In this document: positions 1 through 64,000 of the stretch, in pieces
Numbering within the stretch: the first letter of the stretch is position 1
How the letters are laid out: each line of letters begins with the position of its first letter
Source: an uncultured Methanospirillum sp.
GTDB lineage: Archaea; Halobacteriota; Methanomicrobia; Methanomicrobiales; Methanospirillaceae
Assembly: GCF_963668475.1 (NCBI RefSeq)
Contig: NZ_OY764544.1
Span: forward strand, 2,728,001 to 2,792,000
Direction: 5' to 3'
DNA: 64,000 bases
Made by a program: the position numbers and the translations under genes
The notes under the pieces: generated by a model
Database searches by the model: none
What the model saw: the letters and a program-made list of their open reading frames with translations, nothing else
Told to the model about the DNA's origin: nothing

Positions 1-84
1 TGACTCTCCTGATGATGTGATGAAGAGATCGTTCGAAGAACTATTATGATGCTCAATTTGCTCAGGGTCTTTGTGATCAGACAT
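1..84 (-). CDS. N-terminal fragment of an unknown protein, cut by the window edge
   Basis: Reading leftwards from the ATG at 84-82 the frame stays open to the window edge, giving a hydrophilic 28-residue start (MSDHKDPEQIEHHN, then Ser/Asn-rich). A GAGGAG tract lies about 10 bases upstream of the ATG. Nothing in this short piece identifies a family, and an open frame of this length could occur by chance. The gene would be divergent from the small gene starting at 249. Confidence 0.35.
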   Translation of the reverse strand, partial: MSDHKDPEQIEHHNSSSNDLFITSSGES

Positions 85-248
85 GGTTATTCATCTCCTC
101 GTGGTTCAGGTGTGATTGATTGGTGGGTGTGAAAAAATTCCTGTTATTACCCCAAAAAATCAGAGCTCAAACTGTTTGATTCTTTTGAAATATTTCTTCG
201 GCGATACTTTTTACAGGCACAGGTCCAGTATACTCGTGGTGAAGAACT

Positions 249-419
249 ATGTATGCAACATTGACAGGACAACAACTTGAGAAGGTACAGGCACTGGAGA
301 ATGAACTCGGATTGTACATTCTTGCAGCTCCGAAGTACAAACCACTCAAACCTGAACAGGTCCAGGATCTCAATGAAATGGAGAAGAAACTCGGTGCCGT
401 GCTTATTGCTTACGAATAA
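249..419 (+). CDS. Small 56-residue helical protein of unknown function
   Basis: ATG to TAA encodes 56 residues beginning MYATLTGQQLEKVQALENEL and ending GAVLIAYE. The composition (Leu, Lys, Glu, Gln at helical spacing, with a Pro-Lys break in the middle) suggests two short amphipathic helices. A clear ribosome site, GGTGA, lies six bases before the ATG, which together with the composition makes a real gene likely. There is no signal peptide or membrane segment and I do not recognise the family. It stands alone between a possible divergent gene and the ATPase gene at 598-1923. Confidence 0.65.
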   Translation: MYATLTGQQLEKVQALENELGLYILAAPKYKPLKPEQVQDLNEMEKKLGAVLIAYE

Positions 420-597
420 TTACTAAATTTTTGCATTTTACAAGTATTTGGCTTGAAAATACTTGGGTAATATTGTTTCATTGCTCTTCGAATCTTTCTT
501 TTTCTTGGTTTAGTCAGTATCCATAACAATGTTTCAACTCTCCGGAAGACGATCTTTTTTTGAGTTTAACAATAAGACTCCATCAAATGACTGCTCC

Positions 598-1923
598 TCA
601 AAGATACGCCTTCAGTTTCCAGATAAGGTATAGCGGAATCTCCAGAACATCACCGTATTCATCCGAATGCCGGGCAATATCTTTGAGACTGGTCCTGACG
701 GCAACACGCGGACTGAATTTTTTCCTGTACTCAACAAGACTTCTTGACCGGGTTCTTCTGGCTGATTTAACCTCGATCGGAATGACATCAACCCCTTCCT
801 GAATGATATAATCAACCTCAGCGATCCCGCCGGATTTCCAGAAGAAGGGTCTTTGAAAATCGTTCGCAATTAATTCTGTCAACACAAAATTTTCCGTGAG
901 AATGCCCCTCATGTCTGCGGTAAGCGAGGTGGTATCAAAGATTACATCTGCCGGAAATTTGCTCATTCTGCGTAAAAGCCCTACATCAGCAAAATAGATC
1001 TTGAAGAATGTACTGTCACCATATGTTGCAACAGGAACACATGGCCGCTCTATCTTTTCGACCTTGTAGATGAGTCCGACTGATATCAACCAGAGCAGGG
1101 AGTCCTCCAGGTCCCGGGCCCGGAGCCCCTGTTTTACGTGGGCGAATATAAATTTCTGATTGTCCTGTGCAAGTTGGGCAGGGATTGCATTCCATATCAG
1201 AGAGAGTTTAGGGAATTCGGATACCGATGCATATTTTACAAAATCTTTTTCATACGTATCAAGAATTCCTGTTTGTATCGATTCTACAATCCCTATATCC
1301 CTTTCATGTATCCATGATCTGACAACCTCGGGCATACCACCCGTGATCAGATATTCATGATAGGCTTCCTCCAGTTTTCCGGTAAATACAGCGGATATAT
1401 CCTCGTCCGGGGACAAATTATCAAGATATTCGTAAAGGAGTTCTTCATCCTTTGCAAGGAGAAATTCAGGGAAATTAAGAGGATACATCTTAATCATCTG
1501 CACCTTGCCAACGGGAAATGAGATATTTTTTCCCATCTGTGCTATGGCTACTCCTAACAAGGACCCGGCAGCGGCAATGTGGAGTTCGGGCAGATTTTCG
1601 CAGAAATATTTGAGAGAAGTTATGGCACGAGGGCAGATCTGAATTTCATCTAATATAAGGAGGGTTGTTCCAGGCTGGAGAGATTTATTCCGTATAATGC
1701 CGAGATCTTTGATTATCCTTGAAACATTCAGGTCACCATCAAATATCTTTTCCAGCCGGCTATCATATTCAAAGTTGAAATACGCGATATCTTTGAATTC
1801 CGCCTCACCAAAATCCTTTAGAATCCAGGTTTTCCCACACTGGCGAACTCCTTCAATAATCACCGGTTTCCGATTCACACTGTCTTTCCACGTAAGTAGT
1901 GTATCGTACATGAATCGTTTCAT
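598..1923 (-). CDS. AAA-type ATPase with DUF4143-like C-terminal domain
   Basis: A 441-residue protein if started at the ATG at 1923; a longer frame to 2007 would run through the operator-like repeats and is not favoured. The N-terminal half is an AAA ATPase with Walker A EGVRQCGKT (about residues 24-32) and Walker B LLILDEIQ. The C-terminal part has the EVDYII...IPIEVKS pattern of a PD-(D/E)XK-like nuclease fold, as is usual for the DUF4143 family. Such ATPases are abundant in methanogens, often in many copies; their role is uncertain, with suggested links to toxin-antitoxin or mobile-element functions. It ends just inside a U-rich region and seems to be a single-gene unit. Confidence 0.9.
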   Translation of the reverse strand: MKRFMYDTLLTWKDSVNRKPVIIEGVRQCGKTWILKDFGEAEFKDIAYFNFEYDSRLEKIFDGDLNVSRIIKDLGIIRNKSLQPGTTLLILDEIQICPRAITSLKYFCENLPELHIAAAGSLLGVAIAQMGKNISFPVGKVQMIKMYPLNFPEFLLAKDEELLYEYLDNLSPDEDISAVFTGKLEEAYHEYLITGGMPEVVRSWIHERDIGIVESIQTGILDTYEKDFVKYASVSEFPKLSLIWNAIPAQLAQDNQKFIFAHVKQGLRARDLEDSLLWLISVGLIYKVEKIERPCVPVATYGDSTFFKIYFADVGLLRRMSKFPADVIFDTTSLTADMRGILTENFVLTELIANDFQRPFFWKSGGIAEVDYIIQEGVDVIPIEVKSARRTRSRSLVEYRKKFSPRVAVRTSLKDIARHSDEYGDVLEIPLYLIWKLKAYL

Positions 1924-1957
1924 AAAAAAGGATCTTTCATTTTCAAGTATATAATTT

Positions 1958-2005
1958 GTGTACTGCAAACACATTATTACAACATATTTTGTGTTCCGTG
2001 AACAC
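1958..2005. promoter_or_regulatory. Tandem inverted-repeat operator upstream of the AAA ATPase
   Basis: Two 15-base sites of the same design sit 33 bases apart, about three helical turns: GTGTACTGCAAACAC at 1958-1972 and GTGTTCCGTGAACAC at 1991-2005. The second is a perfect inverted repeat (GTGTTC, three bases, GAACAC). They lie 35-82 bases before the ATPase start codon, where a repressor would block the promoter. The binding protein is unknown; autoregulation is a guess. Confidence 0.5.
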
Positions 2006-2006
2006 A

Positions 2007-2423
2007 TTAATCCAACTTGAGATTTAAAATTGTGGGTATCTGCTCACCCACTCCTTTAACGCGAAATTTTTGCAGTACGGAAAGTGTCAAGCAATCGAGG
2101 TAAAAGAACACCAAGAGTAGATGGGGTAACATGGATGTTATTCCAATCAAAAATGAGGGCAGTTCTCCACTTATCCAGCCCGGGATATCAAGCAAAACAA
2201 CGTCATAGATTATTGGTATTGCTCTCACTTGTAACTGAAGATGGTGGTTTAAAAACTGGGTAGCGACCTTGAATATAACTGATGATGCAATTCTATCATA
2301 ATCTCGTTCATTCAAACAAATTTGATCCAAATTGTCAAAGCAAATCCTTTCAACAGGTAAATATTCATCTTCAGGTATAAAGTAGGTCACTACCGGTGAT
2401 ACTCCCCCTGAGATCCATGACAC
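2007..2423 (-). CDS. Unrecognised open frame fused behind broken cheW
   Basis: A 138-codon frame lies between the cheW remnant and the AAA ATPase operator. Its first codons overlap the end of the cheW remnant in another frame. The central part (NLDQICLNERDYDRIASS) looks protein-like and the C-terminal half is hydrophobic. I do not recognise a family. It may be the 3' part of another gene joined to cheW by a deletion, or not a gene at all. Confidence 0.25.
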   Translation of the reverse strand: MSWISGGVSPVVTYFIPEDEYLPVERICFDNLDQICLNERDYDRIASSVIFKVATQFLNHHLQLQVRAIPIIYDVVLLDIPGWISGELPSFLIGITSMLPHLLLVFFYLDCLTLSVLQKFRVKGVGEQIPTILNLKLD

Positions 2424-2644
2424 CTTTCACAAAGGAAGGCGCCTGGGGAAGTGGAGTGATCTTGGCCGGGGTGATCGACCTCACGAGTATGAAAAAGGTT
2501 TATCGCAAATATTTCGGTTCCAAGCGTAAACTCAACAAACCGTTTCGTATCTCCTGTTTTACTCCCTCTGCCGGTAATCCTGGGTTGAACAACAGATGTC
2601 GGCTGGTAACTACTTCTGGTTCCCATATCATTCACCGGGGGCAT
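2371..2644 (-). pseudogene. cheW: cheW remnant, frameshifted and truncated
   Basis: The frame from the ATG at 2644 reads a typical CheW start, FVEFTLGTEIFAINLFHTREV, about residues 34-54. It then goes out of frame. In the next frame the family sequence continues with KITPLPQAPSFVKGVMDLRG and SIT, and stops at 2371. One extra G near 2476 explains the shift. The C-terminal two thirds of the usual 150 residues or so are missing. CheW couples chemoreceptors to the CheA kinase. It starts 12 bases downstream of the chemoreceptor gene stop, so the two were once a receptor-adaptor pair. The remnant cannot make a working adaptor unless the shift is a sequencing error, and even then the 3' end is lost. 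Confidence 0.75.
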
Positions 2645-2655
2645 CGAAAGATCGC

Positions 2656-4779
2656 TTATGCGTTAAGTCGCGTCATTGATTCATTGATCCGTGCTGCGAT
2701 GATCGAGAGATCACTGACGACCGTTGAAACCTGACCGAGTGCAGATGATGACTCCTCTGATGCTGCTGCAGAACTTTCAGCCTCTCTGGCGGTAACCGTG
2801 GACATACCCTTAACTTCAGACACACTCGCTGTGATCTCCTCAACTGCAGCTGTTTCTTCTTCTGCCAGGCTTGCAACTTCGGTCATATTCCTGGAGATAT
2901 CTTCAACGTGTTCCACAATGGTATGAAAGAACCGGATGGTACCTTCGATTGCCTCGGTTCCCGTTTCAACCTCTCGTGTTGCCTGATTCATCGCTGCTGA
3001 TGCACGTTCTGACTGCTGCTGTAATGAGGCTATGATCTTTGCAATATTCTCTGTAGAGCCCTGTGACTCCTGTGCCAGTGTTTTCACTTCATCGGCAACT
3101 ACGGCAAAACCCATCCCCGCCTCTCCGGCCCGAGCCGCTTCAATGGCTGCGTTCAAAGCAAGCAGGTTTGTCTGATCGGCAATATTCCCGATTATACCGA
3201 CGATTTTTCCAATCTCATTCATCTGTCCGCGAATCTCGGAAATTATGGATCCAACGTCGGTGACAGACTCGTTAATGCGATGAATACCCTGCTCTGCTAT
3301 AGCAGCCTGCTCCATTCCTGAAGTCGATGTGGCATTTGCTTCTAGTGATAGTCTGTTGACAACCTCAACCTTTGTCGCAACGGTTGAAACCGAGGTGGTC
3401 AGTTCCTCCATCGCACATAACACCTGATCGATGGACTGGAAACTCTTTTCTGCATTCATGCTTACCACCGATGAACTCTGGGCGACTGTTGATGCTCCCG
3501 ACGTTACTTCTTCAACACTGGCTGCGGCCTCTTCTGCTGATAAACTCAACGAACTGATCTGCTCATTGATCTCCCTGATGGCAGTACCAAGTTCGGTCCC
3601 TACATGAACTCCGATCTGATTGATCTTCTCCTTGAGTTCGAGGAGTTCTCCATTTACCACTAGCCTGTCATCGAAGCGTGCAGAAAAATCCACTTCAGCA
3701 TACCGGTCTGCAACCCGGAGTGTCTCGTTGAGTGGAACAGTAACCGCATCAAGCATATCATTAACGTCTGTGATCATGTCCCGGTACAGGCCGAAAAACC
3801 GGGTTGCATCGGCCCGGCTCTGCAGTCTTCCCTCTTTTGCTTCACCAATCAGGGTAGATAACTGACCGAGGAGGGCATTGAGGGTATCAATCATCAGGTT
3901 CAGGGCCGGTGCTATCTCATCCTGTTCATCAACCGGTGGGATCTGCTGAACTTTCTCACCGGATGAAATCTGTTTTATCAGGTAGATGACCTTTTTCTGG
4001 AGATTGTCTGCGAAGGTATCCATGGTTTCTGCCATAATCCCGATCTCATCCCTGCGGTTCATGTACAGCCTGGCACTCAGATGGCCCTTCCCCATCTCCT
4101 GGATCATCTCCACGGTCCGGTTTAGTGGTCCGGTAATATTTCTGGATATTACGTATCCAAGGATGATAGAGAGGATGACACCGAGTACTCCTGCAATGGC
4201 AAGGAGCAGGGAGGAGTTTGCAAATGTGCTCTCCGACTCTTCATGAATTGCTTCTGCTTCCTTATCGTTTATCTCTTCTAACTTGTGGGAATACGTGTCA
4301 AAATTTATTTTATTTTTGGAGAGTTCTGTTCCATCCTGCAGCATCGCTATCGCCCGGGCATTGTCTCCGGCATCGATCAGATCCAGATAGGTCTGAACTT
4401 CTTTCAGGTATCCTGACAATGCAGGCTCCAGTTTTTTCAGGTTTTCTCTCTCAGAATCGAGTAGATATGTCTCCTTGTAGGCTTCGAGATTGGTATTGAT
4501 ATTACCGGTTAGTTTCGCGATATTAGTCCGAATCTGTTTGCGATCCTCGGGAACCAAGGCATATTTGATCATGTCTCCTCTGATCTCGTTAAAATCACTG
4601 GATATTGATCCGATCTCCTCAATAGGGACGAGGCGGTCATGATAAATGGTTGTGATACCTTCGTTCATGGTGGCCAGATTCAGGTATCCAAGAATGGCCA
4701 CAAATCCTACAATCGCAGCAATAAACAGAAAACTACCAATAAGTTTTTTTCTGATGTTAATATTATTAATATAATTCAT
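2656..4779 (-). CDS. Methyl-accepting chemotaxis protein
   Basis: A 707-residue membrane chemoreceptor. Order of parts: a first membrane helix at about residues 13-32 ([18 protein letters not shown]); an extracytoplasmic four-helix-bundle type sensor; a second membrane helix near 190-212; a HAMP domain directly after it ([18 protein letters not shown]); a second linker region; and the cytoplasmic signalling domain. That domain carries the conserved hairpin tip, seen as [20 protein letters not shown] followed by [18 protein letters not shown]. The sensor ligand cannot be told. It is followed by a broken cheW, and no cheA, cheR or cheB is in the window, so it must signal through che genes elsewhere. 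Confidence 0.95.
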
Positions 4780-5371
4780 AAAATTCTCTACCTATTTTTT
4801 AAACACATTTGTTTGCATTACTCTCTCATGAGATGCTGATGGGAGTGAATCTGGTCAATTTACTGAAATTCCAGAAAACAGCAAAGGTATCTACATTTTG
4901 CATCAGTCTTATAGTTGAATAAAATTATTGATATCCTCCGGAAAGAATAGTGGGCAATAGAGGTGGTGATCCCTCCTTATACTCATCCAGTAGATCATTG
5001 GTCTTCCGGATTGAATCAGAGAACTCGTGTGAATCTCTGTCCTTGGTATTCCGATAATTCGCCGTCGAACATTGATGAATAATGATAGATGAGGGATTTT
5101 TGCAACGTAGAATCATTAAGCAAAAATATTTGCGCTAACTTCAAATAAATTGTTCTATTTGAGTACACTACTTAATCTCTTTTTTCGATGCTCGCCGGTA
5201 TGGATGGATGTCTATCTTAATGGTATGGTTGAAGCATCGAAATTATCTCTCAAACCCATCTATCTGTGCGTTCAAAGCGGTACCCGCATTATATGCTTGA
5301 ATACTTGACCATACTGAATAAGGAGATCGATAGAGACAGCAGAAAAGTGTAAAAAATTGTATCAATATGGA
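4780..5371. other. Gene-poor stretch, no supported gene
   Basis: AT-rich DNA between the chemoreceptor start and the CbiK-like gene end. The only open frame (4925-5116, minus, 63 codons) has no ribosome site and no recognisable family. The chemoreceptor promoter must lie in the first 100 bases. Nothing else is visible. Confidence 0.5.
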
Positions 5372-6226
5372 TTACTTCAGGAATGAGTGAGAGGCTGCAC
5401 GCTCTTGCAACCTTTTAACATACAGATCAAGAATCTGTTCATGTTCACCGAGACCTACAGAATCTACAGTTACGATATATCCTTCGTTCTCCAATGCTTT
5501 TTGCCATGAGTTCTGGTTCATAGCACCAGATATCTGTATCCATGTGTGAATACCAGGTACAACGGCCAATGGAACGAGACGAACCTGCTTTGCTCCAATA
5601 TGGTGCAACCGTGACTTGACTTTTTCAAAGTCCGGATACCCATCAATAGTTCCTATACAGATTCTCCCATTTTTTGTACAATCATCGAGAATCATCTGGA
5701 ATTGACAGAGAGAGGGATCTGCACCACCTTCAGTTGTGGGCATAACTAATACCACAGCCTCATCTTTTCCTGGTTTGTATATTGAGTTTATGACATCTGC
5801 TGCCTCGATAAACTCTCCTGCTGTCATCACAAGTGGTTTACTGATAAGTATCCCATCAAATCCTAAAGTGCCGTGAGTACCTGCCAGATCGTTAAGTGCT
5901 GTTATGATCGGGTATAACTCATGATACTGAGATCCTGCTGTTAAAAAAAGGGGTTGAACAACGATCTGAGAATGACCCTTCTCAATAAGGGTTGAGAGAG
6001 CTCCAAGTGGGCCTGAAATCTGTTCACCCTGTTCACTCAGAACAAGACGAACTGCTTCAGAACTGAAAGCATATGTTACTTCAGCCTTAGGAAAGGCTGC
6101 CTGCATCTTTTTAACTGATCTATCAACAACAGATCTACCTTCAGTCTGCGTTGTTCCCATGGTCACAATAAGGATTGCACCATGAGATTCGAGTTTCTTT
6201 CCATGTCCATCCATGATCATTACCAT
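5372..6226 (-). CDS. Divergent CbiK-type (anaerobic sirohydrochlorin cobaltochelatase) family protein
   Basis: A 284-residue soluble protein matching the CbiK chelatase family over its length: an N-terminal AILIVTMGTTQTEGR strand-loop and the repeated half beginning VRLVPLAVVPGIHTW. CbiK inserts Co2+ into sirohydrochlorin, using one metal-binding His in each half. The second-half His is kept (PGIHTW), but the first-half position, usually in a GHG/HGTE-like motif, reads MPTTEGGADPS with no His. The enzyme may therefore use another metal, another substrate or have a non-catalytic role. It is transcribed away from the cbiZ operon across a shared 300-base promoter region, which suggests a linked function. 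Start could be any of three closely spaced ATGs at 6226-6214. Confidence 0.75.
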   Translation of the reverse strand: MVMIMDGHGKKLESHGAILIVTMGTTQTEGRSVVDRSVKKMQAAFPKAEVTYAFSSEAVRLVLSEQGEQISGPLGALSTLIEKGHSQIVVQPLFLTAGSQYHELYPIITALNDLAGTHGTLGFDGILISKPLVMTAGEFIEAADVINSIYKPGKDEAVVLVMPTTEGGADPSLCQFQMILDDCTKNGRICIGTIDGYPDFEKVKSRLHHIGAKQVRLVPLAVVPGIHTWIQISGAMNQNSWQKALENEGYIVTVDSVGLGEHEQILDLYVKRLQERAASHSFLK

Positions 6227-6528
6227 AACCTTATAATATCAAATTCAATGAGCTCGATGAACTTAAAAATATTACTATTTATCATACAAAGAATTGACTA
6301 TAAAATCCAATTTGAATACTTAGAATTTTAAAGAATTTATAGAGTTAATTCTAAAAATTCAAAAATTGTTTGCTTTTTTTCAAATAGGTGATGTTTAAAT
6401 ATTGAATCTGAATGAAGGTATTGACTTAAAAATATTTGTATATGTCTCGTATAGAATAAAGCAAATTATTTTTAGTATAGTAAATAATATTTTAGTACAC
6501 GTACGTATCTATTTCAGGGGAAAATCCT
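6227..6528. promoter_or_regulatory. Divergent promoter region between cbiK-like gene and cbiZ operon
   Basis: Very AT-rich 302-base region serving both transcription directions. It has a 13-base direct repeat, ACTTAAAAATATT, at 6262-6274 and 6424-6436, and two near copies of ATTTTAGTA about 20 bases apart (near 6470-6496) just upstream of cbiZ. TATA-like tracts are plentiful, so none can be assigned with certainty. The repeats could be sites for a shared metal- or corrinoid-responsive regulator; that is inference only. Confidence 0.4.
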
Positions 6529-7674
6529 GTGTCTGATATTAAAAATTATAGTAATATTACACAAAACTCTCTCCAATTGATTCATAAAACAAGTTGTGGC
6601 GAGGAGATCTACAGGAATGAGGATACTATTGTCGTTCGTCTCCCGAAAAATAGGAATGCGATCACTACCTCGTATGTGAATGGCGGATACAAGGAAAACC
6701 TTCAGGCTGTATTCAACCACGAACCAAAACCTACGAAGGGGCATTGTGCTCATGACCTGGAAGGCGGAAGCGTTGAAGCATACATCAGGATCCATGCCGG
6801 GCGACTGGGTCTGGATCCTGATAGGGTGGCGGCTATGATGACTGCTGCAAAAATGCGCAATGCATCAATAAACACCCGTTCTTTTAGAAATCTTGAAGTC
6901 ACTGCCATTGTCACAGCAGGAATAGAAGTCAACGGTGGAAGAGCAGGTGATCCTGCATCCTGGCATGAAGAGGATGGAAAAACGGTCTATGTTGGCGGAA
7001 CGATCAACACTATCATTCTTGTCAACTGTCATCTTCCGGCCCATACACTGGCCAGGGTTATCATGACAGCTACAGAGGCAAAAACTGTGACGATTCAAGA
7101 GCTTATGGCTCCAAGTCGGTATTCAACCGGAATTGCCACCGGTTCAGGGACTGATCAGATATCTGTGATCTCAAACATGGATAGCCCTAATACCATAACC
7201 TGGGCAGGAAAACATTCAAAACTAGGTGAACTGGTTGCTACCTGTATTATCGAGGCTACGAAACAGGCACTTTTCCTTCAGACTAATATAAGCCCTGATT
7301 CCCAGCGTGATATGCTGGTTCGTTTAGGAAGATTTGGCGTCAATGAAGACCAGTACTGGGCATGTGCATCTTCTCTCGAAGGTGAGAACAAGAGAGATAT
7401 TTTCATCAGAAATTTACGTGATTTTTCCCGGGATCCCTGTGTTGTCGCCATTACCGCTTCTGTGCTTCACATCATGGACGAGATCACATGGCAATTGATA
7501 CCAGAACAGTCAGGAAAAATCACTGCATCTGCCATGATGAAAGTATTACCCGGTATGCTCCAGATTACTCATCCTGATATCAATACTCTCATTGACGAAC
7601 GTGCAAGTATTCTTGAAAATTGGATCTGTGTGACTTCCTGGTGTGTTAAAAACGGAGGTAGAGGATTCACATGA
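6529..7674 (+). CDS. cbiZ: Adenosylcobinamide amidohydrolase (CbiZ) with C-terminal extension
   Basis: CbiZ removes the aminopropanol (or lower-ligand) arm from corrinoids to give adenosylcobyric acid, the archaeal salvage step. Family motifs seen include AITTSYVNGGY near residue 45, TAGIEVNGGRAGDP, the GTINTIILVN strand, and YSTGIATGSGTDQISV followed by GKHSKLGELVA. The start is GTG at 6529 behind a GGGG tract. The protein has 381 residues, while the CbiZ domain needs only about 230. The last 130 residues (from about LFLQTNISPDSQRD) form an extension I do not recognise. It is the first gene of the reductase/chelatase operon and overlaps chlI by four bases. Confidence 0.88.
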   Translation: MSDIKNYSNITQNSLQLIHKTSCGEEIYRNEDTIVVRLPKNRNAITTSYVNGGYKENLQAVFNHEPKPTKGHCAHDLEGGSVEAYIRIHAGRLGLDPDRVAAMMTAAKMRNASINTRSFRNLEVTAIVTAGIEVNGGRAGDPASWHEEDGKTVYVGGTINTIILVNCHLPAHTLARVIMTATEAKTVTIQELMAPSRYSTGIATGSGTDQISVISNMDSPNTITWAGKHSKLGELVATCIIEATKQALFLQTNISPDSQRDMLVRLGRFGVNEDQYWACASSLEGENKRDIFIRNLRDFSRDPCVVAITASVLHIMDEITWQLIPEQSGKITASAMMKVLPGMLQITHPDINTLIDERASILENWICVTSWCVKNGGRGFT

Positions 7675-8711
7675 CAAGTCCTCGACCAGTTTACCCGTTT
7701 GGTGCTATTGTCGGCCAGGAAGCCATGAAGGATGCCATTCTCGCCAATATTGTTTTTCCTTCTATTGGTGGTGTCCTTATCAGGGGTGAGAAAGGAACAG
7801 CTAAATCCACCTCTGTTCGGGCTGCAGCCGATCTCCTCCCTGAACGGCGAGTAATTTCAGGCTGTCAGTTCAGATGTGAGGTATCAAATACTCGTGATCT
7901 CTGTTCATTTTGCCGGGAAAGGATATTAAATGGCGATCCAGCCACCGAACTGGTTCGTATGAGGGTTGTTGAACTGCCACTCTGTGCAACAGAAGATCGT
8001 GTTGCAGGTACTCTGGACATCGAGCATGCCTTAACCCGGGGAATTAAAAAGTTTGAACCCGGTGTTTTGGCGAACGCAAATGGCAATATTCTGTACGTAG
8101 ATGAGGTAAATCTCCTTGATGATCATATTGTTGATCTTCTTCTGGATGCTGCTGCTATGGGGGTTAACTTTGTTGAGCGTGAAGGGATCTCATACTCCCA
8201 TCCCGCACGATTTCTGTTAGTTGGGACGATGAATCCTGAAGAAGGAGATCTCCGTCCTCAACTGCTTGATAGATTCGGACTTGTGGTAGATGTTGAAGGA
8301 GAGAAAGAGAGTGCTCTCAGGTCAGAAGTTGTGAAAAGGAGGCTTGACTATGAGGCTGATCCTGAAGGATTCTGCCAACGGTTTAAACCTGAGCAGCAGG
8401 TATATCGCGATCAGATAACCAGTGCAAAACAACTGATGGCTGATATAAAACCAGATGACCTTCTGATTCACACTGCTGTGAAGATCTCCCTGATGCTCGG
8501 AGTTGATGGTCATCGATCAGATATCACCCTTGTAAAGACTGCACTGGCATTTGCAGCTCTAAATGGCATGAACACGGTAAACCAGAATCATGTACTCAAA
8601 GCTGCATCATTATCTCTTCCACACCGAATGAGGCGAAGGCCGTTTGAAGAGAGCAGGATTGACTTCTCATCAGTCAGGGCATTGATTGAAGAATGCTATC
8701 AAGCCTCATGA
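7671..8711 (+). CDS. Magnesium-chelatase-type AAA ATPase, ChlI/BchI subunit
   Basis: A 346-residue AAA+ ATPase of the ChlI/BchI/CobS-like chelatase group. Walker A is GEKGTAKST near residue 38, Walker B is ILYVDEVNLLDD, and the GTMNPEEGDLRPQLLDRFG sensor region is conserved. Between them is a four-cysteine insert (CQFRC...CSFC, about residues 64-82), common in archaeal members and probably binding a metal. This ATPase would form a ring with the ChlD protein encoded next and drive metal insertion by a large CobN/BchH subunit, such as the one at 19836-23582. ATG overlaps the cbiZ stop, so the two are translationally coupled. Confidence 0.92.
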   Translation: MTSPRPVYPFGAIVGQEAMKDAILANIVFPSIGGVLIRGEKGTAKSTSVRAAADLLPERRVISGCQFRCEVSNTRDLCSFCRERILNGDPATELVRMRVVELPLCATEDRVAGTLDIEHALTRGIKKFEPGVLANANGNILYVDEVNLLDDHIVDLLLDAAAMGVNFVEREGISYSHPARFLLVGTMNPEEGDLRPQLLDRFGLVVDVEGEKESALRSEVVKRRLDYEADPEGFCQRFKPEQQVYRDQITSAKQLMADIKPDDLLIHTAVKISLMLGVDGHRSDITLVKTALAFAALNGMNTVNQNHVLKAASLSLPHRMRRRPFEESRIDFSSVRALIEECYQAS

Positions 8712-10579
8712 TGAATGGTTACCCTTTTCCAGGAGTAGTCGGGCAGGAGATGGCTAAAAAAGCACTTCTCTGTGCTCTCGTGCACTCAGACATTCATTCA
8801 GTCCTGATCAAGGGCAATCCTGGAACAGCGAAATCCACACTGGTGCGGTCAATTGAGAGTGTTGATCAAGATCGCAAGATCCTGACCATCCCTCATAACA
8901 TCACGTTGGATCGGTTAGTCGGGATGGTCGATCTTGAGGGTACTATCCGTTCAGGAATGATAACATCTTCACCCGGTATGCTTGAGCAGGGAGATGGCCA
9001 TATTCTCTATGTTGATGATTGCAACCTGATGGATGAGGCTATCATCAGCACAATCCTTTCTGCTGTAGATACAGGATTTTTCTCTCTTGAGAGGGAGGCT
9101 TTATCCCAGGTTATTGCATCCCAATTTCTCTTTCTTGCAACCATGGATCCTGAAGAAGGAGCATTAACATCAGGCCAGATGGACCGCTTTGATCTTTGTG
9201 TTTCTCTCGATCCCATCGAAAACGAAGAGCAGCGGGCTGCAATCATCAAAAATGCATTCTTGTTTGAACAGAACCCAGTTGAGGCCATCTCCAGGTTTAT
9301 GCCTGAAGTGAGGACTTTACAGATTTTGGTGGGAAAAGCGAGAGAACGTCTTCCATATGTCAGTATCCTATCAGGTCTGGATGATCTGGTATCGGCAATC
9401 TGTGATGAACTGCATGTTTCTGGTCATCGGGGTGATATCGCTGTATCCAGAACTGCTAAAGCTCTTGCAGCTCTTGATGAAAGGGACGAAGTCAATTTTG
9501 AGGACATAAGACTTGCAGCATTGTTTGCCCTGCAGCATCGGCGAAATGATACCGATCCAAACGCTCCTCAAACTGCCCCCAAGCCGGATCTCTCTTCAAA
9601 ACAACCGGGTCCACCAGATAATACCGATAGAGAATATCATTCTTCTTCTCAAGATCCACAGAATAAGCCAGATTTCTCCCACAATAAAAATGAATCAACA
9701 AAATCACCACCTCCCTCTCCACGTGAAGAGATCTTTGATATTGGATCTCCTTCTGACGTAATCAGATTCCTGAATGAAAAGAGTATTTCTGTAACAAAAA
9801 AACAAAAAAGTGGTAGACGAACCAGAATTATCAGTCAGGACAAAACCGGTCACTACCAATCATTTCGTCTGCCCGTACGTAATCGAAATGACATTGCTAT
9901 TGATGCAACTCTTCGTGCAGCAGCACCGTACCAACGCTTTAGAAGACGAAATGGTGTCGCAATATCTGTCTGTCGTGAAGATATCAGGGAGAAGATCAGA
10001 GAGAAGAAGATCGCTCATACGATTCTCTTTCTCGTTGATGCAAGTGGTTCCATGGGCGTCAGGAGAAGAATGGTTGCAGTGAAAGGAGCCATTCTTGCCC
10101 TTCTGACAGATGCATATCAGAAACGGGACCGTGTGGGTCTCATGACATTTAGAGGAAATGGAGCAGACCTTCTGCTCCCACCTACTCGAAGCACAGAGAT
10201 TGCTGTCCGGATGCTCCGAACAATTCCAACCGGTGGGATGACTCCACTTGGTATCGGTCTGTTTGAAGCATATGAACTTCTCAACAGAGGAATGTATGCC
10301 GGTGCTGGTGAGAACAAGACTATTATTCTTCTGACCGATGGAAGGGCGAACGTAGCAATACATGACGGTTCACCGTATGAGGAACTGGATGAAATTACCA
10401 AAAAAATTGCAGATACTCACATCAGATTTGTTGTAGTTGACACCGAACAGGGTTTTCCCCGTCTTGGACGGGCCCGAATGCTGGCTGAAGATCTTAGAGC
10501 CTCGTATGTTCAACTTGACGAACTTGGTAACAGAGGTCTTGCCGGTTCCGTTCACCGCCTTCTTGATACAACGGGGTAA
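8708..10579 (+). CDS. Magnesium-chelatase-type ChlD/BchD subunit with vWA domain
   Basis: A 623-residue protein with three parts. An AAA+ domain (residues about 1-280) keeps an intact Walker A (KGNPGTAKST) but has Asp-Asp in place of the Asp-Glu of Walker B (ILYVDDCNLMD). A Pro/Ser/Asn/Asp-rich linker follows at about 285-345. A C-terminal von Willebrand A domain has the MIDAS pieces DASGSMG, GGMTPLG and LLTDGRA. This is the ChlD plan, the platform subunit linking the ATPase ring to the catalytic subunit. The chosen ATG overlaps the chlI stop (ATGA); an in-frame ATG at 8693 is possible. Confidence 0.92.
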   Translation: MMNGYPFPGVVGQEMAKKALLCALVHSDIHSVLIKGNPGTAKSTLVRSIESVDQDRKILTIPHNITLDRLVGMVDLEGTIRSGMITSSPGMLEQGDGHILYVDDCNLMDEAIISTILSAVDTGFFSLEREALSQVIASQFLFLATMDPEEGALTSGQMDRFDLCVSLDPIENEEQRAAIIKNAFLFEQNPVEAISRFMPEVRTLQILVGKARERLPYVSILSGLDDLVSAICDELHVSGHRGDIAVSRTAKALAALDERDEVNFEDIRLAALFALQHRRNDTDPNAPQTAPKPDLSSKQPGPPDNTDREYHSSSQDPQNKPDFSHNKNESTKSPPPSPREEIFDIGSPSDVIRFLNEKSISVTKKQKSGRRTRIISQDKTGHYQSFRLPVRNRNDIAIDATLRAAAPYQRFRRRNGVAISVCREDIREKIREKKIAHTILFLVDASGSMGVRRRMVAVKGAILALLTDAYQKRDRVGLMTFRGNGADLLLPPTRSTEIAVRMLRTIPTGGMTPLGIGLFEAYELLNRGMYAGAGENKTIILLTDGRANVAIHDGSPYEELDEITKKIADTHIRFVVVDTEQGFPRLGRARMLAEDLRASYVQLDELGNRGLAGSVHRLLDTTG

Positions 10580-10582
10580 AGT

Positions 10583-11830
10583 ATGAAACTATCATCAAAA
10601 AATGTATTGTTATACCTGGCTTTGATCCTGATAATACTGATTGTCATAACCATAGCAGTAACAGGTCTCAAGCAACATGTTCCTATTACTCAGAATCAAT
10701 CAAAATTTCCCCTTCACGATCTAGGTTCATGTGATCTGTTTCCCGACAAAATTTCTCTAGATTATGCAACTGGATTCTCTGTTGAATATCATGGGACATA
10801 CAAAGTTGTCAGGATTCATGACCCCTGGGGAAGAGAAGGAGAGAACCGGACATATCTTCTTGTTCAGAGGGGGGAAGAAGTTCCTTCCGGTTACCAAAAC
10901 GCCAGAATATTTCATATTCCAGTAAAATCGGTTGTAACCCTCTCATCTGTTCACCTTCCAAATATTGTGGCTCTCAATGAAACCAGCTCCATTGTCGGAC
11001 ACAATGGAATAAGCACTGTGTATAGTGAAGAATTTCACCGATTCGCTGATGCAGGAAAGATTGCGGAGGTCGGAAGCGGGACATTATCGATGGACACCAC
11101 TCTCCAGACTGAAAAACTGATAGAACTTGAACCGGATATCGTCTTCTGTTCTGCTAATGGAAACCCGGAGTATGATAACCAGAATAAACTATTAGAAGCA
11201 GGACTTTTTCCCGCTGTTACAGGGGATTGGATGGAGAATCATCCTCTTGCTCGTGCAGAATGGATCAAATACTATGCTCTGTTTTATAACAAAGAAAAAG
11301 CTGCAACGGAGTTTTTTGATCAGATTAAAGCAAATTATACTGCACTCTGCGAAAAGACATCCGATATATCCAAGAAGCCAACTCTTTTTGCTGGAATAGA
11401 GTACCAGGGAACGTGGTATGCACCAGGTACGAACAGTTATGTTGCACGCCTATTCTCCGACGCAGGTGGAGATTATGTTCTTATCAATAATTCAGATAAA
11501 GGAGACTCAATTCTTGATTTTGAAAGTGTATATGATACCTCCTCCAATGCTGAATACTGGCTGAACACAGGATATGGTAACAATATTCAGGAGATGCTGG
11601 CTCTCGATTCCAGGTATAACAAATTCAGTGCTGTCAAAAACGGAAATGTGTATCAGTTTAATGCTCGTGTGAATACATTTGGAGGAAACGATTACTGGGA
11701 GTCGGGAATTATTCACCCTGACATCATTCTTGCTGATATTGTCAAGATTCTTCATCCTGAAGTTCTTCCAGACCACGAACTCTATTATTACAGCCGGATA
11801 GGTTCAAATCAGCCCGGAGTAATCGTATGA
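10583..11830 (+). CDS. Membrane-anchored ABC substrate-binding protein, corrinoid/siderophore type
   Basis: A 415-residue periplasmic-binding protein of the BtuF/FepB (cluster A-II) class. An N-terminal membrane segment (about residues 8-28, LYLALILIILIVITIAVTGL) with no lipobox after it suggests an uncleaved anchor. The two lobes are visible: PNIVALNETSSIVGH with LIELEPDIVF in the first, and FAGIEYQGTWYAPG with the usual NGNVYQFNAR in the second. It follows chlD by three bases and overlaps the permease, so it is part of the reductase operon. The ligand is unknown; context argues for a tetrapyrrole. Confidence 0.88.
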   Translation: MKLSSKNVLLYLALILIILIVITIAVTGLKQHVPITQNQSKFPLHDLGSCDLFPDKISLDYATGFSVEYHGTYKVVRIHDPWGREGENRTYLLVQRGEEVPSGYQNARIFHIPVKSVVTLSSVHLPNIVALNETSSIVGHNGISTVYSEEFHRFADAGKIAEVGSGTLSMDTTLQTEKLIELEPDIVFCSANGNPEYDNQNKLLEAGLFPAVTGDWMENHPLARAEWIKYYALFYNKEKAATEFFDQIKANYTALCEKTSDISKKPTLFAGIEYQGTWYAPGTNSYVARLFSDAGGDYVLINNSDKGDSILDFESVYDTSSNAEYWLNTGYGNNIQEMLALDSRYNKFSAVKNGNVYQFNARVNTFGGNDYWESGIIHPDIILADIVKILHPEVLPDHELYYYSRIGSNQPGVIV

Positions 11831-12900
11831 ATCTTGAATGTGAGCAGAAAGGGGAGAGTATAAAGCGGTTCATAATTGTTGTACCGCTCATAATCGGTCT
11901 TCTTCTTCTCTGTTTTCTGCTTGATCTTATGCTTGGTTCAGTGAACATTCCTCCTGATGCCTTGTTCACGATTGTAACCGGGGGGTTTGTGAAAACAACC
12001 TGGATGAACATCTTCTGGGATTGGAGGATGCCAAAAGCTATTACTGCGGTATTTGCAGGAGGGGCACTGGCACTATCAGGCCTGCTTATGCAGACCTTTT
12101 TCCGCAACCCTCTAGCTGATCCGTACATTCTGGGTATCAGTTCAGGAGCGAGTCTTGGTGTTGCCTTTGTTATGATGTCTGCCGGATTTTGCGGAGTTGG
12201 GTCTATCTTTGCCAGTGTTGGTCTTCTTGGAGACATGAGCATATCAGTTGCCGCAACTCTGGGTGCATTTATTGTATTACTCCTGATTCTCCTGATATCA
12301 TCGAAAGTTCAGAGTAATATCACGATTTTGATACTCGGAATTATGGTGTCATACTTCAGCGGAGCTATTGTAACGATACTTCTCCAGTTTGCTGATCAAT
12401 CAAGTATGCATTCTTATTCACTCTGGACATTTGGAAGTTTTTCTGGTGTTACCTGGAGTCAGATTCCAATATTTGTTCTTCTTGTCCTCATTGGGTACAT
12501 CATCTCGATCTGTTCGGTCAAATCACTCAATGCCCTTCTCCTGGGAGAACAGTATGCACAGAGTATGGGGATGAACTATACTCGGATCAAAACTGTGATC
12601 ATAGTAACAACAGCCTTGCTTGCCGGGGGGGTTACTGCATTTTGTGGTCCGGTGGGGTTTTTAGGTATTGCAATTCCCCATCTCTGCCGTGCTATCTTTG
12701 TAACTGCAGATCACCGTTGCCTTGTTCCAGGATGTATCCTTGTTGGAGGGATTATTGCCCTGTGTACTGATATCATCTCCCACGTTCCAGGCACAGATAT
12801 CGTCCTCCCAATCAATGCAATCACTGCTCTCTTCGGAGCGCCGATAGTGATATGGGTTATCATACGAGGAACACGGTTTGGAAGGGGGGTTACTACATGA
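11827..12900 (+). CDS. ABC importer permease, FecCD/BtuC family
   Basis: A 357-residue permease with about ten hydrophobic helices, the usual layout for BtuC/FecCD proteins. Recognisable motifs are WRMPKAITAVFAGGALALSG near residue 66, FFRNPLADPYILGISSGASL after it, and CGPVGFLGIAIPHLCR, the family coupling region. It starts inside the binding-protein stop (ATGA) and ends inside the ATPase start (ATGA), giving a tightly coupled importer set. It would bring a corrinoid, haem or other metal chelate across the membrane. Confidence 0.93.
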   Translation: MNLECEQKGESIKRFIIVVPLIIGLLLLCFLLDLMLGSVNIPPDALFTIVTGGFVKTTWMNIFWDWRMPKAITAVFAGGALALSGLLMQTFFRNPLADPYILGISSGASLGVAFVMMSAGFCGVGSIFASVGLLGDMSISVAATLGAFIVLLLILLISSKVQSNITILILGIMVSYFSGAIVTILLQFADQSSMHSYSLWTFGSFSGVTWSQIPIFVLLVLIGYIISICSVKSLNALLLGEQYAQSMGMNYTRIKTVIIVTTALLAGGVTAFCGPVGFLGIAIPHLCRAIFVTADHRCLVPGCILVGGIIALCTDIISHVPGTDIVLPINAITALFGAPIVIWVIIRGTRFGRGVTT

Positions 12901-13937
12901 AAGGCTCTTCCATCCTGAGTTGTTCTAACCTTACCATCGGATACGGAGGTCAGAAGTCAGGGGCCCGAGAGATATCAAAGAATCTGAATCTACAACTGAA
13001 CCGGGGAGAACTTGTATCGCTTGTAGGCCCGAACGGGGCAGGGAAATCTACACTGATTCGGACACTAACCGGGATCCAGCCACCTCTCTCTGGAGAGGTG
13101 AGACTTTGTGATATACCAATAGGAGAAATAAGCGAACAGGACCGGGCTCGGATGCTCAGTGTTGTCCTAACGACTCCGGTTCAGACTGGATATCTTACTG
13201 CATTTGATGTCGTTGCACTGGGCAGGTTTCCCTATACAAACTGGGCAGGCAGGCTGACTGAGTCTGATCGACAGATAGTAATCTCCTCCCTATCGTCGGT
13301 TGGGGCATCAGAACTGACATACCGATTCATTCATGAGATGAGTGATGGTGAGCGACAGAAGGTGATGATCGCCCGTGCTCTTGCACAGGAACCTGAACTG
13401 ATGGTTCTTGACGAACCTACAGCATTTCTTGATCTGACCCATAAGATTGAGACGATGCGAATTCTACGGCTGGTTGCTCAGAAAACCCGAAAGTCAATCC
13501 TGCTCTCAACTCATGATCTGAACCTGGCCATCAGATGTTCAGATCAACTCTGGATCTTAAACAAGCAGGGGGATCTCGTATCAGGGACACCAGAAGATCT
13601 CGTCCTCTCCGGGATTTTTGGATCAGCCTTTGAGATTGATGGTGTTCATTTTGACCCAACCAGGGGAGAATTTACTATCCCAATTGACAAAAAAGGGACA
13701 TTCTCTCTCCAAGCTTCAGAATCAGTAGAACGTATCTGGACATTATATGCCCTTGAACGAATCGGTTTAGTCCCTGAAGATGAAGAACAGGCAGATATAT
13801 CGATTACTCTGAATTACGATGCACAGCAACCGGTCTGGAGTCTTTCTCATTCAACAGGCAACCAGCAATGCGGGAGTATTTGCGAACTGGTGGAAGGAAT
13901 ATCAGCCACGCTTACCACAGAAGGTGGTCTCCATTAA
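12897..13937 (+). CDS. ABC importer ATPase with C-terminal extension
   Basis: A 346-residue ATPase of the BtuD/FecE class. Walker A is GPNGAGKST (about residues 45-53), Walker B is LMVLDEPTAF, and the H-loop is STHD. The signature motif reads MSDGERQKVMIA, with Asp in place of the usual Gly (LSGGE). After the normal domain (about 255 residues) there is an extension of about 90 residues (from DGVHFDPTRGEF) that I cannot assign. Its last bases overlap the start of the NifHD gene in another frame. The start at 12897 (ATGA overlap with the permease) is preferred to an upstream in-frame codon. Confidence 0.9.
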   Translation: MKGSSILSCSNLTIGYGGQKSGAREISKNLNLQLNRGELVSLVGPNGAGKSTLIRTLTGIQPPLSGEVRLCDIPIGEISEQDRARMLSVVLTTPVQTGYLTAFDVVALGRFPYTNWAGRLTESDRQIVISSLSSVGASELTYRFIHEMSDGERQKVMIARALAQEPELMVLDEPTAFLDLTHKIETMRILRLVAQKTRKSILLSTHDLNLAIRCSDQLWILNKQGDLVSGTPEDLVLSGIFGSAFEIDGVHFDPTRGEFTIPIDKKGTFSLQASESVERIWTLYALERIGLVPEDEEQADISITLNYDAQQPVWSLSHSTGNQQCGSICELVEGISATLTTEGGLH

Positions 13938-16104
13938 GATTGCAGTGTATGGTAAAGGGGGAATTGGGAAATCAACCATCTCTGCCAATGTATCAGCTGC
14001 CTTATCTGAAAAGGGATATGGTGTTCTTCAGATAGGATGTGACCCGAAGTATGATTCCACCAGGCTGCTGCTTGGTGGCAGAATACCATGTACCGTTCTC
14101 CAGTATATCAAAACAGTTCTTCCAAATGATAGGAAGGCGGAAGACATCGTATTTCTGGGGTTTGGGAATGTTGCCTGTGTTGAGGCAGGTGGTCCTGAAC
14201 CGGGCGTGGGTTGTGCCGGACGGGGAATTATTACTACGTTTGATCTCCTCGACAACCTTGGGATCCAGCCCTACCTCTTTGATATCACCCTGTATGATGT
14301 TCTGGGAGATGTTGTATGTGGAGGATTTGCGGTTCCAATTCGGAGCGAATACGCCGATGCAGTTTACATTGTAACATCTGGTGAATATCTCTCACTTTAT
14401 GCAGCAAATAACATCCTTCGGGGGATACGAAATTTCACTGCGAAAAAGGGACGAATTACTGGAATCATCTACAACGCCAGAGGAGGACCTGAAGAAGAAG
14501 ATCGGGTTAACCGGTTTGCAGATGCGGTCTCACTCCCGGTGATTGCCAGAATTCCCCGGAGTAGTATCTTTGCAATAGCAGAGGAGAAAGGCTGTACATT
14601 GATAGAAGGATATCCGGATGCACCAGAGGCTGAAATTTTCCGGAATCTTGCCGATCATACAGAACGTATCAGAACCGATGCAACAAATCTCCTTCATCAC
14701 GCTCGTCCACTCACCGACGAGGAGCTTGAACATGTCGTACTACTTCGTGATGATATATCATCAGCAAAGAGATTCGCGGGGATATTAGGAGAAAAAACCC
14801 TTGGTGTGCAATGTAAGTCGAACGCTGTAAAAAATAAGCGTCCATTGATCGGATGTGCCTTTGCCGGTGCTGTATCTGTTACTGCCCAGGTCAGTGATGC
14901 TGCAACAGTGATGCACTGTCCACGAAGTTGTGCTCTCATGATCTATGAGAAACTTATGGATACCAATCAGGTTTCAGCCATCAGGTTTGATCATCCGTAT
15001 CGGGTGGAATTACCTGGTCGTCTCATAACAACCGACATGACTGATGACGATTTTGTGTTTGGTGGTGAAGAGAAATTGCGACGAACTATCGAAGAAACCA
15101 TGCAACGTGGTTACAAGACGATATTTGTCGTTACCGCCTGCCCTCCCGGGATCATTGGGGATGATACTCTGAAGGTGGCAGCTGAGTTGATGGATTTACA
15201 CACTGGCATCAATATCATTCCAGTCACTGTTGATGGCAATCTGGAAGGCGATTTCGCCCAAGGAGTAATCGATGCCCATAAGGCGATCACCCGGCTCATC
15301 AGTCCTCAATCAAAAAAGTCTAAAAGATCTGTCAATATTATCGCAGAAAAATGGCTGGCATCAAATCCTGAAAAGAATATTAATGACGTTCGTGTCCTGC
15401 TCGATAAACTTGACATCTCCATAAACTGCCGGTTTCTTCTGAGAACTGATACGAAATCTCTTGCACTCTTCAATGAAGCCACTCTCAATCTCCCTGCTGA
15501 ACGCGATGACACCACAAGAAGCATACAGCAATTTGTAGCATCAGTTTCAGATGTCCCATTCTTGGATTTACCTCTCCCAACCGGATTTACTGATACCTGT
15601 GAATGGCTGCTTGCTGTAAGCCGGATATTTGGTAAAGAACAAAAGGCTGTAGAGATCATTGCTGAAGAGGAGATCATTTATAGGCATGAGATTGAAACAC
15701 TCAAACCTGACCTTGTAGGAAGAACCATTCTCATCTTTACATACCCGAAGAACCTTGATTGGGTCTGTGATATAGCCCATGACCTGGAGATGAAGATTCT
15801 TAAGGTCGGACTCATTTACTCTCCATTTGCAGAAACCTTTACGACCAGGTATCGTGATCAGTTCCCGATTGAGCATAACTATACGCTTGAAAAGAGGGCT
15901 GAGGACATACACTGTCTCCAGCCAGATCTCGTGCTTGTCACGTATCCTGCTCTCAAACCACATGAAAGGGCACGAGGTGGTAATATCCCATATTGTCCCG
16001 GGTTTGGATTCCATGCAGGTATTGGCCATGCAGACCAATGGGCACGGTTGATGAAGGCACCTATTGTTGAAAAATGGAAAGATGATGGAGAGGGAATTAT
16101 ATGA
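13924..16104 (+). CDS. Fused NifH-NifD-like protein (nitrogenase-like reductase)
   Basis: About 726 residues. Residues 1-265 are a NifH/BchL/CfbC-like iron protein: P-loop GKGGIGKST (10-18), and two Fe-S ligand cysteines, C97 in GPEPGVGCAGRG and C132 in DVLGDVVCGGFAVPIR. The C-terminal part (about 305-726) is a NifD/BchN-like catalytic subunit. It has the three conserved cluster cysteines: C311 in GCAFAGA, C336 in HCPRSC, and C406 in TACPPGIIGDD. No FeMo-cofactor Cys/His pair is evident. NifH and NifD are normally separate proteins. The start is either GTG at 13924 or, reading MKIAVYGKGG, ATT at 13933 five bases after GGTGG. The frame further upstream overlaps the ATPase gene and is not used. 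It likely transfers electrons to reduce a ring or similar substrate. Confidence 0.92.
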   Translation: MVSIKIAVYGKGGIGKSTISANVSAALSEKGYGVLQIGCDPKYDSTRLLLGGRIPCTVLQYIKTVLPNDRKAEDIVFLGFGNVACVEAGGPEPGVGCAGRGIITTFDLLDNLGIQPYLFDITLYDVLGDVVCGGFAVPIRSEYADAVYIVTSGEYLSLYAANNILRGIRNFTAKKGRITGIIYNARGGPEEEDRVNRFADAVSLPVIARIPRSSIFAIAEEKGCTLIEGYPDAPEAEIFRNLADHTERIRTDATNLLHHARPLTDEELEHVVLLRDDISSAKRFAGILGEKTLGVQCKSNAVKNKRPLIGCAFAGAVSVTAQVSDAATVMHCPRSCALMIYEKLMDTNQVSAIRFDHPYRVELPGRLITTDMTDDDFVFGGEEKLRRTIEETMQRGYKTIFVVTACPPGIIGDDTLKVAAELMDLHTGINIIPVTVDGNLEGDFAQGVIDAHKAITRLISPQSKKSKRSVNIIAEKWLASNPEKNINDVRVLLDKLDISINCRFLLRTDTKSLALFNEATLNLPAERDDTTRSIQQFVASVSDVPFLDLPLPTGFTDTCEWLLAVSRIFGKEQKAVEIIAEEEIIYRHEIETLKPDLVGRTILIFTYPKNLDWVCDIAHDLEMKILKVGLIYSPFAETFTTRYRDQFPIEHNYTLEKRAEDIHCLQPDLVLVTYPALKPHERARGGNIPYCPGFGFHAGIGHADQWARLMKAPIVEKWKDDGEGII

Positions 16105-17381
16105 GCCTTGATCCAGACGGATTTATTGGAGTTCTTCTTGCCATAGAGGGGATAGCTGATGCCCGTGCAGTGATGAACGGGCCTACCGGGTGCAGGGGAA
16201 ATCCCGCGTACTTCTCTGACCGCCATTTTCCTCGTGAGAATTCTCTGAATCGTCGTTCATTTGAGGAACCCTTCTTTTTCGGTCAGTCGCGGATTCCCTG
16301 TACATACCTAGACAGTGATGATTATATCCATGGATCTACGGATAAACTCCAAGAGATTCTTCCTCTTATCGCCCAGAAGGGTGATGCTTTCATGGCTGTG
16401 GTTAATTCACCTGGTGCTTCACTTATCGGAGATGATCTGAACCGGTTTCTTGTAGATGCAGGGCTGGACCACTGCTGTATGGCTTTTGAGGGTGCACCCT
16501 ACTCTCTCCCGCTGTCTGAAGGATTTGATCAGGCGATGGTTGAGATTCTCAAATGGCTTCAACTCAACCGGCTTACTGGTGGAAAAAACAGGGTTAATCT
16601 GCTTGGTATTTCCTTAATTCAGAAGTACTGGCAGGAACATGTTGCAGTGTTAAAACGTATCTGTAGTCTGATGGGGCTTTCAGTGGTTGCAGTTCCTGGT
16701 GGTGGCTGCAGTGTTTCAGACTTACGGGAGTCCACTACAGCATCGTTCAATATTGTGGTACATTCAGAGTACTGTAAAAAAATCGCAGAGTTTTATGAGT
16801 CAGAGTTTGGAATCCCAACAATTTACCCTCATAGTGGCGCACCGATCGGGTTTAGCCCGACTGAACAATGGATCAAAGAAATTGCCAAGGTGACCGGTTG
16901 TGATCCAACTCGTGCATTAGATGCGATAAAGCAGGATCGGATCCATGCATATCACCAGATTGCCAGATATCACCATGAAGCCGGATATCCGAAAGGAACT
17001 ACTGTTGCTATCCGGGCAGATGCCTCTTTTGCTTATCCACTCGTGTCATGGGTCTATGAATATCTTGGGATGATCCCTGTATCGATTGAATGTTTAGACG
17101 GGTCTGATCCCGTAATGATTAATTATATCCACAATTTTCTATCAGAATATGGGTTATCATCAGCACTTGAACAGTCTGCAGCAGATGCACGGGCAGACTT
17201 CTTCTTCGGAGATGGAATAATCGGAAAGGATCTGGAACTATCTGGCCGCTGCAGAAGATCAGTTGAGATCTATAACCGAACTACAGGAGAGATAGAGTTT
17301 ACCAGAAAAGGGTTTCTTGGGGGAGATGGAGTGTTGTATATTCTGGAAAAGATCTTTGATGCTATCAGAGAGTTTCCATGA
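16101..17381 (+). CDS. NifK/BchB-like subunit of the nitrogenase-like reductase
   Basis: A 426-residue member of the nitrogenase component 1 family, starting in the stop of the NifHD gene (ATGA). It opens like NifK just before the P-cluster region, and has one of the cluster cysteines, C31 in MNGPTGCRGN. The position corresponding to the first NifK cysteine is lost, and the third site reads NSPGASLIGDD, with Ser instead of Cys. The later Rossmann-like parts (VNLLGISLIQKYW, VVAVPGGGCSVSDL, GIPTIYPHSGAP) are in order. With three Cys from the NifD part and one here, the heterodimer could hold a [4Fe-4S] cluster, as in the protochlorophyllide reductase complex. It is the last gene of the operon. 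Confidence 0.87.
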   Translation: MSLDPDGFIGVLLAIEGIADARAVMNGPTGCRGNPAYFSDRHFPRENSLNRRSFEEPFFFGQSRIPCTYLDSDDYIHGSTDKLQEILPLIAQKGDAFMAVVNSPGASLIGDDLNRFLVDAGLDHCCMAFEGAPYSLPLSEGFDQAMVEILKWLQLNRLTGGKNRVNLLGISLIQKYWQEHVAVLKRICSLMGLSVVAVPGGGCSVSDLRESTTASFNIVVHSEYCKKIAEFYESEFGIPTIYPHSGAPIGFSPTEQWIKEIAKVTGCDPTRALDAIKQDRIHAYHQIARYHHEAGYPKGTTVAIRADASFAYPLVSWVYEYLGMIPVSIECLDGSDPVMINYIHNFLSEYGLSSALEQSAADARADFFFGDGIIGKDLELSGRCRRSVEIYNRTTGEIEFTRKGFLGGDGVLYILEKIFDAIREFP

Positions 17382-17478
17382 AATAGCGGTTTGTATCTTT
17401 ATCCAGATATCCTGCATCTGAAAAACAGATGGTCGATTTTACCTTGAAAAAATATAGTCCGATAGTAGCGTATCAGGA

Positions 17479-17724
17479 TTATTCCTGGATACTCACTTCT
17501 ATCGCAGCGAGGGGAGTGCCACAGATGGGACCTTTTTTGGCCTCTTCAATAATTCTATCTATCTTTCGTGATGACTCAGGAGTAAAGTATGACTCGTTAC
17601 ACTGATCACAGACAAATGCAGGAATATCTTTGATCACGATAATTTCTGAGCCCATACGAACCATAAATTCAGTTGTTCCCTTCCGCAGTGTTCCTTTACA
17701 GAAAGAGCATTGATCAGGCATCAT
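17479..17724 (-). CDS. YgiT/MqsA-type zinc-finger protein (possible antitoxin)
   Basis: An 81-residue protein with two CxxC pairs (CSFC and CDQC) and the VCDQCNESYFTPE pattern of the YgiT zinc finger found at the N-terminus of MqsA-like antitoxins. The C-terminal helix-turn-helix of full MqsA is absent; only a short helical tail follows. Its ATG (17724, with a second at 17721) overlaps the stop of the DUF4258 gene upstream, the order typical of a toxin-antitoxin pair. Confidence 0.82.
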   Translation of the reverse strand: MMPDQCSFCKGTLRKGTTEFMVRMGSEIIVIKDIPAFVCDQCNESYFTPESSRKIDRIIEEAKKGPICGTPLAAIEVSIQE

Positions 17725-18023
17725 CGTCTTCTCTCCCGATAATTTATCCATTCATTCTCATCCGGATAATAACATGTTACTATTCTTAAATGATCTCTGC
17801 ACATTCCTATTACGATATGCAGTGAGATATTGTTAGCTGTTGAAAGGAGAAGATATGATGGGCAGGGATGATCGTCTTCATACGATTCAATCACCTCTCC
17901 AAATAATATCGCTTCTTCTAACTGTGAAGTTGAGATTCCACGTTCAGCCATTCTATTTCGTGCATGGCTGGTGATCAGATATGAATCTGACTTGATGTAG
18001 TCATTAATATCCTGATACTGCAA
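17721..18023 (-). CDS. DUF4258-type protein, possible toxin partner
   Basis: A 100-residue protein with the DUF4258 pattern: SHARNRMAERGIS near residue 20, then AILFGEVIESYEDD, and a C-terminal beta section with RIVTCYYPD. DUF4258 proteins resemble RelE/MqsR-like toxins and commonly precede a YgiT antitoxin, as here. The pair sits in the gap between the two convergent halves of the tetrapyrrole locus and is probably a passenger. Confidence 0.82.
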   Translation of the reverse strand: MQYQDINDYIKSDSYLITSHARNRMAERGISTSQLEEAILFGEVIESYEDDHPCPSYLLLSTANNISLHIVIGMCRDHLRIVTCYYPDENEWINYRERRR

Positions 18024-18104
18024 AATTTCTCCTTACAATTACATATAGGCGGGCAATGTGATAAATATCAGGGTTTTCATTCGTTCATAAAGCCCTAAAG
18101 ATGA

Positions 18105-18830
18105 TTATACCGTCACCTTCCTGAACATATATCCTGCGATCATCATCACTACTGCTGCAAAAAATGTCAGTACGGTAATTGGAATAACCGGAACAACTCC
18201 GGTTCCAAGATCTCTGATAGCGTCTATAGCATAACTGAGTGGGTTAACCCTAGCTATCATCCGGAGCCATGCTGGCATAACATCGTATGGCATCAGGGCA
18301 CTGGAGGTGAAGAACAATGGCATTGTGACCATGGCTGTGAACGCAGCGAATGAATCATGGTCATTCAGATAGAGAGCAATGGTTGTAGAAAATGCTGCAA
18401 TAAAGACGCCGAACAGAAAGAGGATAAGATACGTCATGGCATACTGCATCGGGCTCAGGATAGACGCTCCAATCAGGACCGCAAGAATCAGGATGATGGT
18501 TGTCTGGAGAATTCCCCTGATGGTAATGAAGAGAATCTTACTGACAAGGATACTCTCACGTGGAACAGGCATAGCTAAAAATTTGTTCAAAAATCCCAGG
18601 ATCTTATCAAACATGAGAAGTGAACCGCTTGATATACCGGCAGTCAGAATTGTCATCACCAGGATGCCTGGAGTGATAAAATCAAGGTAATTACCGGTGA
18701 AGTTCACCGGAAGGGTGAGACCCACAAAGAGAAGCCATGCAGCCGGAAGAATGAGAGTTGAGACCACACCAACCCTATATCTGATCCATCTGATAAAGTC
18801 CCGTTCCATATAGGTAAGAACTCCTCTCAT
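18105..18830 (-). CDS. ABC-2 type transporter permease (exporter)
   Basis: A 241-residue membrane protein with about six helices of the ABC-2 (DrrB/NodJ) type. The family sequence PLSYAIDAIRDL with a preceding MPYDVMPAWLRMIARVN is present near the C-terminus. The ATG at 18830 is preferred to an in-frame codon 33 bases upstream. An AGGAGG ribosome site lies six bases before it, and it overlaps the ATPase stop (ATGA). With the ATPase encoded upstream it forms an export system, co-transcribed behind the CobN-like gene, and could remove a tetrapyrrole intermediate or product from the cell. Confidence 0.9.
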   Translation of the reverse strand: MRGVLTYMERDFIRWIRYRVGVVSTLILPAAWLLFVGLTLPVNFTGNYLDFITPGILVMTILTAGISSGSLLMFDKILGFLNKFLAMPVPRESILVSKILFITIRGILQTTIILILAVLIGASILSPMQYAMTYLILFLFGVFIAAFSTTIALYLNDHDSFAAFTAMVTMPLFFTSSALMPYDVMPAWLRMIARVNPLSYAIDAIRDLGTGVVPVIPITVLTFFAAVVMMIAGYMFRKVTV

Positions 18831-19783
18831 GATCGCCTCCTGAGCATTAACCTGTACTTCCATTCTTCAAACCCGTTTGATTCCTCCTGTTTTCCAACAG
18901 ATTGCAAAAATACGTCATCCAGAGAAGGTTCATGAATAGACATCTCTCTGACTTTGTTTCCAGCCCTGCTCAAGGCATCTGCGAGAACCGGAAGGGCTTG
19001 ACGGCCATTTTCTGCAGTGAAAGACAATTCATTTCCAGACTTGCCGACAAACACAGGATCTTGAAGATCGATCTGATGATACTCTCCTTCAATGAGGACA
19101 GTGATAACATCCTTCATCAGATGTGATTTTAGTTCTGCAGGTCTCCCCATTGCCTGAATTTTACCATGACTGATGATCCCAACCCTGTCACAGAACCTGT
19201 CAGCCTCGTCCATATAATGCGTTGTGACAAAGATGGTCATCCCTTTCTTGTTCATCTCATGCAGATGTTCCCAGATGATCTTGCGGGCAGCTACATCAAG
19301 GCCGAGTGTAGGTTCATCAAGAAATATCACTTCCGGCTCATGTACGAGGGCCTCAGCAAGTTCAAGCCTGCGACGCATTCCTCCAGAGTAGGTCTTCGCC
19401 AGGTCATCGGCTCTGTCAGAGAGTTCCATCACGCCAAGAAGTTCGTCAACGCGGTCTTTGGGATTAGATATCCCATATAACTTCGCGAAGATGAGCATGT
19501 TCTCCCGTCCGGTCAGATTGGTATCAATCGCCATATCCTGGGGAACATAACTGAGACATCCTCTTACCTTATCAGGTTCTTGCAAGGTATCGTACCCACA
19601 GATGGATGCACTTCCTTTAGTCTGGGTGAGAAGTGTAGTGAGCATCAGAACTGTGGTCGTCTTCCCTGACCCGTTCGGCCCTAACAGACCAAATATCTCG
19701 TTATCAGCCGAAAAGGTAAGATTGTCAACGGCACAGAGTGTTCCAAACTCTTTTGTCAGATCACAGGTCTCAATTGCAGTCAT
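18827..19783 (-). CDS. ABC-2 exporter ATPase
   Basis: A 318-residue ATPase of the DrrA/NodI (daunorubicin-resistance) group. Walker A is GPNGSGKTTT, the signature TYSGGMRRRLELAEAL, and Walker B VIFLDEPTLGLD; a C-terminal domain of about 100 residues follows, ending in the usual PSLDDVFL. The start at 19783 (MTAIETCDLTKEFG) has GGAGTGAT seven bases upstream; an in-frame ATG at 19795 is less likely. It begins about 50 bases after the CobN-like gene, so the order of transcription is CobN, ATPase, permease. Confidence 0.92.
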   Translation of the reverse strand: MTAIETCDLTKEFGTLCAVDNLTFSADNEIFGLLGPNGSGKTTTVLMLTTLLTQTKGSASICGYDTLQEPDKVRGCLSYVPQDMAIDTNLTGRENMLIFAKLYGISNPKDRVDELLGVMELSDRADDLAKTYSGGMRRRLELAEALVHEPEVIFLDEPTLGLDVAARKIIWEHLHEMNKKGMTIFVTTHYMDEADRFCDRVGIISHGKIQAMGRPAELKSHLMKDVITVLIEGEYHQIDLQDPVFVGKSGNELSFTAENGRQALPVLADALSRAGNKVREMSIHEPSLDDVFLQSVGKQEESNGFEEWKYRLMLRRRS

Positions 19784-19835
19784 GGTTGGTATCACTCCCG
19801 ATATTCACAGTTTAAGAAAAAATCGCAGATCTGCC

Positions 19836-22800
19836 TCATTCTTCCCCTGCTCGTTCGAAGAATTCTTCTGACTCCAGATATATCTCCTGGAGTTTACGGA
19901 TAGTCTCCTCGTCTGTCTCCCAGAATCCCCGTTCATGAGCTTCAAGAAGCCTTCCTGAAATGCTGTGCAGGGCGTATGGATTATTCTCTTCTATCCACTG
20001 ACGATTATCTTCGTCAAAGAGGAAATGTCCGGCTGCAGCCTGGTATTCCCAGTCATCAACAGCATCAGAGGTGACATCCCACCCGAACATATAATCTATT
20101 GTATTGGTAACTTCCTGTACTCCCCTAAATCCATGCTGCTTAAGCCCCTCTATCCACCGTGGGTTGAGCACACGGCTTCTGAAGATAAACCTGATCTCTT
20201 CATCCAGAAGACGTGTTTTTACATTCTTTGGATCACATGCTTCTCCGATGACTGATACCGGATCCTTGTTGCCATACGCCTTTACACAGGCGTTCATCCC
20301 GCCAAGGAAGATGTAATCATCATCTACGTCAAGGATGTCCCACTCCTGGGAGACCCGGTTCTTTACTGTGGCGTCAAGTCTTGAGAACTGTTGTTTGAAG
20401 AGTTCGGTGCACTTCTCTCCTTTGAAATTTCTGCCATATGCATGAGCTCCCCAGGTGGTGTACACATCTGCCAGATCCCCTCTATCCTTCCATGCAGAGG
20501 CATGTACCACTTCTCCAACTGCACAACCATGGTTTCCGGGAGGATCACCAAATATTCGGATTAAGGCTTGATCCCGTGCCTCCTCTTCAGAAAATCCTTC
20601 TTTGATCTTTTCCACAAGGTCCTGTTTCAGATGGGCTGATAGGTAATTGAGATCATCAGATTCATCAAGAGAAGCGATGATCTCAACACCTTCATCGATC
20701 ATGTATACGAGATTTGGAAATGAATCGCGAAACAGTCCACTTATCCGCAGAGTAACATCGATACGTGGCCGACCAAGTTCCTTGGATGGTATCACCTCTA
20801 GTCCGGTTACTGCTCCTCCTCTGTCAGACCAGACCGGTTTCAATCCCATCAGCCAGAGAATATATGCGATATCATCTCCACCGGTCCGCATGGTATCGGT
20901 AGCCCAAACAACGATTCCAACCCGCTCTGGATACTCCCCCTTTTCTTCGATGTACCTCTCCATCATCTGGTCAGCCATAGCTTTTCCGGTCTGCCATGCA
21001 GCAGGAGTTGGGATTGAAGCAGGATCGATGGAGTAACAGTTTTTCCCAGTCGGCAGAAGGTGGACATTCCCACGGGTTGGATCACCACAGGGACCCGGTG
21101 GAACATATCCTGCATCCAATCCACGGACGAGGTTAGTCATCTCATCGGTTGTCTGCCTGACCCGGGGTATGACATCATCACAGATCCCGATGACTGATGC
21201 CTCAAGAGTCTGGTTTATGGGTCCATTTTCCTCCATGATCCTGGATAAGACTTCTTCCCGGTCATATCCGCATGAATCCATCACCATGATCAGTTCCTGG
21301 CTGCGTGTATCGATAAGATCGAGGAGTTCTCCATTCATGCGATTATATTGCTCATTGTATCTGGACGGATTGTCAAGGAGATCCTGAAGTGTGAGAGAGA
21401 GTGATTGTGCAACTCCGTCCCGGAGAGAAGGTATTTTTCCATTTTCCAGCCGGGTCAGAGCGTACACCATCTCTCTGAATCGATCGTCAACAGGGGGCTG
21501 TCCAAAGATATGCAGCCCGTCTTTTATGATTACATCCCTGACTTCGCAGAGATAATCATAAATACGCTCGGCAGATGCAGCAATCTCCGAAGCAGAAGCA
21601 TCTTCTGATAGTCCAAGGTCATTTGTCAGGTTCTGCTCTCGGACAATTCTGGCTACCTCCCTGATCAGATCATCTGCTTTCTGAGATTCGCCACCTCTTA
21701 CCGCACGGAGATATTCCTGAAGGATACTATCAAGATCTGTGAGATCTCCATACCCCTCTGCCCGCATCATGGCAGGTACCAGGTGATCGAGAAGAACAGC
21801 CCATGTCCTTCGTTTGGCCTGAATTCCTTCTCCTGGATCGTTCATGATATAGGGATAAAGATGAGGCATATCCTCGAGCACTACATCAGGGTAACACTCT
21901 TCAGAAAGAGCATTGCCTTTACCGGGAAGCCACTCAAGAGTTCCATGAGTTCCCATGTGAATGATAGCATGAGCACCAAAGTCATCTCGTATCCAGCGAT
22001 AATATGCGAGATACTGATGAGGCATCACCATGTCATTTGAATGAATAAGTGACTCAACTTTCTCGAATAATCCCCGAGGAGGCTGAATTCCAATAAAGAT
22101 ATTTCCAGTTAAGAGACCGGGAATGCAGATGTCCCCTTCTGCAGTCATGACATCCCCAGGTATAGAGCCCCAGTCGGCCGTTATTTTGTCCTGGTTCTTC
22201 TCAGGAATCTTTGAGAACCACTCATTATAACGGTCTTTTGATACCAGAGCCGCTGCACGATCCCTCATCTGCTCTTCAGAAAGGTATCGGGTATCGTTTG
22301 TAAGACCGGCTATCATGGCGTTGATCAGATCATTTCCGCTCTCAGGTATCTCACTGACAGAATACCCCTCTTCCTTGAGCCTGTATAGAACATCGATGAC
22401 ACTTTTGGGTGTATCCAGCCCTCCGGCATCCCCAAGGGCATCCATCTCCCCGGTGTACTGATACAGAAGAATGGCTACTTTTCGCTCTGATGGGGGTGTT
22501 TTTCGAAGTTCAGCCCATCTTCTTGCCATTGTTGCAATCCTCTCAGGACGTCCGGGTATCGGGATTGACATATTTTTTCTGCCATCAAGTTCTCCGGTTG
22601 TTCCAAGTGGGATTGCGATGATCTGTCCGTCAAATTCAGGCCAGATAACTCCTGAAGAGATCTCCATCGGAGAAAGACCTGCCTCATCATTCTGCCAAAC
22701 ATCATAGGGTCGGTACATGGTAATAGTCTGCAGAAGCGGGACATTCAGGTCATTGAAAAAGTTGTACACAGGATCGGTCTTTGTGCCATCATTTGGATCA

Positions 22801-23582
22801 GATAGAGAGATCTGGGAGAATGACATGTTGATGATCAAAACATCGATGATAGGTCTTCCATCTTTGATCAGGTATAAATCCATAATTTTTCGTATCCCTA
22901 TTGCACCGGTGATGGGATTGGGACTAGTTACCAGGAAAAATGGAAGTACATTCATCCCTTCGGCTTCGATAGCACGAATGAGAACATCAACTGTATGGAG
23001 ATTTTTTCTGACATAAAAAAACTGATGAAGTAAAACTCCGATAGTATGCTTTTTTGGATCAAGCCTGGTTACATGGGTCTTGAAATCATGGTTATCTGGA
23101 AGTGAAGGATGGTAAAAACCCTCTGTTGGTGGATACCTGATTGAAGGAAGCTCAATCCCGGAAACTCCCAGACATTTGCAGATACAGAGAAGCAGACTGA
23201 TGGTATTCTCGATTCCGCCCAGTTCGATTACAGCATGGATGTAGTCATACTCTTCATCAGTGAACGGAAAGAGACTTCTGAAGTCTTTCATCTCCTCAGG
23301 GACTGAACTACAGACAAACGTTGGTATCTTCAGTTCCTTTGCTGTAGTTATCAGTCTGTCAAACTTTTTGAAGTACGTGGAGCTTCCATGATTACTGATA
23401 ATGAGAAACTGGCATTCTCTCATCTCCCCGATGGCTTGGATAAATTTTTTTTCTTCAGAATCGAGGGCTTCTGATGTGGTCTGGGTGACCTGAAGATTTG
23501 TTTTATCTAATGTACTGGTAGAACAAGCCTCCAGTATCCATGGATTTTCTCCTGTACCCGCACTGATGTAAAATAATTTCAT
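19836..23582 (-). CDS. CobN/BchH-type metal chelatase large subunit
   Basis: A 1248-residue protein of the CobN/ChlH family, the catalytic subunit that binds the tetrapyrrole and metal. Key family sequence in the middle third is HMGTHGTLEWLPGKGNALS, followed by YIMNDPGEGIQAKRR. Later motifs are VVWATDTMRTGGDDIAYIL, PRIDVTLRISGLFRD, and GGMNACVKAYGNKDP. Length is that of a full CobN. CobN needs CobS/CobT-type or ChlI/ChlD-type partners; here ChlI and ChlD are encoded in the convergent operon. The family also includes nickel and unassigned chelatases, so the metal cannot be told. The start at 23582 (MKLFYISAGTGENPW) fits the family better than an upstream codon at 23621. Confidence 0.93.
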   Translation of the reverse strand: MKLFYISAGTGENPWILEACSTSTLDKTNLQVTQTTSEALDSEEKKFIQAIGEMRECQFLIISNHGSSTYFKKFDRLITTAKELKIPTFVCSSVPEEMKDFRSLFPFTDEEYDYIHAVIELGGIENTISLLLCICKCLGVSGIELPSIRYPPTEGFYHPSLPDNHDFKTHVTRLDPKKHTIGVLLHQFFYVRKNLHTVDVLIRAIEAEGMNVLPFFLVTSPNPITGAIGIRKIMDLYLIKDGRPIIDVLIINMSFSQISLSDPNDGTKTDPVYNFFNDLNVPLLQTITMYRPYDVWQNDEAGLSPMEISSGVIWPEFDGQIIAIPLGTTGELDGRKNMSIPIPGRPERIATMARRWAELRKTPPSERKVAILLYQYTGEMDALGDAGGLDTPKSVIDVLYRLKEEGYSVSEIPESGNDLINAMIAGLTNDTRYLSEEQMRDRAAALVSKDRYNEWFSKIPEKNQDKITADWGSIPGDVMTAEGDICIPGLLTGNIFIGIQPPRGLFEKVESLIHSNDMVMPHQYLAYYRWIRDDFGAHAIIHMGTHGTLEWLPGKGNALSEECYPDVVLEDMPHLYPYIMNDPGEGIQAKRRTWAVLLDHLVPAMMRAEGYGDLTDLDSILQEYLRAVRGGESQKADDLIREVARIVREQNLTNDLGLSEDASASEIAASAERIYDYLCEVRDVIIKDGLHIFGQPPVDDRFREMVYALTRLENGKIPSLRDGVAQSLSLTLQDLLDNPSRYNEQYNRMNGELLDLIDTRSQELIMVMDSCGYDREEVLSRIMEENGPINQTLEASVIGICDDVIPRVRQTTDEMTNLVRGLDAGYVPPGPCGDPTRGNVHLLPTGKNCYSIDPASIPTPAAWQTGKAMADQMMERYIEEKGEYPERVGIVVWATDTMRTGGDDIAYILWLMGLKPVWSDRGGAVTGLEVIPSKELGRPRIDVTLRISGLFRDSFPNLVYMIDEGVEIIASLDESDDLNYLSAHLKQDLVEKIKEGFSEEEARDQALIRIFGDPPGNHGCAVGEVVHASAWKDRGDLADVYTTWGAHAYGRNFKGEKCTELFKQQFSRLDATVKNRVSQEWDILDVDDDYIFLGGMNACVKAYGNKDPVSVIGEACDPKNVKTRLLDEEIRFIFRSRVLNPRWIEGLKQHGFRGVQEVTNTIDYMFGWDVTSDAVDDWEYQAAAGHFLFDEDNRQWIEENNPYALHSISGRLLEAHERGFWETDEETIRKLQEIYLESEEFFERAGEE

Positions 23583-23676
23583 AAAATAACCAGCCATTGC
23601 AAAAAGTTTGAGTGAATACAATTTGGCTTGAGGCAGGTAAAGATTTTTTTATTTATTGCAAATAAACTTACATGAA

Positions 23677-25368
23677 ATGTTCTGTAAGATCATCTCGAAT
23701 AAAAAAGTGATAATTTATGGCTGCCTCGTTCTTATTGCAACGATTATCCTGCTCTTTTGTATTGTTGACTCTATCTTTGTAAATGGTGTTGACAAAAAAG
23801 AGATGATTTCGGTAAAAATAATTGCCTTGAACGATTTTCACGGCCATCTGTTTGATCGTCAGAGTCTCAATGGGCACCCTGCAGGAAGCGCTCCGGTTCT
23901 TTCAGCAGCTTTGAAAGATGCAATCAATCTCTCAGATACAAACCATATATTTCTCGCTCTGATTGGTGACACAATCGGTGCTTCTCCCAGGCAGTCAACT
24001 CTGCTCATGGATGAACCAACGGTTCTCTTCTTTAACTCGGTATTGAATACCAATACCTCACTTATTTCAATCCCTGGCAATCATGAATTCGACAGGGGAG
24101 TTAATGAACTTATGAGGATAGTGAACGGTGGTAATGGCACTGATGAAACTCCACATCTTGTCGATCCATATCCTGGATGGAAGGGGGATATGATCTGTGC
24201 AAATGTTGTCTGGAAAGATAATCAAACCCCAATATTTCCTCCATATATAATAAATATGATAGATGGTATTCCTGTTGCATGGATAGGGGTCGTTACAACC
24301 GAAACACCTTCATTGACTCTCCCTCAGAATATTGATGGCCTGGAGTTTCTCAACGAAACAGCGACTGTGAACCATTATGTTCGCATTCTTCAAAAACAGG
24401 GAATTCATGCATTCATTGTTCTCCTTCATGAGGGTGGCAATCAGGATCCCTATGAAGGCCAGACAAGACCCAGAACAGATGTATCCGGTCCGATAGGTTC
24501 CATTGTCGCAGGAATGGATTCTGATGTTGATGTGGTTTTGTCAGGTCATAAACATGGGTTTACCAATGCGTTTCTATTAAATTCCGGTGGAAAGGATACC
24601 CTGTTGGTTCAGGCATACTCGTATGGGATGGCGTATGCTGATGTTAATTTACAAATAGATACTGTCAGTCGTGACATCTGCAACAAGTCTGCAGAGATTA
24701 TTCCGGTATATCCTGAACCCGAAGAACGACTGGAAAGCGATGCAAATGATCTGGTACAGAGAGTTGAGAAGGCGGTACATCACTTTAATCAGGAGGTTAT
24801 TGGATTCACATCTTCTGATATCACCCGATCACCTGAAGGAATCTATGGATCACCGCTTGGTCGGCTTGTTGCCAGATCACAGCAGGAAGCAATGGGAGCA
24901 GATCTTGCTTTTGTAACATCAGGGATACTTCCCGGTTCACTTCATGCTGATCTGGCAGCAGGAAATATTACCCGTTCAGATCTTGAGGCAATCCTACCCC
25001 CGGATGCTGAAATGGCTAAAGAGTATGGGGGATGGTATAGTCGCCCGAGAGCTGCTTCCCGAGAATTAAATGGAACCCAGATCCAGAGAATACTTGAGCG
25101 ACAGTTTGAAACTCCTGCTCCTGAAGAAGATCTATCAACATCAGGGATTGAATATGTGTGCGATCTGACCCGCTCACCTGGAGACCGGGTTACAGGAATG
25201 TGGATCGATGGAAAGTCCGTTGAGAAGAATAAGACGTATCTGGCAGCAATGAATTACTATATCGCGTATGGCAGAGGGAATTTCACACCTGGATGGGAAC
25301 CGGGTGTGAATGTAACCATAGGACCGGGAGATATTAAGGCGTTGATAGGGTATATCAAAAAAATCTGA
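23677..25368 (+). CDS. UshA/5'-nucleotidase-like phosphoesterase, membrane-anchored
   Basis: A 563-residue protein with an N-terminal membrane helix (about residues 12-33) and then a calcineurin-like metallophosphatase domain: NDFHGHL, LIGDTIGASP, IPGNHEFDRG, a histidine in LLHEGG and the SGHKHGF motif. The second half is the 5'-nucleotidase C-terminal domain (substrate specificity domain, with PLGRLVARSQQEA). The catalytic domain should face outside the cytoplasm and hydrolyse nucleotides or related phosphoesters. The ATG at 23677 is preferred over an upstream in-frame TTG at 23656. It is divergent from the CobN-like gene and may be unrelated to it. Confidence 0.88.
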   Translation: MFCKIISNKKVIIYGCLVLIATIILLFCIVDSIFVNGVDKKEMISVKIIALNDFHGHLFDRQSLNGHPAGSAPVLSAALKDAINLSDTNHIFLALIGDTIGASPRQSTLLMDEPTVLFFNSVLNTNTSLISIPGNHEFDRGVNELMRIVNGGNGTDETPHLVDPYPGWKGDMICANVVWKDNQTPIFPPYIINMIDGIPVAWIGVVTTETPSLTLPQNIDGLEFLNETATVNHYVRILQKQGIHAFIVLLHEGGNQDPYEGQTRPRTDVSGPIGSIVAGMDSDVDVVLSGHKHGFTNAFLLNSGGKDTLLVQAYSYGMAYADVNLQIDTVSRDICNKSAEIIPVYPEPEERLESDANDLVQRVEKAVHHFNQEVIGFTSSDITRSPEGIYGSPLGRLVARSQQEAMGADLAFVTSGILPGSLHADLAAGNITRSDLEAILPPDAEMAKEYGGWYSRPRAASRELNGTQIQRILERQFETPAPEEDLSTSGIEYVCDLTRSPGDRVTGMWIDGKSVEKNKTYLAAMNYYIAYGRGNFTPGWEPGVNVTIGPGDIKALIGYIKKI

Positions 25369-25433
25369 CGAACAGGTCATAGGGATTTAAACCAAAAAAA
25401 GTGGCACCCCAAAAAAGAGTTACTAATAGTTAC

Positions 25434-25952
25434 TTATGGAATAATTCTAACTTCTTTTGAAGTAATCATCTTATTTGATTGTTTGTCAAAGATCTGAACA
25501 TCTACTGGTTCTCCAACTGATGGACATGCTCCTCCTGCAACTCCATAATAATCGGCAGGGAAACAGTCAGTCCAGTTGAATCTCGCTGCATCACCATTGC
25601 TGAATGATGGAGCCCAAGTGTAACTGGCATAAATTTTTTTGTTGGTGGTTAAGTATGTTCCTTCTGTGACATTTACAGGATATGTCATCTGTTTAAACAT
25701 TCCAGATGGAATAAATGTCTTTACTGTAATGTCCTCCCAATTAATTGAATCTCCTCCATCATGTTTTATCATAATATAGGAGAAATTTCTGGCTTCTGCA
25801 CTTATGGATAATTGAGGGGCTTTCTTTGTTTCACCGGTTATTGAGCCTGCAAATCCACTTACAATTGCAGCAATAATAATGCATACGATGAGCATTAACA
25901 TAACTCCAATAACCGGAGAAACCGCTGAATCCTTGAATAATTTTGTATTCAT
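25434..25952 (-). CDS. Archaeal type IV pilin-like protein
   Basis: A 172-residue protein with the Pilin_N (former DUF1628) signature: a short charged leader and SAVSPVIGVMLMLIVCIII, forming the hydrophobic assembly helix. The rest is a beta-rich, Asn/Thr/Ser-rich domain with two Cys, and is likely glycosylated at NxS/T sites. It is second in a two-gene unit, five bases after the stop of the pilin gene at 25958-26626. It may be a minor pilin or another surface filament subunit. Confidence 0.85.
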   Translation of the reverse strand: MNTKLFKDSAVSPVIGVMLMLIVCIIIAAIVSGFAGSITGETKKAPQLSISAEARNFSYIMIKHDGGDSINWEDITVKTFIPSGMFKQMTYPVNVTEGTYLTTNKKIYASYTWAPSFSNGDAARFNWTDCFPADYYGVAGGACPSVGEPVDVQIFDKQSNKMITSKEVRIIP

Positions 25953-25957
25953 GATGA

Positions 25958-26626
25958 TTACTCCCTTACTGGAATCGTCTTATCATATATTGTTCCACCT
26001 GTCGTTGTGTCAATAAGTTTAACTTCCATTTCATCCTTCGAAGTTATATATGGCAAATTTTTAATCAATTCTTTTCCTTCAACAAAACCGCCTGTAACCT
26101 GGATTGCATCACCTGCTTTCATAGTGAAATTACCCCACCAGATACTGGGTCCATTTTCAGCATTAGCATATAACCCATTAATAACCAGACATGGCTCATG
26201 CCAGTAATAGTATTTTCCAGAAGAGGAACTTTTGTAGTAATGATTCAACGAGTTGATATCATATTTGCAGGTATATCCTTCGGCTGGATAAAATTCAGCG
26301 TCTATTCCCGTGTAATTTGCTTGTATACTCTTAGCAACATTTGCTACGCCTGACTGGTTTGTCCATGTTGTAATAAGTTGAACATTTTTTGTGTTAATTG
26401 GATCACCACTCAAATGTTTTATAGTCAAAGCTGGAGAACCCATACTATCGGTCAGTCCAAAGGTTGCATCCATGCTTACCTGTGGAGTTTTTCCCTTCTT
26501 TTCTGTTAATCCACCAGCAAAACCACTAACGACTGCAGCAATAATGATTGTAACCACAAGCATCAGCAAGACACCAACGACAGGAGATACAGCTGATTCA
26601 GACTTTTTTTCTTTTCCTTCCTTCAT
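25958..26626 (-). CDS. Archaeal type IV pilin-like protein
   Basis: A 222-residue pilin-like protein. The leader MKEGKEKKSES is followed by AVSPVVGVLLMLVVTIIIAA, the assembly helix, and a beta-rich domain with NWTNQSG-type glycosylation sites. ATG at 26626 has GAGGT shortly upstream and is preferred to TTG at 26632. It is the first gene of the pair and is divergent from the pilin genes on the + strand at 26815, sharing a 190-base promoter region. Confidence 0.85.
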   Translation of the reverse strand: MKEGKEKKSESAVSPVVGVLLMLVVTIIIAAVVSGFAGGLTEKKGKTPQVSMDATFGLTDSMGSPALTIKHLSGDPINTKNVQLITTWTNQSGVANVAKSIQANYTGIDAEFYPAEGYTCKYDINSLNHYYKSSSSGKYYYWHEPCLVINGLYANAENGPSIWWGNFTMKAGDAIQVTGGFVEGKELIKNLPYITSKDEMEVKLIDTTTGGTIYDKTIPVRE

Positions 26627-26814
26627 ATACAAACCTCAAGACTTCTGATGCTAAGTAAAATTTTTCTTAGCTAAGATCTAAATTATTGACTTAACGTAAA
26701 AAAAGTTGTTATGCGATTATGACAATTCATTACATGCAGAAGCATTCACTCACGAAATTAAACGTAATGGAAAATTCGCGCAACCGTTGAGAAAAAATAT
26801 CTGTGGCTGTTGTA

Positions 26815-27441
26815 ATGGTACAAAAAAAAATGGCTCATAAACAATTCACCTCTGCGGTGGGGATTTCGGCATGTGATCCTGCAGTATCTCCGGTAGTAGG
26901 GATTATGCTGATGCTCACCGTCACGCTCATCCTTGCTGCAATCATCAGCGGTTTTTCCGGAGGGATCGCTAATACTCAGTCAAAGCCTCCACAATTGCTA
27001 TTTGAAACTTCTATGGTCAATGACACCACCGATAATTCTCTAAGTTTTTTTGATATCAGGATAATCTCGGTCAGTGAAGGAATTCCAACCAAGGACATAA
27101 AATTAGTAACTGAATGGCAGAGTCATGGATCAAAAATTAACCGGTGTATCATACTGCCAAACTCCGGAAATGTCGGTTCTGATACATATCCTCGTGGATT
27201 TGGGCCTGGAGTTTCTGATGATGTTGCGGGGTCTTCCAACTTTGGGAACTTCACCCTCCTGGCAGGAACTCGCCTTAATGCAAATGCAACCAATGGCAAT
27301 GATCCGATGGATGCGGTATTAAATAAAACCTGGAACCAGGGGAGTGAAGGTATCACAGAAGGTACACCAATCAGAATCCAGTTTATTCATGTCCCAAGTG
27401 GCGCGATCATAGCTGACAAAGAGATCACTACGGAGACATAA
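26815..27441 (+). CDS. Archaeal type IV pilin-like protein
   Basis: A 208-residue protein with leader and DPAVSPVVGIMLMLTVTLIL, the pilin assembly helix, and a Ser/Asn/Gly-rich domain. The exact start is uncertain: GTG at 26803, ATG at 26815 or ATG at 26830 are all in frame, and all give a leader before the ASPV-type motif. It is followed after one base by another pilin-like gene. Confidence 0.83.
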   Translation: MVQKKMAHKQFTSAVGISACDPAVSPVVGIMLMLTVTLILAAIISGFSGGIANTQSKPPQLLFETSMVNDTTDNSLSFFDIRIISVSEGIPTKDIKLVTEWQSHGSKINRCIILPNSGNVGSDTYPRGFGPGVSDDVAGSSNFGNFTLLAGTRLNANATNGNDPMDAVLNKTWNQGSEGITEGTPIRIQFIHVPSGAIIADKEITTET

Positions 27442-27442
27442 G

Positions 27443-27976
27443 ATGAGAGAGGAGGCAGTATCCCCGGTGATCGGTGTTCTTCTCATGCTGACCCTTACTC
27501 TGATTATTGCAGCTATCGTAAACAGTTATGCAGGAGGGCTGATGGAGACTGAATCTAAGGCTCCTACAGTGACTCTACAGGTTTCGTACTCTCAATCTGG
27601 AGAAAATGGAATGGAGATTCGGCATGTTAGTGGTGATCCTTTGCCAACTGAATCTGTAAAAGTGATGATAAGACCATCAGAGTCCATGGGGAAGGCCGCA
27701 TCGCAGTATCCATCAATAGTCAACAAATCTTTGATTACGAACTATACAGGGACCCAATCGTGGACATCTGGTATCACTTCGATGAGACCCGGTGAGATAT
27801 GTTACATCAAGGGAGATTCTCTTTCTGGGAATCTCTCACATCTACAGGAGAAGATTCCAGATGGACTGAAACAATACTGGTTTAACCAATCATCAAATGC
27901 CGGGAACACCTTTTTTCTTGAGGTCTATTACAAAAATACAATGATCTCGCGAAATGAAGTACTCATTGAAGGATAA
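27443..27976 (+). CDS. Archaeal type IV pilin-like protein
   Basis: A 177-residue pilin-like protein whose short leader MREE precedes AVSPVIGVLLMLTLTLIIAA. The outer domain has several NxS/T sites. ATG lies at 27443, one base after the TAA of the previous pilin. The last codons (RNEVLIEG, stop) recur as a short remnant 965 bases downstream, beyond the lipoprotein gene. Confidence 0.85.
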   Translation: MREEAVSPVIGVLLMLTLTLIIAAIVNSYAGGLMETESKAPTVTLQVSYSQSGENGMEIRHVSGDPLPTESVKVMIRPSESMGKAASQYPSIVNKSLITNYTGTQSWTSGITSMRPGEICYIKGDSLSGNLSHLQEKIPDGLKQYWFNQSSNAGNTFFLEVYYKNTMISRNEVLIEG

Positions 27977-27977
27977 T
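27950..27977 (+). repeat. 28-base direct repeat, copy 1 (3' end of pilin gene)
   Basis: A sequence from CGAAATGAAG to GAAGGATAAT encoding the last eight residues and stop of the pilin gene. The same 28 bases occur at 28915-28942. A match of this length in two places so close together is not expected by chance. Confidence 0.9.
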
Positions 27978-27994
27978 CCTATTCACATCTAAAT

Positions 27995-28738
27995 ATGACC
28001 AAAACAAGTTTGATCCTGATAATTCTGCTTTTTCTGATTTTTGTTGTTATTTCAGGGTGTGCAACAAATAAACCGGCTATTGAGGAGAAGAAGGATTACA
28101 AACCTGATCTGAATCAAAATTCAAATCAGTCGGTTCATCCGCCCATTCAACCCGGTCTTCCACCTGTTTCTTTACCAACCTCTGAAAAAAATCATTCATC
28201 TGCAGATATCAGTCCGTTGCCTAACAATACGAATCACTCAACAATGAGTGAGTTGGATCCCTACTCTATCATTCCTCACCCAGACCCTGTTCTTAACCAT
28301 ACGTCTATACTGAAGAATATCTCTCCAGAGGAAAAAAAACACCTTAATTCCACATTTACCGGAGAGATAAGGTTAAACGGAAATGCCATCGGAAAGGACC
28401 TAAATATCACGACCGGGCCTTTCTCGATCACCTATACCGTTCATCCAATCATCTCCTCACCACGTGATGTGTGGGCACGAATAAGCATCTATGATCCATG
28501 GCAGAATATGATAGCACAAGGAGGTTTTAATCGTGGGTTTTCAAGTCAGGAGACACAGACATTAACAATTTACCGGGAAGGTAGGTTTTCTCTGATAATT
28601 GAAGGTGACTTTATCTCTGTCTGCTATGATATCAAAACCAGAGAACCCGTTCCTGTTAGTACACAGATTCAAACACCAGTTTCTAATGAAAAAATACCTG
28701 AAGAAGCGATAATGATGCGAAAATTGAGGGGGTCTTAA
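27995..28738 (+). CDS. Lipoprotein associated with the pilin genes, unknown function
   Basis: A 247-residue protein. An N-terminal signal segment ends in a lipobox (VVISGCA, Cys at about residue 22). A long Asn/Pro/Ser-rich linker covers about residues 30-130, and a C-terminal beta-sandwich-like domain of about 110 residues follows (FTGEIRLNGNAIGKDLNI, then TGPFSITYTVHPIISSPRDV). It should be anchored on the outer face of the membrane. It begins 19 bases after the pilin stop and probably belongs to the same unit. No known family was recognised. Confidence 0.78.
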   Translation: MTKTSLILIILLFLIFVVISGCATNKPAIEEKKDYKPDLNQNSNQSVHPPIQPGLPPVSLPTSEKNHSSADISPLPNNTNHSTMSELDPYSIIPHPDPVLNHTSILKNISPEEKKHLNSTFTGEIRLNGNAIGKDLNITTGPFSITYTVHPIISSPRDVWARISIYDPWQNMIAQGGFNRGFSSQETQTLTIYREGRFSLIIEGDFISVCYDIKTREPVPVSTQIQTPVSNEKIPEEAIMMRKLRGS

Positions 28739-29537
28739 ATTTTTTGCAGACAAGTAAAATTACAGGTCTTCCTTTTATAATAATCCTGAATCCTAACTCA
28801 TCCTTTATTGTATTGTATAGTTAAACAGTGGTCTCTTCTCTCTCATCTTGGAATGAATCAGAGGAACTCCGGGTAAATTTTTTAGCATCATTTTGAAAGT
28901 CAGGATTGATATTACGAAATGAAGTACTCATTGAAGGATAATTTTTGTTTTTTTCACCGATATGGGAAAAATTACCGATGTTTATTGCATCAGGGGTCCA
29001 AAAACCCGGTTTTACAGGAGTATACCTGCCTATTCATAATACAGGTGTATCATAGCCTTCTAAACTCCTCAAAAACCGGGTATTTTTCCGAAATAACCCC
29101 AAATTCTGATATGGGTTCAACTGATAAAAACCCCTACCTAAATTCGGGATATTCTTTACGGAATGTCAAAAAGAACCAAAAATATCGTTTTTATATGGCC
29201 CTTCTATTGGTCTTCATGATTGACCCGACATACTTATAGCCTGGATATGAGATCCAGCGATAGCGTTGCGATATAACAATAGATCAAATATGTCAATATT
29301 CGCCTGAATTTTAAAAATACGCGTGTATTCTCATTAATTTAAGATCTGCCCAATAATCAAGAGAATTGAACATCTTGTTTGAAAGAAGATCATATGAGAT
29401 AAAATTCGAGTCGATTCATGACGGGTTGTCATCTTTTGTTGAATAAACCGGGATCCGCATATTGTCTACTATATTGCCTGTATCTTCCCATACCTGACAG
29501 AAATTTATTTCAGCCTATGTTCTCCTTCACAATCCTG
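28739..29537. other. Gene-poor stretch with a pilin 3' remnant
   Basis: About 800 bases without a supported gene. An open frame at 28919-29239 (106 codons) has no ribosome site and an amino acid composition of chance type. The only identified item is the pilin 3' remnant at 28903-28942. The rest, including the area just before the regulator's 3' end, shows no recognisable structure. Confidence 0.5.
28903..28942 (+). pseudogene. Remnant of a pilin gene 3' end (repeat copy 2)
   Basis: In frame the sequence reads SGLILRNEVLIEG and stop, matching the end of the pilin gene at 27443-27976 (MISRNEVLIEG, stop). The last 28 bases are identical to 27950-27977. An upstream stop shows no more of the gene survives. 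It is best explained as what is left of a tandem pilin duplication after deletion. Confidence 0.7.
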
Positions 29538-30344
29538 TCATGTTTGAATGAGATCATGGATCTCATAACTGAGGTCTGCCTGCTCAAGTTGACGTAAGAA
29601 ATCGGTAAAAAATTCATCTACGATGACAATCGCTGAAGGAATTCCATGAAGTGCTGCATCTATGGCACCCTCCCGGGATCCAAAATAAAGGTCAGGGACA
29701 CGTCCGATCTTTTTGAGAGCGACCCATGCTTCAAGACCGACACAGGCAACAAAAGATACAGTTTTGATAACCTCTTTGAGTTTTTCCAGTTCAACATTAC
29801 GTGACCCTCCCCGTTCAACTCGTGGAACCTTACAGACCTGTACAACAGATTCTGAATGTTCGATGATCCCGTCGAGTCTGAGAACTCCTGTCTCTTCTCC
29901 CTTTGGAGTATCCATGGCAACTTCTCCATTTGCAGAGGTTTGGCTCTGGGAAGCATAGAGAATACCGGATTTCATGTACACACCGACCCGGTCACCTGCT
30001 TTCAGATCCTCATCAGCAATTGCAGTCCAGACCGTGATCTGATGGATAATATCATGCCTGACATGTTTGGCAAAGTTTTCGAGCGTCTCTGCATTCTGGA
30101 GGATCCATTCGATACCCTCACGGGTGACTTCATATCTTCCTCTTCCTGAAGCCTTTATCATCCCTTCATCGATGAGATCACGAATATACTCCGATATCGC
30201 CTGTGGCGTAACCCCAAGCATAACTGCAATCTCCTGCTGACGAATTGCAGGTTGATGTTCAGCAATTTCTACAAGGATCTGGAATCGCGAAACATTTCGT
30301 TTGCTGTGGAGGATAATGTATCCTGGATCATCTTCGATCATCAT
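29538..30344 (-). CDS. Winged-helix transcription regulator
   Basis: A 268-residue protein. The N-terminal part (residues about 15-85) is a MarR/ArsR-like winged helix: RQQEIAVMLGVTPQAISEY is the helix-turn-helix and GRGRYEVTREG the wing. The C-terminal part (about 110-260) is an unidentified domain, possibly for ligand sensing: LKAGDRVGVYMKSGILYAS, then VSFVACVGLEAWVALKKIG and GIPSAIVIVDEFF. Such regulators are common in methanogens. It stands alone, and its targets are not evident. Confidence 0.82.
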   Translation of the reverse strand: MMIEDDPGYIILHSKRNVSRFQILVEIAEHQPAIRQQEIAVMLGVTPQAISEYIRDLIDEGMIKASGRGRYEVTREGIEWILQNAETLENFAKHVRHDIIHQITVWTAIADEDLKAGDRVGVYMKSGILYASQSQTSANGEVAMDTPKGEETGVLRLDGIIEHSESVVQVCKVPRVERGGSRNVELEKLKEVIKTVSFVACVGLEAWVALKKIGRVPDLYFGSREGAIDAALHGIPSAIVIVDEFFTDFLRQLEQADLSYEIHDLIQT

Positions 30345-30539
30345 ACAGGGTCACCTATACCGGATGCAATGGTTAGTCCAAGAGATACTTGTGACACATC
30401 AATCATAAATTTTTATTGCCCTTACTCAGAATTTATTGAGATAATCCCTCTTAATACAATGCAAGATACATGCGAGGTGGTATGGTATGAGGCTTGGACA
30501 ACATCCTGGTATAATCGGCACCAAGTGTCAATCGCCTCT

Positions 30540-30561
30540 TAAATTTCAATATCGTTTTAAT
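30540..30561. repeat. Dispersed intergenic repeat, copy A, left part
   Basis: The left part of a repeat, starting TAAATTTCAATATC, cut by the IS701-family insertion. Joined to its right part at 34833-34876 it aligns with copies at 35669-35730 and 46961-47020. Confidence 0.6.
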
Positions 30562-30612
30562 CTTGAGTTGGTAAAACCTGATTGTCATGAACCGTTTGAT
30601 CGAAATATATAA

Positions 30613-31176
30613 ATATCACATATATTTCGTTGTGTTGATTTTTACAGCAGAAGAGGTAGTCTCACTGCAAAGGAAATTGAATCGTGTATCGCCAATCCAA
30701 AATCCTTTTTAGAGAAATTTGGATATGCTCCACTATTCACAAACAGGACTAAGAGCGTATTTCACCATGCGGTAAGTTATATTTCCGGTCTCTTGACTCT
30801 GCCACGTGGCTCAAATATGAGTAAGATAGCAGAGAATATTCCCGAAAGCGGAACTTGTCGCGATCTTAGCCATTTTATCTCCTCTTCTCCATGGTCTTCC
30901 GAAGATGTGATGAAATTGACACGAACAAATGTCATTCACCATTTAGGTCCAAATGGAGCCGTAATTTTTGATGAGACTGGTCAACAGAAGTATGGACCTG
31001 ATTCAGTTGGAACATCACATCAATATCTGGGCACTCTTGGACACACATGTACTGCCCAAGTGGGGGTATTTGCGTCTTATTGTGTAGATAATGTCTCAAC
31101 TTTGATTGATTATCGGTTATTTTTGCCCGACTCATGGGTTCAAAATCACCAAAAAAGCCTGAAAGCAGAAATTCCT
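30613..31176 (+). pseudogene. IS701-family transposase, N-terminal part
   Basis: The open frame from 30613 gives an N-terminal helical region (LTAKEIESCI, then FTNRTKSVFHHAVSYISGL) followed by the start of the DDE domain: IFDETGQQKYGPDSVG, and YLGTLGHTCTAQVGVF with LIDYRLFLPDSW. No ATG, GTG or TTG precedes 30793 in this frame, so either a rare start codon is used or the 5' end has decayed. It stops being IS701 sequence at 31176 (residues EIP), where the IS21-family element begins, and continues in frame at 33711. Confidence 0.85.
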
Positions 31177-31302
31177 GTTAACGCTCATTGGATCTTGATC
31201 AGGGTTTTATAAAGCCGCGCTCATTCGTTTTTGATCACCCATTTATTAAGTAGAACGAATAAATCCCCTCCGTATGTGAGGTGGATATTTGAGGTGAAAA
31301 CG

Positions 31303-32781
31303 ATGGCAGAGATCCAACAAATCGTTGCATCTTACAATAGATGCGGCTCATATAGCCAGGTTGCACGAGAGTTCCACATCTCTCGTAACACGGTCAAGAA
31401 GTATGTTCTCCGGGTAACTGAGGTTAGATCGGGTCTTCGGGATGAGATCCTTCCTTCAAATCGTGAAATATTTCAACCTCCCCGGGTTGTGACAGATGAA
31501 ATCCTGCTCCTCATCCGCACTCTCCTCGAACAAAACCTGACCCATCCTAGAAAACAGAGGATGAATGCAAGGCAGATCTTTGACCAGGTTATTCAAAGTG
31601 GTTACTCGATCAGTTACACTACCGTCAAACGAATCATATCCTCATGGAATAAATCCCATTCTTCACGAGATGTGTATATTCTCCAGGAACCTGAACCCGG
31701 TTATCGAGCTGAATTTGACTGGTGTGAAGTCAGTCTTCAAATCAAAGGAGTCTGGACGAAAGTATCCATGGCAGTCATGGTCCTGACTTACTCGTTATTC
31801 CGATTCGCCCGACTCTATTACCATGAGACCCAGCAAGAGGTTATCGATGCCCATATTCAGTTCTTTACCGAGATTCAGTCAGTTCCCCGGTACATCTACT
31901 ATGACAATCTTAGAGCAGTCTATGACTATTCAAGGAAAAAGTTCCAGGATACATACCTTCAATTTGCATCTCATTACGGCTATTCCTATGAAGTATGTAA
32001 TCCGGCTTCTCCGCATGAAAAGGGAACAGATGAAGAGAGCGTCAGTTATATCAGAAGGAATGCATTCGGAGAACGGACATCATTTGAGTCAATCCAAGAA
32101 GCTCAGGAGTGGCTCATTGCATCTCTTGAGCAAATAAATAGTAAAAACGTATATCGAAGGGACAAGACTCCCATTGAGGCTTTGAAGGATGAACAGAAAT
32201 CTATGTTTTCGCTTCCATCTCTTGATTATTCGAACGTACTAACTAAATTAGCCCGAATTTCAAAGTATTCATTTGTAACCTTTGACCGTAATTATTACTC
32301 AGTTCCTGATACCTATCGTCAAAAACACATTCTGTTAAAAATATCTCAGGAACGGATTGACCTCCTATCTGGTCCTGAACTGATCGCATCACACCAGAGA
32401 TTGTACGGGAAAGGGCAGTACTCTCTCAATATTTGCCATTTCCTGAAAACATTTGAAAGAAAACCGGGATCCCTTCAACATTCAAAAGTTATTCAACAGG
32501 CTCCTCCTGCTCTTCAAAATCTTTTTGAATCGCATTACAAGGAAAAGCCGTTGGAATTCATTCAGATACTTAACCTGACTGCCATATGTACCGTACCTCA
32601 ATTGGTTTCTGCAATTGAAAAACTACAGAAAAACCATATTCTACCGGGATATGATACAATTCGAATGATTTTAAATAATACTCCTTCTCCGGTCACTGAG
32701 TCATTAGAAAGATTTGATATGATCGATGTACAGGAGCCGGATCTCACTGTATATGATCAGGTGATGGAGTGTACAGCATGA
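31303..32781 (+). CDS. istA: IS21-family transposase IstA
   Basis: A 492-residue DDE transposase. N-terminal helix-turn-helix: SYSQVAREFHISRNTVKKYV (about residues 15-34). The rve core follows: EFDWCEVSLQIKG supplies the first Asp, RYIYYDNLRAV the second, and the PHEKGTDEESVSYIRR segment the last acidic residue. The start at 31303 (MAEIQQIVASYN) has GAGGTGA five bases upstream; the in-frame codon at 31231 lies inside the terminal region. IstA cuts and joins DNA with the help of IstB. Its stop overlaps the istB start (ATGA). Confidence 0.93.
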   Translation: MAEIQQIVASYNRCGSYSQVAREFHISRNTVKKYVLRVTEVRSGLRDEILPSNREIFQPPRVVTDEILLLIRTLLEQNLTHPRKQRMNARQIFDQVIQSGYSISYTTVKRIISSWNKSHSSRDVYILQEPEPGYRAEFDWCEVSLQIKGVWTKVSMAVMVLTYSLFRFARLYYHETQQEVIDAHIQFFTEIQSVPRYIYYDNLRAVYDYSRKKFQDTYLQFASHYGYSYEVCNPASPHEKGTDEESVSYIRRNAFGERTSFESIQEAQEWLIASLEQINSKNVYRRDKTPIEALKDEQKSMFSLPSLDYSNVLTKLARISKYSFVTFDRNYYSVPDTYRQKHILLKISQERIDLLSGPELIASHQRLYGKGQYSLNICHFLKTFERKPGSLQHSKVIQQAPPALQNLFESHYKEKPLEFIQILNLTAICTVPQLVSAIEKLQKNHILPGYDTIRMILNNTPSPVTESLERFDMIDVQEPDLTVYDQVMECTA

Positions 32782-33497
32782 CGCCGGAACTAGAAGATCT
32801 GTGTAAACAACTCCATATTGCCGGTGTTTACCAATTTATCCAGGAGCAGTGTGGTTCTGATCCGGATACAATTTCTATTCTGACAAACGCTTGTCAATTC
32901 GAACTGAAAATCAGGATGACAAACCGTCAGATACGAACACTAAAACTGGCAGGATTTCCTACTCAAAAGAGATTTGATGAGTTGTCAGTAGAGGCATTAC
33001 CTGATGATGGGAGAAGGATTCTGCAGGATCTAAAACTACTCAACTTTATTCAGGAAACGAAAAATGTTGTGTTTATTGGTAATTCTGGGACCGGAAAGAC
33101 TCACATGGCTATTGCAACAGGAGTTTGTGCTTGTGAGAATAACTATAAAGTGATTTTTAAAACCGCCGCAGGGTTGGTGAATGAATTACTTGAAGCCAAA
33201 CGAGCAGGGAGATTCACCCTCTTGATGAAACAGTTAAAGAAGATTGATATTCTGATCCTGGATGAACTTGGCTATATCACCTTCGATCTTGAGGGTGCTG
33301 AGTTGTTGTTTCAGATCCTTGCTGCAAGATATGAGATACTGAGTACGGTGATTACAACGAATTTACCTTTTTCTGAGTGGATAAAAGTATTCCATGATAA
33401 AACGTTGACTGCTGCTCTGCTTGATAGGATCACCCATCGCGCAATAGTTGTTAATATGAATGGTTCGAGTTATCGAAGAAGGGCTAGCAAATCCTAA
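32778..33497 (+). CDS. istB: IS21-family helper ATPase IstB
   Basis: A 239-residue AAA+ ATPase related to DnaC. Walker A is IGNSGTGKTHMA, Walker B is DILILDELGYITFD, followed by sensor 1 STVITTNLPFSEW. The C-terminal DRITHRAIVVNMNGSSYR is typical of the family. The ATG at 32778 overlaps the istA stop. IstB chooses the target and activates IstA. Confidence 0.94.
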   Translation: MTPELEDLCKQLHIAGVYQFIQEQCGSDPDTISILTNACQFELKIRMTNRQIRTLKLAGFPTQKRFDELSVEALPDDGRRILQDLKLLNFIQETKNVVFIGNSGTGKTHMAIATGVCACENNYKVIFKTAAGLVNELLEAKRAGRFTLLMKQLKKIDILILDELGYITFDLEGAELLFQILAARYEILSTVITTNLPFSEWIKVFHDKTLTAALLDRITHRAIVVNMNGSSYRRRASKS

Positions 33498-33519
33498 CCT
33501 GATAACCTCTCCTCGCGAA

Positions 33520-33597
33520 GGTGGGATGTTTATCCATCCCACCGAGCATATCGTAATCAGGGGAGGGATGAAGGGAGGGGGCGAGGCCTCCTCCCTT
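33520..33597 (+). terminator. Two hairpins behind istB
   Basis: A perfect 9-base stem (GGTGGGATG at 33520-33528 with CATCCCACC at 33535-33543) and then an 8-base stem (AAGGGAGG at 33571-33578 with CCTCCCTT at 33590-33597). They lie between the istB stop and the right end of the IS. There is no long U-tract, so they may stabilise or insulate the transcript rather than end it. Confidence 0.45.
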
Positions 33598-33710
33598 CTG
33601 TGTTTGTCTTCGGAGTGAGTTTATATAATGGGAAGATGACATTGCACTTAGGGCTGAGCAAAATTGAATGAGCGGACCTGAGCAATTTTCAATGAGCGAA
33701 TACAATTCCT

Positions 33711-34613
33711 CTTGACAGAATTGAACACAAAACAAAGCCTGAACTAGCTTTAGAGATGTTAGACTCTTTCATCTCTGAAGAAATTCCATTTTCTTACGTA
33801 CAGGCGGATGGTTTGTATGGCAATGATTCAAAGTTCATTTCAGGCTTATATCAGAGAAAAGTCTCATTTATCTGTGATATTCCAAGCGATACACTTGTTT
33901 ACATCACCGAACCCGTACTAATAATTCCTGAACGACAAGGAAACAGAGGTCGCTTTCCTTCAAAGCCAAAGGTACTGAATACTTTTCCTGTTCAAGTGAG
34001 GTGGTTAGCTGAAATTCAACAATCTTGGGACTCGGTACCTATCAGATTTACCGATCGAGGAATTAAAACAGTATATTGTACAGTAATTACCGTTTGGAGA
34101 CGCCAGGATGGATTACCCTATGATATCCCTGTCAAATTAGTCATGATTCGTGATCCTGAAGAGAATATGGTCCGGTTTGCATTCACAAATATGTTCAATG
34201 CAGTTACATCAGACTTGGCAAAATGCCAGGCGAACCGCTACTGGATTGAACGAAATTTTGAAGATGCAAAGGGTTTATGTGATTTAGATAGCTTTCGAGG
34301 AAGAAGTTGGATTGCATGGCATCACCACATTGTGCTATCAGCCATATCCTTATTCATGCTTTTAAAGATTCAACATGATTTTTTAAAAAAAACAATTTTC
34401 CTCTCTTTAAACCAAGTAGTGGCAATAATTAGGCATAAAAATCCATTGAGAAAATTATCAGATCAGGAATTGGCGGATTCGATCAATTATGTCAACGATA
34501 TTAGAGCGAAACTGTGGGCCGGAAATTTGAAACGGTTCATGAAACAGAAATTTCGTAATTCGGTGGACTGGGTGCAAAAATTAATTGATACACGTTCAGA
34601 ATTGATAATTTAG
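33711..34613 (+). pseudogene. IS701-family transposase, C-terminal part
   Basis: The frame resumes exactly after the AATTCCT duplication, reading KTKPELALEMLDSF, then VQADGLYGND with the second catalytic Asp, and a C-terminal section with YWIERNFEDAKGLCDLD, the acidic residue region, and the WIAWHHHIVLSAISLFML helix. It is 300 codons long and ends in TAA at 34613. Together with 30613-31176 it accounts for about 488 residues. Confidence 0.88.
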
Positions 34614-34832
34614 TCAATATTTAAGGGGATTTTGCATGAGGATACCGTAAGGTATCGCTCGAAGGTTTAATTTTATCATAATAATGTTCGAACCCAAGTA
34701 AAATATGGCAGATTCAGACAAGAATTTTGGGAACCAATTTTGTTGGTATCGAACTTTAGGAAATGGTGCAGAAGAAGTTGATCTATTTCATATGGAAATT
34801 TATGCGCTAGTTTTTGATTTTACCAACTCAAG

Positions 34833-34876
34833 TTAATGGGAATTACTCTCATATTTAAGTAGCAAAGAACACTAGG
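34833..34876. repeat. Dispersed intergenic repeat, copy A, right part
   Basis: Starts at the TTAAT target duplication and reads GGGAATTACTCTCATATTTAAG, here in two runs, up to ACACTAGG. It pairs with 30540-30561 to rebuild a copy about 60 bases long. Confidence 0.6.
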
Positions 34877-35182
34877 TGTGTCTGCTAATTGTTCTAAATA
34901 ATTATCAGATTCATCAAAATTTTTGCTTTTAAGCATTTTGAATCATCCAAGTTACTGAGATAGCCTGAACTCATCAGATATTTTTAAGAGAAAGAAAAAA
35001 TGAATCTATAATTTATATTTGAAAAAGTTCAACTAGACCTGTTACATCTTGTTTTTTTGATCTAACTTATTTAAATAGGAACCCAAAAACCCAGGTTGTC
35101 ATTATGAGTAATTATAACTCCTGAATCTATTCTATTTAGAGTTATAATAAACAACAAGGCAGAAAGAAGTTGTGAAAGAATC
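34877..35182. other. AT-rich gene-poor stretch
   Basis: About 300 bases between the disrupted repeat and the 3' end of a small membrane protein gene on the other strand. There is no open frame with a plausible start and no recognised motif. Confidence 0.5.
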
Positions 35183-35578
35183 TTATTCTTCTGATTTAGA
35201 TGAAGGGATTGTCGTAGATTCTTGGGATGAGATCGGTGTATTTTGTGCAGTTAGTGAGAAAAAAATAGAACATCCTACTGATATTAATCCAAGAATCATA
35301 AAAAGAATTACATCTTTCACTTGTACTGTTACCTTTACTGGTTCTGATACAACTCCAACCTTTATTTGTGATAAAAATATGACAATAGACATTACAATTA
35401 TTACTAAAGGTATCAATGCAATAACAGCACTCTTTTTTCCCTTATAATAAAATGCACAGAAACAAGAAAATATTACAAACGCGAAGAAAGAGATACCAGT
35501 TAAAATTGTCAGTTTAATTGCTACACTAAGAATAAAAATCAATAAAATAAGGGCCGTTATACCAAACTCTTTTATCAT
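35183..35578 (-). CDS. Small membrane protein of unknown function
   Basis: A 131-residue protein with four hydrophobic segments: about residues 6-23, 26-43, 50-69 and 88-110. A Ser/Thr/Glu-rich tail follows. Charged KGKK lies between the second and third segments, in line with a cytoplasmic loop. The alternation of hydrophobic helices and low Cys/His content indicate a real membrane protein, but no family was recognised. It is a single gene between the IS elements and the methyltransferase gene. Confidence 0.62.
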   Translation of the reverse strand: MIKEFGITALILLIFILSVAIKLTILTGISFFAFVIFSCFCAFYYKGKKSAVIALIPLVIIVMSIVIFLSQIKVGVVSEPVKVTVQVKDVILFMILGLISVGCSIFFSLTAQNTPISSQESTTIPSSKSEE

Positions 35579-35668
35579 TTATCTTCAGAAAAAGATATAC
35601 GAATTTATGATATAATAACATTTTGAAATGAGATTTTTAAGGCTATCCAATCTCGTTTCTGCAGTCTC

Positions 35669-35730
35669 TAATCTTCAATATCATTAATGAGAGAAGTTAC
35701 TCTCAAATTTAAATGGCCAGGGACACTAGG
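35669..35730. repeat. Dispersed intergenic repeat, copy B
   Basis: Shares CAATATCATT, ACTCTCAAATTTAA and GGGACACTAGG-type blocks with copies A and C. A 6-base stem (CTAGGA at 35726-35731 with TCCTAG at 35737-35742) follows its end. It lies between two minus-strand genes. Confidence 0.6.
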
Positions 35731-35804
35731 ATAATCTCCTAGCTCTGTTCAGAAAACCTAAATCCTCAAACCGAGGTTCATCAAAAAAGGGGTTTAATTG
35801 TACG

Positions 35805-36503
35805 TTATGCCTTAAACCCAACAACAACAGCCGATATTTCATGACGATATGGCATGAGCACCACAGAAAAACCTGCCCGCCCCATCTTATCAATAAGCGT
35901 TTCGACACGCTCCATTTCGCCATAATTTGCTATTCTTGAGTTGACAATGGAGGTGATCTCCTCTGATGATAACCCGGCTGACTCCATCGATCTGATCCAT
36001 CGGGACCGGTAGATCTCTTCTGCCACATCTGATTCAGGCCTGATGATATCCCCACAGATAAAGATCCCTTCCGGTGACAGGGCCTCATGTACCCGGGATA
36101 GGAGGGCCATCCGATCATGTTCAGGAACATGGTGGAAACAGAGTGTAGTCAGGATAACGTCAAACTGACCTGATGGCCAGGGATCTCTGATGTCCTGCTC
36201 CAGAAACGTAACCTGATTCAGGTGTGGTTTCTGCTGTGCACACCGGATCATCTCATCCGAGTGATCAATTCCGATTATCTGAAGGGTATTAAAATGGCTT
36301 TGAATCTTTTCAGTCGCATACCCGGTACCTGATCCCAGTTCCAGAAGTCTTCGGGACTGAACAGGGATAAACGAAAGAACCTCTGCGAAAAATGTTTCAC
36401 TTTCTGGGAGGATGGCTGATAGTCGTGTATCATACGCCGATGCCATTGAGAGATAATGTTCATTGTCTGAACGATCTACATTATGATTCATATCTGATTT
36501 CAT
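35805..36503 (-). CDS. Class I SAM-dependent methyltransferase
   Basis: A 232-residue Rossmann-fold methyltransferase. Motif I is LLELGSGTGYATEKI (about residues 53-67), motif II ends in GIDHSDEMI, and motif IV is FDVILTTLCFHHVPEHD. This small type methylates a metabolite or cofactor; the substrate is not evident. It is divergent from the FmdE-ABC operon, separated by 82 bases, and may be regulated with it. Confidence 0.9.
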   Translation of the reverse strand: MKSDMNHNVDRSDNEHYLSMASAYDTRLSAILPESETFFAEVLSFIPVQSRRLLELGSGTGYATEKIQSHFNTLQIIGIDHSDEMIRCAQQKPHLNQVTFLEQDIRDPWPSGQFDVILTTLCFHHVPEHDRMALLSRVHEALSPEGIFICGDIIRPESDVAEEIYRSRWIRSMESAGLSSEEITSIVNSRIANYGEMERVETLIDKMGRAGFSVVLMPYRHEISAVVVGFKA

Positions 36504-36585
36504 ACCTTAATTCACGATTGTTACAATCGTATTTCAAAATACATATGAATGTCATTTTTGTATTATTAGATAGATACTGATCACT

Positions 36586-37026
36586 ATGAAGTGGCACGAC
36601 CATTGCCAGTATATGGAGATCCCCCGCGATTATTCAGTACAGGATCTTGCCCGGTTTCACGGCCATCTCGGACCGTTTATCGTTCTCGGGTATCGGATGG
36701 GAAGGCATGCCCTCAACGCATTAAAAGCGAATCCATTCGAGCTCAAAGCGCAGGTCTTCTGCTCGGGAGTCACTCCTCAGTCCTGCCTTGCCGACGGGGT
36801 TCAACTCGGCAGTGGATGCACACTGGGTAAAGGAAATATCGAAGTTATAAAGTCTGAAAGTGTCTCCTGCACTTTTTGCGCAGGTGAAAAGAAGATCAGA
36901 ATAATACCAAAACCACTGAAACCCCAGGATCAGAATGATCCTGATTACGAACTTGCCATTGAGCGGTACGCAGAATCATTGTACCATCTTCAGGATGAAG
37001 AGATCTTCCAGGTTGATAGCCTGTGA
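36586..37026 (+). CDS. FmdE-family protein
   Basis: A 146-residue protein of the FmdE family (formylmethanofuran dehydrogenase subunit E). The signature RFHGHLGPFIVLGYRMG (about residues 23-39) carries the metal-binding His pair. The following CSGVTPQSCLADGVQLGSGC has three Cys and matches the family's second motif; a further CTFC is near residue 92. The zinc-finger tail of the longest FmdE proteins is lacking. The role of stand-alone FmdE proteins is unknown, and they are not proven parts of formylmethanofuran dehydrogenase. It overlaps the ABC ATPase gene and may act in metal handling. Confidence 0.88.
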   Translation: MKWHDHCQYMEIPRDYSVQDLARFHGHLGPFIVLGYRMGRHALNALKANPFELKAQVFCSGVTPQSCLADGVQLGSGCTLGKGNIEVIKSESVSCTFCAGEKKIRIIPKPLKPQDQNDPDYELAIERYAESLYHLQDEEIFQVDSL

Positions 37027-37769
37027 GTTGTGGCAAACCGGACTGCCTCGTCCATCTGGAGAACGTATGGACCACCTATGAAGGAGCTGACTGTCCGGTC
37101 ATAAAGGATGTCTCATTTGAGATAAGAGCAGGAGAGTTCGTGGTTATCGGAGGCCCGAACGGGGCAGGAAAAACCACCCTCCTTGAAGCCATCACCGGTC
37201 TGCTTCCCATCGTGAAGGGATCGGTTACCGTCTGCGGAATGGGAATTCCGCATGACAGTACCAGGGCCCGATGCAGTATCGGGTATGTCATCCAGAATTT
37301 TGATTTTCATCCGTTTACTCCATACACTGTCGAAGAAGTTGTCAGAATGGGAAGGTATGGCAGAATCGGATGGTTTAGGCGTGAGACCAGAGAAGATATC
37401 GAGGCAGCAAGGGTTGCAATGAGAACTCTGCGAATTGATCATCTGAAAGATGAACTCATTGGAAAACTCTCTGGCGGCCAGCAGCAGAAGGTGTTGATCG
37501 CCCACAACCTGGCAAAAAAGCCATCACTCCTCCTCCTCGATGAACCATACAGCAACCTGGATATCACAACTCGAGATGAGGTTTCTTCTATCCTCTGTCA
37601 GATCTGTGATTCCGGTGTTCCGGTCATGATGGTCTCCCATGCATTTGATAGTCTGCCAGATCGCGACATCCGGGTAATTGTTATGCAGACCGGAAGGATG
37701 GTTATGAATGCTGTCTCCCGGCCGGATGGAGTAGCAGGGCTTATCCGTTCGGTCCCGGTGGCTGGCTGA
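37023..37769 (+). CDS. ABC transporter ATPase, metal (ZnuC/MntB) type
   Basis: A 248-residue ATPase with Walker A GPNGAGKTT, signature KLSGGQQQKVLIAHNL and Walker B LLLLDEPYSNLD. GTG at 37023 overlaps the FmdE stop (GTGA). The type fits metal-ion importers of the ABC-3 group. It is the second gene of a four-gene operon. Confidence 0.92.
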   Translation: MSCGKPDCLVHLENVWTTYEGADCPVIKDVSFEIRAGEFVVIGGPNGAGKTTLLEAITGLLPIVKGSVTVCGMGIPHDSTRARCSIGYVIQNFDFHPFTPYTVEEVVRMGRYGRIGWFRRETREDIEAARVAMRTLRIDHLKDELIGKLSGGQQQKVLIAHNLAKKPSLLLLDEPYSNLDITTRDEVSSILCQICDSGVPVMMVSHAFDSLPDRDIRVIVMQTGRMVMNAVSRPDGVAGLIRSVPVAG

Positions 37770-38599
37770 TGATTGAATTTCTGATCCAAAACAACGTTCT
37801 CTGTCATGCCATTGAGGCGATGTTCTTTGCGTCGGTCGGGTGCGCTATTCTGAGTGTACTGATTACCCAGATGAACATCTCATCCATCGGGTTCACCATG
37901 TCCCATGCAGCGTTTGCTGGAGGTGCTGCAGGAGTGTTCTTCGGGCTTCCGATGATGCTCTCTGCTATCGTAATGAGTATGCTGACCGCGGCAATCATGG
38001 GGCCGCTCAGTTACCGGACACGGATGCATACCGATACCACTCTCGGCGTTCTGTTTGGGACAATGATGGCACTTGCCATCTTTTTTATCTCCATGATGCA
38101 GTCCGAAGGGCGGGGATTTGATGCCAGTGCCCTGCTGTATGGAAATGTCATCTCTCTGTACAGGGAGGAGATCTATGGCCTTTGTATCATCACACTTGGA
38201 ATCATCCTGAGCATTATCGTCTTCAACAAAGAGATTACTGCCATAACATTCCACCGGAAGATGGCAGAAATTAGTGGTATCCGTGTGCAGCCGGTCTATT
38301 ACCTCTGCCTCTTTCTGATAGCCATCATGGTTGCACTCTGCCTTCCAATTGTTGGTGGTCTGCTCCTCTATGTCTGGCTTGTTACCCCGGCAGCAGTTGC
38401 ATACCAGTATTGTGGGACAATCAGGCAGATGTTTCTTGTAGCTCCGGTTGTTGCTGCCACCATCAGTGTCATTGGTGCCTGTGCCGGGGTGACCTACTCA
38501 CTCCCGGTCGGCCCACTCACCGCTGTACTCTTTTCAGGTATCTTTGTTGTTGCAGTGGCACTTTCACCAAAAAGAAGAGTGAATAGTCAGACATATTAA
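37769..38599 (+). CDS. ABC-3 family metal transporter permease
   Basis: A 276-residue membrane protein with about eight helices of the ZnuB/MntC type. Typical are MNISSIGFTMSHAAFAGGAA, near residue 31, and MRTHTDTT-like RTRMHTDTTLGVLFG. Its ATG shares one base with the ATPase stop, so translation is coupled. Confidence 0.92.
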   Translation: MIEFLIQNNVLCHAIEAMFFASVGCAILSVLITQMNISSIGFTMSHAAFAGGAAGVFFGLPMMLSAIVMSMLTAAIMGPLSYRTRMHTDTTLGVLFGTMMALAIFFISMMQSEGRGFDASALLYGNVISLYREEIYGLCIITLGIILSIIVFNKEITAITFHRKMAEISGIRVQPVYYLCLFLIAIMVALCLPIVGGLLLYVWLVTPAAVAYQYCGTIRQMFLVAPVVAATISVIGACAGVTYSLPVGPLTAVLFSGIFVVAVALSPKRRVNSQTY

Positions 38600-38623
38600 C
38601 ACCGATATCAAATTGGTAATACC

Positions 38624-39505
38624 ATGAAACAGTTCATTTTTGTTTGTGCTGTCCTTGCACTCCTCCTGGGTGCGCCGGCAGTATCTGCTCTCGACGTGGT
38701 AACAACGACCAGTGTTCTCTGGGATCCGGTAAGTCAGATTGGTGGGGATGCGGTCAATGTAGTATACATTGCTGATCCAACGGTCTGCCCTCATCTTCAG
38801 GGGGATATCCTTCCAAACCTGATCCAGAAACATGCCGATGCCCTCAAAGCACCCGATCTCTTCCTTGCACATAACAGTACTATGGACTTTGCCACTATGG
38901 CTGCCATTGAGAAGTTCAGGGACTCAAACGGATACGGGAAGACAACCTGGAAGATTCTCAAGCCTAACACCGAGTGGAACACCCCGGAGACGGCAGAAGT
39001 TCTCGCTGACAGCGTACTGGACTGGCTGAAAGCCGCAGATCCAAAGAATGCAACAGCGTACACTGAAAATGCTGCTAAGTATAAGCAGGCGATCGCCGAA
39101 GCAGGAGATATCACTTCTGATGAACAGGCATTGCTTTCAAAGAAGAATGTCATCGTGATGGCATGGCAGAAGGAACCGGTAGAGAAGTGGCTCGGTGCCA
39201 ATGTTTATGACGTCTTTGCACCAGAGTTCGCATATGGCGGGAACAAGACACCGGCAAAAGTTGTTGATTCAATCCAGAAGAACAAGGACAAGATCTATGC
39301 TCTTGATCTCGTTTCAGGCGGTGGAAAGATGTATATCATTGAGAATATGCAGTCCGGAGAGATGGCAAAAGGGATTGAAGAAGCGCTGACTGACATTGCC
39401 GTGATCAATGACCGGATCATCTTCACAAACTTCCCGAAGTCAGTTGATGGGGTTAATTCAATTCCAGATGTTCTCAAGTACAACAAGAACCTGCTCCTGG
39501 CATAA
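38624..39505 (+). CDS. ABC metal-transporter binding protein, ZnuA-like and divergent
   Basis: A 293-residue secreted protein with a cleavable-type signal peptide (MKQFIFVCAVLALLLGAPAV, cut after about SALD). It matches the metal-binding protein family at VVTTTSVLWDPVSQIGGDAV. The first metal-ligand region reads TVCPHLQGD, keeping a His after Pro but adding a Cys. The typical second NPHxW region and His-rich loop were not found. The metal is therefore uncertain, and may not be zinc or manganese. It ends the FmdE-ABC operon 24 bases after the permease. Confidence 0.82.
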   Translation: MKQFIFVCAVLALLLGAPAVSALDVVTTTSVLWDPVSQIGGDAVNVVYIADPTVCPHLQGDILPNLIQKHADALKAPDLFLAHNSTMDFATMAAIEKFRDSNGYGKTTWKILKPNTEWNTPETAEVLADSVLDWLKAADPKNATAYTENAAKYKQAIAEAGDITSDEQALLSKKNVIVMAWQKEPVEKWLGANVYDVFAPEFAYGGNKTPAKVVDSIQKNKDKIYALDLVSGGGKMYIIENMQSGEMAKGIEEALTDIAVINDRIIFTNFPKSVDGVNSIPDVLKYNKNLLLA

Positions 39506-39962
39506 TGTAATCCCGGAATAATCCTTTTTTTGATACTCTCAATCCGGATTGGTATGGGTACGGTTCTGTTTATTTGCTATTCAGATCTCCCATAGATCGG
39601 TGGGAAGATCAAATCTGCAGCCTTTGAAATCCCCCGATAACGATAGAAAAAGTTTGGTAATGACTCCAGGGGATATCTTTTCTACCCCATTCAGAGTCCG
39701 GTGACACAAAAGATCATAAAGGAGAAGAAGTGGGGAAGCGGTGGTGCCGGTGTAAGATGTACGCAGTGCCTGCCAGTTACCTGATGTGAAAGGTGGATCG
39801 GATTGACTTGGTTAGAATGGATTGGAGTGCTTATCAGTGATAGTGGGATCTTCTTCTCTCAAGGCACCAACGCTACAGATATGTATGTGATATTTTTATT
39901 TTAATGTTATTGAATGTTATAGAAATTAAAAACTTATTACTCGACTTTATCCGGTATATCAT
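39506..39962. other. Gene-poor stretch between convergent genes
   Basis: About 455 bases between the 3' ends of the metal-binding-protein gene and the pilus operon. A short inverted repeat (GATCTCCCATAGATC area, near 39584) could be a transcript end. No gene or RNA was recognised in the rest. Confidence 0.45.
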
Positions 39963-40862
39963 TCATCCTGCAATTACTGATAGATTCCATAACGCAAGAG
40001 TAAGATTTGGGTACTCCTTCTGATTGTTTTCAACGATATTCAGAGTATAATTATCGCTCTCCCAGATTGATTGATTACTACTCGACCACTGGGAAAATGT
40101 CTGGTTAATTCCCGATTTGAATCCGATGGCGTCTTCATCTGATCCGGAAAAAATGAAGGTGAGCTTGTCAGTTGGTTTTAATGGAATGGTTCTTTGTGAT
40201 GACTCCTTCATCTCTACCCTGATGGTAGCGGCTCCATTGCTGCTGACAGATCTGTTCCTCCCGATATCTTCATTCTGCACAAGATCTATCCTGATTGTAG
40301 GGGGTGTTGATTTCAGATCAATTCGGGGAGCAAACATCTTGTAATATCTGTCCCTATCATCACCGGCATTTTTGTCAGATTCATCGGTATATTCAAGGTA
40401 TGTCTTCCGGTTTCCTTTTGTTACGTTCAGCACACCATCTCTCCATTCATACCCCTGATTGACCCAGAAGTTCCCAACCGGTCGAAAGAGTATTTTGGAA
40501 CTGTTCAGATGAGACTCGATCACATAATTTGAGTTCACTGAAAGACTGATATGAGAGAGAGGTTTCTCCTGCAGACTTGTGTTCACTTCCAGATATCCGG
40601 AAGACCGCAGAGATGAAAGTACAACATCACCTCCGCCAAGATCTACCGGTTCCTTCATGGTAATATTCTGCCTGAATGAAAGCACCTGCAGAATATCAGA
40701 TGATATTTTTGAGAAACTCTCTTCAACAGAATGAAGATGCTCCACCTCTGCCTGCTGCTTGAGGGATGGAATATAATACGCATTCAGTACCGAGATGAAC
40801 GACACGATGATCATGAGAAGCAACATAAAGGCAATGACCGGAGAAACAGCCGTATCCTTCAC
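39963..40862 (-). CDS. Pilin-like protein of the Tad/type IV pilus operon
   Basis: A 299-residue protein that starts MKDTAVSPVIAFMLLLMIIV, a prepilin-like leader with assembly helix. Then follows an acidic, Asn/Ser-rich outer region with many NxS/T sites. It overlaps the previous pilin gene's stop by four bases and is the last gene of the operon. Larger than a major pilin, it may be a minor or tip subunit. Confidence 0.8.
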   Translation of the reverse strand: MKDTAVSPVIAFMLLLMIIVSFISVLNAYYIPSLKQQAEVEHLHSVEESFSKISSDILQVLSFRQNITMKEPVDLGGGDVVLSSLRSSGYLEVNTSLQEKPLSHISLSVNSNYVIESHLNSSKILFRPVGNFWVNQGYEWRDGVLNVTKGNRKTYLEYTDESDKNAGDDRDRYYKMFAPRIDLKSTPPTIRIDLVQNEDIGRNRSVSSNGAATIRVEMKESSQRTIPLKPTDKLTFIFSGSDEDAIGFKSGINQTFSQWSSSNQSIWESDNYTLNIVENNQKEYPNLTLALWNLSVIAG

Positions 40863-41233
40863 GATCCAGCCACTCCACTGAAAAGAACTGCGTTGTGAAC
40901 AACCAGACTGATCCGTTTTCCTGATGACATACCCGAGAGAGTCAGATTATCCCCGAGATCAAACGTCTGATTCGGAATCTTCCAATTCTTTTCTTCAGCC
41001 CCGTCAACGGTGACATGTATCTGTTCTCGTTTGACCCAGTCTCCCCCTTTGTGATACAGATGTATTTCTCCTGAAGAACTCACCGAGCCCATTTTTATCG
41101 TAACTGAAGGAATCCGGTCTTCTGGCATCTGATTCAAAAGGTACACAGTCACCATGGGAACCAGAATTAAGACCAACGAGATCATCAGAACCTCCCCGAT
41201 AACCGCTGAAACCGCCGGGTCTCTTTTCATCAT
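40859..41233 (-). CDS. Small pilin-like protein of the pilus operon
   Basis: A 124-residue protein, MMKRDPAVSAVIGEVLMI, with the usual archaeal pilin leader and helix; the motif is slightly altered (AVSAVIGE). Starts at ATGATG (41233 or 41230), overlapping the stop of the TadC-like gene. An in-frame region up to 41329 lies inside the TadC-like gene and is not used. Probably the major or second pilin of this system. Confidence 0.82.
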   Translation of the reverse strand: MMKRDPAVSAVIGEVLMISLVLILVPMVTVYLLNQMPEDRIPSVTIKMGSVSSSGEIHLYHKGGDWVKREQIHVTVDGAEEKNWKIPNQTFDLGDNLTLSGMSSGKRISLVVHNAVLFSGVAGS

Positions 41234-43119
41234 CAGGCACCTGCCGTTGCATTCGCTGCAGCTGCTGCGGCTGCAGCATGAAGGAGATCCATCTGGTATG
41301 GAATCACGTACATAAACAGAATAAAACACCCAATTACGAGGAGAATAGCATGTTTTAACCCTGCTAAGATACTGTTTGCAGATAACTGACCGGCCATCAG
41401 GCCGGAGAAGAACCCGAGTACGAGGCCAATTCTGAACATATCGGTAAGATTAGATGCAGTGTCGAATGTGATATTAAACGAATTGAATGAGGAGATGAAC
41501 GAGACATTGAGAGAGTATGCGGTGTACATGTAGATTCCTACTGCAAGATACACGATCATCACATACGTGATCGCGATATTGAACCGGTCTTTTTTCAGTT
41601 TCAGATAATGTTCAAAGTCGTTGATGGCAATGATCAGAACATCCTTGATATAATCGGTCACCTCACTCGCTTTCACAAGCAGGGACATTGCACGTTTGAC
41701 AGAGACGAGCCCGATCCGGTCCTCCATCCTCACAAGGGCGTTGATGGTTGTAGAACCTCTTCTGATATCCTCGGAGGTCATCACCAGTTCCTGTGAAAGA
41801 AGACCCAGTTTTGAGTTTGATATCAGCCCGATTGCTGTCTGGAGCGTGACACCAACATCCTTCATATCAACCAGTTGTCTGAGAAACTCGGGCGTATGGC
41901 TCTCCACATTATTGACAAACCAGCTTCGTCCTTCATATGACAGTGATACCGGAGTCAGAGCCGCAACTATCACCAGGCTGATGAAGGCTTCAAGACACAT
42001 TCCCGGAATCCAGGCAGATAACTGCCCGAGATAATACAGAGCAGAGACAATCCCTGCACATGATACTGCAAGCACTATACTGTAATCATATTTTGATATA
42101 TACGCACGAAGGGGATTTTTTAGGAGGTTCTCGAGTTTGAACCGTTTACGCTTGGCTTCTATCTTCTTGAGAAAACTCTGATCAACTCGTGAGAACTCGG
42201 TAGTATCAATGGCAATATCCCCGAATTCTGTCTCGCTCACCGGCTTTCTGGTGATATCCATCTTGATCGTCGGAAGCATCAGGTACAGGATATAAATCAT
42301 CCCGATGGAGCCTAGAGCAAGCCCGAGAATAATAATCGGCATATACCCCGCGAGATCAGACTTTCCGCCAAGATTCTGTGCGACAATGATGATGATCATC
42401 GTGATGGGACCGGCGACAAAGGCGGTAACATACACCTCTGCCATGATCTCGATCGTCTTGAGAATGTTCTCAAGCTCACGTGCTGCAGACTCCCTGAAAT
42501 ACGCTGATCGTGACGAAAGAAAGTTTGTTACATCACCCCCACTGTTTGAGAGGAGGAGCAGGTCGTTGAGGAACTCTTCCAGATTTTTAGATGGCGTTAC
42601 TCCCTGCAGGTTCCTTATTGCGGTATAAAGATCGTCTCCAAATACCTCAACATCGCGGACGATAAGCCCGAACTCTTTCCCAACCTCACCGAAGAGATCA
42701 TCTGCTTCGTAGATCTTCCTGATGACATTATACAGGGTCATTGTCATCGAGAGAGCCTGCATATAGGTGATTGCGTACGGCAGGTCGAGATCGATAGAGG
42801 ACTTTCGCCCGGCAGCCGTCGTCGATGGATAGGTGTATATTGCTAATATGACTCCCGGAACAAGCAGAATGAAAAGAATTGCGATGACAAGGATGTTGTT
42901 GTTCAGGATGTTGTCAGGCTTTGCTGGAACCAGTTGAAAATTTGTCGTCAGAAGGAATACTGCGATTGCTACAAATACCAAACCAGAAAGAAGACTGTAT
43001 TTGAGCATCATCATAACGTACGAATACTGCGAATACGGAAGATGAGAGGCCCGAATCGACCTGCGTAGATTGGTATCTTTCATCCAGGTATCGATCTGTC
43101 TGGGCGTGATCAGGCTCAT
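41233..43119 (-). CDS. Archaeal TadC/GspF-like pilus membrane platform protein
   Basis: A 628-residue polytopic protein with two homologous halves of the T2SSF type. Membrane helices are near residues 40-60, 75-97, 225-245 and 262-285 in the first half and in matching places of the second, plus a C-terminal group. Conserved loops such as LQAIGLI-type VGVTLQTAIGLISNS are seen. It forms the inner platform on which the ATPase acts. ATG overlaps the ATPase stop. The C-terminus ends in an Ala-rich run. Confidence 0.92.
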   Translation of the reverse strand: MSLITPRQIDTWMKDTNLRRSIRASHLPYSQYSYVMMMLKYSLLSGLVFVAIAVFLLTTNFQLVPAKPDNILNNNILVIAILFILLVPGVILAIYTYPSTTAAGRKSSIDLDLPYAITYMQALSMTMTLYNVIRKIYEADDLFGEVGKEFGLIVRDVEVFGDDLYTAIRNLQGVTPSKNLEEFLNDLLLLSNSGGDVTNFLSSRSAYFRESAARELENILKTIEIMAEVYVTAFVAGPITMIIIIVAQNLGGKSDLAGYMPIIILGLALGSIGMIYILYLMLPTIKMDITRKPVSETEFGDIAIDTTEFSRVDQSFLKKIEAKRKRFKLENLLKNPLRAYISKYDYSIVLAVSCAGIVSALYYLGQLSAWIPGMCLEAFISLVIVAALTPVSLSYEGRSWFVNNVESHTPEFLRQLVDMKDVGVTLQTAIGLISNSKLGLLSQELVMTSEDIRRGSTTINALVRMEDRIGLVSVKRAMSLLVKASEVTDYIKDVLIIAINDFEHYLKLKKDRFNIAITYVMIVYLAVGIYMYTAYSLNVSFISSFNSFNITFDTASNLTDMFRIGLVLGFFSGLMAGQLSANSILAGLKHAILLVIGCFILFMYVIPYQMDLLHAAAAAAAANATAGA

Positions 43120-46100
43120 GCCAGTCTCCTCAGATCCGTGATCATCTGGATCAGCACTTCAGGGTCAGTACTATGCTGGTTTTTGAGTCTGGTTAGAAAC
43201 GCTGACCGAAGATTGAGCTGGTATACGATCTCCTCATCACTCCAGTTATGCATGTACTGAATCGTCTGAAGAGTCTTCGATTTTTTATACACTCGTTTAA
43301 ACGAGTCGTCTTTGGGGTCATACTCAAAGAGTGTGTTCCAGTGGACCTTGTCCCCCTCGCCAAGAACGATCTCATGAATGGCATCACATCTGCGGATCAT
43401 CCGGCCATCCCGGTAATGAAACGTCTGAATCACCATCAGGTTCAGGGCTCCAAACATGGCAGCAGGAACATTGATCGGCTCGTTGGTCAGCCTGTTTAAT
43501 GCTTCTTCAATATTTCCGGCATGGAGTGTGGAGATGGTAGTATGACCGCTGTTCATCGCCTGAAAAAGGGTCTGTGCCTCGTTTCCTCTCACTTCTCCGA
43601 CAATAATGTATTCAGGCCTCTGTCTGAGCGAGGCCTTCAGGAGATCAAAGAGATCCACATTTCCCCGGTCATTAAATGAACTGCTTGTTCTGGTCTGTAC
43701 CGGCAGCCAGTTCTTCTGGGGAATCTGGATCTCTCTGGTGTCCTCCAGAGAGACGATCTTTGAGTTGTGGGGAATGAAAAAGGAGAAGGCATTCATCGCA
43801 GATGTCTTGCCACTGGCGGTTCCTCCCACAACAATCAGGCTCTGTCTGTTCTCAAGTGCCAGCCAGATGAAAGCAAGGAGTTCATCGCTGTATGTGCCAA
43901 AGGAGAGGAGTGTTGCAGGAGTCATCGGGTCAGATCTGAACTTCCTGATCGTGAATGAACTCCCTTTGGTTGAGACTACATCCGAGTAGGTGATCTGAGC
44001 TCGTGATCCATTCGGAAGTGAGGCATCAAGGAGTGGCGAAGTGAGGGATACCTGTTTGTCTGCTTTCTGGGATAATTTGAGAACAAACCGGTTCAGTTCT
44101 TCTGACTCAAACCGTATAGAGGTTGGAATGCTGCCATAATACCGGTGATGGACATATACCGGGAGATCATGGCCGTTGCATGAGATATCTTCCAGTAGTT
44201 CATCATACATCAGGGGATCTATCTTGCCGTACCCGTTCAGATTCCGTCGCAAATAGTAATAGAGAACTAACAGCCGGTCTTCTGAAATCTTTGGATCATA
44301 TGTTTTGACAACCTTGGAGACTTCTTCAAACTCAAGAACAAGATCCCCTTTTGTCACAGGTTTATCATAAACCAGGACATCTCTGAGCGTCTCATGGGTC
44401 TCTTCCAGGATTATCCGCTCACGGGGTGAGAGTTCTGGTTCTACTACCTTGTACGTCCGTTCCTTGTCTTTATCAAGAGTTATGGCAACGTATGAATGCG
44501 GTTGATAGAGCCAGTATGCCTCTTCGGCAGTCACACCGTCCTCACTCTGAATATTCAGAACAGATGGAACCTGAAACGACCTGGATTCTGTTGTTTCAGG
44601 GGTGTCTTCCTTCTTTTTTGTAGTAAAGGAGATGAGCGACTGAAAACCTTTTTTTATCGGCTGAACTACTGCAGAGAGGCCATTTAACGATTCTTCATTC
44701 TGTTGGTGTGAGCTATCCGATGCGAGAGGATCAGCCTTCGGGGTTTTTTGTTCACGGAGAAAAATGCTTGCGACAAGTTCTTCAATTCTGGGATCTGATC
44801 GCAAAGGTCTGTTCGAGTGCACTGATGGTTTACTTCGTTTCAACCCGGGTTTTTTAACAGAGCTGGATTTATCAGATCCGTTCGTGTGTTTTTTGAGATC
44901 GATGCGGTAATAATGTCCTCTATCGTCCCATATCCGGTTGAGTTGCACCTCTTCCCCGGTTTTGAATTGAAGGGTGATCTCATTCTCGTCAGGATTGATG
45001 GTCTGTCCTGATGATTTTATCAGGAAGTCTGCAAATCTGTTCAGATCTGACCGTTTTGGTTTGAGACATCCGGTCACCTCTCCTGGTACTGCTTCATGCC
45101 AAATTTTGATGTATGACCCCGGGTGTGTGCATCTGAACCTGGTGATCCTCTGGTCAGAAATGAGCAGGCGCAGCCATCTGACCATGTCCTGTGTGAACAA
45201 CAGTGAAATGTAGAGAAGATGATGACGTTCTTCTGGTATGAGAGGGAAAAACTCAGTCAGATACCTGGCAAATTCTTCTGACGTAAGTCTTGTTTTTCTT
45301 CCTCCGGTAGATGTTAATCCGCTTTTTTTCTCATCTTCCTGTCTGGCTTTATGAACTGCACATTTTTCCTCAGAACTCAACGGGATTACACCGATATGGT
45401 AAAAGAACTCACCGTTGTCTGATTTGAATACCTTTACTGCAATTAATTCGTGATACAACCGGTATTCTGTGATATTGGTACCAGCAGAAGGTGTGGGTGA
45501 ATGGTTATCTAACGGTGATCTGCTCTGAGTCTTTTCAAGGATTAATTCCCTGGATGAATCATCTGATGTTCCGGTAATTGTTACATGCAGGCCTGATCGG
45601 AGAGTAAATGTATGGGGAAGGGCTCCGGAGTTTACTGCACTACTTGCCCGGTTACGGAGTTTGGTAATTAGTTGAGATATTTCGGTTTCATTCAGCATCA
45701 ATGTAGAAAACAGAGTTCCTTGGGTTGAATGCTCCAGGGTGATGATCTGGTCAGGACCTGAAACAGAGATCAACCTGACCTGCTCATCATCAATCAGCGG
45801 TTGAATCTTTCCAAGTCCTTTTGCGTCCCGGTGTATGTAATAGGCGATTCGGCCTATTGTTTCATCATCCAGGTCCGGATAGAGATCTTTAGCAGTATGA
45901 TATAATTCGGTTTTAAAATTCTTTGAAAATCGTGCCTGAAAAGCCTTGTCTGATATCTGTGATTTAATATTCCTGCGTACGGCAAGCAGTTTCTCCTTTT
46001 CATCTGATGTCAGTTCTGGTTCCAGAATCTGGTATTCTGATATTGAACCATTGATTGTCGAAATAAGTATTCGGACCTGATCGTCTGATATCTGATAGCC

Positions 46101-46154
46101 AGTAAGAGGAGAGATAATGATTCGTTTTTTGCTACCAATCTCTCCTTCATCCAT
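43116..46154 (-). CDS. Type IV pilus/Tad-type assembly ATPase with duplicated N-terminal domain
   Basis: About 1012 residues, roughly twice the usual archaeal TadA/GspE length. The C-terminal half is a complete secretion ATPase: Walker A GGTASGKTSAMNA, the Asp box LEDTREIQIPQ, Walker B EYIIVGEVRGNEA and the HAGN His box. Before it comes an N1-type domain (VVEPELSPRER, then RRNLNGYGKIDPLMYDE). A second, degenerate copy of that domain opens the protein (ILEPELTSDEK, then HRDAKGLGKIQPLIDDE), with a Ser/Lys-rich linker between. ATG at 46154 follows GTGAG; GTG at 46166 is also possible. First gene of the pilus operon. Confidence 0.9.
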   Translation of the reverse strand: MDEGEIGSKKRIIISPLTGYQISDDQVRILISTINGSISEYQILEPELTSDEKEKLLAVRRNIKSQISDKAFQARFSKNFKTELYHTAKDLYPDLDDETIGRIAYYIHRDAKGLGKIQPLIDDEQVRLISVSGPDQIITLEHSTQGTLFSTLMLNETEISQLITKLRNRASSAVNSGALPHTFTLRSGLHVTITGTSDDSSRELILEKTQSRSPLDNHSPTPSAGTNITEYRLYHELIAVKVFKSDNGEFFYHIGVIPLSSEEKCAVHKARQEDEKKSGLTSTGGRKTRLTSEEFARYLTEFFPLIPEERHHLLYISLLFTQDMVRWLRLLISDQRITRFRCTHPGSYIKIWHEAVPGEVTGCLKPKRSDLNRFADFLIKSSGQTINPDENEITLQFKTGEEVQLNRIWDDRGHYYRIDLKKHTNGSDKSSSVKKPGLKRSKPSVHSNRPLRSDPRIEELVASIFLREQKTPKADPLASDSSHQQNEESLNGLSAVVQPIKKGFQSLISFTTKKKEDTPETTESRSFQVPSVLNIQSEDGVTAEEAYWLYQPHSYVAITLDKDKERTYKVVEPELSPRERIILEETHETLRDVLVYDKPVTKGDLVLEFEEVSKVVKTYDPKISEDRLLVLYYYLRRNLNGYGKIDPLMYDELLEDISCNGHDLPVYVHHRYYGSIPTSIRFESEELNRFVLKLSQKADKQVSLTSPLLDASLPNGSRAQITYSDVVSTKGSSFTIRKFRSDPMTPATLLSFGTYSDELLAFIWLALENRQSLIVVGGTASGKTSAMNAFSFFIPHNSKIVSLEDTREIQIPQKNWLPVQTRTSSSFNDRGNVDLFDLLKASLRQRPEYIIVGEVRGNEAQTLFQAMNSGHTTISTLHAGNIEEALNRLTNEPINVPAAMFGALNLMVIQTFHYRDGRMIRRCDAIHEIVLGEGDKVHWNTLFEYDPKDDSFKRVYKKSKTLQTIQYMHNWSDEEIVYQLNLRSAFLTRLKNQHSTDPEVLIQMITDLRRLA

Positions 46155-46166
46155 ATAATAACTCAC

Positions 46167-46580
46167 GATTTACACTCGAAATGAAGACACACATATGCTG
46201 TAGATGATGCTATTTTTATTCTGATGGGAATTTTATCAGTGTTATTCAATGCATTCACGAATTGGCATCACTCTATGAGTGGCAAGATTTGAATCATAAC
46301 GCCTCATTCGACAGGCACTAAGAAATTGGTTCATTATTTTTCATATTGAGTACAATATACCCACTCAACAGATCAGGAACATATTTTTTGTTCTAGAGCA
46401 AAAATAGTTTTGCATATTGCTACATGAGATACGGACAATAGAGAACATACCCAGATACAATATTAACGAACCCAATCGAGCAAAAAATGATTATAGTGTC
46501 TACAGCATCCGCGCTCTGGAAAAAAGTGATACGGTTCCAGAATTTTGAGAGTGTTTTAAGCTTCACTCATTGGTTGTGTG
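46167..46580. promoter_or_regulatory. Divergent promoter region, pilus operon and cheY
   Basis: About 410 AT-rich bases between the pilus ATPase and the CheY-like gene. Both must start here. No clear repeat or operator was found. Confidence 0.4.
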
Positions 46581-46946
46581 ATGAAAAGAATCCTCATCAT
46601 AGATGATACAAGCCGGGACCAGGAGATAGCCACCAAAATTCTATCCTCTTCCGGATACCAGATAGTCGGTGTTGCATCAGATGGTGAGAAGGGACTTGTC
46701 GAATACCGGAGGTTAAACCCAGATCTCACACTCATTGATGTCATTATGCCTGGATTGAATGGCATTGAGACATTACTCGAGATCAGAACGATCAACCCTC
46801 TGGCAAAGGTAATTCTCTGCACATCTGTGGGTCACAGTACTGTTATTGATCTTGCCATGCGGGTTGGAGCAAATGGATATGTTGTAAAACCCTACGATGC
46901 AGATATATTGACCACATCAGTCAAGAGAGTACTTGAGGTCACCTAG
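46581..46946 (+). CDS. CheY-like single-domain response regulator
   Basis: A 121-residue receiver domain. The acidic pair is D8-D9 (ILIIDDTS), the phosphorylation site D53 (TLIDVIMPG), T81 (ILCTS) and K103 (VVKPYD) complete the active site. No output domain is present. An in-frame GTG precedes the ATG. Receivers like this may act in chemotaxis or bind a motor or pilus component; the divergent pilus operon is a possible partner. Confidence 0.92.
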   Translation: MKRILIIDDTSRDQEIATKILSSSGYQIVGVASDGEKGLVEYRRLNPDLTLIDVIMPGLNGIETLLEIRTINPLAKVILCTSVGHSTVIDLAMRVGANGYVVKPYDADILTTSVKRVLEVT

Positions 46947-46960
46947 TGCTTGTCGTCTCT

Positions 46961-47020
46961 TAATTTTTAATATCATTTCCAAGGGGAATTTCTCTCAAAT
47001 TTAAGTGACGAGGGGCGCCC
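46961..47020. repeat. Dispersed intergenic repeat, copy C
   Basis: Located 14 bases after cheY. It shares TTAATATCATT, GGGAATT, TCTCTCAAATTTAAGTG and AGGGG blocks with copies A and B. A perfect 6-base stem, CGAGGG-GCG-CCCTCG, at 47009-47023 closes it. The hairpin might act as a transcript end for cheY. Confidence 0.6.
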
Positions 47021-47203
47021 TCGCTCGAAAGAATCCTACGCGGCTTTCATTATCTACGAGAACGACTGAGGGAAAGATCGTAAGACAGATTCCGGATGTG
47101 GCCGACCATGGCAGCCGTGAACACAGCCGTAACTCAGATCACCCGGAATGCAACAATCACTGGTCCGAATAGGATCAGGAGTCTCTGTCATAATCGGGCC
47201 GTC

Positions 47204-49795
47204 TTATGATGGTTCAGAATTGTGTAATCTGTATGCATGGACGAATCTCTGGCCTGAATATCCATCCTCATCTGCTGTCTTAGCGGATTTTCCGGCCAGG
47301 AATATGATGCTATCACCTTTCCATCTCTTATCCTTTGTCAGAATAACCGCCCCTTCAGTCTTTCCATATGCAGTAAGACTCGCATTTTCAAATACCAGGG
47401 ATTCTGCGATTATTCCAGCACGATATCCATAGACCTCATTCTTGCCAAACAATTGAACCTCACCGCACGGCACTGTTATCCCGTAACTCTCGCCGGTGAT
47501 CATAATCACGCTATTTGTCTTCAGGTTCCCCTTTTCTATCACAATACCACACCCGCCTGAATCCGTCATGCGTGAATTGGTAATGGTGATGAACCCCATC
47601 AGATTCATTGAACCTGACTGGAGGAGTATTCCATATTCATCAGCAGTAATTTCAAGGACTCCTTCATTTAGATTAAAATTCCCATTTTCAGAAACAATCC
47701 CTCCAAACTGCCCCGTTATTTCAAGTTTACCACTATTGATATTGATATCATCAGAGGTATAAACCCCGACGTTTCCTGTCACAGTTAATACAACTGAAGG
47801 ACCAATCACCAGATTTCCACTTCTCACGCAAAGACCGATCTCATCACCAGTTATCTTCAAAATACCCCCTTTCACTGATATCGAGTGACCTACAGAAAAC
47901 CCGACGCATCCTGAAGCAGATACCAGAGGAGAATTTTCAATAAGAGCAGTTTCAGCAACAACTAGGCCTGTTTTCCGACCCGCTGCCGTAAGAGATCCCC
48001 CCATTATTTGCATATGTTTTCCGAAAATCCGCATCCCGTCTTCAGATTCACCAAAAAAGCTTATGGTTCCACTTGTTTGAGTATAGGTACCTTTTATCTC
48101 AACTCCACAGATCTTCCCATTTGCCATAATGAACCCTTCAGAAATATTCGCATTTCCGGAAACTTTCATAGCGCTATCTCCCGAGAGCATCATATTATTT
48201 CCGAGGTAATCTAGATTACCACCAATAGACAGCCCCGTCTCTCCTGATCCAGTGATACTCGCTTTTGTGATATGCAGGTCTAGTCCGACAGCGATACCGG
48301 TCTTCCCATCTGATTCAATTGTGGAATGGAAAATTTCCAGATCCCGGGATATAAATAATCCGTAATCTACTCCTGAAGTGTGAATAACAGCCATCCGAAT
48401 ACTGGCTGATCCGATTATCTGCACCCCGGATAATCCATTCATTGATCCCCGCACGGCATTACAATTGAAGTTGCCGTTTTTAAGATAGATGCTTGTACCA
48501 CCACAGGCGATATCCAAGATGCATTCGGATAATTCCAGCGAACCATTGTGTAGTACTATCCCGTCTCCCTCGGAACTTTCAACCTGGTTAATTCCTCCTG
48601 AAGAGTGTAAACCTCTTGAAAGAACAATTCCTGCATGTTCTCCTTTTATTTTTAGGACGAACTTATTGGTTGAGGTTAATCCACCAGAGAGAGATTGTAT
48701 GGCGATGTTATGAGAATTTATATCGAGAACACCGTATTTCATGACGGTAATATTTCCTGATACTACGATCCCGTCTCCCTGCGTCCGAATATAAATAGCA
48801 GAATTATCAATGAGCAATGTTCCAGTTGCAACAAAAATTCCCTGCTCTTCACCTTGAATGGAGAGAAAACCACGACCGGTAATTTTGAGGTTCCCCTGGT
48901 AAATATGGATTCCTGGTCCATGAGCACTTTGGATCTGATTATCCATTTGTGTAATGTTAAGAGTGATATCTCCATAGGCTTTAATCGCAGATCCATGATA
49001 GTTAAAGAGGGTGAGTGTACGTGTTATCGCTATCCAGCTCCATCCGATACCACCACAGTCTTCTTTGCCACAGTATGATTTTCCTCCAATTATAAACTCC
49101 TCATCTCTTCGATCCAGGTTTGGAGCATATAATTCACTCTTTGAGACCTCAAGTGTTGCATGCTGTTTGCTGTCCCCTTTTTTTGCACAACATAGTTCGA
49201 ATTCAAGTCCGTTTCGTAGAGGTGGCTTTGTATGGGGTATAAGGGTGGTGCATTGCGCAATCACTGTTGTAAATTCTTTGCAACGCCGGATTGTATCCAG
49301 GATAGGTACCCACATTTTTGAGGGGATATCATCAAAGGTTTTGTTCTCTGAAAAAATTAGGGATATTGCTTTTTTCCGACATGAAACAGCTAAATCATCA
49401 TGAAATATACTGTCGGCACACCATGCAGCAAATATGTAATATGAGATGGCTTTTTCCGGTTTGTTCTCAACGAGCTTAATTTGTGCTGCACGGAGATACA
49501 GGGATGGATATGGTGGGGTTTCCGGATTTTGGAGGCTAATAAACCTGGGAGATTGCAGAAGTTCTCGTGTGACTGACGTTTTCTCTCTGATATCTTCAGC
49601 AATATATCCACAATGTGGACATAATTCAAGGGTATTATTGAGGATTAACTCAGTCAACTCTTTGGGACGACCTTCCAGATCAATTATCCCTGAAGGTCCC
49701 GCAACATAAGGAGGTACAATTATCGAACTTTTTTTTTGATTCGATCTGTTATGGCAGACAGAGCAGATTTTAGTATTGATGTTTGTCTGGGGCAT
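47204..49795 (-). CDS. Zinc-ribbon/TPR-like protein fused to a long beta-helix
   Basis: An 863-residue protein with no signal peptide. The N-terminus has two CxxC pairs (CSVC near residue 11 and CPHC near 59) and then an all-helical part (PSLYLRAAQIKLVENKPEKA, then YIFAAWCADS), resembling DUF2225-type zinc-ribbon proteins. After about residue 230 comes a long stack of turns of 20-24 residues, such as LKIKGEHAGIVLSRGLHSS and LEITADEYGILLQSGSMNL. Each has a small residue plus GI/GV at set spacing, the pattern of a right-handed parallel beta-helix. About 25 turns can be counted. Function is unknown; a cytoplasmic location would be unusual for such a helix. Confidence 0.75.
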   Translation of the reverse strand: MPQTNINTKICSVCHNRSNQKKSSIIVPPYVAGPSGIIDLEGRPKELTELILNNTLELCPHCGYIAEDIREKTSVTRELLQSPRFISLQNPETPPYPSLYLRAAQIKLVENKPEKAISYYIFAAWCADSIFHDDLAVSCRKKAISLIFSENKTFDDIPSKMWVPILDTIRRCKEFTTVIAQCTTLIPHTKPPLRNGLEFELCCAKKGDSKQHATLEVSKSELYAPNLDRRDEEFIIGGKSYCGKEDCGGIGWSWIAITRTLTLFNYHGSAIKAYGDITLNITQMDNQIQSAHGPGIHIYQGNLKITGRGFLSIQGEEQGIFVATGTLLIDNSAIYIRTQGDGIVVSGNITVMKYGVLDINSHNIAIQSLSGGLTSTNKFVLKIKGEHAGIVLSRGLHSSGGINQVESSEGDGIVLHNGSLELSECILDIACGGTSIYLKNGNFNCNAVRGSMNGLSGVQIIGSASIRMAVIHTSGVDYGLFISRDLEIFHSTIESDGKTGIAVGLDLHITKASITGSGETGLSIGGNLDYLGNNMMLSGDSAMKVSGNANISEGFIMANGKICGVEIKGTYTQTSGTISFFGESEDGMRIFGKHMQIMGGSLTAAGRKTGLVVAETALIENSPLVSASGCVGFSVGHSISVKGGILKITGDEIGLCVRSGNLVIGPSVVLTVTGNVGVYTSDDININSGKLEITGQFGGIVSENGNFNLNEGVLEITADEYGILLQSGSMNLMGFITITNSRMTDSGGCGIVIEKGNLKTNSVIMITGESYGITVPCGEVQLFGKNEVYGYRAGIIAESLVFENASLTAYGKTEGAVILTKDKRWKGDSIIFLAGKSAKTADEDGYSGQRFVHAYRLHNSEPS

Positions 49796-49938
49796 GGAGT
49801 AATGGATTCCCTGTTATGCATCGGATGGATTCAGCAGATATATTGACCGATCAGTAATTATCTTACCTTTTTTGTCTGCGTAACCATGTTGACTACATTT
49901 TGCATGAAAAAGTCCTTTTCACCGGTCCTACCTGGGGC

Positions 49939-49965
49939 CCCCAACGGGGCACCGTTGGGGTTTTT
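49939..49965 (+). terminator. Rho-independent-like hairpin
   Basis: A perfect 9-base stem (CCCCAACGG at 49939-49947, loop GGCA, CCGTTGGGG at 49952-49960) followed by TTTTT. It points in the + direction, although both flanking genes are on the - strand and no + gene lies upstream. It may end antisense or read-through transcription, or serve an unseen small RNA. Confidence 0.55.
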
Positions 49966-50245
49966 ATATGAGGCTCCGGCAACTTCTATAATTGGATTGA
50001 TATCTGTTATTTCGCATGAATCCGGTACCATGTATCATCAGCATATTCTCCAAACAGAAATAGGAAGAATTTTCCAAGATAGTAATATGGTTCTATGCAC
50101 CCTGGTGCAGGTACATTGAGACACTGAAGGATTTACAAGTAATTCAGAAGAGTAACTGAAAACAAGAAAACACGATATCTGGTAGAGATAACGGTCTTCC
50201 TGCGATGAGTGATGGTTCTTGACGATCCTCTTTTTTCCGATCGTT

Positions 50246-50635
50246 TTACATTGCTCCCGTTGCCATGGATATTCCCCTCTGGATGCATTCGTTGCCTTCT
50301 TGGGAAGATCCCATCTTGGAAAGGGTAACCCCTTTGTTATACCACGTTTCTGCATTAAGCGGATCACTATCAAGGGCAGATTCATAGCAGACGATTGCTT
50401 CTTCATATCTGCCAAGAATGTCGAATACATTCCCCTTCGAATGTAATCCTTTTGCATTACGAGGATCAAGTTCCAGGACCTGATCATACATAGTGATGGC
50501 CTTCTCATACTCCTGGCGATGTTTCATCTCATTCGCCTGTCTTAGGATAATTTCCACATGGGGATCCTTGACCTGCATAATCCGGTTTTCAATACCGGAT
50601 TTCTTTGTTCCTCCCATAAGGAAATACTCATTCAT
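50246..50635 (-). CDS. Small TPR-repeat protein
   Basis: A 129-residue protein with three tetratricopeptide repeats. The first begins ANEMKHRQEYEKAITMYDQV, the second GLHSKGNVFDILGRYEEAIV, the third WYNKGVTLSKMGSSQEGNEC. They are typical protein-binding helices. The start may be 50635 or an internal ATG; no other domain is present. It is an isolated gene. Confidence 0.85.
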   Translation of the reverse strand: MNEYFLMGGTKKSGIENRIMQVKDPHVEIILRQANEMKHRQEYEKAITMYDQVLELDPRNAKGLHSKGNVFDILGRYEEAIVCYESALDSDPLNAETWYNKGVTLSKMGSSQEGNECIQRGISMATGAM

Positions 50636-50930
50636 TATTATATTTATAGTTTTTGCAATAAAAAAATTAATACTATATATTTTATTCCAATATTGTGGGT
50701 GGACACGATAATCTCGTTCTCTTTCACATCAAAGCATTGCTCGCAACATCCTCACCCAGATTAACCAATAATGCCAGAACAACAAAGATCAGAACGATCC
50801 TGAATATCTTTCTGCAGCATCCGGTGAGGTAAAGATCAGCCTTAAGTAGAGTATTACCAACAGGTTATCCCGGAACCAGGACTCTTTTAGGGTGCAATTG
50901 AAGAGAATTTCAAATATTCTGTAAGGATTA

Positions 50931-51473
50931 TTACCTGGATCGTGAAAGCACCCGGTTTGCTGGTATGTACAGGATCTGAGCCACAACAGCATTCAGTACG
51001 GCTGTAGGAATGACGATCGTTATCATCATCAGAGTGAAGAATACATAGATACTCGAATAGCTGAAAGACCTATACAACAACCCAGGCGCCCCCATCACGA
51101 AGATTATGACAATAGACAGAAAAGTAATTCCGCTGACGAGGGTCGCTGCAAGGGTAGCAGTTGCTGGAGCCGCCACGGTCCTCTCCCTGGTGATCAGAAA
51201 TACTCCGAGGCAAACGACGGCTCCGAGCGTTTCACTTATCAGGTTTGCGGGGGGGAAGAGCCCATGGCTGATCAGAGTGCTGACGATTCCCACAACCACT
51301 CCAATACCGACTGCCTCATGGAACTTAGGCACGATGAGCATGATGGCAAGGCAGTACAAGATTATCACAAAGTTCGGGCCGATCGGGGTGGGGATGAGAC
51401 TAGACCCGATAATTCGGGCAAGGACTCCCAGAGCCAAAAAAATACCGACAATAGCAATATCCTGTGATCTCAT
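50931..51473 (-). CDS. ECF transporter S-component-like membrane protein
   Basis: About 180 residues with five or six membrane helices (QDIAIVGIFLALGVLARIIG, then FVIILYCLAIMLIVPKFHEA). The arrangement, with the GPNFVI-loop after the first helix, fits a substrate-binding S component of energy-coupling factor transporters (TrpP-like subgroup). The vitamin or amino acid bound is unknown. ATG at 51473 was chosen over TTG at 51494. No A or T component gene was found nearby. Confidence 0.65.
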   Translation of the reverse strand: MRSQDIAIVGIFLALGVLARIIGSSLIPTPIGPNFVIILYCLAIMLIVPKFHEAVGIGVVVGIVSTLISHGLFPPANLISETLGAVVCLGVFLITRERTVAAPATATLAATLVSGITFLSIVIIFVMGAPGLLYRSFSYSSIYVFFTLMMITIVIPTAVLNAVVAQILYIPANRVLSRSR

Positions 51474-51494
51474 GATATCTGGTGTCAATGGCAA

Positions 51495-52351
51495 CGAAAA
51501 ATATCCAACTCTGGCGGAATGTTATCCCCTAGGGTGCTTAAACTTATCGTAAACTGATAAATTCTTATTATCGAGGCTGTCCAACGAAGGGAGTATTTTT
51601 TCTTTTTTATAATCTTGCGATTATCAGCCCATTTTTCGTTTTGTTAATTGCCGGGGCACATAATTTCAGCACTGATGCATAAAATTGAAATTGGCCTCTA
51701 TGTTCGTTGCTCTTATCGGGCTTGAGAAAGGGGTGATCGAGCAACGCGTATATGTTACCCTGGTCTTATCCTAAATAGAAAATTTTTGATCACTATGAAA
51801 CCTTTACGTCATCATATTCCTCCCATTATCAACATTAAGTTGATTTGGAGATATTGGGCTGTGATCAATGGTTCACTATGTGAATGATGATAAAATATTA
51901 TGCAATAGCCAAAAATTTAAGATATATCAATAATATGGATTTATTCATGACGTAGAATAAATTCCGTAGTGATCATATCTACTCTGTTCAGGTCTTATTG
52001 TCTCTTCTCACTACCCTGATTACACTAATAATTTCAATAACTGGCTATTGAAGTCAGAAACCAAAACCGATTCTTAGAGAATAACTGGGGAGGGGTTGGT
52101 CCTTAAATTTTTTAACTTAAGAATTCTCTCTTTTACAACTGCTTCACCAAAAAATATATCAGCTGATATAGCAACAATGGATGTGCCACTCTGCTCTACT
52201 CATCATATCAGCTGTGGTGGTGGACTTTCCAGTAATTGGGAGATCTGATAGATTAACTTCCATTCTGGAGAGTTCTTTTTGTAATGCAATGATGGTGTTC
52301 GATTTTGCACAATGAAAAGAAAGGATGTGAACACTCGGCTCGAAGGAAAGG
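51495..52351. other. Gene-poor stretch of about 850 bases
   Basis: AT-rich DNA with no supported gene. The open frame on the other strand within 52159-52419 overlaps the thioredoxin-like gene and is not favoured. The promoters of both flanking genes must be here. Nothing else was recognised. Confidence 0.5.
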
Positions 52352-52801
52352 ATGACGAGAACCAGGTTCATCAGATCTCTATGCGAAATTTCTCTTCTTC
52401 TGTTGTTACTGTCTCCCACGTTTTCAGTTCAGGCTCTGGTTTTTAATTCTGAAGGGATTGAACTCAATAGTACCGAAATTCAGGATCTTCTGGCAGATTC
52501 ATACGCTATTTATACAGGGCCTGCTATCCTCTTTTCTGATAATAGTTGTGCCCTGTGTCTTCCCGCTATACACTATCTCAATCAGTACCTGATCTCTCAC
52601 CCAGAAACTGATCTTATAGGACATACCACTTCATCACTGGAAGAACAGTGGCAGCTGGAAATATTCGCAACCCTCCATAATCGCAAGGTTGTCAATCTCC
52701 CAGTCATCTTCATTGGCCCGATAGGAATCGAGGGAACAGATGACATAATCCGATATTTTACTGAGATTTATTCCTGGTACATGCACCAGGATGTCTCTTA
52801 A
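52352..52801 (+). CDS. Secreted thioredoxin-like protein
   Basis: A 149-residue protein. A signal peptide (RSLCEISLLLLLLSPTFSV) is followed by a compact thioredoxin-type domain with redox motif SCALC at about residues 70-74, and the cis-proline strand NLPVIFIGPIGIEG near residue 115. The ribosome site GAAGGAAAGG precedes the ATG. It could keep secreted or cofactor-linked thiols in the right state outside the membrane. Confidence 0.8.
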   Translation: MTRTRFIRSLCEISLLLLLLSPTFSVQALVFNSEGIELNSTEIQDLLADSYAIYTGPAILFSDNSCALCLPAIHYLNQYLISHPETDLIGHTTSSLEEQWQLEIFATLHNRKVVNLPVIFIGPIGIEGTDDIIRYFTEIYSWYMHQDVS

Positions 52802-52937
52802 AACATTTTATCGCCAACAGTTGATCTTTTTTCCACTGTTCTGAATGAGTTTTCTCACACGAGGTTGCAATGCCTCAAATAATTTAAGTGATGGAAGCTC
52901 ACTTCCTATATGCAATCTAATATATGGATCTAATCCT

Positions 52938-53147
52938 ATGCGAATAAGTGCCAGAAATTCAATCAAAGGTGTTGTGAAATCAGTCACCAAAGGACCGGTA
53001 AATGCCGAAGTGGTAATCGATATAGGAGGCGGAACATTGATCACTTCAGTGATTACGGCTCATGCACTCGATAGTCTGAATATGGGAATTGGAAAAGAGG
53101 TATATGCAATAATTAAATCAAGTGAAGTGATGATTGCAGTAGATTGA
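52938..53147 (+). CDS. Mop-type molybdenum/tungsten-binding protein (TOBE domain)
   Basis: A 69-residue single TOBE/Mop domain: MRISARNSIKGVVKSVTKGP, and then VIDIGGGTLITSVITAHALD. Mop proteins form hexamers that bind molybdate or tungstate, acting as stores or sensors. ATG at 52938 gives a clean domain; an upstream in-frame codon at 52845 adds an unrelated-looking 31 residues. It precedes the convergent moeA-like gene, in a Mo/W-related region. Confidence 0.88.
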   Translation: MRISARNSIKGVVKSVTKGPVNAEVVIDIGGGTLITSVITAHALDSLNMGIGKEVYAIIKSSEVMIAVD

Positions 53148-53397
53148 GGAGTTGGCAGCAAAGACGAGTGTATTACAGATAGGCCAATCCATACTATATA
53201 CCCGGGTGGCATCCATTAAGGATTTGCGGTATGGGGATGTTTTTTACGCTAAAAATTATCCTCTGATAACAAGGAGATGTAGTCTGAAGGGCTTGATGTT
53301 TAAAGGTCTCTTTGCCATACCGCCTCTCTTATGAGAATAATACGTGATATTTACAATTCGGCTGAACTCTTCCTGATTGTATGGCGATTCAGAAATT
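53148..53397. other. Short gene-free gap between convergent genes
   Basis: A 250-base gap between the 3' ends of the Mop and MoeA-like genes. The one open frame (53152-53334) is of chance type. No repeat or hairpin stands out. Confidence 0.4.
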
Positions 53398-55305
53398 TTA
53401 GAGAATTTTCTTCCCCGTATACCTCTTCTTGGTACATTCACGGATCGTACCGGTAAACTCCATCTCATAACCACCAAGATGAGTCAGAATCTCTTTAAAC
53501 CGTTTTGAATTAATCAGTTCCACAATCTTTCTGATTCGCCAGTCCTCTTCAAACAGTTCCTTTGTTGTAACGAGTTCATATCTCTCAAGGGCCAGAGGAA
53601 TAAACGGAAGAGAAAATGCACGGGCTGCACCATAAATTGTCATGCCGATGTCAGCGTCACCATTCTGAACTGCAAGACAGACTCCGTAATGGGTAGAAAC
53701 CTCCTGGTCATACCCATCAACATCTTCTGGTCTTATATTGTTCTCATGGAGAAGATGATCCAGAAGCATTCGTGTCCCTGATCCATTTTGACGATTGATA
53801 AACGTATGAGTAGTAATAGCGTCAAAACCAAGAACATCGCGTGATACAACCCCCTGCATACGTTCTGCAACAGAGATCAGGACCAGGTCTTTCTTTGGAA
53901 TATGCTGCTGTAAATAGGGAATATTGTATTCACCATCATCTGCAAGCAGATGCATCGGAGCAAGATGGCAGTATCCTTCTTGTAAGGTAAGTAACCCGTT
54001 CATGCTTCCCACATGAGAAGATGCAATAAGAATCCCTTCTTCCCTGGCGAGATCGGCAAGATAATCGATGGCGAGATCATGAGAACCGGTTACCAGAACT
54101 GTCTGTTCTGCGATCTCTTTTTGAACACGTAAGGTCGTGGGCAATCGGGTACCTTTTTCTACCTCCTCTGTATCTGATGGAACTTTCAGATAGGCATTGG
54201 ATCGAACAAGGTTCATCTGCACACCTGATTTATTAGATAGAGGTGTCGCGACCCAGTTATCCTGAACTTTCCCGATGATTGCCAGAATAAACTCATCCAA
54301 TCCAAAAGATGATCGTATTGACTGGGTTAGATATGCTGATACGGTATCAGGATAGGGGAATGGAAACCCGTACCACTCAAGAATTGGCTGGACAATCTCA
54401 CGCAAAACTGTGTAAAATGCAACCGGATACCCGGGCATACCAATGACAACCTTTTGATTGATATCTCCGAGAATGAGTTGCTTGGCAGGTTTTATTGCAA
54501 TTCCATGAACAAATACCGTCCCTAATGTGTCAATAACCTGAGAGGTGTAATCCATGGTACCTTTGGACGAACCTCCGGAGATCAGGATAAGATCATGATC
54601 CTCTGCTGCGATCGTGATCATGTTGCGTATCTCATCGATGTTATCGACAACGATTGGGAAATTGGTGACCGAAGCCCCGACAGACCGGATCATGGCAGCT
54701 GCCATGTGCATATTGCTCTCGATAACCTGATCGGCCCGTGGCGTTGAACCGATGGAGATGATCTCACTGCCAGTAGAGATGAGTGCAACCTTAAGATCGA
54801 GCACCGGAACTTCGGTTATTCCATAACTGATCATTGCCCCGATATCAGGTGCCGAGATCTGACTATACCTCGGAAGAACCATCTCTGACCGTGAGATATC
54901 CTCTCCAATTGGCCGGATATGCTGCCATGGGGATGCAGATGTTCGGATTACGTATGAACCGTTATTCTCTTCTGTATCCTCGATCTTAATTACTGCGTTA
55001 TATTCTGGATGAATAACATTCCCGGTGTTCACCAGAACAAAATCGGTCAGCCGAACAGGTGTCTTATCGGTGGCACCAATGGTATCATGTTCTTTCACCG
55101 CAATTCCGTCCATAGCCGACAGATGAACCGAAGGAATCGTCAGAGGAGAGTATAGTGCTTCAGCGGTTACCCTTCCAACAGAATCCTGCACAGAGACTTT
55201 GACAATTCTGGGAGTAAATGAAAACCTGTTCTGTATTTTATACAGAGCATCATCTAATGAGATCAGTTCGGGTTCTTCTCCCTTTTGGGTTCTTCTTTTT
55301 ACCAT
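53398..55305 (-). CDS. moeA: MoeA-like molybdopterin protein with C-terminal PBP-like domain
   Basis: A 635-residue protein. Residues about 1-400 are MoeA, which inserts Mo or W into molybdopterin. Family sequence: PSVHLSAMDGIAV near residue 60, STGSEIISIGSTP near residue 185, ISGGSSKGTMDYT and VIGMPGYPVAFYT. From about residue 410 there is a periplasmic-binding-protein-like domain (VTGSHDLAIDYLADLARE, then FINRQNGSGTRMLLDHLL), the known MoeA-PBP fusion of archaea and some bacteria. The second domain may sense the metal or the pterin. Neighbours are Mop, a TiaS-like protein and, further on, a W-type oxidoreductase. Confidence 0.93.
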   Translation of the reverse strand: MVKRRTQKGEEPELISLDDALYKIQNRFSFTPRIVKVSVQDSVGRVTAEALYSPLTIPSVHLSAMDGIAVKEHDTIGATDKTPVRLTDFVLVNTGNVIHPEYNAVIKIEDTEENNGSYVIRTSASPWQHIRPIGEDISRSEMVLPRYSQISAPDIGAMISYGITEVPVLDLKVALISTGSEIISIGSTPRADQVIESNMHMAAAMIRSVGASVTNFPIVVDNIDEIRNMITIAAEDHDLILISGGSSKGTMDYTSQVIDTLGTVFVHGIAIKPAKQLILGDINQKVVIGMPGYPVAFYTVLREIVQPILEWYGFPFPYPDTVSAYLTQSIRSSFGLDEFILAIIGKVQDNWVATPLSNKSGVQMNLVRSNAYLKVPSDTEEVEKGTRLPTTLRVQKEIAEQTVLVTGSHDLAIDYLADLAREEGILIASSHVGSMNGLLTLQEGYCHLAPMHLLADDGEYNIPYLQQHIPKKDLVLISVAERMQGVVSRDVLGFDAITTHTFINRQNGSGTRMLLDHLLHENNIRPEDVDGYDQEVSTHYGVCLAVQNGDADIGMTIYGAARAFSLPFIPLALERYELVTTKELFEEDWRIRKIVELINSKRFKEILTHLGGYEMEFTGTIRECTKKRYTGKKIL

Positions 55306-55408
55306 TGATTGCCCTCAAATCTGATTTTATCAAGTAAGACCCGAATTTACCCGATGATATATTGATCAAAGAGATCTTGTCTATTCTGGTTTCTATAGGA
55401 TAATGTAA

Positions 55409-56104
55409 TTAGTCACGTTTTACCAGATAGAACTGCCCATCCCTTTCATCCACCACAACCACCGGCTTTCCAAGAAGACGAGATGGTTGCGGAAATTTTT
55501 CGATAAAGACCAATCCTTCAGTTACAATCTTCCCATCTAATGTCATAACCTTGTCTATACCGGTATCCAAAATCTCCTGAACTGTTCTTTGGCCTCTTTT
55601 TTCCCTGATAGAACCTAATTGAAGATATCTGCCATCAGATCCACTTGCAGCAAGTCCAATCCCACCCACTGCGCCAATCACCCCTCCTTCAGTTCCGCCA
55701 AGCCCCTCAAGCAATATCCCTGCATGATGAGCAATTCCGCGGGCACGTTCCTGGGTGACAATGGTGCATTTTGCATCAAATCCGAAAGCAACCATTATCG
55801 GACTTACCTGGTCAGCACCTGCAAGAGCGATACCTGGATCACTTCCTTCCACAAATCGCTCTCTCATAATCTGTTTGGCCTGTTCAAATAGGGAAAGATA
55901 ATCAGATTGAGGAATATCAAACAGATGAATCACTGCACAACTATTATGTGAAGTATAGGGGATATCGGGATGAACAAGCAACTGATGACGGGTGATACAG
56001 TCTACCGGATATTTAATTTTTAGGAGATCTGCGATCTCTCGTGCAAGACGACCGGTTCCTATTGAATCGAGACTATCTGTATCATCAATGCCGAGGTAAA
56101 TCAT
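55409..56104 (-). CDS. TiaS-like protein (N-terminal domain only)
   Basis: A 231-residue protein starting MIYLGIDDTDSLDSIGTGRL, the signature of the tRNA-Ile2 agmatinylcytidine synthase (TiaS) family. Full TiaS is about 420 residues, with a further ATP-binding and OB-fold part; here only the first portion plus a short C-terminal tail remain. Also visible are GIALAGADQVSPIMVAFG and GVIGAVGGIGLAASGSDG. Short relatives of this type in methanogens have no assigned role. It sits 100 bases upstream of the MoeA-like gene, on the same strand. Confidence 0.75.
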   Translation of the reverse strand: MIYLGIDDTDSLDSIGTGRLAREIADLLKIKYPVDCITRHQLLVHPDIPYTSHNSCAVIHLFDIPQSDYLSLFEQAKQIMRERFVEGSDPGIALAGADQVSPIMVAFGFDAKCTIVTQERARGIAHHAGILLEGLGGTEGGVIGAVGGIGLAASGSDGRYLQLGSIREKRGQRTVQEILDTGIDKVMTLDGKIVTEGLVFIEKFPQPSRLLGKPVVVVDERDGQFYLVKRD

Positions 56105-56213
56105 TGTATCTCAATTATTTGTATCCCAATTTGAAATAACCAGTTGATAAACTATTTTTGATAATTTGTATGAGCGGTAAAGGTGGCTGAAAACAAAGAG
56201 GAGATTAGTGAAT

Positions 56214-57089
56214 TTAATATCCGGTGATAATCTCATCCTGTGGAAGAGTTTTCACAACATCTTCTCTGAATGTTTCAAACCCGATATCATCAAGTTGATC
56301 AGGAAGAAGAACATCACCCCATGCACGACGATAAATCCAGTACACTATCTTCTCTATACAGAGATCAACTGTTTCAGGGCTTTTCACTGTAACAAAGTGG
56401 TGTCCAACTTTTGGATGTCTTCCCCTCCTGCCTCCAACCGTGATGTGGTAGGCTGGCGGGTCTGATTTGATGATGTGAAATGGACAACAGTTGATGCACA
56501 TTCCACAATGAACACAGGCATTATCATCCATCACAAGTGCCCCATTTCTGATCCTGATGGCATGCTCTTTACAATAATGAACACATGTCCCACAACCAGT
56601 ACAGGTCCCGGGCACACGGAATGGTCGTACTACACCGGTAATTCCTATCTCATTCAATCGTTCACTCATGCATGAGTTCGGACATGCTGATATGGCTATG
56701 CGGGATTTGACTGGCATCTCTTTACCAAAATGCTTCTCATCCAGGGCAAGTGCCAGGGATATCGAGTCTATTTGTGCGAATTTACATCGGTCAGTACCCG
56801 GGCATGCAGTTACGTTGACAATCTCTGATTTTTCTGCACCAAGAGGTGTTCCATTGGCTGCAAGTTCTTCTACAATGAGTTCAAGGGAAGCAGGGTTGAC
56901 ATGAATGAATTCTGCAGTCTGTCTGTTTGTCAGGTGAAGCCCGGCACCGAACTTTTCTGCAATTCTGCAAATACCCATCATCTTTTCCGGAGTAATTATA
57001 CCTGCAGGTATCCGGATTCTAACAGTGCAGAGGGAACCATCAAGTTCATTTATGATACCTCCTTTCTCATGGAGGGCATGGTTACGCAT
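56214..57089 (-). CDS. Small dissimilatory-sulfite-reductase-like protein
   Basis: About 291 residues from ATG 57089. A ferredoxin-like half is followed by sirohaem/[4Fe-4S] motifs: C-x5-C in TACPGTDRCKF and C-x3-C in SACPNSCM. Next come two [4Fe-4S] ferredoxin motifs, TCTGCGTCVHYC and ACVHCGMCINCC. This is the Dsr-LP type found in methanogens, which may reduce sulfite, nitrite or another small anion. Motif spacing is right for binding sirohaem. An ATG at 57152 is also possible. Divergent from the ferredoxin/AOR pair. Confidence 0.88.
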   Translation of the reverse strand: MRNHALHEKGGIINELDGSLCTVRIRIPAGIITPEKMMGICRIAEKFGAGLHLTNRQTAEFIHVNPASLELIVEELAANGTPLGAEKSEIVNVTACPGTDRCKFAQIDSISLALALDEKHFGKEMPVKSRIAISACPNSCMSERLNEIGITGVVRPFRVPGTCTGCGTCVHYCKEHAIRIRNGALVMDDNACVHCGMCINCCPFHIIKSDPPAYHITVGGRRGRHPKVGHHFVTVKSPETVDLCIEKIVYWIYRRAWGDVLLPDQLDDIGFETFREDVVKTLPQDEIITGY

Positions 57090-57267
57090 AGTGTATGTAT
57101 GGACAGGGATGATCAATGAACTTGTTGGAGATCTATCCCATCTTTGGTACATTCATTGTATGGGCTTTAATTTTAAAAATAGGGACTCTAAAAGTGTTCA
57201 TCTCTATGTAGAACATTGATCTCATCGCACCCAGAATACATATACTACTTCTACTGAATTCTCATTC

Positions 57268-57684
57268 ATGTCCACCCGACGTCTTGCTGTGATCGATATG
57301 GATCGGTGTGTCGGTTGCCAGTGTTGCATGTTTGCCTGCAACCGACGACTTGGATCAGGTGGTTTGTCACGATCTGCAATTCACATCTCTTCAGTTGGGG
57401 GTATTTCCAGAGGATTCTCTGTAAAAGTATGCAGAGCTTGTCAGGATCCACCCTGTGCTGATGCTTGTCCAACCGGGGCAATGAAACCCAGGGAAGGAGG
57501 TGGAGTTAAGATACATTCTGATCTCTGTACCGGATGTAAATCCTGCGTTGATGCGTGTATATTAGGTGCAATTACATGGAACCATGAGAGTAATTCACCA
57601 ATTGTATGTATATACTGTGGAATTTGTGCAAAATACTGCCCATATCAGGTTATCGAATTAGAAGAGAATTCAGAGGTGAGCTGA
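57268..57684 (+). CDS. Multi-cluster ferredoxin-like protein
   Basis: A 138-residue protein with Cys motifs for up to four [4Fe-4S] clusters in the HycB/DmsB style: CVGCQCCMFAC, CRACQDPPCADAC, CTGCKSCVDAC and CIYCGICAKYC. Directly before AOR, with its stop touching the AOR ATG; the GAGGTGA there is the AOR ribosome site. It probably passes electrons from the oxidoreductase to other partners. Confidence 0.92.
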   Translation: MSTRRLAVIDMDRCVGCQCCMFACNRRLGSGGLSRSAIHISSVGGISRGFSVKVCRACQDPPCADACPTGAMKPREGGGVKIHSDLCTGCKSCVDACILGAITWNHESNSPIVCIYCGICAKYCPYQVIELEENSEVS

Positions 57685-59454
57685 ATGGATCAGAATCTGG
57701 CACGGGTTTTAATCATCGATCTCTCTTCAAAGACATATCGGATAGAAGACCGGCAAACACTTTTTAAAGAGAGGATTGGAGGAGCAGGTGTTGCAATACG
57801 CCTGTTATTTGAGTTCTGCCCAGAGGGCGCCGATCCACTTGGCCCTGATAATCCAATCATATTAACTGTTGGAGCGATATCTGCCCTGTTTCCCCTCGCA
57901 TCAAAGTGCGTTGCCATGTTTAAATCTCCTCTGACAGGGAATCTCGGGGAGAGCCATGCAGGAGGGAGAACTGCAACATCTATGAGAATGGCTGGGTATG
58001 GGGCAATTGTGATCACCGGAAGATCAACACAACCGACCTTTTTGTCCATCACACATGATACCGTTCAGTTTCATGATGCCCGGACTCTCTGGGGGATGGC
58101 CCGGGGAGATACTGTCGCACGGATAATCCGGCTGGTTGACGGGAATCCGGGAACCCGGACAATTCTCCGGATTGGAAGAGCCGGAGAGCGACTTGTCCGG
58201 TATGCAGCAGTAACTTCGGAGACCTATCGTCACTTTGGAAGAATGGGTCTTGGAGCAGTATTCGGTTCTAAATTATTAAAGGCACTCGTGATATCGGGTG
58301 ATTCATCAATTCCTGTGACAAATGTCAAAGAGTACCGAAAGATGTATGATCAGATCTTTGATGCTGTGACGAAATCGTCTGCAATGAAGAAGTATCATGA
58401 TGTAGGAACTGCGGTTAATGTCCTTCCTCTCAAATCCCTGGGATCAATTCCGATAAAGAATATGACAGCCTCTCAGTTTGAGAGTTCAGACCAGCTTACC
58501 GGGGAAGAGTTCGCGAGTAATTACCTTGCACGAAGAGTTGGATGTTCTCATTGCCCGGTGAGTTGTATCCATCTTGCCCATCTCCGGATATCATATCCTC
58601 ATGATCCGTATTTCTTCAAGACTGTTCCCGTCTGTTATGACTATGAGCTGATTTACTCTCTTGGATTTATGCTTGGGGTTGCAGATCCAAAACAGGTCCT
58701 GGCACTGATAGATGAGATCGAAGGAACCGGAATGGATGCCATGTCTTCAGGAGTGGTGGCAGCATATGTAACCGAAGCGATGAAGAATGGCCTCATCACT
58801 CCTGAAATGACAGATGGGATCAGTCTTGAATTTGGAGATTCCCCTGGTTTTATGCGTTTTTTTCAGCATCTTGCTGACCAGAAGACATTATTTTATCAGA
58901 ACCTCGGGAGGGGTGTTGATTATGCATCTGAGCAGTATGGAGGTTCTGAATATGCACTTGCTTTCGGAAAGAATGAGATGCCAGGGTATCACACCGGCCT
59001 TGCAGCCATCATCGGGTACCTGACCGGGGCACGACATAGTCATCTTGATAGTGCAGGATATAGTATTGATCAGAAGCCGAAACAAATTACACCCGACGAG
59101 ATCGCATCACAACTGTATACAGAGGAAGCCTGGCGTCAGATCCTGGCGAGCCTGGTCATCTGTTTCTTTGCACGGGGAGTGTACTCTGAAGAGGTGGTTC
59201 AAAAATGCCTTGAAATAAGTGGTATTTTTAAAACATCTGACGAACTGGTTCAGTTGGGAAGACAGATTCTCTATGAAAAATATCAGTTTAAATTTCGGGA
59301 AGGGTTTACCTTTGATAATATCAGAATACCCGCACGAGTAACAACTCATCCATCAGGAACAGGAATCATATCAGAGAGTGATATAAGAAAAGGTATCGAG
59401 ATGTATGAAATATTACTATTATCTTTGGGAAAGGGAAAACCCAAAGAAGAATAA
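57685..59454 (+). CDS. aor: Tungsten-type aldehyde:ferredoxin oxidoreductase
   Basis: A 589-residue enzyme, of the usual AOR length. N-terminal domain: RIGGAGVAIRLLFE and SPLTGNLGESHAGG, the pterin-binding region. The [4Fe-4S] ligands are in GCSHCPVSCIH near residue 287, and the final cluster Cys is in SLVICFFARG near 490. AOR oxidises aldehydes to acids, using ferredoxin, with a tungsten bis-pterin centre. The preceding ferredoxin-like protein is its likely electron partner. The substrate is not known. The Mop and MoeA-like genes nearby fit a tungsten-enzyme neighbourhood. Confidence 0.93.
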   Translation: MDQNLARVLIIDLSSKTYRIEDRQTLFKERIGGAGVAIRLLFEFCPEGADPLGPDNPIILTVGAISALFPLASKCVAMFKSPLTGNLGESHAGGRTATSMRMAGYGAIVITGRSTQPTFLSITHDTVQFHDARTLWGMARGDTVARIIRLVDGNPGTRTILRIGRAGERLVRYAAVTSETYRHFGRMGLGAVFGSKLLKALVISGDSSIPVTNVKEYRKMYDQIFDAVTKSSAMKKYHDVGTAVNVLPLKSLGSIPIKNMTASQFESSDQLTGEEFASNYLARRVGCSHCPVSCIHLAHLRISYPHDPYFFKTVPVCYDYELIYSLGFMLGVADPKQVLALIDEIEGTGMDAMSSGVVAAYVTEAMKNGLITPEMTDGISLEFGDSPGFMRFFQHLADQKTLFYQNLGRGVDYASEQYGGSEYALAFGKNEMPGYHTGLAAIIGYLTGARHSHLDSAGYSIDQKPKQITPDEIASQLYTEEAWRQILASLVICFFARGVYSEEVVQKCLEISGIFKTSDELVQLGRQILYEKYQFKFREGFTFDNIRIPARVTTHPSGTGIISESDIRKGIEMYEILLLSLGKGKPKEE

Positions 59455-59478
59455 AAATCTAATGCAACCAGAAAAATA

Positions 59479-60572
59479 TTAAGAATGTGGGTGACTTGAC
59501 CCTGTGTTTTTATATTCCTCGCCATTTGGTCCATACCCATCAATCATATATTGAGCCTGTTTATCAGTAAGATCAAAACCTACAAATTCTTTGTAGAATT
59601 TTATCACCTCATCTACAAGATTAACTTTGTACAATTCAGGATGAATCACCGAAGCAGCGAATGGAATCTGTAGTGCACTTTCCATACCAAAGCGTTCCCA
59701 TGGGAATAATCCGTTTGGATTGAGATATACCTGGTTATTCTTAACTGCTTTGATATCTTTCCACTGTGACGAGTTCATGAGTTCATTATACAGTTCGTGT
59801 TCTGCAAATCCTCCGATAATAATAATATCAGGATTCAGGCTGAGAATTGCTTCTGGTGTAACTACGCCGTTTTTATCAAGTTCAAGTTTTTTGGATGCAA
59901 ATTCTCCACCGGCTATGTTTATCCAATCATTCATTATAGATTTTGCAGCAAATGTGGTATACAATCCCTGATTTGTCTGACCCTGGATATAATAGACAAC
60001 TGGTTTCTCTGTTTCAGGAATATTGCCAATGGCTGATTTAACAGTGACAGTCTGGCTGTCTACCAGTTCCCCCCATTTTTTAGCCTTGTCTACGTAATCT
60101 CCTCCCAGGATATCCCCTAGAAGCGTAAACGCCTTTTTCATGGAGTCATAATCGCTGAAATACAGATAAACTGCAGGGAGTCCAAGACCCTGTAACTTTT
60201 CTGCAGTTTCTTTGCTTGGAGTTATGATGAGATCCGGATTCATCCTCATCAAATCTTCAGCATTGTCTGTAGCAGTTGGAACGTTTACAATGTTTGGATA
60301 AACAAGTTGTGACCAATAATTTTGTTTGGTAATATCCATTGTCCCAACCAACAGATCTCCTGCACCCATACAAAGCATAACCGAGTTAGAAGCAGGCCAT
60401 AGATTCACAACTTTGTAACACTTGCCGGAATAGTTACTTCTGTCCCGGCCATATCAGTAATAGTCCGTGTTGGACCCGAGATTTTCGTTGTGTCAGTCCC
60501 CGCATATACACCTGCAACTACTGTGCAGAGAAGGATTACAGTTATGAATAAGTTCAATAACTTATGGTTCAT
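59479..60572 (-). pseudogene. BtuF-like ABC binding protein gene with one frameshift
   Basis: The ATG at 60572 overlaps the methyltransferase stop (ATGA). It encodes a signal peptide (MNHKLLNLFITVILLCTVVA) and ITDMAGTEVTIPASVTK, then stops at 60405. The rest continues in another frame from NLWPASNSVMLCMGAGDLLV to the end. Lack of one A in a short A-run near 60411-60414 explains it. The reunited 360 residues match the paralogue at 61541-62614 throughout. The frame downstream is otherwise open for over 300 codons, so the break is recent or a sequencing error. The product would bind a corrinoid or metal chelate. Confidence 0.82.
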
Positions 60573-61453
60573 CTTAAATCTCCTTTTGACTCAAATATAT
60601 GATTCAAAAATTGTTTTGGTAGTGTTTCCCACCATAATACAAACGTACGTGTCTCAAAAAAGAACCTGTACCCTTTTTCTGAAGAATAAGTCAGAAATTG
60701 ATCCACATTTTCTTTAAAAACATCAAGGTTCAATTCTTCAGGATCACCGATCAAATGCTGAAGATCAGAATAAGCATCCTCTTTTGATGGATAATATCGT
60801 TCAAATCCATCCTGAACGATGTTAATATTCGGTTCATACCCAAGGTCATAGACCAGATTATATTGCAGATTATACTGCAATCTTCTATCATGGGTAAAAG
60901 GTATTTTCTTGATTGGATACCCTTTTTTACGTGCACTATCAAAAAGAAGGCTTCTGATTTCGGGAATACTCGGAGCATTTGCCCAGCTAATTATAGCCGC
61001 ATACTTTTTTGCAAATTTACTCAGTTTTTTGATATCTTCTCCTCCAATTGATCGGGATGCAATCACAATATCATGGCGAGGAAGGTTGATATCAGGTTCC
61101 GCACAATTCCAGTCCATCAAAATGGTTTCAACATGTGAATAATCCCGAACCTTTTCTCTGCATCTTTCCATCATCTTTTCAGAAATATCGAGAGCTGTTA
61201 CTTTCCCGGCAATTTTTGCTAATTGTGAAGTAATACGTCCGGGACCACATCCAACATCCAGAACAGAATCTACAGATGAAATTGGGATACATTGTAAGGC
61301 ATTGAATGTTCCCTTAACTTCCATTTTAATGAGGTAATCGTAAAATTCTGCCTCATTATTCCACAAATTCTTCTGTTCTTCTTCACTCATATGAGAGAAA
61401 AAGGGAGGACGGGTGACATTTCTGAGTTCTTCCCAGTTGATAAGTGGTCTCAT
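60569..61453 (-). CDS. Class I SAM-dependent methyltransferase
   Basis: A 294-residue protein. Motif I is VDSVLDVGCGPGRITSQLA (about residues 64-82), motif II TALDISEKMM, and DIVIASRSIGGEDI follows. The later region is longer than in small methyltransferases and has aromatic-rich sections (RRLQYNLQYNLVYDLGYE). Such proteins often stand next to BtuF-like genes in methanogens, and may methylate a metal-chelating compound; the substrate is inferred only from context. It lies between two BtuF-like genes and overlaps the second. Confidence 0.87.
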   Translation of the reverse strand: MRPLINWEELRNVTRPPFFSHMSEEEQKNLWNNEAEFYDYLIKMEVKGTFNALQCIPISSVDSVLDVGCGPGRITSQLAKIAGKVTALDISEKMMERCREKVRDYSHVETILMDWNCAEPDINLPRHDIVIASRSIGGEDIKKLSKFAKKYAAIISWANAPSIPEIRSLLFDSARKKGYPIKKIPFTHDRRLQYNLQYNLVYDLGYEPNINIVQDGFERYYPSKEDAYSDLQHLIGDPEELNLDVFKENVDQFLTYSSEKGYRFFFETRTFVLWWETLPKQFLNHIFESKGDLR

Positions 61454-61540
61454 GAGATATGGTTTTTTATTTTCATAATTTTTCGATTCATTTAATCATT
61501 TTAAAAAGTTGGTTTGTAATAATTACACCCTATTTCCAAG

Positions 61541-62614
61541 TTACACAGTTGGATTCAGGATGCTGTCAATATCATCATCGGTGAGACTGTAATTAAAGAA
61601 CTCATTGTAGAACTTTTTGAGGACATCCTTGATTTCAAGATCCTTGAAGAGATCTGGGTACAATGTCTTTGCTGCCCACTGAATCTGAAGTGCTTCCTCT
61701 GCACCATACCGATCCCAGTAGAAGACCCCTTTCGGATTAAGATATAATTTACCATCTTTGACTGCTTTCAGATCCTTCCACTTAGGATCATTCATGACAG
61801 TATCCTTATCTGCAGTTGTTCCCATCATGATGATGACATCTGGATCCCATGCCTGAATCTGCTCAAAGGTTACTGCCTTCTGATTTCCAGATATATCCTT
61901 ACCAGCAGCATTGGTCCCACCAGCAACATCGATCCAGGTATCAATAAGGGTCTTGTTTCCATCTACCTGTAATGGCTTTAGACTGTTTATATGAAGAACG
62001 CTCAGTTTTTTGTCTACTGGAATTTTAGAGGTAACATCCTTAATCTCTGATAACTTCGTATCAAGGTAATCATTATACTTTTCCGCCTTTGCTTTGGCAT
62101 CTCCACCGAGAATTGATCCGGTAAGGAGGAAACATTTCTTCAGATCTTCAAATGTTGTAAAGTACAAGGTTACAACTGGAATTCCTGCAGATGAGAGTTG
62201 ATCAGCGCTCTTGTTCGTTCCATCAGAGAGTATTGCAATATCCGGTTTTGCGGCAATTGTATCTTCCAGTGTAACAACTTTTGTTGAAGAGTCAAATGGA
62301 GCAGGGATGGTTCCAATCCTTGGATAAACCTTGTTGAACATCGGCATGTTATGGATAATTGAGGTTGTTGCAACAATTTTATCCCCGGCACCGAGCATAA
62401 GAACGACTTCATTGTGAGCGTTCCAGAAATCAGCGACACGGTCGATTGTGACTGGTATCTGAACCGTATTCCCCATCATATCTGTGATGGTTTGCGTTGC
62501 TCCTGTCGAGGCCCCTGCATCGGCATAAACCACGCCGGTGAAGCAGATAAGACAGATCAAAAGTGTAAGTAACCACATTGAGATGGTTACACGATGTTTT
62601 CCACTCATTTTCAT
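61541..62614 (-). CDS. BtuF-like ABC substrate-binding protein
   Basis: A 357-residue secreted protein of the cobalamin/siderophore binding class. The signal peptide (WLLTLLICLICFTGVVYAD, cut near residue 32) is followed by ITDMMGNTVQIPVTIDRV, and VVLMLGAGDKIVATTSII, typical of this family. The second lobe has DVIIMMGTTADKDTV and KDGKLYLNPKGVFYWDR. It is first in the unit with the methyltransferase and the frameshifted paralogue; no permease or ATPase lies beside it. The operator-like site at 62660-62682 is 46 bases upstream of its start. Confidence 0.88.
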   Translation of the reverse strand: MKMSGKHRVTISMWLLTLLICLICFTGVVYADAGASTGATQTITDMMGNTVQIPVTIDRVADFWNAHNEVVLMLGAGDKIVATTSIIHNMPMFNKVYPRIGTIPAPFDSSTKVVTLEDTIAAKPDIAILSDGTNKSADQLSSAGIPVVTLYFTTFEDLKKCFLLTGSILGGDAKAKAEKYNDYLDTKLSEIKDVTSKIPVDKKLSVLHINSLKPLQVDGNKTLIDTWIDVAGGTNAAGKDISGNQKAVTFEQIQAWDPDVIIMMGTTADKDTVMNDPKWKDLKAVKDGKLYLNPKGVFYWDRYGAEEALQIQWAAKTLYPDLFKDLEIKDVLKKFYNEFFNYSLTDDDIDSILNPTV

Positions 62615-62659
62615 CAGCTATCAGGAGAGGTTTTTGAATATTTAAATTTTAAACTATTG

Positions 62660-62682
62660 TTAGTGCAAACTAGTTTACCTAA
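62660..62682. promoter_or_regulatory. Palindromic operator-like site before BtuF-like gene
   Basis: A 23-base near-palindrome with a perfect core AAACTAGTTT, and outer half-sites TTAG and CTAA. Its size and symmetry resemble sites for DtxR/MntR-type metal repressors. It is placed 46-68 bases before the start codon, over the likely promoter. A wider inverted repeat (TAAACTA / TAGTTTA, 62650-62677) overlaps it. Confidence 0.45.
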
Positions 62683-63058
62683 AATTTATGAGATAAAAAT
62701 TTTCTCCATTTATTGAGTAAAATTTGGAAAAAAATGAAATATACTTATTTGATAATTTTTAATGATGAAATAATAAACAAAAAAAGTGTAACTATAATTA
62801 GTAATTTGCTCTAATATTTGACCTTTTTCCTACCGAGAACTACAATCGCGCATGTGATGTATTTACTATCTGAATGAAATAAGTTTCTTTTATTTACTCA
62901 CCCCGAAAAAGTTCTCTGTTTTTCATCAAATTTAATAAGAAAAATAATTAAATATAAATATTGCTATATCTGGCGCCATGTTCTTGTTTTATAATATGTA
63001 TGTTTATCGCAAAAAGAACAAAAAAAATTACACGAAAGCTACATCCCGCTCCATTGGT
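62683..63058. other. AT-rich gene-poor stretch
   Basis: About 375 bases upstream of the binding-protein promoter and before the next gene's 3' end. An open frame starting at 62978 overlaps the 115-residue gene on the other strand and is not favoured. Nothing else recognised. Confidence 0.45.
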
Positions 63059-63406
63059 TTAACTATCAATTCGTTTGCAGATCTGCTCAAATATTTCAGG
63101 ACCGAGAAGAGCTATACTTTCATCTGCGAACTCTTCTCTCATTATCCTGATGATCTTCATGGAGCCTTCATTGGTCGTGTGAATGCCAACTCTCTCTTCC
63201 CTGGTTACCAGTTCCTGCTCTTCCATCATTGCAAAATATGGGAGAATATAATAATGGGGGGCTTTGAGATACTCTGCAAGTCTCCTTGTTGTAGGAAACC
63301 GTATCCTGATTCCATCTGCAGTAAAGGTCAGGGTGATTGCGTGCTCTTCAGAAAAAAAAAGTTCCAAAGCAGTTCTGAATAGTATATCGACCGAAAGAGT
63401 AGGCAT
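63059..63406 (-). CDS. Conserved small protein, possibly winged-helix-like
   Basis: A 115-residue protein from ATG 63406, with AGAGAGGT just before it; a longer frame to 63499 overlaps the next gene and is not used. The TTRRLAEYLKAPHYYILPYF and MEEQELVTREERVGIHTTN sections look like a helix-turn-helix with wing, so a DNA-binding or adapter function is possible. It lies 47 bases downstream of the next small gene. Confidence 0.7.
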   Translation of the reverse strand: MPTLSVDILFRTALELFFSEEHAITLTFTADGIRIRFPTTRRLAEYLKAPHYYILPYFAMMEEQELVTREERVGIHTTNEGSMKIIRIMREEFADESIALLGPEIFEQICKRIDS

Positions 63407-63452
63407 ACCTCTCTCACTATTTATTATACACAGATACAATAGTTCCGAAAAA

Positions 63453-63656
63453 TTAGTGTTTCTTCTTCTGATCCTCGGGTACCTCTGCGAGGTACACAAG
63501 TTCAGCGCCGACGTCCTTTGCGATCATCTCGATCTCAACTTTTCTGAAGTGGGTTGCTTCGATCTGTATCTGACCGCCGGTCACCGCAACAACTCTGAAT
63601 TGTGGCTGCCTGACACCTTCTCCGACCTTCTGACGCTCTCTGATATAAATTTTCAT
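63453..63656 (-). CDS. Conserved small basic protein of unknown function
   Basis: A 67-residue protein from ATG 63656 (MKIYIRERQKVGEGVRQPQF), with GGGTGA seven bases upstream. The rest (VVAVTGGQIQIEATHFRKVE, ending DQKKKH) is beta-strand followed by helix. The style is that of small conserved methanogen proteins. It seems to be in one unit with the gene at 63059-63406. No function is known to me. Confidence 0.72.
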   Translation of the reverse strand: MKIYIRERQKVGEGVRQPQFRVVAVTGGQIQIEATHFRKVEIEMIAKDVGAELVYLAEVPEDQKKKH

Positions 63657-63768
63657 CTGCTTCACCCCTGGCGGATAACTTTGAGCATAATCACTTGGAT
63701 ATACCAACTGCTATGCCAGCAAATGTATCTATATTACTTCAATATACTTAATACTATTGAGGTGAGGA

Positions 63769-64000
63769 ATGCACGAGAGACATGATATTCCAAACAAACT
63801 ACAAGGCGAAACTCTGGTCAGAAAACAGTTATTTGAGAAGTATAAAGATCGCCCTCTGGTAAGAATCCTTCCTGAATTAAATGTTGTCAAGATAGGTGGG
63901 CATGGAATCATCGATTATGGACATGATGTCGTTCTTCCTCTCGTTGATGAACTGGGCACACTCTCTGAGCATCATCAGATGCTGATTATTACCGGCGGTG
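63769..64000 (+). CDS. Molybdenum-storage-protein-like amino acid kinase family protein, partial
   Basis: The first 77 residues, cut by the window end. LVRILPELNVVKIGGHGIID and the following VLPLVDELG closely follow the pattern of the Mo-storage protein (MosB-like), a relative of UMP kinase with the GG-H-G-D nucleotide loop. GAGGTGAGGA lies just before the ATG. Mo-storage proteins hold polyoxomolybdate or tungstate clusters using ATP. That fits the Mop and AOR genes 4-11 kb away. A true UMP kinase is less likely, but the C-terminal part is not visible. Confidence 0.75.
   Translation, partial: MHERHDIPNKLQGETLVRKQLFEKYKDRPLVRILPELNVVKIGGHGIIDYGHDVVLPLVDELGTLSEHHQMLIITGG

Follow-up and report, generated by a model that had tools for sequence, protein, structure and literature searches.

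A fused nitrogenase-like reductase linked to corrinoid genes in Methanospirillum and in bacteria, with a possible role in cobalt reduction

A gene cluster of a methane-making archaeon, an uncultured Methanospirillum sp., combines a nitrogenase-like NifHD-NifK pair with a BtuFCD-like importer, a CbiZ-type amidohydrolase and a CobN-ChlI-ChlD chelatase. The best explanation, which we hold with about as much doubt as confidence, is that the cluster serves the uptake, metallation and activation of corrinoids (vitamin B12), and that the pair acts as a DPOR-like, ATP-driven reductase, most likely taking cobalt from Co(II) to Co(I). The original prediction had proposed a dedicated pathway of tetrapyrrole import, metal insertion and ring reduction. 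The linkage of importer, chelatase and reductase stands, and the riboswitches and neighbours found among relatives of the pair narrow the likely substrate to corrinoids. Ring reduction becomes one option only; cobalt reduction fits those neighbours better.

The window, the whole stretch of DNA that was analysed, spans 64,000 nucleotides. The open reading frames and their strands agreed with the gene set predicted earlier, and the best Pfam families of the cluster proteins all scored above their cut-offs (Table 1). ChlI and ChlD carried Mg_chelatase/AAA_lid_2 and VWA matches above cut-off. The predicted layout of two operons likewise held in its genes and strands; it is extended here by the DUF4258 gene and its partner between the operons and by the 5'-nucleotidase-family neighbour, for which any part in the set is conjecture.

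Table 1. Genes of the cluster, with positions in the window and supporting profile matches
Feature	Position	Strand	Evidence
CbiK-like protein, class II chelatase family	5372..6226	-	PF06180 138 bits
CbiZ-type amidohydrolase	6529..7674	+	PF01955 191.3 bits, cut-off 27
ChlI-type AAA+ chelatase subunit	7671..8711	+	TIGR02442 460 bits, BchI-ChlI 392
ChlD-type AAA+/VWA chelatase subunit	8693..10579	+	TIGR02442 541 bits, BchD-ChlD 399
BtuF-like substrate-binding protein	10583..11830	+	PF01497 (Peripla_BP_2) 76 bits
BtuC/FecCD-type permease	11827..12900	+	PF01032 264 bits
BtuD-type ATPase, start uncertain	12852..13937	+	PF00005 (ABC_tran) 105 bits
NifH-NifD fusion (reductase + alpha subunit), start uncertain	about 13924..16104	+	Fer4_NifH 289, Oxidored_nitro 212 bits, one chain
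NifK-like beta subunit	16101..17381	+	Oxidored_nitro 145 bits
DUF4258 protein and 90-aa partner	17479-18023		between the two operons
ABC-2 permease (exporter)	18105..18863	-	PF01061 (ABC2_membrane) 104 bits
DrrA-like ABC ATPase of exporter	18827..19795	-	TIGR01188 311.0 bits, just below cut-off 312.45
CobN, cobaltochelatase large subunit	19836..23582	-	TIGR02257 949.5 bits; 1227 bits in genome search
5'-nucleotidase/UshA-type phosphoesterase	23656..25368	+	PF02872 86.5, PF00149 32.4 bits, both above cut-off

CobN exceeded the TIGR02257 cut-off of 822.05 bits, and the BchH model reached 778.5 bits on it, below its own cut-off of 829. ChlI and ChlD were both closer to the putative cobaltochelatase model TIGR02442 than to the magnesium-type models, all four scores lying below the curated cut-offs. 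Members of the CbiZ family strip the lower-ligand arm from cobinamide and cobamides; the cluster protein belongs to this family, and its activity on corrinoids is predicted. A sequence search of the PDB at E 0.01 found nothing for the BtuF-like protein and so gave no clue to its substrate; the protein matched the heme-binding IsdE model weakly (30 bits against 299). CbiK has two catalytic histidines, in GHG and GDH-type motifs. Among the CbiK-like proteins the GHG histidine was missing from all 15 cluster rows (11 distinct loci), while the second was retained in all 15. The Methanospirillum protein scored 86 bits with NF047852 (cut-off 400), and its nearest PDB sequence was the heme-binding FetB 9b86. 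The family predicted for this gene was thus recovered without its catalytic GHG histidine; judged by sequence, the protein probably does not work as a cobaltochelatase and possibly binds or handles tetrapyrroles.

Of 137 relatives of the nitrogenase-like pair, the best 80 were kept. The fused NifHD sequences formed one clade of 71, apart from NifH, CfbC, an unfused NifH paralogue, BchL and BchX. This clade, without CfbC, had an SH-aLRT of 97 and the D clade, without CfbD, a support of 100, both in quick trees with long reference branches. The clade of fused NifHD with NifK spans seven phyla and SAR324. In the alignment, the positions of alpha Cys62, Cys88 and Cys154 were cysteine in 71/71 D sequences and that of beta Cys95 in 75/75 K sequences; K_L145_8736, of another family, was dropped from the ligand counts and is present in the D/K tree. 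K carries one cysteine, at the position of BchB Asp36, and beta Cys70 and Cys153 are missing. PF00142 and PF00148 above cut-off together with these cysteines place the pair in the nitrogenase-like superfamily, but the FeMoco ligands of a nitrogen-reducing nitrogenase were gone from all 71 D sequences, with a gap at the His442 column and no cysteine at the alpha Cys275 column, around which the alignment is loose (4/71 have a cysteine within four columns). By comparison, among the unfused proteins of this genome at locus L011, labelled NflH, NflD and NflK here, D and K retain Cys275 and three beta cysteines.

These positions predict a DPOR-like cluster site, with three ligands from D and one from K. 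The pair missed the cut-offs of the DPOR and COR models (BchB 78 vs 490 bits, BchL 191 vs 345, BchX 184 vs 331; N, Y and Z lower). AlphaFold2 modelled NifHD with a pLDDT of 86.3 and a pTM of 0.61, and NifK with a pLDDT of 86.9. The nearest fold to the NifK model was that of the DPOR subunit BchB (9buo_D, Z 36.9, rmsd 2.9, 395 aligned), while the neighbours of the whole NifHD chain, among the best 50 listed, were NifH proteins.

The set recurs across Methanomicrobiales and is therefore not a chance grouping: parts of it were found in 20 stretches from 19 genomes, bearing out the expected co-conservation of importer, CobN-ChlI-ChlD chelatase and reductase in other archaea. CobN was present in 15 of the 20 stretches, several of its matches being fragments at contig ends (L054, L057, L061), the ABC-2 permease in 11, the exporter ATPase in 10 and the 5'-nucleotidase-family gene, a conserved neighbour, in seven. 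The reference behind the NifHD label in these stretches, and behind the NifH/NifD label in bacterial operons, was the paralogue NifHD2 (L008). Genes of ten corrinoid families occurred in 18/19 fused-family stretches against 0/20 other nitrogenase-like loci of the same order, a comparison in which some of the counted genes are the CobN and CbiZ of the cluster itself. Two of the 19 stretches, L053 and L061, are halves of the same genome, and L060, not of the fused family, was dropped; in one of the 20 comparison loci, L201, a 718-aa ORF has its NifH match at the C-terminus and may be a fusion in the other order. Sequences upstream of 33 genes were searched for an archaeal regulatory motif, and only A/T-rich words emerged. 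Selenocysteine at an in-frame TGA of a third NifK type was considered and rejected, as in L058 the TGA is a stop at the end of the match.

Operon mates of the pair elsewhere link it to corrinoids. L101 and L109 have the operon PduO-BtuFCD-NifHD-NifK-CobU-TIM-CobT-CobS, and further mates are a CbiA-type gene in L131, DUF71 in L096 and L105, CobN with BtuFCD in L119, and ECF-S and DUF4430 in L140. An EcfT was also read by eye in L140. The ten corrinoid families were present in 32/79 loci and in 2/38 control stretches (L168, L177); the Fisher value of 5.5e-5 is not a clean probability, because the loci are related. The controls were hand-placed, mostly on contigs from earlier listings, with L176 dropped for lying beside a cluster, and the gene-family references were taken from the same loci as were counted. 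Because the longest ORF was always taken, the pair was missed in L102 and some ends carry wrong labels. Against the corrinoid reading stand the 47/79 loci without any of the ten families, many on short contigs, the Cys-biosynthesis-type genes adjoining the Methanomassiliicoccales loci, and the Fur and ZnuA/ABC-3 genes adjoining the Syntrophomonas loci.

Cobalamin riboswitches (RF00174) gave a second line of association. The scan of 44 of the 45 bacterial loci (L115 left out) found 25, against 1.6 expected; they lie in 14 loci, with none in the other 30. This is about 16 times a background of 2.53 per Mb, taken from 12 of these genomes that were mostly picked for a riboswitch near the pair; 2 of the 114 matches in these genomes fell below the gathering score. 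In six loci (L094, L129, L140, L144, L145, L146) a riboswitch leads the NifHD operon, defined by the same strand and gaps below 250 bases; one gap is 246 in L094 and one 209 in L140. In both L140 and L146 the riboswitch overlaps with a short ORF of the other strand. The same family was not detected in positions 1-30000 of the window or in the five archaeal stretches scanned.

A second NifHD-NifK-CbiZ set is found just upstream, and next to it, 2.6 kb from NifK2, lies the only CobO of the Methanospirillum genome; no PduO was found in this genome. Across the order, CobO was missing from 7/18 genomes carrying the pair (18 of 19, G188 left out) and PduO from 13/13 tested, including all seven without CobO; one of the genomes with the pair and neither enzyme, G072, is 99% complete. 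The product therefore need not feed a known adenosyltransferase in those seven. CbiD of a de novo route also occurs in the Methanospirillum genome, which counts against a corrinoid reductase and puts in doubt where the metal-free corrin proposed for CobN would come from.

Under the preferred reading, BtuFCD would import a corrinoid, CbiZ would remove its lower-ligand arm, and CobN-ChlI-ChlD would put cobalt into a metal-free corrin. Low-potential electrons from the NifH part would travel by way of an iron-sulfur cluster bound by the three D cysteines and the one from K, and NifHD-NifK would reduce the cobalt of the imported or newly metallated corrinoid from Co(II) to Co(I), to be passed to an adenosyltransferase or a later salvage step. 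The reductase would thus fill the slot of CobR, between cobalt insertion and adenosylation. That order is described for the aerobic CobNST-CobR-CobO pathway (PMC7242693). The present set likewise has CobN, with ChlI and ChlD as counterparts of CobS and CobT, but CobR is a flavoenzyme, whereas an iron-sulfur enzyme driven by ATP would do the reduction here, and CobO is not universal in the order. DPOR (BchL-BchN-BchB) with magnesium chelatase (BchH-I-D) is also a three-part nitrogenase-like reductase beside a class I chelatase, likewise with three cysteines in N/D and one ligand from B/K; here, in contrast, NifH and NifD are fused, a cysteine replaces Asp36 of BchB, the large subunit is of CobN and not BchH type, and the neighbours are corrinoid and not chlorophyll genes. 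Among further relatives, MarHDK and NflHDK are reported to act on sulfur compounds. The RamA/RACE corrinoid activators are different proteins from the nitrogenase-like pair. They too are described as reducing corrinoids to the Co(I) state in an ATP-dependent way (PMC10418091), acting on protein-bound corrinoids.

Known tetrapyrrole enzymes of the nitrogenase superfamily reduce the ring and not the metal, which counts against cobalt reduction. A ring reductase that, like DPOR, COR and CfbCD, would reduce one double bond in a tetrapyrrole such as a corrin or precorrin, to give a modified corrinoid, is the strongest competitor, though clearly the less probable of the two. This is the reading nearest to the original prediction. 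The modelled fold of NifK, closest to a ring-reducing DPOR subunit, and the DPOR-like ligand pattern would suit it, as would the way in which CobN, ChlI, ChlD and the reductase mirror the BchH-I-D and BchLNB found on one Sulfitobacter plasmid; yet CobO, PduO, CobU, CobT, CobS and CbiZ, the enzymes linked to the pair in relatives, work less on an unfinished ring than on the cobalt or the side chains of corrins already complete. L121 is an exception, with genes that look by eye like those for early tetrapyrrole steps and like cbi genes. Imported corrinoids might instead be reduced and stripped of their cobalt; CobN-ChlI-ChlD would then load a different ring with metal, and the ABC-2 system would export the spent one. 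Importer and exporter do occur together, with exporter genes in 10-11 of the 20 stretches, and the CbiK-like protein, without its GHG histidine and nearest to FetB, could be the handler. We consider such cobalt recovery improbable: to our knowledge it has no enzymatic precedent, several stretches have the pair but lack the exporter, and outside Methanomicrobiales the permease showed up among loci L075-L153 only as one 20-bit match in L148. Slightly less probable still is that the transporter carries heme, a siderophore or a metallophore from which the pair frees the metal, the B12 genes being coincidental neighbours. The weak IsdE match, the Fur and ZnuA neighbours in Syntrophomonas and other nitrogenase-like genes near FecCD/BtuF-type transporters in the order (L060, L205, L210) point that way, while the leader riboswitches, the CobU, CobT, CobS and PduO genes in the same operons of several phyla, and CbiZ and CobN in the archaeal cluster itself argue against coincidence.

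A second route to F430, or to a modified F430, through paralogues of CfbC and CfbD is the least probable reading, and we regard it as largely refuted by model scores and trees. CfbC and CfbD likewise form a nitrogenase-like tetrapyrrole enzyme of methanogens, and CfbC is the curated model nearest to the NifH half (315.6 bits, below the cut-off of 402). The CfbD model TIGR03282, however, gave only 37.9 bits on the pair (cut-off 268.4), fused NifHD and D form clades of their own, two subunits D and K stand here against a single CfbD, and the family occurs in many bacteria. The genome's own CfbC (415.4 bits) and CfbD (511.7 bits) lie at other loci; with CfbA and CfbE, which likewise pass their cut-offs, and with a truncated piece of CfbB, they are found at L155 and L010, away from the cluster. 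The prediction that this is not the F430 route is therefore upheld, and NifHD and NifK are not orthologues of CfbC and CfbD.

The original prediction knew of no characterised example, and this agrees with the literature searched: no paper on the function of the pair was found in the open PMC library, though subscription reviews may have named it. The fusion itself was already noted by Dos Santos et al. (2012; PMC3464626) as nifH-nifE with a nifN-like gene, the accessible part of that paper giving no function, neighbours or regulation for it. Cobalamin reduction was suggested there for another arrangement, in which a gene for cobyrinate diamide synthase adjoins NflH and an NflD of one subunit.

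NifHD-NifK is probably a B12 reductase of anaerobes, driven by ATP, that has so far gone unrecognised. More speculatively, and we think this rather unlikely, it may represent a class of its own within the nitrogenase superfamily, dedicated to B12 in anaerobes from seven or more phyla and in some of them controlled by B12 riboswitches; the methanogen chelatase and reductase would then form a chlorophyll-style pair that reduces the corrin ring besides or instead of cobalt and yields an undescribed corrinoid, exported or used by the cell. Apart from nitrogenase, the superfamily is known for enzymes of chlorophyll and F430 synthesis and for others acting on sulfur compounds. A B12-tied member, if true, would add another major tetrapyrrole class to the superfamily, and its pairing with CobN-ChlI-ChlD, which resembles the chlorophyll module, would bear on the origin of that module.

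The gene list of the original prediction was borne out by open reading frames and family matches, and the window covers bases 2728001-2792000 of the host genome, a single contig of 3.93 Mb. The window CobN scored 949.5 with the cobaltochelatase model, above the cut-off of 822, and 778.5 with the Mg-chelatase BchH model, below the cut-off of 829. The DUF4258 gene and its partner, for which another Methanospirillum genome holds a near copy, look like a mobile insertion.

Arrangement of NifHD-NifK loci and coordinates of associated features
Locus	Feature	Position	Strand	Remark
Window	CbiZ, ChlI, ChlD, BtuF, BtuC, BtuD, NifH-NifD fusion (NifHD), NifK		+	Neighbours overlap or are a few bases apart
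Window	CobN, ABC ATPase, ABC-2 permease		-	
Window	CbiK-like gene			Divergent
Window	DUF4258 protein and 90-aa partner	17479-18023	-	Between the two operons; toxin-antitoxin-like by eye
L055	Near copy of this pair	4656-5200		97% and 84% identity; adjoins NifHD-NifK
L048	UshA-like gene adjoining CobN	15901-17299		Split into three pieces
L011 (host genome)	LarE gene (286 bits against 150)	1636000-1650000 (whole stretch)		Some 5 kb upstream of unfused nitrogenase-like H, D, K genes
L101 (Spirochaetota; L109 alike)	PduO-type adenosyltransferase, BtuFCD, NifHD, NifK, CobU, TIM barrel, CobT, CobS			
L131	CbiA-type protein			Operon mate
L096, L105	DUF71			Immediately upstream
L140	ECF-type S subunit, DUF4430			
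L119	CobN, BtuFCD			

A NifK search of 232 Methanomicrobiales genomes (threshold E 1e-10) gave matches in 55, with a close relative in 19 including the host; outside the host, the close relatives shared 37–71% identity. Conservation was counted over 20 stretches from 19 genomes, one genome being spread over two contigs, and absences are partly due to stretches cut by contig ends. NifHD was present in 18 and NifK in 19, BtuF, BtuC and BtuD in 15, 13 and 15, CobN in 15 (some only pieces), CbiZ in 12, ChlI in 11, ChlD in 12, the exporter ATPase and permease in 10 and 11, the CbiK-like gene in eight, a 5'-nucleotidase-like gene in seven, a TIM-barrel protein in five and CobO in two. In the single-contig genome G114, CobN was not found within the 20 kb taken. 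Outside the fused family, a Methanospirillum locus (L060) encoded NifH, NifK-like and NifD-like proteins in separate genes, accompanied by several transporter genes of the FecCD/BtuF type. Within an otherwise unfused nitrogenase-like group, a 718-aa ORF (L201, genome G152) matched NifH over residues 441-688 at its C-terminal end and may be a fusion with the parts in a different order.

Beyond the order, the NifK alignment was run against 84,980 species genomes and yielded 137 relatives, the best 80 of which gave 79 distinct loci. By record titles, many of them MAGs, fused members occurred in Methanobacteriota, Bacillota, Thermoplasmatota, Spirochaetota, Thermodesulfobacteriota, Actinomycetota, Bacteroidota and SAR324. 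Six Methanomassiliicoccales loci (L122, L126, L127, L138, L143, L147) had CysK-, CysE- and CysS-type genes after NifHD-NifK, with a DtxR-type regulator in four, and a Methanomassiliicoccaceae MAG (L136) held two tandem pairs, both cut by contig ends. In two Syntrophomonas loci (L113, L116), the genes after NifHD-NifK encode a regulator of the Fur family, a binding protein of the ZnuA type and an ABC-3 permease (Pfam assignments for L113).

In the alignment, the three alpha-type cluster cysteines were retained in all 71 D halves, and at the FeMoco ligand columns none of the 71 had a cysteine in the Cys275 column, while the His442 column was a gap, the alignment being loose there. All 75 NifK sequences carried a cysteine at the position of beta Cys95 and BchB Asp36, with the other two beta cysteines lost. 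This matches the three-plus-one ligand pattern of the DPOR cluster. In fold, the NifK model (pLDDT 86.9) lay nearest to the DPOR subunit BchB (Z 36.9, rmsd 2.9, 395 aligned); next came methylthio-alkane reductase at 32.8, then nitrogenase at about 31. The fusion model (pLDDT 86.3, pTM 0.61) was confident inside domains, and the 50 fold matches listed for it were all NifH-type.

An identity with CfbC and CfbD of the F430 pathway was rejected on separate clades. The NifH halves of 71 fusions formed one clade (SH-aLRT 97) excluding NifH, CfbC, the unfused paralogue, BchL and BchX, and the D halves (22 rows) formed another (support 100) excluding CfbD, BchN, BchY, NifD and NifE; these quick trees, with long reference branches, were used solely for this point. 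The host has five full NifH-type genes: nifH, CfbC (L010; 415.4 against a cut-off of 402), a paralogue whose D and K partners are unfused (L011) and two fusions. CfbA (152.8 against 120), CfbE (284.9 against 250) and CfbD (511.7 against 268.4) lie together with a piece of CfbB (L155). The second fusion, 50% identical to the window NifHD, lies about 20 kb upstream of the cluster, just before the window (L008), with BtuF, BtuC, BtuD, a CobO-type adenosyltransferase, NifK2 and CbiZ2. That CobO is the sole PF02572 member in the host, and a PF01923 (PduO) search of this genome found none. Another CobN and transporter set is present at L156, comprising a second CobN, a fused ChlI-ChlD protein and BtuCD-like transporter genes; NifHD was absent within the 18 kb examined. 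The presence of CbiD suggests de novo corrinoid synthesis in the host.

One line of evidence for an association with vitamin B12 is the bacterial operon mates listed in the table, which were checked with Pfam. The DUF71 family has a predicted B12-salvage role, according to PMC3541065. Ten corrinoid families were represented in 32 of the 79 loci against two of 38 control stretches, and a corrinoid family or riboswitch in 40 of 79, riboswitch-only loci being added by hand. Within Methanomicrobiales, 18 of 19 fused-family stretches had a corrinoid-family gene against none of 20 other nitrogenase-like loci, a comparison that partly counts the cluster's own CobN and CbiZ. Of 44 bacterial loci scanned (0.628 Mb), 14 held cobalamin riboswitches, 25 in total. 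The expected number was 1.6, based on 12 of these genomes that contain 114 matches over about 45 Mb and were mostly picked for a riboswitch near NifHD-NifK (two of the 114 scored below gathering). One batch of 11 loci yielded none. A riboswitch headed the NifHD-containing operon in L094, L129, L140, L144 and L146, and in L145 it ended ~165 bases before NifHD with no intervening ORF of 90 aa; as L140/L144 and L145/L146 are near relatives, these amount to about four independent cases. Labilibaculum filiforme (L129) had four cobalamin riboswitches inside 12 kb around NifHD-NifK.

CobO was present in 11 of 18 Methanomicrobiales genomes with NifHD-NifK that were searched. In five single-contig genomes it lay 2.6, 11.6, 23.9, 4.6 and 57.2 kb from NifK, with chances of 0.001 to 0.04 each that are not independent; the two genes shared a contig in G116, G113 and G203 and were on different contigs in G111, G208 and G205. 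The CbiK-like protein belongs to the CbiK family, yet the GHG histidine of CbiK is replaced in all 15 cluster rows (11 distinct loci) and retained in an unrelated CbiK (L186). Its nearest PDB sequence is heme-binding FetB (9b86), and we take it for a possible tetrapyrrole handler, probably not a cobaltochelatase.

In the aerobic route outlined in PMC7242693, CobR takes the cobalt from Co(II) to Co(I) after its insertion by CobNST and before adenosylation by CobO. Since CobN with ChlI/ChlD, an ATP-driven reductase and, in some genomes, CobO are clustered, NifHD-NifK would fit the CobR slot as a low-potential ATP-driven reductase, with CbiZ and BtuFCD supplying salvaged corrinoids. The cluster very probably acts on corrinoids; whether NifHD-NifK reduces the cobalt is an even call. 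Against cobalt reduction, seven of the 18 genomes have no CobO, and PduO was absent from all 13 searched, including these seven, so that in these seven either the product is used otherwise or another kind of adenosyltransferase exists. The same review describes CobA as apparently served by free flavin, with no specific reductase. A counter-point is that NifHD-NifK lies beside different genes in Methanomassiliicoccales and Syntrophomonas, and none of the ten corrinoid families was found in the six Methanomassiliicoccales loci. Dos Santos et al. (2012, PMC3464626) had noted a nifH-nifE fusion with a nifN-like gene and gave it no function. In the open-access (PMC) literature, we found no paper that addresses what the fusion does, which genes adjoin it or its riboswitches. 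The superfamily is known; what is new is a testable corrinoid role for a fusion of hitherto unassigned function.
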